Shown here: piece by piece, positions 1-64,000 of the stretch
Layout of the letters: every line of letters begins with the position of its first letter
Numbering within the stretch: position 1 is the stretch's first letter
Assembly (NCBI GenBank): GCA_963920765.1
Contig: OY987250.1
Location: 4,340,001 to 4,404,000, forward strand
DNA length: 64,000 bases
Direction: 5' to 3'
Source of the DNA: Ulota crispa
Taxonomy: Eukaryota > Streptophyta > Bryopsida > Orthotrichales > Orthotrichaceae
Translations under genes and position numbers: made by a program
The notes under the pieces: generated by a model
Told to the model about the DNA's origin: nothing
Seen by the model: the letters and a program-made list of their open reading frames with translations, nothing else
The model's database searches: none

Positions 1-246
1 CCATGTCATGAGAGCCAGTGGAAGAGGCAAAAAGATATTGTACATTTAATAGCAAAAAGGTTATGTCCCGGAAGAGGATTAGATTTTTTGCATGTTCATA
101 TTATTATAGTTAAAATTTTGCAACTATTTGAATTGTCTCCTTTATATGCTGATGTTAAACCTTTCAAGACATCTGATACTATTGAGTGGGGTGTAATCCA
201 TCTTTTAAGGAAACCATTGGTAGCTTGTTTAAAGCCTCACTCGTAA
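1..246 (+). other. open 3' fragment of an unidentified ORF
   Basis: Frame 1 is open from the first base of the window to a TAA at 244-246, about 81 codons, which is long for this AT-rich DNA. The sequence has no start in the window, so it could be the last exon of a gene or a transposon fragment that begins upstream. I do not recognise a domain. It holds a mixed hydrophobic and basic composition with a Trp-Lys-Arg start and a Leu-Leu-Arg-Lys-Pro stretch near the end. Coding status is unproven. Confidence 0.2.
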
Positions 247-3200
247 ATTTATTACTTTGTATGTGTTTCACCTTTCTAAAATTTCATAGTTAGCAATATG
301 TAGTTATTATCTTTATTTGATCAACTATTTAAAAAGCAGTATATAAGCTGTTATATTTCCTACTTTTTGAAATTTAAGTTTTACCAATAGTTTGCAATAA
401 AGGTGGTACAAGTTTTCGATCAACAACAAGAAATTAAACCGGATGTTAATAAAATACTTATGTTAAATGATCTGTGGTAAATTCTTTAAACAAAGCGTTG
501 CAATTTTTTTAAATTGAAACATAAATACTGACATTTTTATACAACATAAGAAACAAAAACATGGAATTGGATTAAAATGTCTCATATAATAGTTGTAGTT
601 TGGAGTCTTGAATGGAATGTATTTTAATTTCAAAGGTGTTTTCTTTCAATTGCTAAGAACAGAAACTTTTTACAATCAATATTATGATTTTCAATAGGCT
701 TAATATTACATGTGTTTATTTTTATATTTTGGTTGAATAATCAATGTAGGTGATCAATGTTTTTGCTTTGGATGATTGTATTTTGAGGACACGTGATGTC
801 ATTTTTTTTTTAAATCCTTTAAAAAGAGTAGTTGTTGGATAAGCAATATGCTTTTGGTTTTGTTAAAAAATCACCAACTGGTTATGCTAATTCAATATTC
901 TATGACAAGTTTTTAGAACATATGTTTTTGATAATAAAAACCTCACATTAATTGTTTAAAATTCACACTTATGGGAGTATGCACACAAGTGTGTATTAAC
1001 TTTTTTGACTTATTTCAAAATTTCAACAAATAATTGTACAACAAAAAAAGAAAAAAGAAATGGTCAATTTTGATATTGTGCTCTATTGTCTAATTCAAAC
1101 AAAAATCTAAAAGAAATTAGGATGCATGGTTGTAAAATTATTTTCTTTTCAAGACTGTGCACGTCCTCCAATGCAATTGCTCACCTCCTTAATTTGTGCA
1201 ATTGTCATGGAATAGAAAAAATGGAAGCCAATTAATTTAAAGTGCACTTGAAGGTAAGCTTTTAGGAATATTTAAAATATACATGTACAACAATCAATTT
1301 TGGAATTCTATTCCTTTTATACTTCGAATTTGGAATTTTATTCTTTTGTCCAATTTTAGAGTCAATACAAAAATATTTCTTCCCCCTTTTTTTACTTCAT
1401 GTAACATTAAAAAATTTAACCAACTTTATTTTAAATTCAAAATTTGGATTATTTTCCATTGTAGATGATTTGTAAAATTCTTTAAAGTAATTTTCAAACT
1501 CTTGCACTCATTGAGACAAATTTGATAACTCTACTTTAGTGCCACATGATGCCACATCATCTAATCTTTGGAAGCACAAAATTGTTGATGCATGGGCTTT
1601 GAGTCACTTTGAGATTCCCACCAAACAAGCTAGCTTCAACATGTGCACCATGACGGTATTGTTTAAAGATCTTAGATCTAGGTTGCAAGCCATTCATGAA
1701 AGTTTGGCATTTTTCATGTTTTGCCATAATCTACATGCATGGTTGTGGAATTACAGTTCTCACATTCACAATTAGGCTAGAGATTTCACTTACACTAATT
1801 TAAAGTATCATTGTTTATCTAAACTCAAAAAAGCTTTGCTACCAAGGAAATATTTTTGCTATTACAAATGGATCATTCAAGAGAGTATAGTTTAGATGGT
1901 GGTTTTTGCACCTATTTCACATTGTTGTTACTATAGCATGCTCCTTGATTGGTGTAAAACCTCCTCAACTTAATAAAGGCAATTTTGTTCTTCATTGGTA
2001 AAGCCATTTCAGATTTCAAAAAAGTAAAAACAAATGCTTTCAATGTGAACAACAACCTTTATTATGAGACTAATAATCTCTAATGGGCAAAGGCGCATCA
2101 ACAACTTTGACGCTTCTTTGCATAGTGCATGATGTTGTGTAAATATAGATTGCCATACACAACACATCAAGTAGCTAACTACAATTTCAAATACAAAAAT
2201 TAAACTTCAATTCAAAATGCATCATAAGTACACTTGCAAATGCCCCCACTAGCTAATAATGGAGCCTTGCCACCCCAAATAAAGCACCCAAAACAAAAAC
2301 ATGTTTGAAAGCTAGTTCCCATCAAGTTTGGCATCCGTATTCTAAATGACTAGCTAATTTTACAACGTTGATTCAATATTAAAGTAGAATATTTCATACA
2401 TTTAAAATTTCAAAATATAACATTTATTGACTAAATTTTGTATTGTTTAGATTTTCAAAATTTGCACGTACAGTACAAGCATTCTATGTTAGAAAATGTA
2501 TTTTTTATGCATCTCAAATAACCAATATTATTAGTTTAAAGATATTGCCTTCGAAGAATCAACACAAACTAGAATTTCATATTCAAAACTAATTTGGACA
2601 AATTTATTAAAAAAATCCAAAAAATCTCAAATTTGAAAATTTATAAATTTTTTAATTCATAAATTGTAAATTTTATATTAATATTGAATAAATCTCAATT
2701 AAATGATTGATTGACATATTTACCAATTATCTAATATAAGAGTGTGTAAAATTAGGATTATAATACATTATTGTACTTGCAAGGAAAATAATAATTTAAG
2801 CAACAAATAAAGACTTCCTACTCTTCTTATGTTACCAAGTGATCCAAAGGTCACTTTTTTCACTTCTTACAATTGTGTTCACTTATAAATGCCACTTTAG
2901 GATTACTATCAATCATGTTGGTTGAATTTTTAGGTTTATATAATGATAAAATATTCTATTTATTGGGGTTTTGTGATCAACTTCCAAGCTTGCTAAAAAT
3001 GCCATGGTATTGTTTTTTAAGTACTACTAAGCATATTGCTCTTGACCAAGTACCAATTTTTTTGGGAAATCCATGTTAGTGGAAATGACTTTTACAACAG
3101 CTTGCAATTGCAATAAACTGAAGAATTTATTTATGAAAACCAAAAAATAGGAAAAAAATGTTTGATTCATCCTAGACAACATTGAGGGAGGTTTTCAAGC

Positions 3201-3340
3201 TTCACCAACTAAAATCCAATATTTTTCAATTTCAATTAAGTTTCTTAGGCATGCACCACACATCTCTTATAATCATATTACATAATACTCATATTAGATA
3301 TTTTTTGGAGAATGCCAATTATTCATTTATTTATAGAAAA
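247..3340. other. AT-rich intergenic DNA, no gene seen
   Basis: Very AT-rich sequence with many homopolymer runs. Open frames are short and none resembles a known protein. No tRNA, terminal repeat pair or long tandem array was recognised here. It probably consists of old, decayed transposon sequence, but this is inference. Confidence 0.5.
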
Positions 3341-3585
3341 AATCTCACGGATACTTGTGAAGTTTGCACTATTTGCATAGATCAATACTCCTCTTTTTTC
3401 AGAATTTGCACAAATACTCTTGAGTCAAAAATTTTAGGCGTTTATTTTGTTGTGTATACCACTTCCCTTCTTCCTTTATGCGCATGTTGCTTCCTTTTTA
3501 TTCATTACATTCCCTTTTACAACATTTGCCATAAAGGAAGTACAAGCACATCAAATAAATGCCTAAAAATTATGGTCCAAGGGTA
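3341..3585 (+). mobile_element. family B palindromic MITE, partial copy
   Basis: The left part matches the terminal arm of family B (aaatctcacggatacttgtg then aagtttgcac), continues through the shared inner segment with TTAGGCGTTTATTTTGTTGTG, and returns with the inverse near 3565-3585 (aatgcctaaaaattatggtcc). The right terminal arm is missing. Compare the complete copies at 20355-20658 and 57750-58070. Confidence 0.6.
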
Positions 3586-3959
3586 AGGTAGAATACCATA
3601 AACTGTACCCCCCCTCTAATGGTAGAGTAGACTGTTCTAAAACCAACATTAGCTGGCTCTAAAAAAGATTTTGAAAGATTTTGAAAATGTACTTTTTTCT
3701 TGGATTTGATTGGTTTACACTTGTTTTCAATTAAAGTTCTAGAGGTAACCATTTTAGGTGAACCTATGAAACAAGAGTGGGTCCAAATGAAGAATCCACA
3801 TTTATATTGCATAAAAAATTCAATTATGAGGATTTTTTTTTTTCATTCTTCCTTATCCTTGTTTTTACACAATTGAGCTCAATTTTTCAAGAAATCCCCC
3901 ATATCTTACAAATTAAAATGCTTATTTTAACGGTTTATGATATTCCTACTAGGAAGTGA

Positions 3960-4323
3960 TATGTGTACCACACCCTTTGAACTATTGTACCACACCCCGG
4001 GGTAAATTTTAGATTTCTACTATTAAAAAAGCTGAATTTGAGAATTTGGAATTCAAATTTGGACTTAGAGACCATGTTTTAGTCTAGAACCACAAAGAAA
4101 ATTTGCAATTCAACAACACCCAATGAAAAAGTTTAGTTAGGGAGAAAAATGTTACTCTTACTTTTGTTTGTAAAAAAAGATAAGCTTTTTCATTGGATGT
4201 TGTTGAATTGTACCTTTTTTTAATGGTTCTAGACTAAATCATGGCCTCTAAGTTCAATGATAGAAGTCTAAAATTTACCGCGGGGGTGTGGTACAGTAGT
4301 TCAAAGGGTGTGGTACGCATATC
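3960..4323. mobile_element. foldback element, GTACCACACCC termini
   Basis: Both ends carry an inverted repeat: gatatgtgtaccacaccctt at the left and its complement ending ggtgtggtacgcatatc at the right. Inside, the arms continue to pair (TAGATTTCTACTATT region against the 4260s; CCAATGAAAAAG against CTTTTTCATTGG). It is non-coding and shaped like a MITE of about 364 bp. Partial relatives occur near 27430-27560 and 63340-63500. The superfamily is not clear because no convincing target duplication is visible. Confidence 0.6.
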
Positions 4324-4366
4324 AATGCCCATTCCTACCTTATGCAAGTATCCACAAAATTTTCCC

Positions 4367-4614
4367 TTAACCCTTAAGTGCCCCACAAGCGATAAATGGG
4401 GAGCTCAGTTTTTAAAAATGTCCACGTTTTACTCTTATCCTCTTCTTAATGGTAAAGTCAAAGAACTTGTACTTTTTCATGTATTTTTAGGCATGTATCT
4501 ACCACCACTTAAAAAAATTCAAACTAATTGGCTCTACTTAGGTAATACTTTTATTAAACTAAGTACACAAGGATATGGATTTGAGTGAATATGGCCTGGG
4601 CGCTCAGGAGTTAA
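4367..4614. mobile_element. TTAA element A1 (piggyBac-like MITE)
   Basis: The left end is TTAACCCTTAAGTGCCCC and the right end, read on the opposite strand, is TTAACTCCTGAGCGCCC. TTAA flanks both sides. At 248 bp it is among the shortest of the family. Non-coding. It sits directly before the GC-rich 5' region of the CLU gene. Confidence 0.6.
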
Positions 4615-6692
4615 TTATTTTCCCATTTCAACCGACCGGCTGACTTAGTATTAACAGCCGGTTCGTCCCGGTCATTGGTCCGGCAGTCCCAGCCATACGA
4701 TCACTCTGGATAAGATCCCAAGAACCGAGGGACACGATCACCCCTCGTCATGCTCGACACAGGAAGGTACTGTCCTGTGCAGGTTCTCAGCACACCATAC
4801 TCAAAAGCCCGGTCGCATTCTGTCGACGGTAGCAACTGGTACCGACCGACCAACCTTCCGGTTGCCTTGGGGTCTAGGGTTTTTGGAGTGGACACCATCC
4901 GCACCACACAAGAGCCGAGGGGAGCTTGCTGGTGCGGATTTTTCCATCTCTCTCTCGTCGTTGCTACCAAAGCTTCGCAGCAGCCATCGCCGTGAAACGC
5001 ATTCAATTACTCCCTCACGGCCTTTTCTTCCTCGGTTCGTCTCTCTTACCTAATCCTTTTTGCTCAATTTCTGAAGTCCCGAGGTGCATTCTACTGATTC
5101 CTGAATGATTTGGAGTTTTCGGACAATTTTTATTTGAATGTGAGCATTGTTGGAGTTATTTGCGCCCTTCGTGAAGACGGTATTGAAATTTACTTCACCT
5201 AATCCTTTTTGCGCAATTTCTGAAGTCCCGAGGTGCATTCTACTGATTCCTGAATGATTTTGAATATATCAGACTTTGTGAGCATTGTTGGAGTTCTTTG
5301 CGCGCTTTGTGAACTCGTTGTTGAATCTTATATTGCGTTTGAATTCTTATGGTTGTGAGGAGATTGGTTAACGTTTGTGGTGTTGCAATGCATTGTTACG
5401 TGGATTTAAATTATTCCATTTCTATACTTTTGTCGGGGAATCGTTCGCAATTCTTTCAACATCTGTGTTGTATTTGGAAGATTTGAGCAGAATTTTATCT
5501 TTAGGCCTTTGTTTGGACGACGCTCTATCTTTGTTCGACAAGCATTCAAATTACTAATGTCAACGTGTGACAATTGGAATTTGGTAGAGGGAAAACGAGC
5601 TACTGCATTGCCTGAGGTGTTCGGCTTTTTTGAGACGTCTCGTGGTTTAGTATCATTGCAATGCCAGGAACTTTATTTACTGCAGATCATACATTATTAT
5701 AAACATGAAGAAAATGTAGTCAACATAATTCTGTTTGTGCGAATTCTTAAAAGTTATTTGACGCAATTTTGCTGAATATAGTATTTTCTTCATTGGAATT
5801 TTCATATTAATGGAACCTCTTGTTTTCAACCTGACTTTACTGGAAATGTGCATTTTTACTAACAGCATGGCCTTTGGCAAACTTGAGGAAACCCTACGCA
5901 CCTTCTTTGGTGTTGTAGCAGCCTTTTAATCAATTGACTACCTGAATCAACCATATTTTTTCAGAACGTCATTATCTTGGAATCAAATCGTAGAATGACG
6001 TTCTCTCTAAAATCAAAAATTTCATAGTTCCAATTGTTCCAAGAATCAATTTGTGGAGTGTCTTGTTACTGGCATTTTGCAATTTGATTGATTGAGGAGA
6101 AAAGCTTCCAAATATCTCTCACGAACAACAGCTTTCTTATTGAAGCTTGCTGTGTATATTTCCATGCGCAGGGTTTGCCACTAAGACCTGAACACAGTCG
6201 GACAAGTTTCTGAAGGTCGAAGATTGACGTGTTGCTCATGTAACCTACACTTGCGTGTGTGTATTGGCTATTGAGCCATCAGAATAAATTGTCAAAAAAA
6301 GGCAGGTATAGCTCCAACCTTTTATAGAAATAGAATTGAGAATCACTCAGAAGATCTTGATCATGTGCAACCATTTTTTTCCACTAATGCCATTCAGTAC
6401 AGCATCTGGAGTACGTGAAGAGGATTTACCTGATTACTGTAGTTATAGGTCTTTCTGTATATCCCATCTCGGGCTACTGTGATGGAACCTCTGGCAAATA
6501 GTGGTACAAAGAGTTACCATTTTGCAGGTTTCTGGCAGCTTCTTATCGTTGCTTTTTAGACCAAAGAGAATCGGTAGTGGTGAAGCATTCTTTTCCTGAG
6601 CGGGATATTGTTACAGTCAAATGCTTTTTGTTATTTTGTGATGATTTCGTGTAACTCTGGAAGAGTTGTTGCTATATCTTCAGGGCTTAGAA
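4615..6692 (+). promoter_or_regulatory. CLU upstream region and 5' leader with leader intron
   Basis: A GC-rich island (about 4620-5050) stands out from the AT-rich surroundings and probably holds the promoter. Short overlapping ORFs on both strands there have no recognisable product. A splice acceptor (atatcttcag) ends at 6683, ten bases before the CLU ATG, so a leader intron ends there; its donor cannot be placed with certainty. The leader also contains a tandem duplication at 5048-5330. Confidence 0.45.
5048..5330 (+). repeat. tandem duplication, about 148-bp unit, in CLU leader
   Basis: The segment beginning acctaatcctttttgc and running through gaagtcccgaggtgcattc occurs at 5048 and again at 5197 with few changes. 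Both copies also share the later tgagcattgttggagtt segment, so the whole unit of about 148 bp is duplicated head to tail. Confidence 0.75.
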
Positions 6693-9600
6693 ATGGCGGG
6701 AAAGTCCAGTAAAGGCAAAAGCAAGGGCAAAGGCAAAGCCGAATCAAGTGTTGGTACAGCGACAGTGGCTTCTAAAGAAGTTCAACCCCTTGTCAGTGCA
6801 ACGGGCCTTCCTGATCTGGTTTTGAAGAAGGCCCCTATTGTACCTGCTGTTCAACAAGCATTGGGAACGTCCAATGAAGATGTTGTTGCCGAGCTGCTTG
6901 AAGTGGAAACTGTGGCACCCGCCTCTGAGAAAACTGAGGAAAGCGAAGTAACAAGCATTGATGAGAAAAAATCGAGTTCTAACGAAGCTGAAACTCAGGA
7001 AGGGAGTGGCAATGGAGACGCGGATGGAGATGGTAAGGCTGGTTATTCGCTGATGACTCTAGTCTCTTGTCATGCGGGTTTGACCTAATGCTCCAGTTTG
7101 CCGAATGCTTCTCTGGACCGTTGGTTTGAGAAGTTTTTTGTTGTGATTTTCAGCAGAGCTATTGCTCTATCCAATTACTGTCAAGGGACCAGGTGGGGAG
7201 ACGCTTGAGTTGCAGGTACTTTACGCAGCAGTGTTTGGTTGAAGTCGTGTCCATTGTGACGACTATGTGCATTGCTTGAGGAAATTCTGGAGTTAACAAA
7301 GAACTTTATGGATTTACTTTTCTAGAGATACGCTTGTTGGGCCTCTTCTAAAGAGCTATGTGAAGGTCTTTTCGTATTGCATTAATTTTTTGCCTTACAG
7401 CATTCTACTGAACTCTGTAACAGGTCAATCCAGGCGACTCGGTCATGGATTTACGCCAGTTCCTTCTGGATGCACCAGAGACGTGCTTTTATACATGTTA
7501 TGATCTTATATTAAATTCGGCTGAGGGTGTTCGATATCACCTGGCGGAGTATCTTGAAATCGGCGAGGTTGCTGATATTAGTGCTGGAGGTTGTTCGTTG
7601 GAGATGATAAATGGTATATTACATAGCTCATTGTTAAAGGTTGCTTTTAAGGGCATCCCTGCGCAAGATTTTCTTTTTTGTAGTCCTGTAGAGTATGGAA
7701 TTTGTACTAGGTTCTAAATTTCTTCTTTGTGTTTCTGTGTATAGCCTTGTACGATGATAGGATGGTACGAGCTCATGTTCGACGTACAAGGGATTTGATC
7801 TCTACAGAGCTCATCCATTCTTCCCTGTCAACAGCACTTGCAGTTGAGTATGAAGCGAAGCAGGCTGAAAGTGCAGGTATATATCTCTTCATTTATTTGC
7901 CTGCATCGCATTAGGGCATGTTGACATCTCTTGCCTTGTTTACGTAACTTGCTTGCAGAGGTATTCAAGCTAGGAATTGACTTATGGATGTTCATGAGCT
8001 GCAGGCGAGGCTAAGGACAATTCTACATCCAAGGATAAGGCTGCTGGTAATTATTCAATCCTAGAGTAATGTTTCGGGAAGTAGTAAATCAGGGCTGAGC
8101 GGTCTATTCAGGAGTTGTTGCTTTTTGTTTTGTTCTTGTTCTATTACTGTTTGTGTCGTGTTGTTTGAGTCTAAACCCACTCGTCCTTAATGTGTCTCTG
8201 AGAGAAAACATCATACCCTCGATTTGTTATATTTGCAAAATTTCTCGTACTGTAAGTACCTTCCTTTGCTAAATTTTTGCTGTTGGATATCGAAATACAA
8301 TGCCTGACTTTGCTTGCCTTAATTTTCTGGGATGTTGTTATTGTGTCCTTTCTGATTTAACTGCAATTTGGAAACAGGATCCGTGAAGATAGAGCTAGCT
8401 GAGTTGGAAGGTGGCCTGGGGTTTATGGAAGATTCTTGTGGTCAATTGAGCTCACTTGTTACGCATCCTGGGTCACAAGAGAATGCGTGCGTGGAGACAA
8501 TTGCCTTCTCGTCATTTAATCCTGTCCCAGGATATCGAAGGTAGTTGTCAACACTGACTATTTGTGCACATGCACTGATCATGAAGTGAAGTTATTCACT
8601 GTTTCAGGTCAATTTTGTAAGATCGCTTGATTCTCTTGTAGAGAGCATTTTTAAGTTCAGATTTTGTGGCATTTTGTGAGGACAGGTTGCTAGGTGACCT
8701 CATTTATCTGGATGTGGTAACCGCTGAAGGCAATAGTTTCTGTATCACTGCACGCACCCGAGGATTTTATGTCAACTCAAGCAAGGATAACATTTTGAAT
8801 GCGGAATCAGCAACTCCAGCTGTTGAAGCCACGACTCTCGTTGGGCTGCTACGGGCACTGAGCGAAAAGTTTGTCTCGGGTATATTTCAAGTGCTGTTGT
8901 CGCTCTTCTATTATGATTTTCACCGAAACCTCTATTTCAGGAATGTTTGGGCAGAGAGGAAATGTCATGGAAGATGGTTTTAGCTGAATTTGTTCACTTC
9001 TTTGAATTCAGCATTTTGTTTCTTTTACTGATATCAATGCTCACTTGTTCCAGCACTCTGGTGCTGTATGATGAGCCATCTTCTTTTTGCTGACGCTCCT
9101 CTAGGTGATGACTGCAGCCGTGCTTGTAGTCATCATTGAAAGCCCAACTACAAAAATGAGAACGCTACTTGTCCTTGAATGAGATCCTGCTCGGCAAAAT
9201 TGTACGTTTCTATAGAAGTTTCTGACAAACATAGTTATGTCCAGGATTCGTGGCGATCTTAGACAAGAAGTCAACAGGGCATCCTTTTGAGAACGTTCCA
9301 GTCCTTTTGCCACCGAATGCTTGGCTTGGCCCACACCCTACTCCTCGTGAGTGATCTCTAACTTTTCGATCTTCTATTTTGTGATGAACCTGTTCAGATT
9401 TTTTAGTTTGAGGTATGTTATCCTGGAAGAGGAATTTTATGACGATTAATTTCATTAACGGTTTCTAGCTTCTTTAGAAACATATTGCCACAGTATAGTA
9501 TTAGAATGCTTCCTACGTAGCGGATGATTGCATTTTTGTATAAGAGGTAAGGGTGGTGCTGAGTTAGTTACGGTGTTTTGAGAGATTGCAGCGCACAAAA

Positions 9601-12600
9601 GAGACATTGCCCGTGCAGAGGATGCCTTGATGGTGCCATACGGCACTGAGGTGGTAGGCATGCAAAGAGACTGGAATGAAGAGCTTCAGTCCTGCAGGGA
9701 ATTTTCACGTGAAAACTTACAGGACAGGTCGGTGCTCAATATTTGCGGTATTCTATGTTGTATCAGTAGTTGTCTTTTTGGTTCATTGATGTGGACTGGC
9801 CCATTTTTTCATTGTGTACATGTTGTCCTGAAATTCTCTTGGTCAGCTTCTGATGTTTACTTAGAAGAGCCGGAAGCGTTTCTCGTTCTACGAGGTTTGG
9901 GGTTTTTTTTTTGACATCTTGAAGGTGATTTCTCCTGTTCTTGCAGAATAATGAGAGATAGAGCTCTCTATAAGGTAAACTGCGACTTTGTGGAAGCTGC
10001 AATGAAAGGAGCTAAAGCTGTAATAAACCGATGTATTCCACCTATCAATCCCACGGATCCTGATCGATTTCACATGTGAGTATGCAATCATGACTGCGAT
10101 TGATTCACATCTAATTCACAGAAAATCTAGGGCTCAGGCTTCTATAAACAAACAAATAAAAATGCGATGGACTCTGTATTTTTCGTGTACTGTATGTTCT
10201 TCTCTGCAGGGATAACAAGTTGAGAATTATGAGTCAATTAAAGTGAACGTAATTTCCTTTGCGGGGCACTTCATGTTGCTTTCTAAACTTTGACGAAGTA
10301 CTCGTACTTGCAGGTATGTACACAACAATATCTTTTTCAGCTTTGCTGTTGATGGAGACTTTGCTCTAATGCAGCAAATGAAAGAGCAAACTCTTCAGAC
10401 TGACGAGAGCTCAACGGAAAAACCGAGTCCCTCAAATGGAGATGTTAAGTTAGATAATGCTGAAACTAATGAGAGTAGTGCATCTGTGAACGGGGATGTA
10501 AATGCTGCCGTAGCTATTGTTGAAAGCGAACAAGCAACATATGCATCTGCAAACAATGACTTAAAAGGAACAAAGGCTTACAACAATGCAGATGTGTCCG
10601 GGCTATATACTCTTGCAATGGCTATCATCGACTACAGAGGTCATAGAGTGGTTGCTCAGGTGGGTACCCTACACCTCAGCACATTTTGATTTATGGAATT
10701 TGAACTAGGTTCCTGGTTACAATGTTTGGGATAAAGGAATGTTTCACAATCATTGAAGATTCCTTCATATCAAGGGAACAATTTGGAGGTAATTTATAGG
10801 TGAAATTGCATTCTCGTGGAGTGCCATGCATGCTAGGGTGGATATGTCCGATGTCAAGTAGTTGAGAACAATTGTTTTTTGGGATGCAGAGTATCATACC
10901 TGGAATTCTGCAAGGTGATAAGACTGAGTCGTTGCTTTATGGATCAGTTGACAACGGGAAAAAGATTGCCTGGAACGAGAAATTCCATGCCAAGGTCAGC
11001 ATTTACACGACTCCAAGGATGCAGCATTTATCTAAAATCTTTACGTTAGTAGTTTGTTTTGACGTGAAGGATTGAATTTGACGAGCACAACTGTTCTTCT
11101 GTTTATCAGGCATTGGAAGCAGGAAAGTTGCTGCATATCAAGGAACACACTGTGCTGGATGGAGCTGGGAAGACTGTGACAATGTGTGCTCCGGTTGAAT
11201 GCAAGGGTATTGTTGGCAGTGATGACCGGTATGTGATGTTGGTAACTTCTGGTTTCAGAATTGTTGGTCATTGAGCAGCTCATTGAGAATTTTAATCTTA
11301 TCCCACTTTTACTATCTAGTTGAGAAATTGGTATAGTAGATTAGGATAGCCAAGTCTTTTTTCACATTGAAGAATGCATGATGCAGGCACTACCTTCTTG
11401 ATCTAATGAGGACAACACCAAGAGACGTCAACTACACAGGACCTGGATCTAGACTTTGTATTCTTAGACCAGAACTTGTGGCCGTGTTCTGCCAAGTAAG
11501 TGTTTGTTCAGGTTGTGTTAATGCTGCAACGCCAGCTTGAGCATTTGGCCTCTGCGTTGAAGATTTGAGCAGCATTACTGGATGCCTTCTGTGATGTGCA
11601 ACATATTATATGGAGATTTAGGCTGACTAGCTTGTTGTTGCATCTCACGATTGCAGGTTGAGGCTCAAGAGAGAGTGAAAATCGGCAAATCTGATGATGG
11701 TCAGACCGATGAAAAAGCCTTGGTTCAGGAGGAGCTCTTAAAAATTGTGCTTAATCCCAATGTTTTCACGGACTTTAAAGTAGCTGGTAGCCAAGAGGTA
11801 AGGATTCTTAGAGATGTGATGAATTTTTTTAGATATTTCTTTTCAATTTTGGTTTTGTTCTATGAACTTGAAGTTAGATAGGCTGCTTCTTGAAGTAAGG
11901 TTGGATCTTGACGGTGTTAAGCGGTGACAACGTTTTTTGTTGATGTTTTTTGTTCTGGATCTTCTACAACAGGAAATTGAAGCAGATGAAGAGCTGGTGA
12001 GAAAAGCAGGAAAGCACCTCAAAGAGACAGTGTTACCGAAGTTTATTGCGGACCTGAGTAGCTTGGAGGTGTCTCCCATGGATGGCCCTACTTTGACTGA
12101 TGCACTTCATGCCCACGGCATTAACATCCGCTATCTTGGCCAAGTAAGTATAACTTTAGCTTTGGTTTATGCGGATGTTAAAAGCATTGCAAAGGGAGCG
12201 TTGTAGCTACTTTTGGTAATCAATTTTGTCATGTTCAAGCTTTTGCTCAGTATAACTTGATAATATAGTCACACATACGCTGCATCTGATGTTTACTAGT
12301 TTGAGCCTGGATTTGAGATTAAAAGTTCCAGAAAGGTGTATGTAGTCCTCCGTAGGAATAATTTGTCGTGGTTCTTTTTTTCAGGTAGCCAAGAAGGCAG
12401 AGCACTTACCACACATCTGGGATCTGACTGTTGTGGAAATGGTTGTTCGAGCTGCCAAACATGTTCTTAAGGTATGTTCATTATAAATTTATTTCATCCT
12501 CAGTTTTTAACGTTTGAAAAATAGGACCTGTTACGTATGTTCTGGCTTTCCTATGTGAGTAACGTACACCTAGGAAGCCTGGAATTTCTTTTGCTGCTTG

Positions 12601-15600
12601 TGGTTCAATCGCTAAAGTTCTGTTCACGGCAGGGCGTACTACGAGAGACCCTCGATGAAAATGTCGGTGGAGCTATTGCTCACTTTTTCAATTGTCTAGT
12701 TGGACCGGAATCAGCAAAGCCAGTTGTAGAAGAAAATACAGAACCCAGCACGAAATCCGAAGTGACGACCACTTCTGTAAGTGACTATATCTTTGCGTAG
12801 TTGCTGTCACATTTCTTTGTCGGATTAGTTTTTTTTTTCCGCTTTTGTACAATTTTAGATCTCAAATTTTCAATTAACATCGCATGGTTTGGCTGCAGGA
12901 GGAGGACTCGTCAACAGAGTCAGCTTCAGCTGAGGCTAAACCGTCATACTTATGTATAACACCAGCTCTTGTCTGGTCTGACATTGAAGAGAGTGTGAAG
13001 TTCAAATACCAGGTATTGACATTTGCATGTTTTTATCTTACACCAGGGATTCTGAAATATTTAATGCACTCATTGCGTTATTGATGCGTGTATCAGTTTA
13101 TACGCAGGCCTTTTTATTTGCAAGCGTTTTGAGATGTCCTTTCTTAAAATTTTCATCTAAGTTGCTTATAATGAAAACTGTAGCAGTGGCAGACTTCTGA
13201 ACACCATAATCTGATACACGTTTCAAACCAATTCTTCCCTGCAGTTTGATTTGCCAAGCGACGGAAGATCAAAAGTGCGCAAGATATCTACTTTCCGAAA
13301 CCTCTGTCAGAAGGTAATGTATCTTTAACTCCAAATGTGCCCTGAATGCCCGCAATAGGCGTCATCTTTTTTTTGCACTTTTCAATGGCTGATATGGGGA
13401 CTTTCTTTTGAGTATATGCAATGTTCTTCATTAACTCTGGCGATATTAAATATATCCCCGTCTGCATTGTATTGTTGAATGTATAATAAATCAAACTGGT
13501 CAAAATAATGAAATATCTGTCTTTTTTGGGTTATGTTGAGATGCTATTTATGAATTCCTGTCACTTCCTTCATTTGACCTGCCTTGAGATATTGATTTGT
13601 ATACGTCCTGCGATCAGATTGGCGTTATGCTGGCAGCAAGAAAGTACGACTTCCAAGCAGAAACACCATTCCAAACGTCGGATATTCTGGATCTGCAGTC
13701 AATAGTGAAGCACTTATCCCCGGTTTGTGTAGACGCTCGTGACCTTTTGGAAAATGGAAAGCTGTGTTTGGCACAAGTGAGTTCCACGATCATCCATACA
13801 TTTTCCTTGTGAATCTGTAATTCCTTTATATGTATGCTTCTCCTTTGGATCTCTGTTCTTAGCAACTTCGTCTGTAAAAGCCTGCAGAATAGAGTTCATG
13901 TAGTATGTTTACCAATCTTATTCTATACACTAGAGCTTACGCTGTGGTAAACCGATTTTCTGGTGTTCCCGTCTAGAAATGTTGGTGACTAAAGTCCTGC
14001 TAGCCTCTAGTTTGATAATGAATGCGCTGTCTAATCACATAGTTTGATTCCAATTAAAATGTTTCAGGGCAAGTTGAATGAAGCATACGAAGCATTTTCA
14101 GAAGCATTTACAATCCTGCAGCAGGTCAGATTCAGTGTATTCTCAAAGTGATTTTCGTTTGGTTTCTTCTGCTTTAGATTGGTCAATCACTACTTGAACG
14201 ATGTGGTTTGAATAGCATGTTCTGAACTGCCACCTAAGTTTTTATTATGTATTGTGAACAGGTTTGTGGACCTATGCATAGAGAAGTTGCCAACTGCTGC
14301 CGGTAAATACTGCCTCTCTCCCGTAGTCTAGTACTTGTCTTTCTGTATTGTTGGTAATTCTGTCTGCAAAGGTGTTTCGAAAAGTTTTATCCGAGTAAAG
14401 TTCGTATTTTTTTTCAAAAATTTGTCTATGCTGTAGATGCCCTAATACGATTCTAGTGTTTTCTTTCCAGATATTTAGCAATGGTCTTGTACCATGCTGG
14501 GGACATGGCAGGGGCTATAATGCAGCAACATAAGGAGCTGATCATTAATGAGAGATGTTTGGGAGGTGATCATCCAGACACGGCGCACAGGTAACCCTTC
14601 ATACGATACAATTTTACAGCATAGAGGTTCTTCTTTTTTTGCAAATTGACGTGCTAGTAACCTAAGTGTAAAATCTCTTGATTATTTTCCTTGTATTTGT
14701 GCTGATGTTGGTGCCAGTAACCGAAACTGCATTTGTATTGTTGCACGATTATATGGAACTATGTCTCACTGCCTCCAATGTGTGCTGTGTTTCACCAGCT
14801 ACGGGAACATGGCCTTGTTTTATCATGGATTGAACCAGACTGAGCTTGCTTTACGGCACATGGCACGTACGTTGCTGCTTTTGAGCGTGTCCTGTGGATC
14901 AGACCACCCAGATGTAGCAGCTACCTTCATCAACATTGCCATGATGTACCAGGATATCGGCAAAATGAGTGTTGCTCTTCGATACCTGCAAGAGGCTCTT
15001 AAAAGAAATGAGCGTCTTCTCGGTGAACAGCATATCCAAACTGCAGTTTGCTATCATGCCTTGGCCATTGCATTTAACTGCATGGGAGCATATAAGCTCT
15101 CTTTACAAGTAAGTGTTCTCGAGCACGGCCCTGTTATTGTGTGCTCCAAACAAAACTTTCTACTGTAGTTTAGCCTTGCTTTCTCATACCTTCAGACTTG
15201 GACCTCATAACAACATCTGTGTTTCTTTCCTTCAGCATGAGCGCAGCACTCATAACATTTTACTGAAACAACTCGGAGAAGAGGATTCAAGAACCAAAGA
15301 CTCAGCCAATTGGATCAAAACATTCCAGATACGCGAAATTCAGGTGATTTTTCAATTCTAGCACCTCTATGCTCCTTCTGGATTGATCCAATTTATGGTT
15401 CCTTCATAGACGGGTCACATCTCCTCAATTATTTACTAGATGTTTTTGAAACGAATAAATCAAAAATGCTAATCGATCATTGTCTGTGTCCCTTGTAACT
15501 GCAGGCAAACGCACAAAAGCAAAGGGGCCAGCAGGCTGTTAGTGCTGCTTCCGCACAGAAGGCTGCTGCCGACGCTCTTAAGGTTCTTAATCTGCAACCG

Positions 15601-16431
15601 CCTTTTTGCACTTAACCTCTAAAACACCGAGACTTAAACTGAACCTCATGTTATAATCTGGCACTTTCGAGTGAATCACAGGGAGACTTTCTTTTGTTGA
15701 TTTTTTGACCAGTACATGCAAATTTTTCTAGTGACATAAAATCTAGTCCCGTCTAGACAATATGGTCTCTTTGAAATTTGGTTCTGTAGGGGTTGAAATC
15801 TCGTGTTTAAGTTACCTACGTAGCTGTGTTTCTAGTCAAAGAAGGCTTTGAAGGGGGGTCTGTTGTTACAGTAGTTGTGATAGTGGAGATGGAGAAGCCT
15901 TTTTTTTCTAACTATATAAGTGTTTTAATGTGGCAGGCAAGGCCAGACTTAGTGCAAGCATTCCAGCAAGCGGCCGCTAGCAGTAGCGTAAACCGAGGCC
16001 ACCCTGAGAACCAACCGAGGGCAAGGGGCGCTCCAGATGAAAGAGCAGCCCGAGCTGCCAACGAAGTGAGAAAGAAGGCTGCTGCAAGGGGCTTGCAAGT
16101 GCGCCCTCAAGCAGCAGCAGCGCCCAACCAGAGCGTGCCTCCTCTAGGAGACTTGCTCAGCCTAATTAACAGTGGAGTGCCAGGTAAAGCTCCCCTTGCA
16201 AGTAGCACCTCAAGTTCAAGTACTCCACGAGGTTTAGCAAAACCTGTTAAACCGGAGAAAAAGCCAAATGTAGCTCCGAAACCTCACCTGGTGTCAGCTG
16301 TAGCAAGCGGTGCTGTGCAGGCTACGACTGGTGCCGCCCCCGCTGCTGACCCTTCACCAATAGGATTAGGAGGTGGCTTGGGTGGTTTGGAGAGCAAGAA
16401 GAAAAAGGTAAAGTCGAAAAACATAGCTTAG
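6693..16431 (+). CDS. FMT (FRIENDLY/CLU): Clustered mitochondria protein (CLU/FRIENDLY), 28 exons
   Basis: Coding exons: 6693-7032, 7154-7215, 7424-7613, 7745-7876, 8005-8046, 8378-8540, 8686-8879, 9245-9346, 9592-9727, 9947-10075, 10314-10659, 10890-10994, 11110-11228, 11387-11495, 11657-11797, 11973-12143, 12385-12471, 12633-12776, 12899-13012, 13245-13313, 13618-13776, 14068-14124, 14262-14302, 14471-14590, 14799-15108, 15236-15343, 15505-15582, 15937-16431. All phases agree, giving 1,420 residues, close to Arabidopsis FRIENDLY. In order: a Lys/Ser/Glu-rich low-complexity N-terminus; the CLU_N segment (about residues 120-200, with [14 protein letters not shown]); the central CLU domain (about 300-600, [10 protein letters not shown] and [13 protein letters not shown]); an eIF3-p135-like region (about 760-960, [18 protein letters not shown]); tetratricopeptide repeats (about 1020-1200, [20 protein letters not shown]); an Ala/Pro/Lys-rich tail. 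The family is cytosolic, associates with mitochondria and prevents their clustering; animal and fly members bind mRNAs for mitochondrial proteins. The start is the first ATG after the leader-intron acceptor and begins MAGKS like the Arabidopsis protein. Confidence 0.95.
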
Positions 16432-17578
16432 AGGCAGTCTCACTTTATTTTTTCTTTAAAAGTTCAGTTTTGCAGTTTTTTATGGAGGTAGGAGGTTGCA
16501 GGTGTAAATCAGTTGCACGCTACGATTTGCTATTGCTTTTTCCCGATACATGACTGAAAAGCAGGGGCTATTGAGATCCTCACCTATTCGGCATTTTTTT
16601 GCTGGTATAGATCGAATTAGGCGTAGAGCTTTTTTAGTCCATTAAAATTTGCTCTTGCACGATTTGAGTGCAAGAGCTCACGAGTTGGAACGTCGAGGAT
16701 TTTGCTGAGGCCGTTCTGTCCGTGCTCTTGTTGAATCCTCACAAGCCTGTTACTCACAGTCCCTCACTTGCATTACTACTTTATTCAACACTCTGTATTC
16801 TCATCACTTCCTTCACAATTTCACGTACTGAGACGATATTCACTCTTAGTGTCATCCTTGTCTTGTATGACAAGAAAGCGCAAAGATCAACTAGTGCTGC
16901 TAAATTTAGCAAAAGGTACAAATCGTGTATATATGGGGATGTTAAAGTCGAATTTTAGCCAGTTCAGCTACTCATGAAAAATCACATTTGGGAATCACTG
17001 GTAAAGACTCACTACGCCAGGAACAAACAGCCTTGACTTCCTTTACAATTTACAAAAACAACACATTTGAAATGAACTACTACCTTAGTTAGGGGCGGTT
17101 CACCCTGAGTTCTCTGAGAAATCAGTTGGACCAAGGTTGAAGAATTGGGAATTGGAACTTGGCAACTCACAGCACATCCCAAAGTCCCACATCCTCGTCC
17201 ACTGCATTGCACAACCCAACTTTCAATCTAGGTCTCACCAATTTTTGGCATGCCTTTCTTTATTATTCCTTTTTGCCCTTAATAAAGCAACAAAAATGGG
17301 ATCTCAAGATGAGGTGGGAAATTGCATAGATGGGATGTGGGACATAGTGTGCCCCTTATATTATGGACAATGTGCAATCAAGAGAAATGAAGAAAAGTAA
17401 AAAGTGTAGCAAGGGTTACTGCACCTTTACACGCAATCATTGGCCTACACCAAGTATTTACATTTACTTTTGAAAAGCTCTCAAAATTCTTGTCCCCAAT
17501 CCTTGCTCTTCAAACATGCCTCACATATAGTCAATTGATCAATCATCAAGTGGGCTATAGGATAAAGCCCACTAAACT
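16432..17578. other. intergenic region downstream of CLU
   Basis: Contains the CLU 3' untranslated region and ordinary intergenic DNA. Small open frames exist but none resembles a protein. No paired terminal repeats were recognised. The polyadenylation site cannot be fixed from sequence. Confidence 0.5.
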
Positions 17579-17662
17579 ATGATGAATAGTGATTTCAAGT
17601 GCCATTGCTTGACACACTCAGTTGCTCAATTTGAATGTCATGGGAACATTTTGAGGGAACAC

Positions 17663-17840
17663 TTATCATCCAAGTATAGCTCATCATCCAAGTATAGCTC
17701 ATCATCCAAGTATAGCTCATCATCCAAGTATAGCTCATCATCCAAGTATAGCTCATCATCCAAGTATAGCTCATCATCCAAGTATAGCTCATCATCCAAG
17801 TATAGCTCATCATCCAAGTATATCTCATCATCCAAGAATA
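17663..17840 (+). repeat. 18-bp minisatellite, about ten units
   Basis: The unit tcatcatccaagtatagc is repeated head to tail, eight copies being essentially identical with degenerate ends. Because 18 is a multiple of three it keeps frames open on both strands; on the plus strand it would read Ser-Ser-Ser-Ser-Lys-Tyr. The open frame (17579-17932) is best explained by the repeat itself, not by a gene. Confidence 0.9.
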
Positions 17841-17898
17841 TTTGTGCGGATGCTGTTGGAAAAAATAGCACAAAATTGCCACAAAAGCTCGAAAGATT

Positions 17899-18130
17899 AA
17901 GGTGGAGGGCTCTAAAATGGAACGGGCTTTAAAGTGGTGCACTTTTAGGAATAGCTAACATGTTCCTCTCACATATCTACTACTGTCATTGATGAGTTAA
18001 GTGGGACTAGTTATAAAACTAGTCCCACCTAACTCATCAATGACAGTAGTAGATATGTGAGAGGAACATGTTAGCTATTCCTAGAAGTGCACCACTTTAG
18101 AGCCAGTTCCATTTTAGAGCCCTCTACCTT
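17899..18130. repeat. 232-bp near-perfect hairpin upstream of glycine-rich gene
   Basis: Two arms of about 113 bp are inverse copies. The outer ends are aaggtggagggctctaaaat and its complement finishing agccctctacctt. The axis lies near 18012 in gggactagttataaaact. Only a few mismatches separate the arms, so it is young or maintained. It ends about 240 bp before the ATG of the next gene. It is most likely a foldback MITE; a transcript through it would form a long double-stranded RNA. Confidence 0.85.
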
Positions 18131-18372
18131 ATGCAATTTTATTGTGATATGTTAACGAGAGGGGCAGTCGAAATAGCTGGAAGAGTTTAGAATTGAACTT
18201 TGAAGACGAAGACGGAGGAGCTGGACTGGCATCAGCACTCTCGCAGGTTTCATCTTGCGCTCTCCGCCATGGTGGCGACATTCCTCGTAGGTTGCGCAAC
18301 ACGCCTCGGGTGTAAGTTACCAAGGTGTAGCTAGAATGCCGCACACGCAGTGATTCCCACATTCTCTCAGCG

Positions 18373-21300
18373 ATGGAGGGGGGCGGGTCCTCAGCAAGAA
18401 ACTTAAGCTTGTCCCCTCTCAAGCTCCGGAATCCTCTGGTATTGCGCGTGGGTCAGGTCATGACTGGCGTCGGATTCGGTTGCGGCTTGGGCATCGGCGT
18501 CGGCGTCCCGATTCCCATGGGTATGTCCCCGTTTCCACCAATTTCCCGCTGGTTTTCTTTTGTGGGAAAATTTCATGGATACCCCTGAAGTTTGCAATAT
18601 TTTCATAGATACCCCTGCTTTTTCAGAAATATCTCAAATACCTTTGGACCAAAAAATAAATTTAGGCGTTTGGTTTGTTATGCATGTCACTTCCCTTCTT
18701 CCTTTGTGCTAACACTACTTCTTTCGTGTTATGAGTGCAAAATTTCATGGATACCCCTGAAGTTTGCAATATTATTATAGATACCCCTGCTTTTTCAGAA
18801 ATATCACAAATACCCTTGGACCAAAAAATTTAGGTGTTTCCACACTACTTCAGATTTGCAATATGCTTTTTTTCAGAAATATCACAAATACCCGTGGACC
18901 AAAAATATTTAGGCTGTTTGTTTTGTTATGCATGCCACTTCTCTTCTTCCTTTGTGCCAACACTACTTCTTTCTTGTTCTTGTTATGAGTGCACACAAAG
19001 GACACAGGGAAGTGGCATGCACAGCAAACCAAATGCCTAATTTTTTCGGTCCAAGGGTATTTGTGATATTTCTGGAAAAGCCGGGGTATCTATGATAATA
19101 TTGCAAACTTCAGGGGTATCCATGAAAATTTCCCTATTTTTTTTAGAGGAATTTGGTCAAGGTAGTCGCTCAAGGAGTGGGCATTGCGTGGGGGGTTTGC
19201 AGATATCCCCGGCGTTGCGCAAGTGATGGGCGCTGCCAACGGGATGACACGACAAATTGGTGGCGGGCGGCAAATCCAAGGCTTGGTGCGTACATCCACA
19301 CTCTCACCGATGGTTTATCAATTGTCTTGAAATCTCCTCTTGATTTTTTAGGGTTTTGCCAATTGAGGTCACCTCTAGTGTGATGAACAGGTAGTGTTCA
19401 AATTCTAACTTTGACGAATTCTAACTACAATCCTTGTGAGGATAAATATCCCGAAGTTGAGATTTATTCACACGAGAGGGAAGGATTCTGTTCTGGTAGT
19501 AAGAAATGCTTCATCTATGTATAACTGTTTTTTGTTTGACAATTATAGTTCCGGTGAATGAGCCCTAAACCCTAATCACTCAACCCCAATGTTCTCGGGG
19601 TCGAGATTTATTTACACCGAAAGGAACAGATATTGTTCTTGTAGCAAGAAATGCGGCATCAATTGTGTGACTGAATTTGTGTTTTTTTTGTGCCGATTGT
19701 AATCTCGGAGGATAAACCCTAACTCTAAATCCTCAAGAGTCTGAGAAGTTTGCTGCTGAAAGGGCATTGTGATGTTTGCATTTTTGGTAGCTGTGAAAGA
19801 AAAGTAGTACACTCTTTGCATAATTTAGCCACATTTGTATACACTTGTAACATCCTCCCTTTTCTTTATCATATTTCTTTGCAACATTACGCCTAAGTTT
19901 ACGTTATGTAGGAATATTAAGCTTTGTTTTGTATTTCAGTCTGGTTTTGTCAGAACACTAGTGTGCTTTTATACAACAATGGCTGCACCCTAAGACCCTA
20001 AATCTTAAAACCCTAAATTGTCAAGAGGCTGAGACGTTTGCTGCTTAAAGAGAAGAAATCGCTGTGGAGGAGCAAGAAATCTGCAGCGGTTTTCAATCAA
20101 CTCACACCCGTTGTTGCGCTGACATTGCAGCATGCGAGTGTGTCAGATTAAGCGCGTGGGCATCAAGAACTTGAAGGCAGGGATTGGGTGTGGCGTGGGC
20201 GTGGGCCACGGCTTTGGCATTGGTTCGTTTTTTCAATTTCCTTCATCAAAGTTTCCAAAACTTATGTTCAAACAGACAAACGAAATCCAAGCTTCAAAAG
20301 CCACCAAAGCCGAGAACAAATCTGAACTGAGCTATATCTAATACTTTGATTTTTGGGAAAATTTCATGATACCCCTGAAGTTTGCGATATTTGTATAGAT
20401 ATTATACCCTTGGTTTTTCAGAAATTGCATAAATACTCTTGGACCATAATTTTTAGAGGTTTATTCTGTTGTGCATGCCACTCTCTTCTCCCTTTGTGTG
20501 CACGGTGCTTCTTTTTGTGTTCTATTGCAAGGAAGTAACGTGCACAACAAAACAAACACTTGAAAATCATGATCCAAGGGTATTTGTGCAATTTCTGAAA
20601 AACTAGGGGTATCTATACAAATATGGCAAACTTCAGGGGTGTCCATAAGATTTTTCCCTTGATTTTTTGTGATTGCATTGGTTTCGATTTTTAATCTCGT
20701 TTTGACTACTCACAGGATTAGCATTGAAACCGGGGGTATCACAGCAAATACTGCACTTTCTTCAGGTCGACACCGGGACCTGAGTTTTATGTCAACAGCA
20801 TTTTTTCAGTAAAAGTTGTTATAGAGAAGGTTGTTTACTACTTCTCGAAGATTCACGTAAAACTCTGTTTTATCTGCGTAATGTACTGTGTTGTCGACAG
20901 TGGAGATTTGATGTTTGTGGATTGCACAGGAAGGATGTTTAACTTTGTTAAACAAAGTGCGACCTCAACATTACGAGGAAACACCCATCAGTGATGCGTC
21001 TGGGGTTTCAGGTTCTGGTCCACATGCGTTGAAGCCTTCTCAGTCACCGTTCACAACTTCCCCGTTAAACCAGTCTGCAAGCACCCCATCCTTGAAAAAC
21101 TCCGAAACAGAGGTACATCATTAAACCCTAAAACCCTAAACCCTAACGTACAAGATCAACAAATGTGCTAATGTCAAGTGCAGAGGCACTGGGTTTGCGT
21201 AATCTTCATATTGAATCACCGTTAAGAGCTGTATCTGAAAAAATTATTCGTCATTACTCTCAAGAATAAGAAGAAATTGCTACACTTAATATTGCATTTA

Positions 21301-22743
21301 GGTTGCCTTGTTGACTCATTGCCTGGCCACTTGGAGGCACATGCAACTCTCTAAACACTAAGATTTCACATGGTTTACGACTTGCATGCCGCAGCTTTGT
21401 TGTTGTAACCAGGCCTTTTAAAAGAAAAAATTGGAATAATAATTGATAATACTTATTGTACTATTAATAAGTATTTGTACATGTAAAATTTCAGGAAATT
21501 AGTGTGGGATAACCTAAACGCAACATTTAGTGTAGTTATCTAAATAGTCTTTCTGAAGACAATCTCTCTTATTGGAAGGAGATGCTTTATTTATACCTAG
21601 AAAAATTTCAACTTGTTAACCCTTAAAATTTTCAGCCATTTTGAAGGTGTTTTGGACCTCAATTTTGTAAGTTATGAAAGGGTGAAGCTTAAAGAATGAT
21701 GAGTCATTTTTAGGCCAAAGTAATCGTAAGATCTTATAGAAAGCCAAGTCCTTTTCATCTCTGCAAAGTTTGGGATCCAAGGGTTTGATTGGAAGATTAT
21801 AACAAAAATGTAAATGGTACTACAAGGAAACTAATGTTTTGGAGTAGTTGAAATTGTGCTTTGATTGGCTCTTTTGGACACACAACATTTTAAAAAGTTA
21901 GCATCTTACGCTTATTCTCAAGGTAATCAAGTTCCACACGTATAGAAACAAGTCTTGTATTTTTAGGGTAAAAAATGAGTGAGAAAATGGTCTTGCAATA
22001 GTGACCACTTTACCCTTAAATTTCAAAAACTGTGAGTAAAATTGAAGACTTTCTCAAATCTAGGGCCAAAATTTAACACTACAACTCCAAGACCACCCAT
22101 GGTTTGAATTTTTTTGTAAATTCAATGGTGACTCTTCTTCTAAATTTGAAAACACTCTTACATAGCTAACTTGTTTATTTTTCAAATGAGTCAAAATTCA
22201 AGTGACTCTTGACATTTCTAAGGTCATAAATAGCATTTCTAAAAACCAATCGACCCAATTTGGGTCGATGAAAAATTTAAGGGTTAAATGAGGTTGACAC
22301 AATTGTGCCATCAGTATCAGTGACACAGTCCTCTGAGGTTTGGGGGGAGTGGGTTTCTGGGCGATTGCAGGTGGAGGAATTGCGCACTCAAAACGAGATT
22401 CTTCGCACTGTAATGGCACTTTCCCTTGTGACAAGTTTTGCTAGTAAAATATGCGAAATTATTTGCCTCTCGTTTCCTCTTCCTTTATCATTTTTTGTCA
22501 TTTTTGGTCATTTTTTTAGTAGGTTTTCGTAACATGTTTTTTTTTATGAAACTTGGGTAATGAATGCAGCTTTTGCGGCACCAAGAGAAGATTGAGGATC
22601 TGGAGCGTGAGAACGCGGTGCTTCGTGAACAGTTGAATGTTAACGGCATCTCTGGGTCTCCGGGTATTAGTAAAGGTTTGCTTTCTAGAGAAGCGTGTAC
22701 TCAGTGCTTTGACTGTCGAAGGTTGTCTCGGCGAAGAAGTTAA
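18373..22743 (+). CDS. glycine-rich protein with C-terminal coiled coil, 7 exons
   Basis: Exons: 18373-18520, 19203-19285, 20147-20222, 20716-20735 (20-nt microexon), 20930-21112, 22371-22409, 22570-22743. All joins are GT-AG and in phase, giving 240 residues. In order: an N-terminus with MEGGGSSARNLSLSPLKLRN; a glycine-rich segment (VGFGCGLGIGVGVP); an IPGVAQVMGA segment; a second glycine-rich segment (AGIGCGVGVGHGFGIG) running into LALKPG; a Ser/Pro/Thr-rich linker; and a charged heptad-like coiled coil (VEELRTQNEILRT through EKIEDLERENAVLREQL); ending with Cys-rich CTQCFDC and a basic tail. I recall land-plant proteins of unknown function with the same glycine-rich blocks around an ALKPG motif; no biochemical role is known to me. 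Introns 1, 3 and 5 each contain a MITE. The start is the first ATG before the conserved block. No expression evidence is available. Confidence 0.75.
18564..19134 (+). mobile_element. family B MITE, composite copy in intron 1
   Basis: Begins gggaaaatttcatggatacc and ends with the complement at 19134 (ccatgaaaatttccc). The left arm is present two to three times in series (18564, about 18728, about 18830), so this looks like elements inserted into or recombined with one another. It lies wholly inside intron 1 of the glycine-rich gene. Confidence 0.75.
20355..20658 (+). mobile_element. family B MITE with perfect 9-bp target duplication
   Basis: A 304-bp palindromic element: gggaaaatttcatgataccc at the left, the complement ending tttttccc at the right, with the inner gcatgccac and gtaacgtgcac segments also pairing. 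It is flanked by TTGATTTTT on both sides (20346-20354 and 20659-20667), a perfect 9-bp direct repeat. Nine-base duplications are typical of the Mutator superfamily. It sits in intron 3 of the glycine-rich gene. Confidence 0.85.
21122..21147 (+). repeat. short telomere-like (CCCTAAA) run
   Basis: Three adjoining CCCTAAA-type units lie just after the donor of intron 5. The reverse orientation (TTTAGGG-type units) occurs near 22848-22885, after the stop codon. Such short runs (telo-boxes) are common near plant genes and do not indicate a chromosome end. Confidence 0.6.
21616..22287. mobile_element. TTAA element A2 in intron 5
   Basis: The left end TTAACCCTTAAAATTTTC and the right end, opposite strand, TTAACCCTTAAATTTTTC are near-identical inverted repeats. 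TTAA flanks both ends. The 672-bp body is non-coding. It lies wholly within intron 5 (21113-22370) of the glycine-rich gene. Confidence 0.85.
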
Positions 22744-22984
22744 ACTGTTGACTTGAGATGTTTACCATCTCGTATAAGTCTTATTGAATTTGAGACCACC
22801 AACGGCTTTGTGACATATCCTCCCATAAAGTTTTTTAGTGATTTAGGATTTAGGGTTTTAGGGTTTGAGGGTTTTAGGTTTAAGGCGACACTGACTGCCT
22901 TAGCAGCATTTTGATGATTTGGACTTTTCCAAAAAAAAATTATTGTGGTTTACGTCTTACCATCAACACATTTGATACAACATA

Positions 22985-23368
22985 CACAATAGGGGTAGTC
23001 ACGGCTTCTCGGAGAATGAAAAGAGAATGGAGATTGAGAATTGGCTAAGTGAAAGTAGGAGCCAATAGGAGTTCATACTTCGTGAAGATGTTCTGACACT
23101 CCATTTCTGTGTGATGGAGAAAAGTTTACTTAAAGAAAGGTAGCACAATCAGTGATTGGAGGAGCAAAAAGAGTTGGGGTGAAAAACAATTCACGAGTGG
23201 GGAAAATGAGTAGAACATGGTAAGAAGTTTGCACGTTAACTCATTCTCCACTCCATTCTTCACCTCCGCTAATCAAAAGGTACGTTGTTGCAGCCACCAA
23301 CAACTTGGCACGTCTGCATTCTCATTCTTCATACTCAACCAAGGAAGTGCCGTGACTACCCCAATGTG
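22985..23368. mobile_element. foldback MITE, CACAATAGGGGTAGTCACGGC termini
   Basis: The left terminus cacaataggggtagtcacgg pairs with the right terminus ccgtgactaccccaatgtg. Inner arms also pair (gagaatgaaaagagaatgg against the 23320s). No coding capacity. The short open frame across its right arm is not a gene. Superfamily not assigned. Confidence 0.65.
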
Positions 23369-23782
23369 TACCATCAAATCCAACATCAAATTGAGAAGAT
23401 GAGAAAAGGCATTGTAGTTGACAACGTTGCTAATAAGAAAGTATAAAAGTCTTTCCCAATAAGCCAAGATACTTTCATATCTCATTCAATGTTTGAAAAA
23501 TCCTTTGCGACTACAATACAAAATACTTTTTTTGTATTTGGAATGGGTCCACACCTTTACTACATTTGAAATCAACAAAGATATTGGAATATGATCAATG
23601 CGGTTATAGTGAGCTATTTGAGATCCCAAATTAAAACTTTTTGTTGGTTGCAAATGCCCAATTATATAGCTACATATATGTTATTCAAGGGTTGAAATAT
23701 TAAATGGTCCCTCCAGAATGTGTTACAAATACTATACCAAATCCAAACACTCATCAACAGATAGCACAAAAAGAAACCAATT
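23369..23782. other. dispersed repeat region, no gene
   Basis: A segment around 23520-23665 (cacacctttactacatttga, gatcaatgcggttatag, gagctatttgagatc) occurs again in inverse orientation at about 28480-28620. This is a dispersed repeat of unknown class. No coding sequence recognised. Confidence 0.45.
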
Positions 23783-23784
23783 TT

Positions 23785-24046
23785 AACACCATATCAGGTA
23801 AACCGGGAAAAAAGGGTGTCCCACTTTGTTTCCCCCCCCCTCCCAAACCCAAAAGATTAGATTCAAAGGTATCAAATTTAGTCTGAGGCACTAAGATTTT
23901 TTCCCTCGCAAATCCCTCCTCTCAAGTGAGGACACGTGTGCAAAAAAAAAGGTTGAACTTGGTTTGAGGAGATCACCTCAAACTTTTGAAAACTAGTCTG
24001 AAAGTCCCAAATTATACCTTTTTTCTCAATTTACCTAATATTGTGT
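23785..24046. mobile_element. family C MITE C1
   Basis: The left end taacaccatatcaggtaaac pairs with the right end (tcaatttacctaatattgtg, complement). The interior holds the family's central near-palindrome (tttgaggagatcacctcaaa) and a G-box CACGTG at 23933-23938. Non-coding. Confidence 0.65.
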
Positions 24047-24172
24047 TTTTTTTAAAATTTTCAATGCACCGATAGTGTGATTGTATTGGTGAAATTACAA
24101 AACAAACAACTGCGGCAAGATCTTCCACTCCAATCCAATCTCAAATTGCACAAGACTATCAGAATCATAAAA

Positions 24173-24451
24173 AACGTCATATTCATTAATTTGGGAAAAA
24201 GCATACAAAGTGAGACTTTTGGCTTTTTTTTTCCAGAGAATGCCATATTCATTGAATTGGGAGTCCGTTGACTGTTTTCCAATGAAATAGCTCTTTTTGA
24301 ACAAAAAAATCATTAACTTTTGAATTTTTGGACAAAAATTCATTAACTAGGTTTAAGTTGACCTCCTTGATTGAATTAAGATGGCTATTTTGGATTAAGG
24401 TGAGGTACAAAATGGTACCTATCATTTTCCCAAATTACTGAATATGAAGTT
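24173..24451. mobile_element. family C MITE C2, divergent
   Basis: Termini aacgtcatattcattaattt and the complement of caaattactgaatatgaagt match family C. The interior differs from other copies, and a second internal terminus-like segment (gccatattcattgaattggg at 24242) suggests a nested or rearranged copy. Confidence 0.5.
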
Positions 24452-24867
24452 AAAATCACTTCACTGCCAAAGCAAACATAGTTCAAGTATAAAGACCAAT
24501 CGACCATCTGCATGGATTGCATGCATGCATGCATGCATTGATGCAAAGCAACGCAACAACTACTCAACAATCACAAACTCAGAATCGACGGTTCACAAAA
24601 CATAAATTACACAGCAAACTCTTGTTTATTTCTCTATACGGATTTGCGCATGAATTCCCTGTACAAAACGCAGGGGAAAATATGTGGTAACAGCGATTGA
24701 AATGTGACAGAGGGAGAAATCGTACACAGAAAATGTTTTAACAATAAATTCTTCAACGTGAACAGAAGCACGAAGGAAAACTACAAATCCCTGAATACTC
24801 ACACTCACAGGGAGAATGTGAAGGATTCCTGAACCTAACAGATCAGAGGGAAAGGAAAATCACAAAA
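24452..24867. other. PR-1 downstream region with CATG microsatellite
   Basis: Contains a short (CATG)n tract at about 24515-24537 and otherwise unremarkable sequence. It may hold part of the PR-1 downstream region, now separated from the gene by element C3. No gene recognised. Confidence 0.4.
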
Positions 24868-25146
24868 AACACCATATTTGTTAATTTGGGAAAAACATAT
24901 TCGTTAATTTGGGAAAAACAGAGGTACCATTTTGTACTCCACCTTAAACCCAAAAAGTTACTTTAAATCAGATTGGAAGGTATCAGATTCAATTTGAGCC
25001 ACTAAGATTTTTTTCCCTTGCAAATCCCTCCTCTCAAGTGAGGGCACGTGTACAAAAAATCCATGTGCTCAATTTGAGGTGATCACCTCAAACTTCTTGA
25101 AAGTCCCAAAATGTACCATTTTTCCCAAACTAACAAATATGGTGTT
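24868..25146. mobile_element. family C MITE C3 with G-box and GTGATCAC palindrome
   Basis: Terminal inverted repeats aacaccatatttgttaattt and its complement ending caaatatggtgtt are close to perfect; the left end is partly repeated (a second gttaatttgggaaaaac). Inside are CACGTG at 25045-25050 and the 20-bp perfect palindrome TTTGAGGTGATCACCTCAAA at 25073-25092. It lies about 215 bp downstream of the PR-1 stop codon. Confidence 0.8.
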
Positions 25147-25362
25147 AAAAGTTTGCTGTCTTAATGTATGCAGTGATCTGTCTAGTATCCATGAGATTAA
25201 GATCTCGGCGCCTGTGACAAAGACTAGCAAGAATCGACGTACACTTGAGATCTCTCACTAGCTGGTGCCGGAACGTATCCGATCGATCGATGGATGAAAC
25301 TAGTGCTAGAACCGACGTACTCGATCGATGGATGGAGGGAGCGAGAGCCGGGATGGATGGAT

Positions 25363-26334
25363 CTAGAAAGGTCGCTGGCCAATAATATTGCCCGGGGGAT
25401 CGTAGCTGCAAATGAAGAACAAGCCGCCATCAGCACACCCCACGGACGCACACCCCACGCTCGTGGTCGCCGCCCACACCACCTGCGTGTAGTGCCTACA
25501 CTCTCCCCCGACGCACGAGTTCGACTCGTAGTCGTAGTACTGCGCCTCCCCTACCCAATCATTCACCGCCCACGTGGCCGTGCTTGTGGTGTCGGAGTTC
25601 CATGCCAAGTTCTCCCCATATGGGCCCTGGGAATGCGTTAACGGCAAGCACTGCCCGGACTCCTACACACACATCATCCAGCTTCTGCCACTTTAACAAA
25701 ACTTGGTACCTATTTTCTCAACGAGTAACCACCACTTTGATCAAACATCTACTTAATTTATGGGTGGTGGATAAGAACTTACACTGGTGAAGTATCGTAA
25801 GGTAATGGAGCAATGTAGTTGGAGGGAATTTTAATGGGTTTTGCACTACTACCGCTAGCTAAGATTTAATTATGCTGTGGAGAAAGTCAATCATGGATAA
25901 ATAAAATGAATGACATTGAGGCTACACTTTTTAGTATGGGGAGTTCTCCAAAAGTCATATTTCTTGGGCTGCCACAACCTCCACAGAACTCCAACCTCAT
26001 TCATTATCTTTCCATCTTGTCCGGGCACAAATAACCATGTCTTAGCCAAAACATTCTTGACAGACATGAGCAGTTCTCCACCGCCATATATAATGTAAAG
26101 CGATACATAGTGTTTGTGTACCTGCTGAGCGTAATTGAGGGCGTAGTTGTACAATGCATCGCTCCACACCAGGTCCGGAATGTTAGCTCCCGCCACGGCC
26201 TGCCGTGCCTTGTTGTGGGCGTCCAGCCACTCCTGAATATCAGTTTGAGCTTGCGCAACAGACACCATTGTGGCAATGCTCACTACGGCCACCAGCAGCA
26301 GCATATTGCTGGGACTTGACAGTAGTGCCATCAT
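25363..26334 (-). CDS. PR1-like: secreted PR-1/CAP superfamily protein, 2 exons
   Basis: Minus-strand exons 26334-26122 and 25662-25363 join in phase across a 459-bp GT-AG intron (donor after CAGCAG, acceptor GTGTGTAG), giving 170 residues, normal for the family. A signal peptide of about 28 residues ([18 protein letters not shown]) precedes the mature start [12 protein letters not shown]. The CAP fold is clear: [15 protein letters not shown], then after the junction GPYGENLAW, the CAP signature [12 protein letters not shown] and C-terminal [10 protein letters not shown]. Six or more Cys fit the usual three disulfides. Plant PR-1 proteins are apoplastic and bind sterols; some carry a defence peptide near the C-terminus. 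An alternative upstream in-frame ATG at 26403 would add residues before the signal peptide, so 26334 is preferred. A TATA box lies upstream at 26465-26474 and MITEs flank both ends of the gene. Confidence 0.9.
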
Positions 26335-26464
26335 GCTTGGATCGAAGCTCCGGTTCTGGACGTAGCTAACGAGGCAACTTGCAACTGGTATATACACATA
26401 CACGAGATCGAAAAGACTGATAAGTCAGGCCGGTGTGTTAGAATTGCAAGGGGCTGATATCGCT

Positions 26465-26474
26465 CTTTTATATA
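26465..26474 (-). promoter_or_regulatory. probable TATA box of PR-1 gene
   Basis: TATATAAAAG on the minus strand lies about 131 bp upstream of the PR-1 ATG, leaving room for a leader of about 100 bases. It is the only strong TATA-like string in the proximal upstream region. Foldback C6 starts 30 bp further upstream. Confidence 0.6.
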
Positions 26475-26503
26475 TGTATTGTGTGATTGAGTTTCATATC
26501 TCT

Positions 26504-26662
26504 AACGCGTTTTTCATTAAATTGGGAAAAAGTGACATTTTGGGACTTTTGGATTTTTTTGGTTATCAGAGAGTATTCAAATGAAAACTCTTTAAAAAAA
26601 AAAAAAAATCCAAAAGTCCCAAAATGTCACTTTTTCCCAATTTAATTTAATGAATAACGCGT
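26504..26662. mobile_element. family C foldback C6 in the PR-1 promoter
   Basis: A 159-bp hairpin: left arm aacgcgtttttcattaaatt through gacttttgg, right arm the complement ending aatgaataacgcgtt. The inner arms (tgggaaaaagtgacattttg and its inverse) are nearly perfect. It appears to be an end-to-end deletion derivative of family C. It lies immediately upstream of the PR-1 TATA box. Confidence 0.75.
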
Positions 26663-26799
26663 TCTCTGTTTTGAAGCGAAGTTGGTTGCTTGGTGATGAG
26701 GTTTACCGATTATGTTGTTGGCGGAGAGTTGGAGCTACTGATGATACCGGGACCAGAAACGGATGAAGAATTAACTTAACTTGTATTTTTAGAAAATTG

Positions 26800-27046
26800 A
26801 TGCGATATTCGTTAATTTGGGAAAAACAGGGGTCCCACTTTGTTTTTCCCTCAAACCCAAAAGATTACTTTAAAACCGGATTCAAAGGTATCAAATTCAA
26901 ACTCAGCCACTAAGATTTTTTCCCTTGCAAATCCCTCCTCTCATGTGAGGGCACGTGTCGGTTTGAGGTGATCACCTCAAACTTCCTGACTCACTTCCTG
27001 AAAGTCTCAAAATGTATCATTTTTCCCAAATTAACAAATATCGCAT
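26800..27046. mobile_element. family C MITE C4 with G-box
   Basis: Termini atgcgatattcgttaatttg and the complement of caaattaacaaatatcgcat. Contains CACGTG at 26952-26957 (in context CACGTGTC, ABRE-like) and the 20-bp palindrome centred on GTGATCAC at 26962-26981. Non-coding. Confidence 0.75.
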
Positions 27047-28181
27047 TAAATCAGGGGAACAATCATTTCTCCAAATTTTTATCTATTGTTTGACTAAAAA
27101 ATTTAACCTCTCCATCATTCGAGGGCAAGAGGTTTGAGACACCTGTTTGTAAACTCTAAAAACGGGCAATTTTGAACAAACAAAAAAAGTGGAGGACCTA
27201 AAATGTCAAAGAATTCTACTTTTACACAAGTATGTAAACTTTGCCACTTGTTTTTTTTACAAAATGCCACTTTGGAACGTCGGTTTCCTTTGGTGTGGCC
27301 TGACCTTGAGACGACTAGTGTTAGATGACATGCCATATGGTGGGACAAGAGTGACAAAATCTCATTGTGTTTACAAACCAAAGGTAAGAGTAATAATTTA
27401 CCTCCTACTTTAGTGTTGTTCAATGATATCCTCCTCTGAAATTTTAGACCAAATCAGGGTCTTTGAATCCAAATCTAAATTCAAAATCCCCAAAACTCAA
27501 TCGCTTGATGATAAACATCTATAATTTCACATTTTTTGGACATTAAAAAAGCTGAATTTTTTTACCTTGCAACACATAACGGCATGCCATCTAAACTCAG
27601 CCGACTAGGACGGTGAAACTAGGGCTTTTTTTTCATTTTTTAAGACATGCCAAAGTGAGGATTTTAAATGTTATAGTGGTGCTCCAAATTTCAACAGTCA
27701 TCCACATATTGAATAGAAAATATCACATTAGCACATAATAGATGTCTATAATTAGGTTTTCATCCACAATTTGGTGATTTCATCCAAGTTTTTTTTTTAA
27801 AATTTGAAACTTTTTGACAATTTCATCTATAGGCCTGGTGCGGGTCAAAAAAATTTAATGCTTTTTTTTCGCTCCAAATCGCCAAAAAAAACAAAAAAAA
27901 CACTGGGTCAAACAAGCCATATTTACGGTTTCGTTGATGGTTTGGTAGTGGTTCAAACTGAGAAAACCACGTGCAGTTGACAAATGTTTAGTAGGTGTAA
28001 AACTTTTCGGCGTCAGGAGTCACTATGGTACCAGGGTCCAGCTGAGCCAATGAGGGGCACAACTTTCTTAAACGCTTCTTTCACGAGCTTGTCCGGAATG
28101 GAATTCGAGAATATCTTTGCAGTTTGTACACGCAAACTCTCAAAGTCTCAAACTTCTATTATACTAGGAATGTCTGTAAAA
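27047..28181. other. repeat-derived intergenic region
   Basis: No gene recognised. The segment 27430-27560 shares a piece (aaaaaagctgaatttt and a 'gaatccaaatctaaattc' block) with the foldback at 3960-4323. Open frames here have no identifiable domains. Confidence 0.4.
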
Positions 28182-28678
28182 AACGCGTTATTCGTTAAAT
28201 TGGGAAAACGCTTACATTTTGGGACTTTTGAAGGTTCCAAGAGGCCTCCTGAAATCAAGCTCAGCGTTTTTTTGGGTACATGTGTCCTCATTTGAGAGGA
28301 GGAATTTGCAAGGGAAAAAATCTTAGTGGCTTAGACTCAATCAGATACTTTTGAATATGGTTTAAGTTGACTTTTTGGGTTTAAAGTGGAGTACAAAATG
28401 GTACCTCCGTTTTTCCCAATTTAACTCTTAAAGGACCGCTCTACGTATTGCATAGTAAATACGCTGCCGTATAACTGGCATTTGCTACCAATAAAAAGTT
28501 TTGATTTGAGATCTTGACTAGCTCACTAGGACCGCATTGATCTATATTCTAACTTCTTTGTTGATCTCAAATGTAGTAAAGGTGTGGATGCATTCAAATA
28601 CAAGAAAATACGAAATTCTATATTGGCCGCAAAGGGCTCTTCTGTCATTTAAGGATTAACAAATAACGCATTAAAATT
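28182..28678. mobile_element. family C MITE C5, probably with nested insertion
   Basis: The left end aacgcgttattcgttaaatt matches a right end at about 28660-28678 (ttaacaaataacgcatta). The inner family boundary (tttttcccaatttaac) is already reached near 28425, so the segment 28430-28655 looks like a later insertion. That segment contains the dispersed repeat also found at 23520-23665. Confidence 0.5.
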
Positions 28679-28819
28679 GACAGCCTAGAATATCTTGGAA
28701 ATTGAGTCACTGACCACAAATACCAAACACAAAGTCGTTGGGAGTGTTTTGATAGAAGAAGCTAGATGGTCATGACATGGCCAACCCAAAATCTAGAATG
28801 AAAATCTAGAAAGAGAATG

Positions 28820-29473
28820 TTAACCCGTAAATGCCCAAGGCCTATCTCAGCTTCTTGGAATTTTCATGAAACTAAACGATCAAATAACTTTTTCATAAAT
28901 TTCATCAAAGTTTTTTTCAATTGTAACCGTACAAATTTAAACTAAACACATCAGAGTTTACATGGAAAAAGAAAACTTAACTATATCATTTATAGTTTGA
29001 AAGATTATAATGTTTGAACATAAGGGTGTTGAAACTGAAAAAGTGACTTGAAGTCTTCTAATCCTCATTTCACATGTCAAAACTAAAAAGTTGGTCACCC
29101 AAAAAAAATGAGGTTTAAGATCATTACACAAATAATTGTAATCAAAATATGGCTTTAAAAATCTACTCCCGTATTTCTTTTAGATGGGTTTCTAACGTGG
29201 ATTTCTCTCCAAGCTCTAGTGTATTTGAGGCTCATTTTCAAGATCTTCCAACACTAAAAAAACTCAAGATTACAATGGACACCCTCATACAAAAACTTGA
29301 GTAGAAAAATCATCAACTTTCATTTTCAAAATCAGATTTTTAATGTTGAAAATAGACTTCAAAACAAACTCATATTGAAAAAATTATTATGAAAATAGTG
29401 ATTTGATGATGTTTATTAATCTTCAAAGTTTTGTAGAGACCCAAATGTGGTCACTTCGGCATTTAGGGGTTAA
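28820..29473. mobile_element. TTAA element A3
   Basis: Left end TTAACCCGTAAATGCCCAAG; right end on the opposite strand TTAACCCCTAAATGCCGAAG. TTAA at both boundaries. 654 bp, non-coding. The interior is related, in inverse orientation, to A18 (62035-62677); for example both share the 'gattataatgtttgaaca' region. Confidence 0.85.
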
Positions 29474-29549
29474 AGGGCTTTTCCTTTAACCTCCATTTTT
29501 GGTGACATATGGTATGCAAATCGCAAAGCATAAGAAATATGTGGTGCCA

Positions 29550-30068
29550 ATAACCCCTAAAGGACCAAGCCCACTGCCACTTTTGGGGAAATGAGTAGGA
29601 AGGTAAGAAAAAAAGAATTTTTGGAAATTCAACTGTAAGATCTTGTCCTAGACTATAGGGGGTACTTGTGGGAAACTTTCAGCTCATTCTAGAAGTAGAG
29701 GAGTGAGATATTGACATTTGAAATGGAATATTTTTTCTTCCCTGCTGCCCAAAAATTTCAGAAGCCTTTGACAGCTTCTATATTAAAAAAAAATGCTCAA
29801 AGCAAAGTTGAGGTTTATTTTTTCCATGTAGAAGACCAAGTTAGGTATGTGTGGGAGAATTTTCAAATGAATTGGAGGTGTGGGTCATACTTTGTAAAAT
29901 CCTACAATACCGTAAGGCCATGAAATTTGCATATACTCTAGGCAGAATTGGAGAATTTATGTAAAATTCAGAAATATGAATTACTTTGATCCAAATGGTG
30001 AAATCCAAGGAATCTTAGTCTACTACAACTTGGAAAAAAAAAGTAAAAAATGGTCCTTTAGGAGTTAA
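29550..30068. mobile_element. TTAA element A4, internally deleted
   Basis: Left end (A)TAACCCCTAAAGGACCAAG and right end AATGGTCCTTTAGGAGTTAA. The left boundary tetranucleotide has mutated to ATAA. Its first part matches the left part of the 948-bp A13, including the 'ctactacaacttggaaaaaa' segment, then jumps directly to the right terminus, so it is an internal-deletion derivative. Confidence 0.8.
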
Positions 30069-30079
30069 AGAATATCATG

Positions 30080-31000
30080 TTATCCCCTAAAGGACCAACT
30101 GTCCCTTCAAGGGACAAATGGATTTTGGGCATGGACCTATAGCTATTATACTTCTTTTGGTTTTTTGAAACTTTTATTGAAGGTGAGGAATTCAAAGATC
30201 TACATGGGCATCTAAATATTTCTTCATTTTGACATTTATTGAAGAAGTTCTGCATAAATTTCTGAAAAAGGGAGAGGATGGGCAACCCAAAAAAAAAATC
30301 AAAATTGTATTTATATACAATTTTAAAATCTGCAATTGGTTCTTTAGATTTATACAAATGTGGGAAGCTTTGAATCATGTAATTTTGATTGATGAAATGA
30401 AAGTTATGAGATGTTTTAGTTTGCAGATAGGTATGAGACTCCCAAACCGCATTCCTTTTGCCCCTTGTAAACTTTGGTGCTTTACTTTTTTGAGCTCTTT
30501 GTGTACTTTTTTTTTACTTTTCTTTTTCCAAGTCGTAGTAGAGTAAGATTCCTTGGTTTCTACCATTTGGATCAAAGTATTGTAGATTTCTTAATTTTAC
30601 AAAAATCTTCCAATTTTGCCTAATGTATGTGCAAATTTTATGGCCCTCTGGCATTGTAACATTTTACAAAGTATGATTCACACCTCCAATTCATTTGAAA
30701 GTTCTCCCACACTTACCCAACTTGGTCTTCTACATGGGAAAAAAAAACCTCAACTTTGCGTAGAGCAATTTTTTTGATATAGGAGCTGTCAAAGGCTTCT
30801 GAAATTTTTGGGCAACATGGAAAAAAACTTTATCTTTCACTTTAGATGTCAATATCTCACTCCTTTACATCTAGAATGAGCTTATTGTTTTCCACAAGTA
30901 CCTCCCATAGTCTAAGGCAAGATCTCATGGTTGGATTTCCAAAAAAGACTTTTTTTCCTACCTTTCTACTCATTCCCCAAAAAATGATAGTTGTGAGTGA
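30080..31000. mobile_element. TTAA element A5, right end lost
   Basis: The left end (TTATCCCCTAAAGGACCAAC) is followed by sequence matching the right part of A13 in inverse orientation, then the inverse of the A13 left part (ccatagtctaaggcaagatc, ttctactcattcccc). The distal terminus is not recognisable and the match fades near 31000. Non-coding. Confidence 0.6.
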
Positions 31001-31021
31001 CTTTCATAGGAAAAGAAAGGT

Positions 31022-31253
31022 TTAACCCTTGAACGTCCTGAAAGCCCTTTGCGGCTATATGTATGGTCATGTATACAAACGTATTTGAGCTGTTTTGAGG
31101 GCTTTCCAAGTTTTTTTATGCACCCATCATCATACAACCCTTCAATATGTACGGTTGTAACACTTAATTTCCAGTTTATTCAAACTTCTGAATAGTGGTT
31201 GCGACCGTATTTGGTATTGTATCTCCAAAGCCCAATGGATGTTCAAGGGTTAA
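31022..31253. mobile_element. TTAA element A6, short
   Basis: TTAACCCTTGAACGTCC at the left; GGATGTTCAAGGGTTAA at the right, an almost perfect 17-bp inverted repeat with TTAA at both boundaries. 232 bp, non-coding. The CCCTTGAACG terminus is a subfamily distinct from CCCCTAAAGG. Confidence 0.8.
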
Positions 31254-31465
31254 ACCTTTGGAGGTTAACATCTAAAGAGTTGTGCGAACTCCTACATCTC
31301 AAAAGTTGTATGCACCTCCAAGTGACTAAGCAATGAATCATGACATAACTTTCAAGGGTAAAGCAACTTACTTATTACAAAAATTCTACACACAATTTTT
31401 TAGTGTAGTGTAGTTAAAGGAATAACATTGGCAGTGGACAATTGCTACAGCGGTGCATAACATTG

Positions 31466-32419
31466 TTAACCCCTAAAGGACCAAGTGGTTGTTCAACAGC
31501 CACTTGAGAACTTGGGTAGGGTCAAATGGAGTTAATTTTTATTGGATGTTCTCAAAATTGTTACACAGGGTGTAAATATGTATCTCCCAAGTGGAAATCT
31601 AAATTTTTCCCCAATCAGATGTTTGGTTCAAAAATTATGCTGCCCAAAAGAAATTGGGCAGTTTGAGCATCTTTGGAGAATCTTATGCTAAAACTCTAAT
31701 CAACTTTTGAAATTTGACAAGTATGTTACTAAAAAAAACATGGTGTACAATTGTCAAAATAATGATAATTTTTGAGCTCTCACATCACATTTTGAAGGGG
31801 GTCAAACTTTGTTAACTATGTTCAGGCAGTTTCAAGAAAAAAAAATTCCTCTAATTTCAAGCCATATTATCTTTCAAAGTATAGATCCAAAGCTCTTGAA
31901 ACTTTTTTTTCATATATCCCAAATGTTTGTCTCCAACTTTTCATCATTAACATTTCAAACAAAAGACTACCACATTGCACAAGAAATCATGAAAGAATGA
32001 CTGATGTATTGCCAATTCACTAAACCTCATTGCATTGGAGGGTGATTTAGAATAAGCTAGACTTTATATTTGCATCTGAAAATTTTCATAAGTGAACCAA
32101 ACATCATATGCTTGTGAATGGTCAAAAAGCTCAAATTTGTGTAGAGTAAAAATTTTACTCTAGGAAGGCTCAAAGCTTGTTGACCTTGTTTTGCAAGAAT
32201 GAAAAAAGTTGTTTTTCTCACTTCAAACGTTATAATCTTACAATCTGCGCGGTCAAATGGGCTGATTTTTTTGCACATGTTGGTTTATTGGTTTTACAAA
32301 ATTTTGTATGGTTGAAATTGAGAAAAAAAGTTTTTATTTTTTATTTTGGGCAATGCATTAAAAGTTGGCAGTTTCTAAGATTTTTTCTCAAAAAACACCC
32401 TCGATCTTTTAGGGGTTAA
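31466..32419. mobile_element. TTAA element A7
   Basis: TTAACCCCTAAAGGACCAAG at the left and GATCTTTTAGGGGTTAA at the right, TTAA on both sides. 954 bp. Open frames inside are short and not conserved between copies, so it is non-autonomous. Confidence 0.85.
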
Positions 32420-32848
32420 CTTTCAATGGGGGGTTTCTTTTTGCTCCCTCAATATGAAAATCCCTTTAACCAATATCATTCGTGAGCTCTGGGTCAATAC
32501 CAATGGAAATCTGAACTGTAGCCCAGGTATCCATGGGGCGAATATCCCTCGAGTGGGGGGAGGAATATGACCGGGTAAACAATGTTATGTGTGTGGCGAA
32601 CTGGCGATGTGTTATCAAACCCGGATTCGTTGGAGTTGGACCATCAACAACCGCGTGTGACCAGCATTGACTGAGAGATATTGACCAGTTTTCAGATGGA
32701 ATCATGTTATTCATGAGAAAAGGCGCTTCATGCAATATGTATGGTACACCTTGCCTTTTGAGTCAACGAACACATGTTTATAAATATTCACACCTGTCAT
32801 TCAAAAGTGGGGGGTTTTCATACACTGATATGAAATTGGTGGATTGTT
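32420..32848. other. spacer between TTAA elements A7 and A8
   Basis: About 430 bp of slightly more GC-rich DNA than the flanking elements. The minus strand has an 89-codon open frame (32466-32735) with no recognisable domain. Possibly old unique sequence. No gene supported. Confidence 0.35.
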
Positions 32849-33304
32849 TTAACCCCTAAAGGACCAAACCCCTTTTTGGGATAAATGGGATTTCGGGCAT
32901 GTACTTATGGCTACAATATTTTGCATGATTTTTTGAAAATTTTATAGATGATAGGGAATTCAAAGATTTACATGGGCATTTAGTTTTTTTCTTGATTTTA
33001 ACGTTTATTGAAGAAATTGAAAATGAATTTATGGAAAATGGGCGAGATTGGGTAGCAAAAAAAAGTTTAAAAATTGCATTTTTAGAAAAGTTTTTGGGCT
33101 GCCTAATCTTGCCCGGTTTTGGAAATTCATTTAAAACTTCTTCAATAAACCTTAGAATGAAGAAAAAATTAGATGCCTACATAGATATTTGAATTCCACA
33201 CCTTCCATAAAAGTTTCAAAAAATCACAAAAAGTAGATTAGCTGTACGTACATGCCTGAAATCCATTTGTCCCCCAAGGGGACAGTTGGTCCTTTAGGGG
33301 TTAA
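32849..33304. mobile_element. TTAA element A8, full palindrome
   Basis: TTAACCCCTAAAGGACCAAA at the left; TTGGTCCTTTAGGGGTTAA at the right. Both halves are copies of the same family end: 'gggcatgtacttatggctac' on the left is the inverse of 'agctgtacgtacatgcctga' on the right. The element is therefore a 456-bp hairpin made of two right ends. TTAA at both boundaries. Confidence 0.85.
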
Positions 33305-33434
33305 AAGCTAGATCATGATGGAGGCAGGGTTCTTTTTTTCTAGGAAATATTTGCCTAAATCTTACTTCAAATTGCCTTTGACTATCACTACAGTAAGAAA
33401 TTTGGATAAAAAATGGATGAAATTGCTAGATCCC

Positions 33435-34242
33435 TCAACCCCTAAGCACCCGCAGTGAAATCCAAAAAATGAAGCCGAAGAGACCATGTTCAAAAACTCA
33501 TTATACAGCTTGAGCTAGGAACTTAGATCTGGGAGGATTCACCACTAATACAGTAAAAAGGGTGCTTGATACATCTGACAAAAAATTGGCAAAACTTTTG
33601 ACCGCACCATTTTGGAGATTATAATAGTCAAAGTATAGTTGACTATGTGGCAACCATCCAATTTTAGGGGGGTCTGTGGCTATGGATGCAAAAATTCATG
33701 CCTTGGAGGAGGCTCCTTTTTATGAAATTTAGGCAAGGGGCGCAATTTACTAGTATCTTGCTTGCTGTCAAATTTGGTGATATTCTAACATCCTCAAGGT
33801 GCTTTTTTAGAAGCCTAAAGTTGCAAGGCTTACCCAGCATGATGGACAATAGACAGGGTACAAGTACAGCTTTGACCTTTACAAGGGCACAGCTCCTGGT
33901 AGTACAGTGCAAAACTCTTCTCTAGTCTGAGGGGTGCATGCCAAAATACCCCTAACTATATGGAACTAGCCATAGCCGATGGTCTCTATCTTAGCACCTA
34001 AACTCATAACCACATGAAATGAAGTTATAGCATACTATTGTCATACTTGACTTGCTTTGTGGCATAATATGTGCTTCTACCAATGGTAAAACCCTTGTTG
34101 CTCACTATGTGGCATGCAAGTAATACCATACCCTAATCTAGGTTCAGTTTTTTGAACTGAACATTTTTGATTTGGACCTTGTATTGTGGAAAGTTTGATT
34201 TTGGGCACCCCATTTTGAGGTGCTAGGACGCTTAGGGGTTAA
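33435..34242. mobile_element. TTAA element A9
   Basis: Left end (TCAA)CCCCTAAGCACCCGCAG; right end on the opposite strand TTAACCCCTAAGCGTCCTAG. One boundary base has mutated (TCAA). 808 bp, non-coding. Represents a CCCCTAAGC terminus subfamily. Confidence 0.75.
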
Positions 34243-34469
34243 GCAAACGTTCAGTTTGTCAAATTTGGGGTGAATGTAGCTTATATTAGTAGTTTTTGGA
34301 TGGACCTGCATGTCTCATTCATTCTTTCCATTTTTAGCCAAATTTTCCTTACCCACATGCATTATGTGGCGCAAGTTGCTCTTCCTTGATCAAAGCAAGA
34401 AAAATATTTGTATGGAAGTAGGCATGCAACAACTCCAGAAAAAACAAATAGGATTGAGGATTTATTTAT

Positions 34470-35021
34470 TTTACCCCCTAAAGGATCAATCCTGTTTTAT
34501 ACAAAAAACACTCAAAACCGTCATTTCTAGTCATTTGATCCCAAGAACAAGTTTGTTCAATTTTTGTAAAAGTGTAACTGTAAGATCTTGCTTTTGAATT
34601 ACACAAGAAGACATGGTGAAATTTTTGTGATGTTTGATTATACAAATTGAGAGATGTGACCATTTGAAAACAAAATCTGTAGTAGTTATTGCAATTCAAA
34701 AATCAATGTATTTATATGATACCATAATGTAATTGTTTAACACATTATTATTTTGCTTATACTCCAATGAATGGTCCTGCCTTCATTGATTGCCATGGAG
34801 AGAAGTCCACAAAAAATGACATGCCCAACTTGTCCCTTCAACTAAAATTCTTCTATAATCTCCCAAAATTCTTGAACTATAAATCCGGTTCAATCAAAAT
34901 ATATATATATACCCCACATAACCCTTGAAAATCTACATTATAAATAAAAAATTTTAAAAAATGATAAAAATTCCCAATAGTATTAGCCTGCTCAAATCCA
35001 TTTTGTCCCTTTTGGGGTTAA
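34470..35021. mobile_element. TTAA element A10, degenerate
   Basis: Left end TTTACCCCCTAAAGGATC; right end on the opposite strand TTAACCCCAAAAGGGAC. Both termini carry mutations, including the left boundary (TTTA). 552 bp, non-coding. Confidence 0.55.
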
Positions 35022-35311
35022 ATGAAAGTATTGCAGGACTATAAAGACCCAGTCTAATAACATCCTCAATGTGCTTGCCTTGAATTTTCAAGCAGTTAGC
35101 CCTGTTTGTAGTCTTGGACTGATTAGAAAGTTTATACCAAGGTTTTTCTAAGTGACAATGCCCACTAGTAGTGGCCTACAATCTCCCACTTCGAAATAAG
35201 TAGTGACAAAAACTCGATCGCTATGGATTATTTCTGATTTTTGTGCTAAAAGTAGCCTCTCCACAAACCTTGTCTCTTGACATTAAAGTAATCTCTCTGG
35301 AGTTCTAAAAT

Positions 35312-35955
35312 CATACTACTAAAATCACATTGACCTTTATAATATAACATCCCTATAATATAACATCCCAGCCTTTGCAATATTACATATCTGGTCTCTG
35401 TGATATTATAGATACAATCACATTGACTTTTAGAATATCACATGTCCACTCTCTACAATATTATCACATAGATATAATTTGAGGATTTATTGAAATTTTC
35501 ATTTTGCATTCTATTTACCGTATGAAAACTCTAATAAAATTCTAATAGTGAATGTCTAATAGAGCAAGCACCAAGTGCTAGTCATACTACTAAAATCACA
35601 ATACCCTCTATTATGTCACATTTTCACCTCTATAATATCACATCTTAAATCTTTGTGATATTATCACATAGATACAATTGGAAGACTCACTGATATAATA
35701 TTTTGCATTCTATCTAACATACAAAAATCTCAAATAAAATTTTAATGGTGAATGCATAGCCTAGCAAGCACCAACTACTAAACATACTACTAAAATCATA
35801 GCAACCTTTGTAATATCAAATCTCCAGTGTCTGTGATATTATCACATAAATACAATTTGAAAACTTACTAAAAAAAATTCTTTACATTCTAACTAACGTA
35901 TAAAATTCCTAACTAAATTGTGCAGCATAGCAAGCGCCAACCATTAGTGATCTCC
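35312..35955 (+). repeat. three degenerate tandem units of about 200-270 bp
   Basis: Units start with catactactaaaatca at 35312, 35583 and 35783. Each runs through a 'gatattatcacata(g)ata' block, a 'ttttgcattctat(t)ta' block and ends near 'gcaagc(a/g)cca'. Shorter sub-repeats of the form 'aatatcacatc' occur inside. Non-coding satellite-like array just left of the LTR retrotransposon. Confidence 0.7.
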
Positions 35956-36002
35956 TAAACATCAAATTCATACATTCATAAAAATAGTTGAAGTACAAAT
36001 AT

Positions 36003-36007
36003 TATCC
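36003..36007 (+). repeat. target-site duplication, left copy (TATCC)
   Basis: TATCC immediately before the 5' LTR matches TATCC at 41868-41872 immediately after the 3' LTR, a 5-bp duplication as expected for Ty3-type integration. Confidence 0.9.
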
Positions 36008-36494
36008 TGTCATGACCTTTATCAAGATGGATGAATGATTAATGAATGAACTAATGCACAATGAAATGTGAATTTGTGGACCAGGAGAAAAGCCATGAAG
36101 GCAAACATCTGCGGATGATGGATTTGTGCATTGGAGTTAGCCAACTCCAATTGCATGACAAGGGTACTACAACTTGAGAACAAGTGTATGGGATGTACAA
36201 CTTGAGGACAAAGGCATGGATGTACACTTGATGACAAGACAAGGAGTGGAACTCAGAGTTAGACAACTCCAAGTAAAAGATGAGATTGGATATGAGTTAC
36301 ATTTAGAATACTTCTAAATGTAACTAAGACATTTATTTTAACAATTAGTTGAGGATGAGTGTTAAAGATAGAAAGATAAAAATAGTTAAAGCAATTCTAT
36401 TTTTATGGAAAAGATTGATAGTATAAGATGGGGCTCAGAGGGTGAGGAGACTAATTCTTTTTGGGAATTAGTCTCTCTCTAGTTATTATTATTG

Positions 36495-36542
<48 letters not shown>

Positions 36543-36603
36543 ATTATTGGTTTACTTGAGTGTTTGGGGGATTTCAATTGCAAATTGTGGGAGGTTCATA
36601 ACA
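36008..36603 (+). repeat. 5' LTR (596 bp)
   Basis: Begins TGTCATGACC and ends CATAACA (TG...CA). It contains two units of a 'acaacttgaggacaa' minisatellite (about 36168-36230) and an (AT)n tract at 36497-36540. It is about 130 bp shorter than the 3' LTR because it holds fewer minisatellite units. Confidence 0.9.
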
Positions 36604-36605
36604 AT

Positions 36606-36620
36606 TGGTACCAGGGCTTG
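36606..36620 (+). other. primer-binding site, initiator-Met tRNA-like
   Basis: TGGTACCAGGGCTTG begins two bases after the LTR end. It resembles TGGTATCAGAGC, the complement of the 3' end of plant initiator-Met tRNA used by many LTR elements, with a few changes. Confidence 0.75.
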
Positions 36621-36633
36621 GTCAACAAGAATC

Positions 36634-37518
36634 ATGTTGCAAGAAGGAGACATTATTATGACACCTGAGGTGGAGCAAGCTATAGCTAGAGCGGTGATGG
36701 CTGCAATTAATAATTTGAGGAGTGAAATTGCTCCTCCAATTATTAATCTAGTAGTTAATGAACAAAGGGAGGAGGTTCATGAGTCTGAAGGGGGGAACAA
36801 ACAAAGGAAGAGTATATTTCCGAATTCGAGGAGAGTACGACATAGGAAAAGTAGCACTTCATCTTCTTCTTCTATGCATGGGTCATCTGAAGAAGATCAT
36901 GCTTCATCTTGGAGTCATAGATCTAAACACCATCATAGAGATAATCAGCATGTTGACATGAGGAGAGATGTGAGACACCTTGTCTTTTGTCCAGGGTTTG
37001 GAGGTCGTAACACCAAACTAGAGGAAGTCCTATTTTTTTTATCCATCTTGGAAGATATGTTTACAAAGGAATACAGTGAGAGCGATATAATTAAAGCCGT
37101 TGTGTTATTATTAAAAGATAAGGCTCAAGTTTGGTTTGACACTCTTAAAACCAATAGGAATAATCCAGGGATAGGGGCAATCAGGAGTTAGGCTACCTTC
37201 AAGGATTTGTTTCTTCAACAATTCCTCCCCAGTAACTTCCAGTCGTCAATGCATCAAGGAATGTATCAACTTAGACAAGGGAACATGTCAGTGTCAGACT
37301 TTAAGCCTAAATATGATGAACATTGTCCCTACTTTCCTTTGTGGACCGAAGGTGATAGGGTTGAGTATTTTGTGGAAAACCTAAAAGATTCCATAAAATT
37401 CAAAGTAAGTGCATATGCATCTAATACGTTGAATGAAGCATATCGATTGGCAGAGAATTTTGAGCGTCAAAACATGGCTAATAAAGGAGTAATAATTGTT
37501 TTAATAAAAGGCCTATAG
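36634..37518 (+). pseudogene. retrotransposon gag, interrupted
   Basis: An open frame starts at an ATG 14 bases after the primer site and runs to an in-frame TAG at 37189-37191; the same frame then continues to 37518. The stop lies where a Trp is expected in Gag, consistent with TGG to TAG. The N-terminal part has a Ser/His/Arg-rich linker followed by the Ty3 Gag core (KAQVWFDTL; later LRQGNMSVSDF). The encoded protein would form the particle shell; this copy is broken. Confidence 0.85.
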
Positions 37519-37574
37519 GCTCTAAGTCTTGTCAAGAAGGGGATCAAGATAGCAAAGTTCCAAGGTCACATCGG

Positions 37575-40500
37575 TTGAGTGAAAAGGAAAAAGAAGAACA
37601 TCTAAAAAAGAGATTATGTTTCAAATGTCATGAACCTGGGCATCAATCATTTAACTGTCCTAAAATCATAAAGCATAAAACATCAACTTTTTTTATAAAA
37701 GAGGACGCTAAAGAGAGCAAGGATGAAGATAAGGAAATTCAAGTTTCTACTGCAGTAATGAATATGGAAATAGATCGTGAGTCAACAGTGGTTCAAGTTA
37801 AAGGCTATGTCAACCATACACATCCCTCCATGATTTTGATTGATTCAGGATCTACACATAATATGATCTCATCTCATTTTGCTAAAAAGTTAGGGCTTCC
37901 CCTAATGTCAATAACACCTTGCTCAGTGTTATTACCAAATGATGACACTAGTACTATTGACGACCGTATGTTGAGTGTACTTGTCAACATCCAAGGCGTG
38001 GAGACTAAGGTGGACTTTGAGGTTTGGAATGGAGCTTGTTATAATGTGATGCTGAGGATGGCGTGGTTGCAACAAGTGGACGCGTGAATAGCTTGCAAAA
38101 ATGGAATTATCCATGGAAAGCGCCAAGACAGAAAACCTTTTGCTCTTCAAGGTAAAAGATTAATACCTAAGGTTCCTTTACTTTCTTATTTACAAATGAA
38201 AAGGTCCATTAAAAATGATAGTGAAGTATATTTGATACACATCAATGAAGGAGATAATGAAATAAAGGGAAATGAGCAATCAACCATTGTCAAGTCATTT
38301 TTTAATGAATTTGAAGATGTGTTTCCGGATGATATTAATGAATTGCCACCAGTGAGAGAAGTTGACCATGCTATAGAAGTAATAGTGATGCAACTCCAAT
38401 AGCTAGAGCTCCATATTGACATTCTTTAACTCAAAGTATTGAATTAGAGAATCAATTAAATGATTTATTAAAAAAAAAGATATATTAGACCAAGTAAATC
38501 TTGTTGGGGTGCATCTGTTGTTTTTGTGAAAAAGAAAGATGGGACCTTAAGACTTTGTGTGGATTATAGAGGGTCAAATAAATTGACTATTAAAAACAAA
38601 TTCCCTTTACCTAGGATTGATGATTTATTTGACCGCTTACATGAGTCAAAGATATATTCTAAAATTGATTTGAAGAGTGGCTACCATCAAATCAAAATTA
38701 AAGAATCAGACATTGCTAAAATTAGATTTTGATCTAGATTAGGCCATCATGAGTAGATTGTAATGCCTTTTGGACGTACAAATGCTCTAGCTACATTTAT
38801 GACTTTGATGAATTCCTTATTTCATCAATATTTGGGTAAATTTGTACTTGTATTCATGGATGATATTTTGATATATTCTAAAATAGAAGAACACAAGGAT
38901 CACCTTAGAAAGGTGTTTATGATTTTAAGAACAAATAAACTCTTTGCTAAGATGAGCAAATGTGAGTTTTTTAAAACCAAGATTGATAACCTTGGTCATC
39001 TTCTTTCTGAAGGTGGAATTATAGTTGACCCCTGAAAAATGAATATTATTAAAGATTGGCCAATACCTAAAAATAAGACCGAATTAAGAAGTTTTTTAGG
39101 TCTTACTAGCTATTATAGAAAATTTGTGTGGGGATTCTCTAAAATAGCCGCTTCTTTTACTACTCTCTTGAAAGAAAAGTCAGACGTGATTGTTTGGAAC
39201 CATGAGTGTGATTTGAGTGTTTTTGCATAAAATAGCTTTTAACACAAGCGCATATTTTAACTATTATTGATCCATTGAAAGGAAATATAGTTTTATGTAC
39301 CACGCTAGTGATATAGCAATTGGCGCTGTTTTAATGCAAAATAAACAAGTGATTGCATTTGAGTCTAGAAAATTAAATGATGCAAAATTAAATTATCCAG
39401 TTCATGAAAAAGAATTGTTAGCAATTATTCATGCCTTAAAGGTCTGGAGACATTACTTACTAGGGGTGAAATTTAAAATTGAAACTGATCACCAATCATT
39501 ACAATATTTGTCAACTCAACCAAATTTAAGTAGAAGACAATGTAGATGGATGGAATTAATGCAAGAATCTGATTTTGAGCTTGCATATATTAAAGGAAAA
39601 GAAAACATTGTTGCTGATGCTTTGTCTAGAAGACCATTAGACAATGCAATCTCATGTATTAGAAACTCTTTAATACATGAGATTAAAATGTATTACCATA
39701 ATGATGAGATCTTTAAAAACCCATATGAAAGTTTGACTAAAGCATCTAGGTCTAGAGAAGAGATACAAAATTTTAAAGCATATAATTTGGAAAATGGTGT
39801 ATTGTATTATAATACAAGAGTTTGTATTCCCAAACAAGGGGAATTTAGACTTCAAATTATGCATGATCTTCATGACATACCTATCGCAGGCCATCTAGGT
39901 TTTCAAAAAACCTATATGGCTATTAAATGCCACTATTATTGGTAAGGAATGAAAAAAGACATTAAGGAATATGCAGAGAGGTGTTTAAAGTGTCAAATTT
40001 CAAAAAGTAAATAAATAAAAAAACCCTGGATTTTTACAACCTCTTGGAATTCCAAACTTAAAGTGGAAGTCTATAACTATGGATTTTATTGTGAGTTTAC
40101 CTAAAACTCCAAACTAGGTTTGATAGCATCTTTGTTGTAGTAGACCGCTTGACAAAATCAGCTCATTTTATTCTTACAATTACTACTGTCACCGCTTTTG
40201 GTGTAGCAAAATTGTTCATGAAACATGTATTTCAAAACCATGGCTTACTGTCAAAAATTATAAGTGATAGGGATCGTAAATTTGTAAGTGAATTTTAATC
40301 ATCACTATTTAAACAATGCGGAACAAAGATTAAATTAAGCACAGCTTATCACCTTGAAATTGATGGTCAAACTGAAAGAACTAATCAAACTCTTGAAGAT
40401 ATGCTTAGGATGTATGTAGGAAAAAAACAACACTCTTGGGATAAGTGGTTACACTTAGTACAATTTTCTCATAATAATGCAACACATAGTAGTACTGGTG

Positions 40501-41084
40501 TTAGTCCATTCTTTGCCTTGTATGGTCAAGAATGTAGAACTCCAATTTCTATATCAACCCCTGATTCAACGATTGAAAGTGTTAACCAAATGATTAGAGA
40601 TATGAATGAAGTTATTGAATTTATAAAATTGAATATACAAAGTGCTCAAGATAGAGCTAAATATTATGCGGATCAAAAAAGAAGCCATCATGAGTTTAAT
40701 GTAGGTGATAAGGTGTTCTTAAAAGCACCTCAAAGATTAAGACTAAAACTTGGTAAATCAAGAAAGTTGTCTCTTCGATTTTGTGGTCCATTTGCAATTG
40801 TCAAACGAATAGGACTTGTGGCTTATGAATTAAAATTGCTAAGTGATCGGAAAATTTATAATGTTTTTCATGTGAGTTTATTGAGGAAATATATTTCTGA
40901 TCCTACTCATGTGTTGCCGGAGCTTCCCAAAGGTGCTCCTAAAGGAGAATTGCTGGCAGAACGAGAAAAGATACTAAAAGTGGATATGCAGCATCTACGG
41001 AACAAATCATTATGTAGATTTTTGATTAATTGGAAAGATTATCCAAAGGATGAAGCTTCTTGGGAACAAGAGATTGATTTTTGA
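37575..41084 (+). pseudogene. retrotransposon pol (ZnK-PR-RT-RH-INT-chromodomain), broken
   Basis: Segments in order: a CCHC zinc knuckle (CFKCHEPGHQSFNC) and aspartic protease (LIDSGSTHNMIS) at 37575-38087; reverse transcriptase from 38526 with the active-site box FMDDILIYS at about 38850-38880; the connection region at 39039-39230; RNase H at 39295-39620 (ETDHQSLQYL, VADALSRRP); integrase with an HHCC-type zinc finger at 39860-40000 and the catalytic core around 40070-40390; and a C-terminal chromodomain ending WKDYPKDEASWEQE at 41084. The frame is broken by a shift before 38196, stops near 38730 and 38757, a stop at 39033-39035, changes around 39228-39295, and stops at 39943, 40010 and 40296. 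It is a dead copy. The later integrase-chromodomain part (40401-41084) remains open for 227 codons. Confidence 0.9.
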
Positions 41085-41127
41085 AAGGACTACCCTAATT
41101 TTGTCATTGAGGACAATGAATGCTTTT

Positions 41128-41137
41128 AAGAGGAGAT
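41128..41137 (+). other. polypurine tract
   Basis: AAGAGGAGAT, almost pure purine, lies just before the 3' LTR, where plus-strand priming is expected. Confidence 0.7.
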
Positions 41138-41139
41138 TG

Positions 41140-41867
41140 TGTCATGACCTTTATCAGGATGGATGAATGATTAATGAATGAACTAATGCATAATGAAATG
41201 TAAATTAGTGAACCAAGAGAAAAGCCATGAAGGCAGACATCTGCAGATGAAGGATTCGTGCATTGGAGTTAGCCAACTTCAATTACATGACAAGGGTACT
41301 ACAACTTGAGGACAAATGTATAGGATGTACAACTTGAGGACAAGTGTACAAGATGCATCTTTGAGGACAAGTGTACGGGATGTACAACTTGAGAATAAAG
41401 GCATGGGAGATACCCTTGAGGACAAGCGTACATTCAAAGGACAAGTGTATGGGAGGTACAACTTGAGGACAAAGGCATGGATGTACACTTGATGACAAGA
41501 CAAGGAGTGGAACTTGGAGTTAGACAACTCCAAGTAAAAGATGAGATTGGACATGAGTTACAATTAGAATACTTCTAAATTTAACTAAGACTTTTACCTT
41601 AACAATTAGTTAAGGATGAGTGTTAAAGATAGAAAGATAAAAATAATTAAAGAAATTCTATTTTTATGGAAAAGATTGATAGTATAAGATGGGGCTCGGA
41701 GGGTGAAGAGTAATTCTTTTTGGGGATGAGTCTCTCTCTATGGTTGGGTGGTTGAGCTCCTTATTGTCTTTCTAGTTATTATTTATATATATATATATAT
41801 ATATGGATTATTAGTTTACTTGAGTGTTTGGAGGATTTCATTTGCGGATCGTGGGAGGTTTGTAACA
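41140..41867 (+). repeat. 3' LTR (728 bp) with expanded minisatellite
   Basis: Begins TGTCATGACC, ends TGTAACA. Relative to the 5' LTR it contains an expanded run of 'acttgaggacaagtgta'-type units of about 28-30 bp at about 41300-41485 (roughly seven units) and a shorter (AT)n tract. The LTRs also differ by scattered substitutions. The TATCC duplication follows at 41868-41872. Confidence 0.9.
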
Positions 41868-41924
41868 TATCCTTTGACTTAAGTTAGTTTTTGTGATACA
41901 ATGTAGCCTTCACTTCACTTTTGT

Positions 41925-43738
41925 TACAATGTACAATACCCAAAAGAAAGAGTACATAACACCCTTTTATGGCATCCAAAGAAGTATGTTTACCTATGTA
42001 TAACAAAGAATATAACTAATATTTTATTCTCACATTTTTAATATGCAATCCTCATGCAATCTTGATCAAGCATATCAAATTTCAGGAACTAAAACCCAAA
42101 ATCCTATTTTTGATAAATGGTTTTGTATCAAAATCATGGTTTTACAAGAAAGTTGACTAATAAATAGTGGTGATGAATTTTTGAGATTTGTTTGCATGGA
42201 TATGTAGGAGACATCCATACGCACATCTTCCTTTCAAACAAACATTTCCAAAAAAATTCAAAATTCCTTCTATAGAGATTTTAATGTCAGAGTGATTATG
42301 ACCAAATTTAGTGAAATACATATTTCTTCATGGAAATTAGTTTTTGGCAAAAAAAACACACCATCATGTTTAAAGGTACAAACTTAATCACAATGTATGA
42401 GTCAAATAACAAAAACTAATTTCCATGAAGAAATATGTGTTTCACTAAATTTGGTCATAATCACTCTATCATTAACCCCTAAAGGCCCAAGGAACCCACT
42501 TTGGGCTTTATGAGAACTCAGGCAAGCTCTATTGACTTCATAATTTGGAAGTTTTTCATGAAATTTTTAGGATGGATGCTACTCATCATAATCTACATGT
42601 GAAGCTTTATTTCATGTCATTCCATTAAGTAGTGCAAAAGTTAGAAGGTTTTTTCAATTTCAATGTCAAATCGGGCAGCAAAAAACATATTCTAAACTTT
42701 TCATTTATTTAATAAGAGAATTGTATAGATTGATACCTACTCAAAAAAAATTGAATCACCCAATTCCAAATAATGAAGTAAGAATTACAAGGAGTTTTCT
42801 TTTGCAGGCAATGAAGGTAGGAAGAGGGTAGAAAAAATATGTGAAGTTATCTTTTACTCTCAATTTTGAAAAATTACAAATGAAAATGAAAAATAAAGTT
42901 ACCAATTGTCTGTTAGAGCATTCTCACCATTGGGATTAACAATTTTCAAATTCTTCCAAAACTTATTAGCATATTAGTTATATCATTCATTCATCAATAC
43001 CTTTCACTTTACAATTTTTGTAAAAATGAATCCAATTTTTTTTGGTTAAATTTTTTTATATATGCTTTCAACTCATTTTCCAATGTATTGCAAAAATTGC
43101 ACAAAAAATACAACATATGTGTTTTTTTCTAAAAAGTTTGAAAATCAAAACTTCACCTTTTGGAAGGACTAGAAGAACCTACATTTTGAAGTTTAGGCAC
43201 ATCGATCTTGCAATTGGTGGGGATATTCATTCTAAAATTTTGGGACAATGTACTTGTGCAAGTCAACCAAAGGATCCTATGGTTGGATTTGTTAAAAAAT
43301 AAGTTTCAATGAAGATTTTGACCCTGGTTTGGGGACTAGTATTTTGAAGCAATTTTGGGCCTTTAAACACAAAAAAAATTTAGGAGTTAAAATCTCTACA
43401 AAAAGAATTTTGAATTTTTTTGGAAATGTTTGTTTGAAAGGAAGATGTGTGTATGAATGTCTCCTACATTTCCATGCTAACAAATCTCAAAAATTCATCA
43501 CCACTATATATTAGTCAACTTTCTTGTAAAACAATGATTTTGACACAAAACCATTTACCAAAAATAGGATTTTAGGTTTTAGTAATTGGAATTTGATATG
43601 CTTGATCAAGATTGCATGAGAATTGCATATTAAAAATGTGAGAATGAAATGTAAGTTATATTCTTTGTTATACATACTTCTTTGGATGCCATAAAAGGGT
43701 GTTATGTATTCTTTCTTTTTGGTACTGTACAGTACAAT
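41925..43738. mobile_element. large foldback element 1 (arms about 455 bp), split by A11
   Basis: The left arm (41925 to about 42380) is the inverse of the right arm, which is split into about 42390-42471 and 43391-43738. Matching blocks include 'acataacacccttttatggc' against 'gccataaaagggtgttatgt' and 'ggagacatccatacgcacat' against 'gtgtgtatgaatgtctcc'. The axis is near 42385. The split is caused by TTAA element A11. Non-coding; class of the foldback itself unknown. Confidence 0.8.
42472..43390. mobile_element. TTAA element A11 with empty site preserved in cis
   Basis: Left end TTAACCCCTAAAGGCCCAAG; right end TTTAGGAGTTAA. It interrupts the right arm of the surrounding palindrome. The left arm at about 42276-42300 keeps the uninterrupted inverse sequence; complemented it reads CACTCTGACATTAAAATCTC, against CACTCTATCATTAA before the element and TTAAAATCTC after it. 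One TTAA became two, so TTAA is the target and is duplicated. 919 bp, non-coding. Confidence 0.9.
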
Positions 43739-44772
43739 GGGATACATGGTGCTTACCAATTGCATGTTTTAAGTATTCACTTTCTTTTGGTGAAACATGG
43801 AGTACAATTGGAATATTTTTGTTAAATTTTTTTATCATTGCATCCTTATGCAATACCAAGCAAGCATACCAAATTTCAATTCCTAATCATCAAAACTCCA
43901 CTTTTGGTGCATTGCATTGTAAGAAATTCATGGTTTTACAAGATCAATAATTTATTGAAAAACATGGGTTATGAATTTTGGAGGTTTGATTCCATGGATA
44001 TGTAGGAAACATCCATACACACGTCTTCCATGCTAAACAAACCCTCCTAAAATAACAAAAATATATATCTACAATAAATTGAATGAAACTTGTGATAGGC
44101 TCAAATTTTGAAAAATAAATATTTTTGTAAATTAACTAGCTTTTCATCAAGTAAACAAAAAATCATGTTTAGAGATATAAACTTAATTTTAGTGTTTGAG
44201 TCAAACAAAAACATTTGGTTTTCATAAGAAAATATATATTTTACAAAATTTGGGCCTATCACAAGTTTCATTGAATTTATTGTAGTTAAAGTTTTTGTTA
44301 CTTTAGGGGTTTTTTTTTAGCATGGAAGATGTGCATATGGATGTTTCCTACATATCCGTGGAATCAAATCTCAAAAATTCATCACCATTGCTTTTCAATA
44401 AATTATCAAGTAAAACCATGAATTCCTTTCAAAATAATTTACCAAAAGTGGAGTTTTGGTGATTAGGAAATGATATATCATTACAATAAAAACTATCCGT
44501 AATGACATGTCCAAATTGACTAAAATGTCTAAATTGACAAAAAAAATTGACAAAAAAATTGACAAAAACATGTCCAAATCAGGGTGCCCTAATTGACATA
44601 AAATGTCAAAATTGACAGTGCCTCCTTGTAGTTTGGCACACTTGTTTGGTATTGCATAAGGATGCAATGCTAAATTTTTTAACAAGAATATTCCAATCAT
44701 ACTCCATGTTTCACTAAAACTACTAAATGGTTGAAATAGGCAATTGGTACGCATCCTGAATCCCATTGTACA
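43728..44772. mobile_element. large foldback element 2, adjacent to element 1
   Basis: A second palindrome of the same family. Left arm 43728 to about 44150 (gtacaatgggatacatgg, accaattgc, ggtgaaacatggagtacaat) against right arm about 44180-44772 (catactccatgtttcactaa, caattggta, cccattgtacatg). The axis is near 44165. The right arm contains an extra 150-bp segment at about 44485-44635 rich in 'aaattgaca' repeats. It abuts element 1. Confidence 0.75.
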
Positions 44773-45459
44773 TGTGCCAAAAGTTGTGACATATATCTTC
44801 ATGAAGGTCTAATTTTGGTTCAAAAATTAATCCCAAAAGGACTAAAGAGCCCAATATGGCCAAATGGGGTTCTTGGAGGTGTAAAAGTAGACAGAAAAGG
44901 CATTGCATACTCAAGTTTTGATTTGCCACTTGAGTCCAAATGGAGCTAAAGTAGTCCAACAAAACTTTTGGATAGACTTGTTCCTTGAAGCCTCTAGATT
45001 CTGCACTCAAACATTTGCATTTACTATTTTAAATACTAAAACTATTAGTGGGAATGTATATAGGCATTGTACATTGCATTGTAGAAGGAGGAATTTTGGA
45101 TGGGGTGGATTGGCAGCCCACACTCCCATGTATAGAGGAGAAGGTTGGTGATGTGTCACTTTTTTTTCTCTCAATTAGGCAAGGTTTTTGAAGCTCTAAA
45201 GTAGTGAGCCAGCTAGATCCACTCACTTTGAATGACCATAAGTTTTGGAATTTTTCCCATTTGAAGAGTTTTTTTCCATTAAGTATAGCTAGCTAGACAC
45301 GGTCTCATGAGATCAACCGTAAGGTAATTTATTTTTTTGGGAAAAAATCACATCAAAGTCCAAAATCCATATTGTGAATTGCTACCCAAATTAATAAATA
45401 TGAGATTCTCAATGGTGGGAATTTTTGCAAATTTATTTGGATTTGAAATTAGACTAGCC
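44773..45459. other. intergenic DNA, no gene recognised
   Basis: Short open frames only. A family C-like terminus (ttaataaatatgag and a 'gggaaaaaatcacatc' stretch) occurs near 45335-45405 and may be a truncated MITE. Confidence 0.4.
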
Positions 45460-45790
45460 TTAACCCCTAAAGGACCATGGCCTTTATTTTGTCAAAAGAC
45501 ACTCAAAACTGCCACCTCTATGGCAAAGAGTAAAAAAGTTTAAAATGATGCATTTTGCATATCTAACCATAGGATCTTGTGCTAGACTACTATAAGAATG
45601 TGTCATACAAAACTCAAGAACTTTGATTGCACAGATTGGAAGATATATGCATTTAAAGTGTAAAAAAAAACATTTTTTGCACCTTGCTTGACTAGATTTT
45701 TTAACTTTGGACATTTTTAACTTAAAATTTTTGCACCACAGAGTTTGGAATTCTATTTTTGCATGGTGGAAGTTGAGTTGGAAATCTTGG

Positions 45791-45824
<34 letters not shown>

Positions 45825-46391
45825 CATTCTTTAAAAAAACATTAGGTAGAAGAAGGTATGAGATTGAACAAAAACTTAAAATGCTAATAACCTTGCAATG
45901 GAACTGAAACGCAATAATCTCAATGGCAAGATTGTTCTAGAAAGCAAGCTTCACCCTCTCCAACTTTTTTTTTTGAAATAATGTTAAACTTGCATTCAAA
46001 AATGAAGTTCATAAGTTATTTTTTCAAGAAGATGCTTGAGTTGCCCAAAAAACAAGATTGTTCATAACTTTCTCATAACTAGTCCAAATGGAATGAATCA
46101 ACCCTTCAGATGTAGACAAAGATATAGTCTATAAGAAAAAAAATTAAAAAAAAATTCAAGTGTTTACAAGAATTTTCTTTGCTGCCCCTAGTCCCCAAAT
46201 TTGTGCTTATTTGGGCATAACTTTTGCTCCCTTGGCATTTATTGGAAGAAAAAAAAATTATTCCCCAAAAGCTAATGTGTTTTTCTATCTTCAGAAAAAG
46301 TTTCAAAAAATTAGGACGAAAATTGAGGCCATAGGTACCTACCCAAAATCCCATTTGTCTCCCGTAGGAACAATGGTCCTTTAGGGGTTAA
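45460..46391. mobile_element. TTAA element A12
   Basis: TTAACCCCTAAAGGACCATG at the left, ATGGTCCTTTAGGGGTTAA at the right, TTAA on both sides. 932 bp. Closely related to A15 in inverse orientation (shared 'tttgtcaaaagacactcaaa' and 'aagttcataagttattttttc' segments). Contains a poly(A) run at 45799-45820. Non-coding. Confidence 0.9.
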
Positions 46392-46830
46392 GTTTTTTAT
46401 TTGTAATTGGATATAGAATGACCGGTTTGGATTGTGTGAATACTTGTTCAACTTTCTAAAAATTGAGGGAATGTGCTGAAGATTCCATATTGGAGGTATG
46501 CTAAATTTTCTTAACAAGCCGCTTAGGGGTTCAGATTGATATAGATTTTGCTTTTACGTTACTACACCAAAATAATGGCACATAACCAATTTAACAAAAT
46601 TGATACTAATTTCATAGTGAGTTGTAACATGTGTTCTAATTGGATCACAATCTAGGAATTTTGGAGAAAGGTTCTTGTCTCCTATACCAGTTACTCTAGT
46701 GTATTTGAAGGAAATGCCTCATTTTTCTATTGGAATTCACCCCTTTTAGCAACACCAAAAACGTTGTTAATAAAATCAATATTCCATTTTATAATTAAAC
46801 ATTCAATGGTTAATCTATTTTAATACTCAT

Positions 46831-47778
46831 TTAACCCCTAAAGGATCGTGGCCTTTTTCTGTGAATATCAGTGTAAAACTGTCACTTTTGGGAGAGTGAG
46901 TCAAATAGAAAAAAAAAACTTATTTTTGGAAAATCCAACTGTAGGATCTTGGCCTAGACTATGGGAGGTACTTCTTGGGAAAATTTCAGCTCAATCTAAG
47001 TGTTGAGGAGTGAGATATTTACATCCAAAGTGAAGAAAAAAGTTTTTTTCTTTACTGCCTGAAATTTTCAGAAGCCTTTGTCCATTGATAACTCAAAAAA
47101 ATTACTCTACTCAAAGTTGAGGATTTTTTTTTATCATGTCCAAAACCAAGTTAGGTATGTGTGGGAGAATTTTCAGATGAATTGGACATGTGGACCATAC
47201 TTTGCAAAATCCTGCAATGCTGGAAGGTCTAGAATTTTACAAATACACTAGGCAAAATTGGAGGATTTATGTAAAATTTAGAAATCTGAATTACTTTGAT
47301 CCAAAAGGTGAAAACCAAGGAATCTTAGTCTACTACAACTTGGAAAAAAAAAGAGTAAAAAACCAAGTACACAAAGAGCTCAAAAAAGTAAAGCAACAAG
47401 TTTTACAAGGGGGAAAAGGAATGGAGGTTTGGTAGTCCCATACCTACCTACATACTAAAACTTCTCATAACTTTCATCTCATTTATCAAAATTGAATGAT
47501 TCAAAACTTCCCAAATATATAAAAATCTAAAGAACCAATTTCAAAAAAATAAATATATATTCATTTTTTTTGGCTGCCCGATAGTCCCATATTTTTAGTT
47601 ATCCATGCATAACTTCTTTAATAAATGTGAGAATGAAAAAAAATTACATTCCCACATAAATTTTTGAATTCCTCACTTTTAGTAAAAGTTTCAAAAAATC
47701 ACAAAAAGTAATTTAGCCATAGGTACATGCCTGAAATCCCATTTGTCCCCCAAAGGACAACGGTCCTTTAGGGGTTAA
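46831..47778. mobile_element. TTAA element A13, reference full-length copy
   Basis: TTAACCCCTAAAGGATCGTG at the left; ACGGTCCTTTAGGGGTTAA at the right; TTAA at both boundaries. At 948 bp it is the most complete member of the subfamily that includes A4, A5, A8 and A14. No long conserved frame, so it is non-autonomous. Another orphan right terminus (gcttaggggttca) lies upstream near 46521-46533. Confidence 0.9.
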
Positions 47779-49403
47779 AGATACGTTTTTGATAATGAGA
47801 ATATTGTCAATAATAATGTTTGACACGCAGTGACTTGTCCTTTTCGATAGTTACTCAATTGACAGTTTGTTTTTGCTCATAAGGTGAGACAAACAAAAAG
47901 GGTAAGTTCATACTGACATTTACAAGAGCATACACCTAAGAAGAATAAAAGTGATGTCAACAACAAATAGGAAAATAACTTTAGCATCAACTAGTCTCAC
48001 GAAACAAAGATTGCCTGGGCTTTTACTGGATGCTTGTATTATTTCGTTTTTGCTTGTGTTGTAAAACAATCCAACCCCATTACCAGGTTGTGCTTCATTT
48101 TCTCCTTTTAAAAATATAAGATGATAATAGCATGTTGATACCCATTGAAGGTAACGGTAATCTATAAGCATTCCAATAGATAATGCTTGTTAGCCAAATG
48201 TGCCGCGTCCCATTTGTATAAGTCCCACCTCACTCAAAATCAAAACTTTGTTGAGTTGTAAAGGGCAATAATAAGTACTAAAAAGAGTTTTCAATATTTT
48301 ATGCAAAAGAACTAGTGGGACCTTAGCTTAAAGTTGGGTGGAGCAAAAGCTTCATCTAACTCTCAACCAAAATGCTCGCACAACTCTTGAGCATAATCCC
48401 ATCTTCTTAACGCCAAAACTTCTAAAAGTGATGCCATGCCAACATTTTTAGAGAATTGGGAGATTTGGGACAAGGAGCGTTGGACCTAATATGAAATGCT
48501 AAATACCGGTACCAACTTTCAACTTTTGACCAATTAGATTTTTTATGGGACTTAGTTGAGACGTGGGTCTTAGTGTGAGTCAACTCTAAATGAAAGATCA
48601 TAATCTTTTTAATAAATTATGCTTAAGACAGTGACATAATTGCTTTCAATACTAGGACGTTGGGTTCTACTGTTACTTCAAGGAAAGTTTGTAGTTTGGA
48701 ATATTGTTTGGAGAAATTGTGACATTTACGTACCGATTGATACATGGCAGATTCCATTTTCATCTACTATTAAACTTATGAGAGGCAGCACCGGCTATTT
48801 TAAGTATTTGCACTATAATTATACATGTTTTTAAATCTGACCAATTTTTTCCTGTGGTTTCAAAGTTGAACAGGTCTTTTCGCAGGGCTCGGAAATAGTC
48901 ACCATGCTCCAGGGTACCAACTCCTACATATTTCAGACTCTTCAGGTTCATAAAAGTTTATAAGTACACGTGCAAATGAAAACATCTACGACTTAAATAA
49001 CGAAATTGCCAATAGACACGGCTCAGCAGGAAGACTGAGATCGCCAACAACAAGTCTAGGGAAAGACATATCTAAACACTGGACAATTTGAGAGAATTCA
49101 TACTTCCTCCGGGATAGACTGGGTCAGCTTAACGGCGAGGGGAGAAATAAATGCATGGACAGTAATGCGAGTTCGGCGCCAATTGAATTTTTTTTTGAAG
49201 CAACTGTAAATTTCAAATGAAAAATTTGACTGTCGAAAATTATTGGCGATGCCAAGAGTGTCGTTTCCTACTACCCTATTTATATTTTACAGCGCACCAT
49301 GGTGGCTTCCCCGATTCTACAGCAGAACACCCAATCAGCATGATTGGCAAGGTTGTTATCCGTTCTGGTGAATACATCCTTCGTTGTGGTCGGACCTTCT
49401 TTT
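47779..49403. other. CDKB downstream region
   Basis: Holds the 3' flank of the CDKB gene. Minus-strand open frames at 47920-48171 and 48760-48951 are modest in length; the first has a weak resemblance to an endonuclease-type retrotransposon fragment (GVGLFYN), the second is unrecognised. Neither can be supported as a gene. Confidence 0.35.
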
Positions 49404-52362
<2,959 letters not shown>

Positions 52363-53226
52363 TGCTTCCTCTCTCCCCTGAACGTCCTCTCTCTCTGAAA
52401 GTCCACTGGTAGAATACAGAAAACTTAATTTTCTAATGCCAGGAATCTAAATGCAATAGACTTACTCCATGTATGTCCTTCAGAGCGCACCGGTGTAAGA
52501 AAATGCATGAGATCTCGGACGTGCGAGACGAGAGAATGGACGAGACGATGGCTGTGGCGAGCATGTGTTGGAGAGGACGGGCTGGCGGAAAGCAACGGCT
52601 CTATGGGTTTCGAATTTCGAAGAGCGGGCCGGGGATTGATTACCTAAGTAGCCGGTCGCTGTATGGCTCGCTGTCACCTATCTATAAGTTACTTATGAAG
52701 TTGTGAGGGTGACCGGTGAGCGCTTTGATTAACTTAGATCGGGCTTTGGTGTTTGCTTGGCTTTTGCCAATTTTGTCCTTGTTTGGTTTGGTGTCATGTG
52801 TTGTCAACTTTGTCACGACATGGTTATGGAGGGAGATGGGGGTGCTATAAATGTCCACTTAACATTGGGGGTACATGTTGAAATTTTTAATGAATAAAAG
52901 CATAAAATTTATTATTATTTTGTTGTTTGTTTTTTTTAAGAAGTTTATATGAAAGTTTAATATTCTTATCACTACTGCTATGTTCTGAAGCATAAAACAT
53001 GAGGATAGATATAGGATGTAGATTATCACATGCAAATGTATCAATTTTTTTTGAGATGTACGTTTTTGATATAGAAAATTATATGATATGTACATTTTTT
53101 TATTGAACAAGAGTACGAGGTCGTACTATGTTGATTTCTATAGGGTACATCTATCTTGATATGGGTATGGATAACTAGTATAGGTGCCTGTCGGTCCAAC
53201 AGGACGTAAAACAATTTCAAGCCCAA
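52363..53226 (-). promoter_or_regulatory. CDKB upstream region
   Basis: A moderately GC-rich stretch (to about 52700) lies upstream of the CDKB ATG and likely contains its leader and promoter. One AACGG core, the centre of plant MSA (G2/M) elements, occurs at 52594-52598 on the plus strand in GCAACGGCTC. A single core is weak evidence. The remainder is AT-rich without a recognised gene. Confidence 0.35.
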
Positions 53227-54473
53227 TTAACTCCTAAAGGATCACGCCCATTTTTTTGTGAAAATCACTAAAAACTGCCATTTCTAGGAGGTTTAGTAGA
53301 AAGGGGTTTTATATTTTGTTTTTGGGAAATCCAACTATAGGATCTTGCCCCACACTAGAAGAGGTACTTATGAGAAAAAAATCAGCTCATTCTAGATGGA
53401 GAGGAGTGAGATATTTACATTTGAGGTGAAGGGAAAGGGTTTTTTTCCCTTAATGCTAGTAAATTTCAGAAGCCTTTGACCACTCTTACATGAAAAAAAT
53501 TACTCTACACAAAGTTGAGGTTTATTTTTTCCATTTAGAAGACCAAGTTAGATATGTGTGGGAGAATTTTCAAATCAATTGGAACTATACAACACATGGG
53601 GAAAAATAGTCAGTAAAAAAAAAAAAAAAAAAAGAGTCAAATCATGAAATTGTTAAGAATTTAGTTATTAAAATGAAAAATGCAAATCCCAACGGTTGTA
53701 ATGTTGTAATAAACAATCTGCTTCCTTAGGTTTAGTTTTTTTTTCAAAATAATGAAAATTGACTAAAATATAGGACTTCAAAGTTTATTTTAGAGTAGAG
53801 AGTCCATAATTGCTTGCAAACAAAAACTCCTCATAACTTTCATCTCATAGATTGAAATTGAATGATTCAAAGCTTCTCACCTATTAAAAATTCTAAAAAA
53901 CCAATTTCAAATTTTAATTTAAAAAAAAACACAAATTTCATTAGGAGGAATTTGGACCCCCAAAGAGGCCCCTTCCCCCAAATCCATGGGAGCTTTGGGA
54001 ACACCTTCCACATGGGCAATGTGTTGCAGACCAGGCTGGCACTACGTTGACAACATCAGCCTGTATTATTTTTTTATTTTTTATTTTTCAAAAAAAAATC
54101 AAAAAATTTCTTATTTTTTTCTAAGACTTTTTATTTTATTTTATTTTTAATTAAATTTTCTGACGACCAGCACGGGCTGGTTTTCAACATCTAGAAAAGA
54201 AAAACTCACAGCCCCTTTGGGGGTCCAAATCCCTTGTAATGTAAAGAAGTTTTTGGGCTACCCAGCCAGACAGTCCTCCCCAAATTTTCATAAATTCATG
54301 CATAACTTCTTCATCAAATATCAAAATGAAGAAAAAATTAGATGCCCACATAGATCTTTGAATTCCCCACCTTCAATAACAATTTCAAAAAGTCACACAA
54401 AGTAGTTTAGCTATAGGTACATGCCCAAAGTCCAACTTGTCCCTCGAAGGGACAATGGTCCTTTAGGGGTTAA
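53227..54473. mobile_element. TTAA element A14 with a nested MITE
   Basis: TTAACTCCTAAAGGATCACG at the left, ATGGTCCTTTAGGGGTTAA at the right, TTAA boundaries. 1,247 bp, longer than its relatives because of an inner foldback (53947-54232) and a poly(A)-containing stretch. The outer parts match A13. Confidence 0.85.
53947..54232. mobile_element. nested foldback MITE inside A14
   Basis: ggaatttggacccccaaaga at the left and the complement of ctttgggggtccaaatcc at the right form a terminal inverted repeat of about 20 bp. The interior is AT-rich with a GC-richer arm (gaccaggctggc / gaccagcacgggctgg). No clear target duplication. Confidence 0.7.
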
Positions 54474-55273
54474 GCAAAACATTTTCTCCACAATAAAATA
54501 ATTCTTACTATTTTATTCACGCACTCCAATTTGAAACTTTACCCATGAAGAAAAATATTTGTCTTTATTTACAAAAGATTCCCTTGCATTAAAACAATTT
54601 TTGTTCTACTCATAGCACTAGAAGAAAAAACTGTCCTAAACGACTAGTTCATGACGACTCAAATGTCCTAAACAACTATACAATGACTCAATTACAATTG
54701 TTTAGGACATTTGTAGTTATCATGAACCAATCGTTTAGGACACGATTTCTTCTAGTGTAGAGTTATTTATCCACACAATCTAAGGAAGATCACTTTTTTC
54801 TCATGCAAAAAAACACTATTTATTTTTTACCTACACAAATTATTTACCCATATAAAAATTATTCACACAATTCTTTTAATTATATTTAGTTTTTACTCAT
54901 ACAATTTTGTTACATATTTTATTATTTACCCACTCATTTTTTTAAACATACAATTTTTTACCCATTCACTTTCCCAAGTAAGTTTCCCAAGTATGTTTAT
55001 TTACCCACATAGTAAAAAGCTTGTGATAAAAGGATCGCCACACGATCAATCATGTTTTGTTATTATATAGATCATTTCAGGGGATGTTTCTTTGATCTTC
55101 ATTGATTGATGCATTTGAAGAGCTCCAACTATTTTAAATGGAAACACTTGAATCATCAATTTGTAATCAATATTTTTAATTATTTTTTTGCAAAAAATTA
55201 ATTATACACAAAGTCTTTGGACAAAGAGGTGATCCTTGTATAATTAATTGTATGTTTAGAAAGTTAAATTCTC
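54474..55273. other. intergenic DNA containing a CACTA miniature
   Basis: Apart from the CACTA-type element at 54616-54757, the stretch is AT-rich with repeated 'tttacccac' and 'tattcacacaa' words. No gene recognised. Confidence 0.5.
54616..54757. mobile_element. 142-bp CACTA-type MITE, TAG duplication
   Basis: Begins CACTAGAAGAAA and ends with its complement TTTCTTCTAGTG, flanked on both sides by TAG (54613-54615, 54758-54760). The CACTA terminus and 3-bp duplication identify the CACTA superfamily. The sub-terminal word tcctaaac is repeated several times in both orientations, as expected for transposase-binding repeats. Confidence 0.85.
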
Positions 55274-56202
55274 TTAACCCCTAAATCTTTGAGTGTCCCC
55301 TCGGGGACAAATGGGATTTTGGGTAGGTACCTACAGCCTCAATTTTTGTCTTAATTTTTGAAACTTTTTTTGAAGATAGGAAATCACATTAGCTTTTGGG
55401 GAATATAATTTTTATTCCCATCAATGCCCAAAAGCAAAAGTTATGCCTAGATAAGCAAAAATTTATGCAAATTGGGTAGCAAAAAAATTTACAAATACTT
55501 CAATATTTTTAATTTTTGTTTCTTTTGTCATAGGTTATAGTTTTTTCTACATTTGAAGCTTTGATCCGTTCCATTTGGACTAGTTATGAGAAAGTTATGG
55601 ACAATCTTGTTTTTTGGGCACCTCAAGCATCTTTTTGAAAAAATAACTTATAAACTTCATTTTTGAATGCAAGTTTAGCAATTTTCCAAAAAAAATTGTT
55701 AGAGAGGGTGAAGTTTGCTTGCTAGAACAATCTCACCATCTGGATTATTGAGTTCCAATTCCATTGCAAGGTTATTAACAATTTAAGTTTTTGTTCAATC
55801 TCATACCTTCTTCTACCTAATGTTTTTTTTAAGAATGAAAATTAAGTATTTTTTGTTTGATTTTTTTCCAAAGATTCTCAACTCAATTTCCCATCATACA
55901 AAAATAAACCTCAAAACTCTGTGGTGCAAAAATTTTAAGTCAAAAAAGTTCAAAGTCAAATAGTCTATAATCATGCAAGGTGCAAAAAAGTCTGTTTTTT
56001 ACACTTTGAATGCAAATATCTTGCTATTTGTGCGGTCAAAGATTTTCTATTTTTGTTTCCACATTCTTATACTAGTCTAGTACAAGATCTTACGGTTAGA
56101 TATGCAAAAAGATCAATTTTCAAAAAAATTATTCTTTCCAATAGAAATGGCAATTTTGAGTGTTTTTTTGACAAAATAAAGGCCCAGGGATTTAGGGGTT
56201 AA
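55274..56202. mobile_element. TTAA element A15
   Basis: TTAACCCCTAAATCTTTGAG at the left, CAGGGATTTAGGGGTTAA at the right, TTAA boundaries. 929 bp, non-coding, an inverse relative of A12. Confidence 0.85.
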
Positions 56203-57749
56203 TTTGGTGTGTGGCACCTTTAAGTACGTAATGAATCAATTAGCAAACTTTGGATTAAACCTAGTTTTGGGTGATATTTGGTATATTTGTACATACTTTC
56301 AATTTCAAAAGTGCAATGTTAAGCAACCTGGTAGTTTGAGACGTAGTTGTTACAATGTCCATGGTTTGAAAAACAAATGGTTTCAAATGGGCTGCCTTGT
56401 GCATAAAAACTTGTCGTTATTATTCATTCAAAATTTTAAATACTTTTGATTCCTTTACTATCATTCTCTTATAAATATCTTTGATTAAAGCATGAAAAGT
56501 TCTTTTTGTACTTTTTGAATTGTATATCTACCACCGAAATTAACCTGCTAATTCGAAAATTGGCCGTTGGAAAACTACTTAACAAATTAGCAATTTCAAA
56601 ATCTAAATAATTATCATACTGTAGTTTTAATTTTACATTTTAAACATACAAAATTCAGTTTCATAGAGAAGTTCCAAATATGAGATTTTCATTAAATTTT
56701 AGAAACAGTTTTTTGTTTTTGGATAAAACATTGTTGAAAATTGTTGATAGGTGCCCATATACTAGTTTTTTCATATGTTTAATCTACGGAATTTACAAAA
56801 ATCAAAAGAACACATTAGCTGATTAGTTTCTTGACAAACTTGGGGTTAGTTAGTTTTACAAAGAGTCTTATCTAGATGAAATAAATAAGCATCTACATCA
56901 AGTCAATTTTGAACTTATAGAAGATAAATTCTAGATTCCAGAAATATGTATTTTGATTAAAATTCAAATATCCATTGCAGTCCTGAAAACAATATCAAAT
57001 TCTCACATTATCATGTAGTTATTTTGAAGCTTGTGGAAATAGATATGCTTGCAATTGTTGTGTCTTGAAGCTAGGCCTACTCTTCGTATGAAATGTTCGG
57101 AACATTTTTTTCAATCACAGTTGAATTGAAGGATATCAAATAGTAGCCATTCAATTTGTTTTAAAATGCATGCTAAAAACATGGGTGCGCAATAAAAACA
57201 AAATTTCCATAAATAAATCGTTTGCCAAACATAACTCCACTAAACTCTAAATAAAATGTATAAAAATGAATTAATCTGATACTCAAAAAGCATATTTGAA
57301 TGTAGGTGCCTTCAATATTTTTAATTCTCAATTGGAATTTGTGTCACCAGTATTTTATTGTGTTTCATGGCACTCTAAATATGGCAGAGATTGCAAGCCA
57401 ATCTATAGCTTTCACCTCTTTCTTGGACTTGGCTATTATCAAAAATACATCGATGGTCTTAAGTTTCATTCATTTACTCTTTTGTTCACTCTTCACCCAA
57501 TTTTGTTTTGATATGGGCCAAACAACAACCAAATTCATCCAACATAGAACAATAATATACTACATCCACCATGAACTTCTTCGTTATGCATACAATAGGC
57601 GGTTTCAAAGCTAATTTCCTTTATCACATTAAACTTACTTGATCTAGCACATATTTTATCATGATCAAACAGACGGCTTCGTTGTGGGAGTAAAATTGCT
57701 TTTAAATATTCTCAAATTTTCTTTGTTTTTGTCAAGGAGGGTTTTTTAA
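56203..57749. other. AT-rich intergenic DNA, no gene seen
   Basis: Open frames at 57296-57614 reach about 100 codons but have no recognisable domain. No paired termini were found. It appears to be unique or old repeat sequence. Confidence 0.4.
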
Positions 57750-58070
57750 GGGAAAATTTCATGGATACTCTTGAAGTTTGTAATATTTACATGGATACCC
57801 TTGTATTTTCAGAAATTACACAAACACCCTTGGACCATAACTTTTATGCATTTATTTGTTGTGCTTGTACTTCCTTCATCACTAATGTTGAAGAAGGGAA
57901 TGTCATGAAACAAAAAAGAAACAATGTGCACACAAAGGAAGAAGGGAAATAGCATGCACAACAAAACAAATGCTTGAAAGTTTTGGTCCAAGGGTATTTG
58001 TGTAATTTCTGAAAAAGTAGGGATATCTATGTAAATATTGCAAACTTCTGGGTATCCATGATTTTGTTTC
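57750..58070 (+). mobile_element. family B MITE, slightly decayed right end
   Basis: Begins gggaaaatttcatggatact and ends ggtatccatgattttgtttc, with the inner arms pairing as in the 20355 copy. Flanks GTTTTTTAA and TTTTTTTAT agree at seven of nine positions, consistent with an old 9-bp duplication into a T-rich tract. Confidence 0.75.
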
Positions 58071-58096
58071 TTTTTTTATATATTTTCATCCATTTA

Positions 58097-58632
58097 TTTC
58101 CCCCTAAACATCCAAGGGGTAAGGGCAAAACATAGATGCATTATAAAATGATATTTTTGTAAAGTCCAAGAAGTTTGCTTTATGAGAGAAAACAATTATA
58201 ATGTTTAGTAATTATCCATACGGTTAAAAATTCACAAAAGGTTTAAACTCTTCTTTAATGAATTTAGAAGTATTTACCACTTAATACTCATCAAAATTAC
58301 AACTTTTATTCATAGAATTTTAAATTTGATATGATTAGTTAAAAATAGACATTCTATTCTAGAACTAGAAAATGCAATGTTTTTGAAGGAGAGAAAACTA
58401 TCAATTTCCCAAAATAGTAAATTTTGTAACACTTGTAAATATTGAAATGTATGTCTTTGAAAAATTCTCCTTAATGGAGTTGGATTGACACGATTCAAAT
58501 TGAGTTGAAAATTAGATTTTCTCTCCTACTTGATATTCTAATTTTTTATTATTTTATATTTTTTTGCATTTTAGGCAGCCCACATAAAAGGACAACCACC
58601 AAAAAATGATCAATTGGGCGCTTAGGGGTTGA
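58097..58632. mobile_element. TTAA element A16, degenerate
   Basis: Left end TTTCCCCCTAAACATCC; right end GGGCGCTTAGGGGTTGA. Both boundary tetranucleotides are mutated (TTTC, TTGA). The pairing of these two ends is inferred from spacing (536 bp). Confidence 0.4.
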
Positions 58633-59529
<897 letters not shown>

Positions 59530-59534
59530 GTTCG

Positions 59535-60230
59535 GGGATCTGTTGGCTGCTTTTACACGGTGTTTCATAACACCACCTCTTCATTGAAATTTTGTTTGCT
59601 CTGATACTCGATTTCTCTTCTTAGGTCAGGTTTCAGCTGCCAGTTGTTTCCCGTTCTCTAGAATGTTGTCGGTTGTTTCCGTTAGTAACGCTGTCGGTTT
59701 GTATCGAGTTTCAGGGATCTGTTGGCTTCATTCACAGTGCTTTATAAGACCACCTCTTCATTGAAATTTTGTTTGCTCTGATCTCGATTTCTCTTCTTAG
59801 GTCAGGTTTCAGCTGCCAGTTGTTTCCCGTTCTCTAGAATGTTGTCGGTTGTTTCCGTTAGTAACGCTGTCGGTTTGTATCGAGTTTCAGGGATCTGTTG
59901 GCTTCATTCACAGTGCTTTATAAGACCACCTCTTCATTGAAATTTTGTTTGCTCTGCTCTCGATTTCTCTTCTTAAGTCAGATTTCAGCTGCCAGACGTT
60001 TCCCGTTCTCTAGAATGTTGTCGATTATTTCCGTTCTTAGTAACGTTGTCGATTTGTACCGAGGTTCAGGGATCTGTTGGCTTCATTCACAGTGTTTTAT
60101 AACACCACCTCTTTTTTGTAATTTTGCTTGCTCTGGTTTCCTTTTCTAGGTCATGTTCAGCTGCCAGTTATTTTCTGTTATTAATAACGTTGACGGTTAT
60201 TTCGGTTCTAATTAACGTTGTCGGTTTGTA
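59535..60230 (+). repeat. 177-bp tandem repeat array in the H3 3' region
   Basis: Nearly four units of 176-179 bp. The word accacctcttcattgaaatt recurs at 59572, 59749 and 59925, with a diverged copy at 60104; gggatctgttggcttcattc recurs likewise. Units 1-3 are very similar, unit 4 is diverged. It starts in the H3 3' untranslated region and probably alters transcript length. Confidence 0.9.
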
Positions 60231-60622
60231 TCCATCAGTAATTCATACTGATGAAAGAACTGCCTCTTCCAATTTTGTTGAAGGTTTTACTGCTTGGTGC
60301 CTCGCCCTAAAGAACAGAGTTTTAACATATGATAGTCTGAATTGAGCAGGACTAAATCAAGGGTTTCTTCCCTTCAAATGATTTCTAATAGCTGGTAGAT
60401 CGGACGATATTATGCTACTGAACTCGGTTCTGAAGTAGGAACCTGTGTCAACACTTATCACAATCGTTTAAGAATTTTTTTAAACACAGATGTAGCACTG
60501 AATTGATAGCTTTCGGTCAATCTGTAGAGCCAATGTAGTGAGTTAATGAAATTGTGCGCTTGACTTCTCTTCGTTCCAGGCCCACATGTAATATGTCTAT
60601 CTCGATGGGAGTAGGTTTGTCC
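60231..60622. other. H3 3' flank
   Basis: Moderate-GC DNA after the tandem array, with no recognised gene or paired termini. It may include a distal polyadenylation site of H3. Confidence 0.4.
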
Positions 60623-61358
60623 TTAACCCTTAAAGGACGGGCCTACAACCATGAATTTTCCATGGAATTGCAATCATCTTATAGGAATTATTTTGGTAAT
60701 ACAATCAACATCAAAATTCAATATTATAATTTTAGTAAAAGAAGGTATGTGCATACAACATGTATAAAAAAGGTTCATAAATTGTGGTGTAAAATTGAAA
60801 TTATTGTAAATTTTTGAAGCAAATGCTAAAGGAATTCATATAAATTATAAAAATGTATTGAATTATGCCAAATTTTTTTATTGTGGATGTGAATCATGAT
60901 GAAGATTATCATGATGGAATTTTGCTTCCCATGGTAAAATTAGAAAAAGTAACTGTTTTGTGGTAATAGGTACTCAACTTGTAACAGTAATAAAATTTTC
61001 AAAACTGAAATCTTTTCAAAATCTTAAAGTACAAGGAGAAATTAGATTTGGTAAATTGTCTATAGCTTGTTATGCTCAAACTAAAAACATGTCATTTTAA
61101 TAACTTAAATTGAGTTGGGGTAAAAAGATCCTTAGAATTCAAAATACTCTACATAGTGGTGCATCTTTACTACTCAATTGACAAGTGGGACCCTTTTGTG
61201 AACATTGTGCATGCAAAAATTATCTATCTACATGCTCTAGAATTGCACTATTCATATCCCAATGGAATCTTAGATGAAAGATAGTGTTATTCCACTTTGA
61301 GAGCACTTTTCAGTCATCCAAAAGCCACAAAATGGCTCTTGTGACGTTGAAGGGTTAA
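60623..61358. mobile_element. TTAA element A17
   Basis: Left end TTAACCCTTAAAGGACGGGC; right end on the opposite strand TTAACCCTTCAACGTCAC. TTAA at both boundaries. 736 bp, non-coding; an 87-codon frame (60554-60817) crosses its edge and is not a gene. Confidence 0.8.
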
Positions 61359-61458
61359 GTCGCTCATCCCTAGAATGTGCATTTATAACCGTTGGAAAAT
61401 TAAGTGCATCAATTTATGTTTAGCAACTCTGCAATTGATTGGAAGGCTTTTAATTTTA

Positions 61459-61764
61459 GGGAAATTTCATAGATATCCTTGAAGTTTGCAATGATTTCAT
61501 GGGTGCCCCTGCTTTTTCAGAAATTTCATAGATATTCTTGCGGCCAAAATTTTTAGGTTCTTTTTTGTTGTGCATGCCATTCCCCTTCTTTCTCTTAGAG
61601 AGTATTTGTAACAAAAAGTAGTGTGTGCTCAAAGGAAGAAAGGAAATGGCATGCACAGCATGATAAATGCTTGAAAATTTTGAACCAAGGGTATCCGTGA
61701 AATTACTGAAAAAGCTTATTAATGAAAATGATGCAAGTTTCAGGAGTATCCATGAAATTTTCCC
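61459..61764 (+). mobile_element. family B MITE
   Basis: Begins gggaaatttcatagatatcc and ends gtatccatgaaattttccc, with the inner arms (gtgcatgccattccccttc against gaaatggcatgcac) pairing. 306 bp. The flanks are T-rich but the 9-bp duplication is poorly preserved. Confidence 0.8.
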
Positions 61765-62034
61765 TGTTTTTTTATATGTATATTTGCATGTGTTCAGTAC
61801 ATATGGTATGCATATATTAGCTGTCCGCGCAAGTAGCAGGAACTCTGTCAGAGTGGAAGTAAATAAAAATCAGGTTTCACTTTCTCTTCGAGGTGGAAAT
61901 AAAAGAACTGCAAGGTAGGAGGCTCATGAATGGACCATCTATGAGAAAGAGCATATGTGGAAAAATCGGGTTCGCTTAGCAATCTGGAAGTATTTTTGGT
62001 AGAGAGCCGGAAAAAGAAACAGTTCTACAGCCAT

Positions 62035-62677
62035 TTAACCCCTCAACTCCCAAGGGGTTTAAACTATGTCTCTCTAAATCTTATTCAAGGATGTTCACAG
62101 TTTCATTAGGATTTTTTTAGTGGTTATTGTTACATTTAAATTCTTATTGAAGTCTAGTTTCAACATCAAGAGTTTGATTTTGGAAGTGAGTTTGTCTATT
62201 CAAAATTTTGTGCAAGGATGTCCATTGCAAATCTTCACTTTCTAGTGTTGAAAGCTCTTGGAAATGAGCCCCAAGTACACTAGAACTTGGAGAAAAAATC
62301 ACATTAAAATTTCATTTAAATTTTTTGTAGAATAGATTTTGAGAAGCCATAAATTGATTGGGGTTATGCAAGTTATGCTTTACATAGTCATATTTTTTGG
62401 TACGCTCAATTTTAGGTCTGAGACGCAAAAAGAGGATTGAAAGACTTCAAATCACTTTTTGAGTTTTAACACCCTCATGATCAAACATTATAATCTTTCA
62501 ATCCATAGGAGATATTGTTGTGATTTCTTTTCCTATGTGATCTATAACATGTCTACCTTGAATTTGTACGGTTATGCTTCAAAGAAAATTAATAAGATTG
62601 ATCAAAATGTAGGCATTTTGTTCAGTTTCAAACAAATTATGAGATACTCCAAAATTCCAAGGGCATTGAGGGGTTAA
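62035..62677. mobile_element. TTAA element A18
   Basis: Left end TTAACCCCTCAACTCCCAAG; right end on the opposite strand TTAACCCCTCAATGCCC. TTAA at both boundaries. 643 bp. The interior is an inverse relative of A3. Non-coding. Confidence 0.85.
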
Positions 62678-63533
62678 ATTGAAAATTTCTGAGTCTATGA
62701 ATTAGTTACACTTGCTGAAAGTAAAAGATGCATAGGTAGCTATTTTTGATCATATGATGTGGCATTCATGATTTGTAGGTAGCTTGCTAACAAAGCACTT
62801 GAATTTGAAATGTAAGCACTATAAATTTGAGAATGCTCAACTAAGTTCATTAAAATGTGTAAGCACCCATTCCATATTCTAATACTCAAATTATGATTGA
62901 TTGATTGATTTTTTTTGATATATCTATATTTAACTCAAAGACAACCCAGCACAATTATGACCAATAAGCACATTGAATAGTAGCTCATGTCACTCTCTTA
63001 AGTTCCTAAATTGGTGCATGCAAACGTACAATTTTTGAACATAGAAATTGTAGCCCATTAATAAAGCTCTTTGCTCCATTTCTGGCAACTCTACATGAGC
63101 CATTCAAAAATGCATGAAATGTATTAAAGCCTCCTATCCTATTCATAGAGAATTCAATAACAGAATGTGGCTTAAGTTTTGGGGAAAATATTGAAAATAG
63201 GGCTCACAATTGGCCATATTTTGAAAATAAGCTTGACAATTACAAATTTATTATCAAAAATAGACCCCATCATATATAAAAAATAGGTCTTACAACTAAG
63301 GTGACCAAAACTTTATGCATGTTTATTTATGGGAATTGATATATGCACACACACGAGATAACTTGTAGGTATTTGCTATCAAAAAGCTAAATTTAAAAAT
63401 TTGAATTCACATTTGGATTTAGAGACCTTAATTTCATCTAGTACCACAATGAAGTTTACAATTGGCCAACATCCAATGGAAAAGCTTAGCTTGCTTATTG
63501 AAATTTAAACGCATTATGCTGAAATATGTATAC
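62678..63533. other. AT-rich intergenic DNA
   Basis: No gene recognised. A partial relative of the foldback at 3960-4323 lies at about 63340-63500 (ttgaattcacatttggattt, ccaacatccaatggaaaagc). Confidence 0.45.
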
Positions 63534-63775
63534 TTATGCGATGGAAGCAACCATCATGACAACATGTTGAGGAAGAGGAGGTGATTGTCCATAATCTTTT
63601 GTCATCCACCATAGTGCTTTCCACTTGGAATATGAAAAATTTACATTCCAATTGTCAAACAAGTTCGAGAAATGGCCTCTGTAGAGATTGTCAGGTCCTA
63701 CCCAGACTGCTTTCAGTGGTATACCTCCACCAAGAACAACTTCACTTACATAGAGCAAGGAAGAGAGAATATTAG
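63534..63775 (-). other. possible coding fragment, unidentified
   Basis: A minus-strand frame of about 74 codons stands out for its protein-like composition (many Trp, Gly and Pro: VLGGGIPLKAVWVGPDNLY, KALWWMTKDYGQ). I cannot name a family. It may be an exon or a fragment of a gene or transposon. No start or splice context is convincing. Confidence 0.25.
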
Positions 63776-64000
63776 TGTTTTTTAGCAGTTCATAGCCTGA
63801 TTGCTATAGTTATAATAAAATGGCTTAAGACTTGACAAAAGACTGTGAAACTTGGTTACATGGGAAATTTGAAAAAAATAAATCATTGGAACACACTTGC
63901 CGAGAATCACTTTGTAAGCTTACAAAACCCAATTGCCAAACTTCAAGAATCTAAATAAAAACTTCACAAATTTGTAGACGATTGAATTGATTGACTCGTT

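Follow-up and report, generated by a model that had tools for sequence, protein, structure and literature searches.

The TTAA-bounded elements in the 64,000-base stretch of Ulota crispa DNA analysed here (the window) are almost certainly non-autonomous, MITE-type members of several native piggyBac families, presumably moved in trans by the transposases of full-length elements. Records of the piggyBac superfamily come mainly from animals, fungi and protists; it is rarely documented in land plants, and in this genome it has multiplied on a large scale. The superfamily is an ordinary one; it is the host that is unexpected and the scale that is unusual.

The motifs TTAACCC and GGGTTAA occur 12 and 13 times in the window, respectively, with the outermost sites at positions 4367 and 62677. 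Measured against 100 first-order Markov shuffles of the window, this plain count is the weaker signal (25, versus a shuffled mean of 9.75 and a maximum of 18), and the ends that adjoin TTAA and lie within three mismatches of the sequence CCCCTAAAGGACC number 21, versus a shuffled mean of 0.03 and a maximum of 2; within five mismatches there are 37, versus 4.2 in the shuffled sequences. The ends can be combined into 26 possible TTAA-bounded pairs, with many alternatives among them, from which 13 non-overlapping TTAA-to-TTAA elements of 232-1,247 bp were taken, with a sum of 8,890 bp. As TTAA at both borders was a condition of this search, the 13 pairs carry no evidence on the length of the target duplication. 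No partner end was identified for the window sites at 34242, 35021 and 42472. The near-consensus ends and the paired elements together bear out a first-pass annotation of this DNA, which had described CCC-ended inverted repeats placed directly at TTAA and had set its limits at the same outermost positions, 4367 and 62677. When damaged copies are included, as recovered by BLAST with a library of 28 elements (the 13 from the window, which match themselves by construction, and 15 from other loci), 17 merged intervals cover 10,825 bp, or 16.9% of the window; the earlier estimate of 17-18 elements, about 13 kb and about 20% was therefore correct as to the kind of element and a little too high in quantity. 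The intervals are listed below in window coordinates, with no strand assigned to any of them.

4367..4614: TTAA-bounded non-autonomous element, 248 bp, ends CCCTTAAGTGCCC / CTCCTGAGCGCCC; second copy at L043:8426-8671, 86%, full length.
21616..22287: TTAA-bounded element, 672 bp, ends CCCTTAAAATTTT / CCCTTAAATTTTT; membership by ends alone, single copy among the loci compared.
23527..23666: fragment, kin of 28421-28659, 86% identity.
28421..28659: element of 239 bp between TTAA borders, with the weaker ends CTCTTAAAGGACC / TCCTTAAATGACA; a less secure pairing, with 4 mismatches and alternative partners.
28820..29473: TTAA-bounded element, 654 bp, ends CCCGTAAATGCCC / CCCCTAAATGCCG of the AAATGCC type; 71% to 62035-62677 over 549 bp.
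29573..30050: partial copy from the 46831-47778 family, 81%.
30080..31015: damaged element of the 46831-47778 family, reverse orientation, one border TTAT; 79% over 936 bp.
31022..31253: TTAA-bounded element, 232 bp, ends CCCTTGAACGTCC / CCCTTGAACATCC, palindromic flank AAAGGT/ACCTTT; single copy among the loci compared.
31466..32419: TTAA-bounded element, 954 bp, AAAGGACC type; matched over its full length, at 81-87%, by copies at L002/L003 (a single place), L004, L007 and L046.
32849..33304: TTAA-bounded element, 456 bp, identical 13-bp ends and long internal inverted repeats; from end pairing.
34478..34850: internally deleted kin of L050:7893-8786, 69-76%.
45460..46391: TTAA-bounded element, 932 bp, AAAGGACC type; empty sites known for the insertion.
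46831..47778: TTAA-bounded element, 948 bp; from end pairing.
53227..54473: TTAA-bounded element, 1,247 bp; 83% to L005/L006 over ~703 bp.
55274..56202: TTAA-bounded element, 929 bp, 45460-46391 family in opposite orientation, 82%.
60623..61358: TTAA-bounded element, 736 bp, ends CCCTTAAAGGACG / CCCTTCAACGTCA; single copy among the loci compared.
62035..62677: TTAA-bounded element, 643 bp, ends CCCCTCAACTCCC / CCCCTCAATGCCC; from end pairing.

Full-length matches among the loci compared were found for four of the 13 elements (those starting at 4367, 31466, 45460 and 55274), and their alignments end at, or a few bases from, the TTAA borders. For three others (21616-22287, 31022-31253 and 60623-61358) no second copy was seen among the loci compared, and the remaining elements show partial matches to these loci. 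A profile search with PF13843, in which 116 of 528 genome candidates were scored, gave no match in the window, and tblastn with 58 piggyBac proteins gave none either, with all 58 matching the control locus L045; in this respect, too, the window is as first described, free of a transposase. Short, high in copy number, lacking a transposase and carrying exact ends that are common to copies at unrelated sites, the elements have the defining properties of MITEs.

The abundance of these ends extends across the genome searched, which comprises 275 Mb in 157 contigs. Its plastid genes psaA and psaB, on contig C157, have their best matches in the PDB chains 8htu, 6l35 and 7ksq, photosystem I structures of the moss Physcomitrium patens, and the matches that follow have lower scores, in keeping with a moss host. 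The sequence TTAACCCCTAAAGGACC is present in 8,154 exact copies, compared with none for the reversed control. Counted irrespective of TTAA, CCCCTAAAGGACC is present in 9,597 copies (reversed control, 3), of which 8,154 (85%) directly follow TTAA. The broader motif TTAACCCYTNADNGNCC gives 30,183 TTAA-bounded ends versus 6 for its reversed control, corresponding to about 15,000 elements if both ends are kept in each. The window holds 12 strict ends of this broader motif, which makes them 1.7 times as dense as in the genome on average, and in combination with the window share of 16.9% this leads to a rough figure of ~10% of the genome for piggyBac-type elements, as extrapolated from one window.

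Plant high-copy MITEs of such size are usually of the Tourist or Stowaway kind, and the window elements could in principle be such MITEs lying in a chance TTAA context. Tourist elements (PIF/Harbinger) duplicate a 3-bp TWA and Stowaway elements (Tc1/mariner) duplicate TA, and a duplication shorter than 4 bp would leave the outer bases free to vary; the whole TTAA at 85% of CCCCTAAAGGACC ends, counted without requiring it, thus argues against both. Also significant are the empty sites of the window element 45460-46391, which sits inside a high-copy repeat and whose joined flanks match 42 of the 45 places listed (40 at 89-92% and two at 77-79%). All eight empty sites that were aligned, out of the 42, read CCTTAAA with a single TTAA, compared with TTAA-element-TTAA in the window, and the target duplication at this insertion is therefore exactly TTAA. 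The empty sites refute the TWA and TA duplications for the 45460-46391 family, and we give an origin of the window elements from Tourist or Stowaway a vanishingly small chance of being correct. A duplication reaching beyond TTAA, which had been named at the outset as an observation that would speak against piggyBac, appears in none of these eight sites.

The joined-flank test was applied to 13 window elements, and 40 of 7,573 candidates were scored; because copies of one high-copy repeat took up the scored set, empty sites were obtained for 45460-46391 only. Two other joined-flank matches, in which the junction is crossed by 17 and 8 bases only, were left uncounted. When 45460-46391 itself was used as the query (40 of 3,903 candidates scored), 39 further long matches were obtained, all at 90-91%, together with one 50-base piece, so that this element is without a near-identical sister among the 40 scored. 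A separate candidate empty site, for the element at L049:8662-9578, is a 72% repeat copy in L043 that is supportive in kind, with a target TTAA that is not intact.

The same profile search, with 116 of 528 candidates scored, gave at least 120 genome matches to PF13843 (DDE_Tnp_1_7), the best with an E-value of 1.3e-73, and no match in any of 14 control genomes. The domain occurs inside an element of ~5.0 kb that is present in three full-length copies on three contigs. Two of these (L039 3263-8290 and L041 3497-8523) form a single alignment block of 5,029 bp at 90.5% identity. The block has the domain inside and unrelated flanks, and it runs from the left border (TTAA in L039, TTCA in L041) to one base past the right TTAA. 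On C8, a third copy is aligned over the full query of 5,027 bp (1-5027) at 88%; TTAACCC stands at both of its borders, which read TTAACCCCTCATTGC and GAAGGGTTAA, so that five of the six borders have TTAA. The genome search also returned a broken-up relative on C11 and some weaker matches of partial length. The element is a transposase-bearing one with the predicted TTAA-CCC ends, and together with the domain matches across the genome it supplies the kind of partner that had been anticipated from the window.

The encoded domain also bears on whether the short elements could be of the Kolobok type, another TTAA-duplicating superfamily, whose transposase differs from that of piggyBac; we hold this to be exceedingly improbable. 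The likeness lies in the TTAA duplication, which is described for Kolobok (PMC9587614). The Kolobok termini are given as 5'-RR (PMC9587614), versus 5'-CC here, and the long TTAA-bounded elements encode PF13843. The 5'-RR termini are absent from the families tested, for which the Kolobok reading is refuted. Nor did the transposase of a different superfamily, the other observation that the first-pass annotation had set against piggyBac, come to light: the long TTAA-CCC elements encode PF13843, which was the domain searched for.

Twelve transposase loci were extended, three of which (L039-L041) had been chosen for a visible right end and the others mostly for few stops. CCC ends are found on both sides in seven (L039, L040, L041, L043, L046, L047 and L050), with a decayed border in two of these (TTCA in L041, TTGA in L046), and on the right only in three (L045, L048 and L049); at L042 and L044 no recognisable CCC ends were found. 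In five of these seven, left and right ends were paired by their similarity within one copy, and the mismatches reach 4-5 in 16, a level also seen in chance pairs (L042, L045, L049). Two candidate borders were set aside. The site L046:8315 was rejected as an autonomous right end because it is part of a separate short element (7349-8315), the true right end of L046 likely being at 7347-7350, and L050:129, taken as the start of a long element, seems to be part of a short element at 129-810, in which case the long element runs from 807.

The end types of these loci differ from one to another. The L043 ends (CCCCTAAATGCC) are of a common short-element type, L039 and L041 have the type CCCCTCATYGCC, and L048 and L050, which belong to one tree group, have CCCCTGAGCGCC. 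The L046 ends (CCCATTAAGGATC / CCCTTTAAGGACC) are nearest to the majority AAAGGACC short-element type, and L049 (TCCTTTAACGACC) and L045 (CCCTTTAGCGACC) fall into the same similarity group, within which AAGGACC is present at one L046 end only. This pattern suggests that each transposase clade may have its own end code. Transposases would be assigned to short elements by way of these end types, a likeness demonstrated for the ends and not for internal sequence beyond them.

Exact CCCCTAAAGGACC ends surround a transposase at no locus read, most transposase copies are damaged, and L042 and L044 are without clear ends, all of which would be expected if the short elements were piggyBac-derived but the mobiliser of the majority AAAGGACC elements had been lost, had gone unread or lay in an unassembled part of the genome. 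We consider this unlikely, as PF13843 lies between TTAA-CCC ends in three copies of one element, the ends of the other loci occupy the same motif space, and about 90 of the 120 domain matches lie beyond those read.

Under the favoured reading, in which the window elements are trans-mobilised members of native piggyBac families, full-length elements of ~5-7.5 kb elsewhere in the genome encode piggyBac DDD transposases, which would recognise the CCC-type terminal inverted repeats, excise the element and insert it at TTAA. As expected from the known biochemistry of piggyBac, the short elements, in which the transposase gene is absent, would be moved in trans, excision would be seamless and proceed via a hairpin, and amplification would come about by replication-coupled or gap-repair copying. 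The short elements and the transposase loci have end types that are common, or nearly common, to both.

Many transposase copies retain the catalytic residues of the superfamily. The stop-free frame of L019 has its best solved-structure match in piggyBat (E-value of 2.6e-24; 7.6e-20 for T. ni piggyBac), and its aspartates are in register with D268, D346 and D447 of the solved piggyBac, residues whose roles are described in PMC7351741. Within a set of 33 domains (the 30 best PF13843 matches together with L045, L049 and L050), the DDD triad is present in 21, and D to N accounts for 14 of the 17 single changes, L045 having the triad DDN. At least one in-frame stop lies inside the domain in 31 of the 33, and 10 of 120 rows of PF13843 matches are stop-free. 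By eye, the L047 domain is split by a GT...AG interval of ~270 bp with the DDD triad kept, which is consistent with a probable intron; downstream, in another frame, L047 has a Cys/His-rich stretch (5825-6010) that falls below the Pfam cut-off, and a C-terminal Cys-rich stretch is visible by eye in P0001 and P0003, both being possible counterparts of the cysteine-rich, zinc-binding domain that marks the C-terminus in the superfamily.

The nature of the damage is illustrated by a comparison of L039 with L041, which differ by 417 transitions, 60 transversions and 3 gap columns in 5 kb. The transitions amount to 99 per 268 CG, 115 per 313 CHG and 203 per 1,649 CHH cytosines, with directions unpolarised and the background taken from one copy. 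This C-to-T-type bias towards CG and CHG is consistent with that of methylated, silenced copies, and methylation-linked C-to-T decay would account for the many stop codons as well as the D-to-N changes. Four pairs of short elements show lower ratios (0.86-3.1); their CG and CHG sites are few and mostly changed, so that the bias in sequence context extends beyond the long elements.

Protein searches returned 16, 25 and 17 matches, of which those labelled with an organism are animal (Solenopsis, Galleria, Elysia); the closest relatives, at 39-69% identity, are for the most part encoded on contigs a few kb long. A 62-row tree (34 rows from the genome and 28 of 41 proteins, midpoint-rooted for drawing) places the 34 genome rows and 13 database proteins in a group of 47 rows with a support of 99/95, apart from two insect rows. 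Within this group there are three main groups with genome rows, and the genome rows do not form one clade. The domain is like that of piggyBat and the vertebrate PGBD-type elements, and some of the ends (CCCTTCATTGCC) resemble vertebrate piggyBac-like ends. Compared with piggyBac (IFP2) of Trichoplusia ni, the elements are alike in the TTAA duplication, in the short inverted ends of the CCC type and in a DDE_Tnp_1_7 domain with three aspartates; they differ in their subterminal sequences, in the probable intron in the L047 domain and in length, IFP2 being 2,472 bp in the moth (PMC10140906) versus ~5-7.5 kb here. The ciliate Blepharisma also has MITEs in its genome, the paper on which often mentions piggyBac; there a link is made to DNA elimination in the somatic nucleus (PMC9942856), whereas the elements described here are ordinary resident repeats.

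No description of a bryophyte piggyBac family was found among the matches listed in searches of open-access literature, which is weak evidence of absence. Reviews give piggyBac-like elements in 'plants' with no detail, the repeat table of a fern genome has 1,230 PiggyBac hits at 0.00%, a moss-genome paper uses the term in the sense of expression piggybacking, a Physcomitrella paper discusses the moth piggyBac vector as untested in moss, and the moth element has been borrowed for marker excision in rice and in chrysanthemum. The initial remark that piggyBac is hardly reported from land plants accordingly fits the literature searched, with the 'plants' of the reviews and the fern table as the points that tell against it.

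It is possible, although on balance doubtful, that these elements represent a deep, diverse and long-resident bryophyte piggyBac lineage, with several clades that have their own end codes, inherited within land plants, with MITEs making up about one tenth of the genome and with activity recent enough that a seamlessly excising TTAA transposon native to plants could be obtained from it. It is suggested that plant repeat pipelines lacking a piggyBac class may misfile or miss elements of this type. The genome puts native plant ends and enzymes on offer for testing, and, with transposase clades recorded alongside end sequences, it allows the joint evolution of the two to be studied. With ~30,000 native TTAA-bounded ends and more than 100 transposase relics in a single genome, piggyBac can thrive in land plants.

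A single TTAA is common to two piggyBac-like ends at 457 places in a genome-wide motif count, and the reversed control gave 0. Under independence, 116 to about 202 such junctions are expected, with the range set by the TTAA density assumed, and the observed number is therefore a 2-4 fold excess. This excess may reflect nested insertion into the border TTAA, or clustering, or composite units. Two junctions lie within extended piggyBac transposase loci:

L046:7347-7350, shared-TTAA junction
L050:807-810, shared-TTAA junction

The majority end of these elements, CCCCTAAA, contains CCCTAAA, the unit of plant telomeres; near-telobox motifs number in the thousands, spread by the piggyBac-like elements that carry this end.

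A host repeat present in very many copies flanks the element at 45460-46391, and the joined flanks of this element gave 42 matches to that repeat among the matches listed (the 7,573 first-look candidates refer to the whole 13-flank query, not to these flanks alone). The window also carries other repeats and, by Pfam match, pieces of genes:

14650-15168, TPR-repeat gene piece
17576-17954, tandem repeat that is open in both orientations: SSSSKY (+ strand), YTWMMS (- strand)
25891-26424, CAP-domain gene piece
36472-41084, retroelement whose zinc-knuckle, aspartic-protease, RNase H and integrase zinc-binding pieces lie in different frames
41995-43676, large inverted repeat whose arms (each 290 bp, 93% complementary) are separated by 1,102 bp, adjoined by more inverted repeats
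58864-59529, core histone domain, a histone H3 gene as judged by sequence

A further piece at 50003-50371, which resembles a cyclin-dependent kinase, had no match in the Pfam search.

Of the 48 psaA/psaB matches in the genome search, 46 are fragments that lie not on the plastid contig (C157) but on the large contigs C1-C10; these fragments are probably nuclear insertions of plastid DNA.

Between two copies of the ca. 5.0-kb transposase-bearing autonomous element (L039:3263-8289 and L041:3497-8522), the one pair compared, divergence of the C-to-T type is strong at CG and CHG contexts, a sequence pattern that suggests methylation-driven decay of this element.
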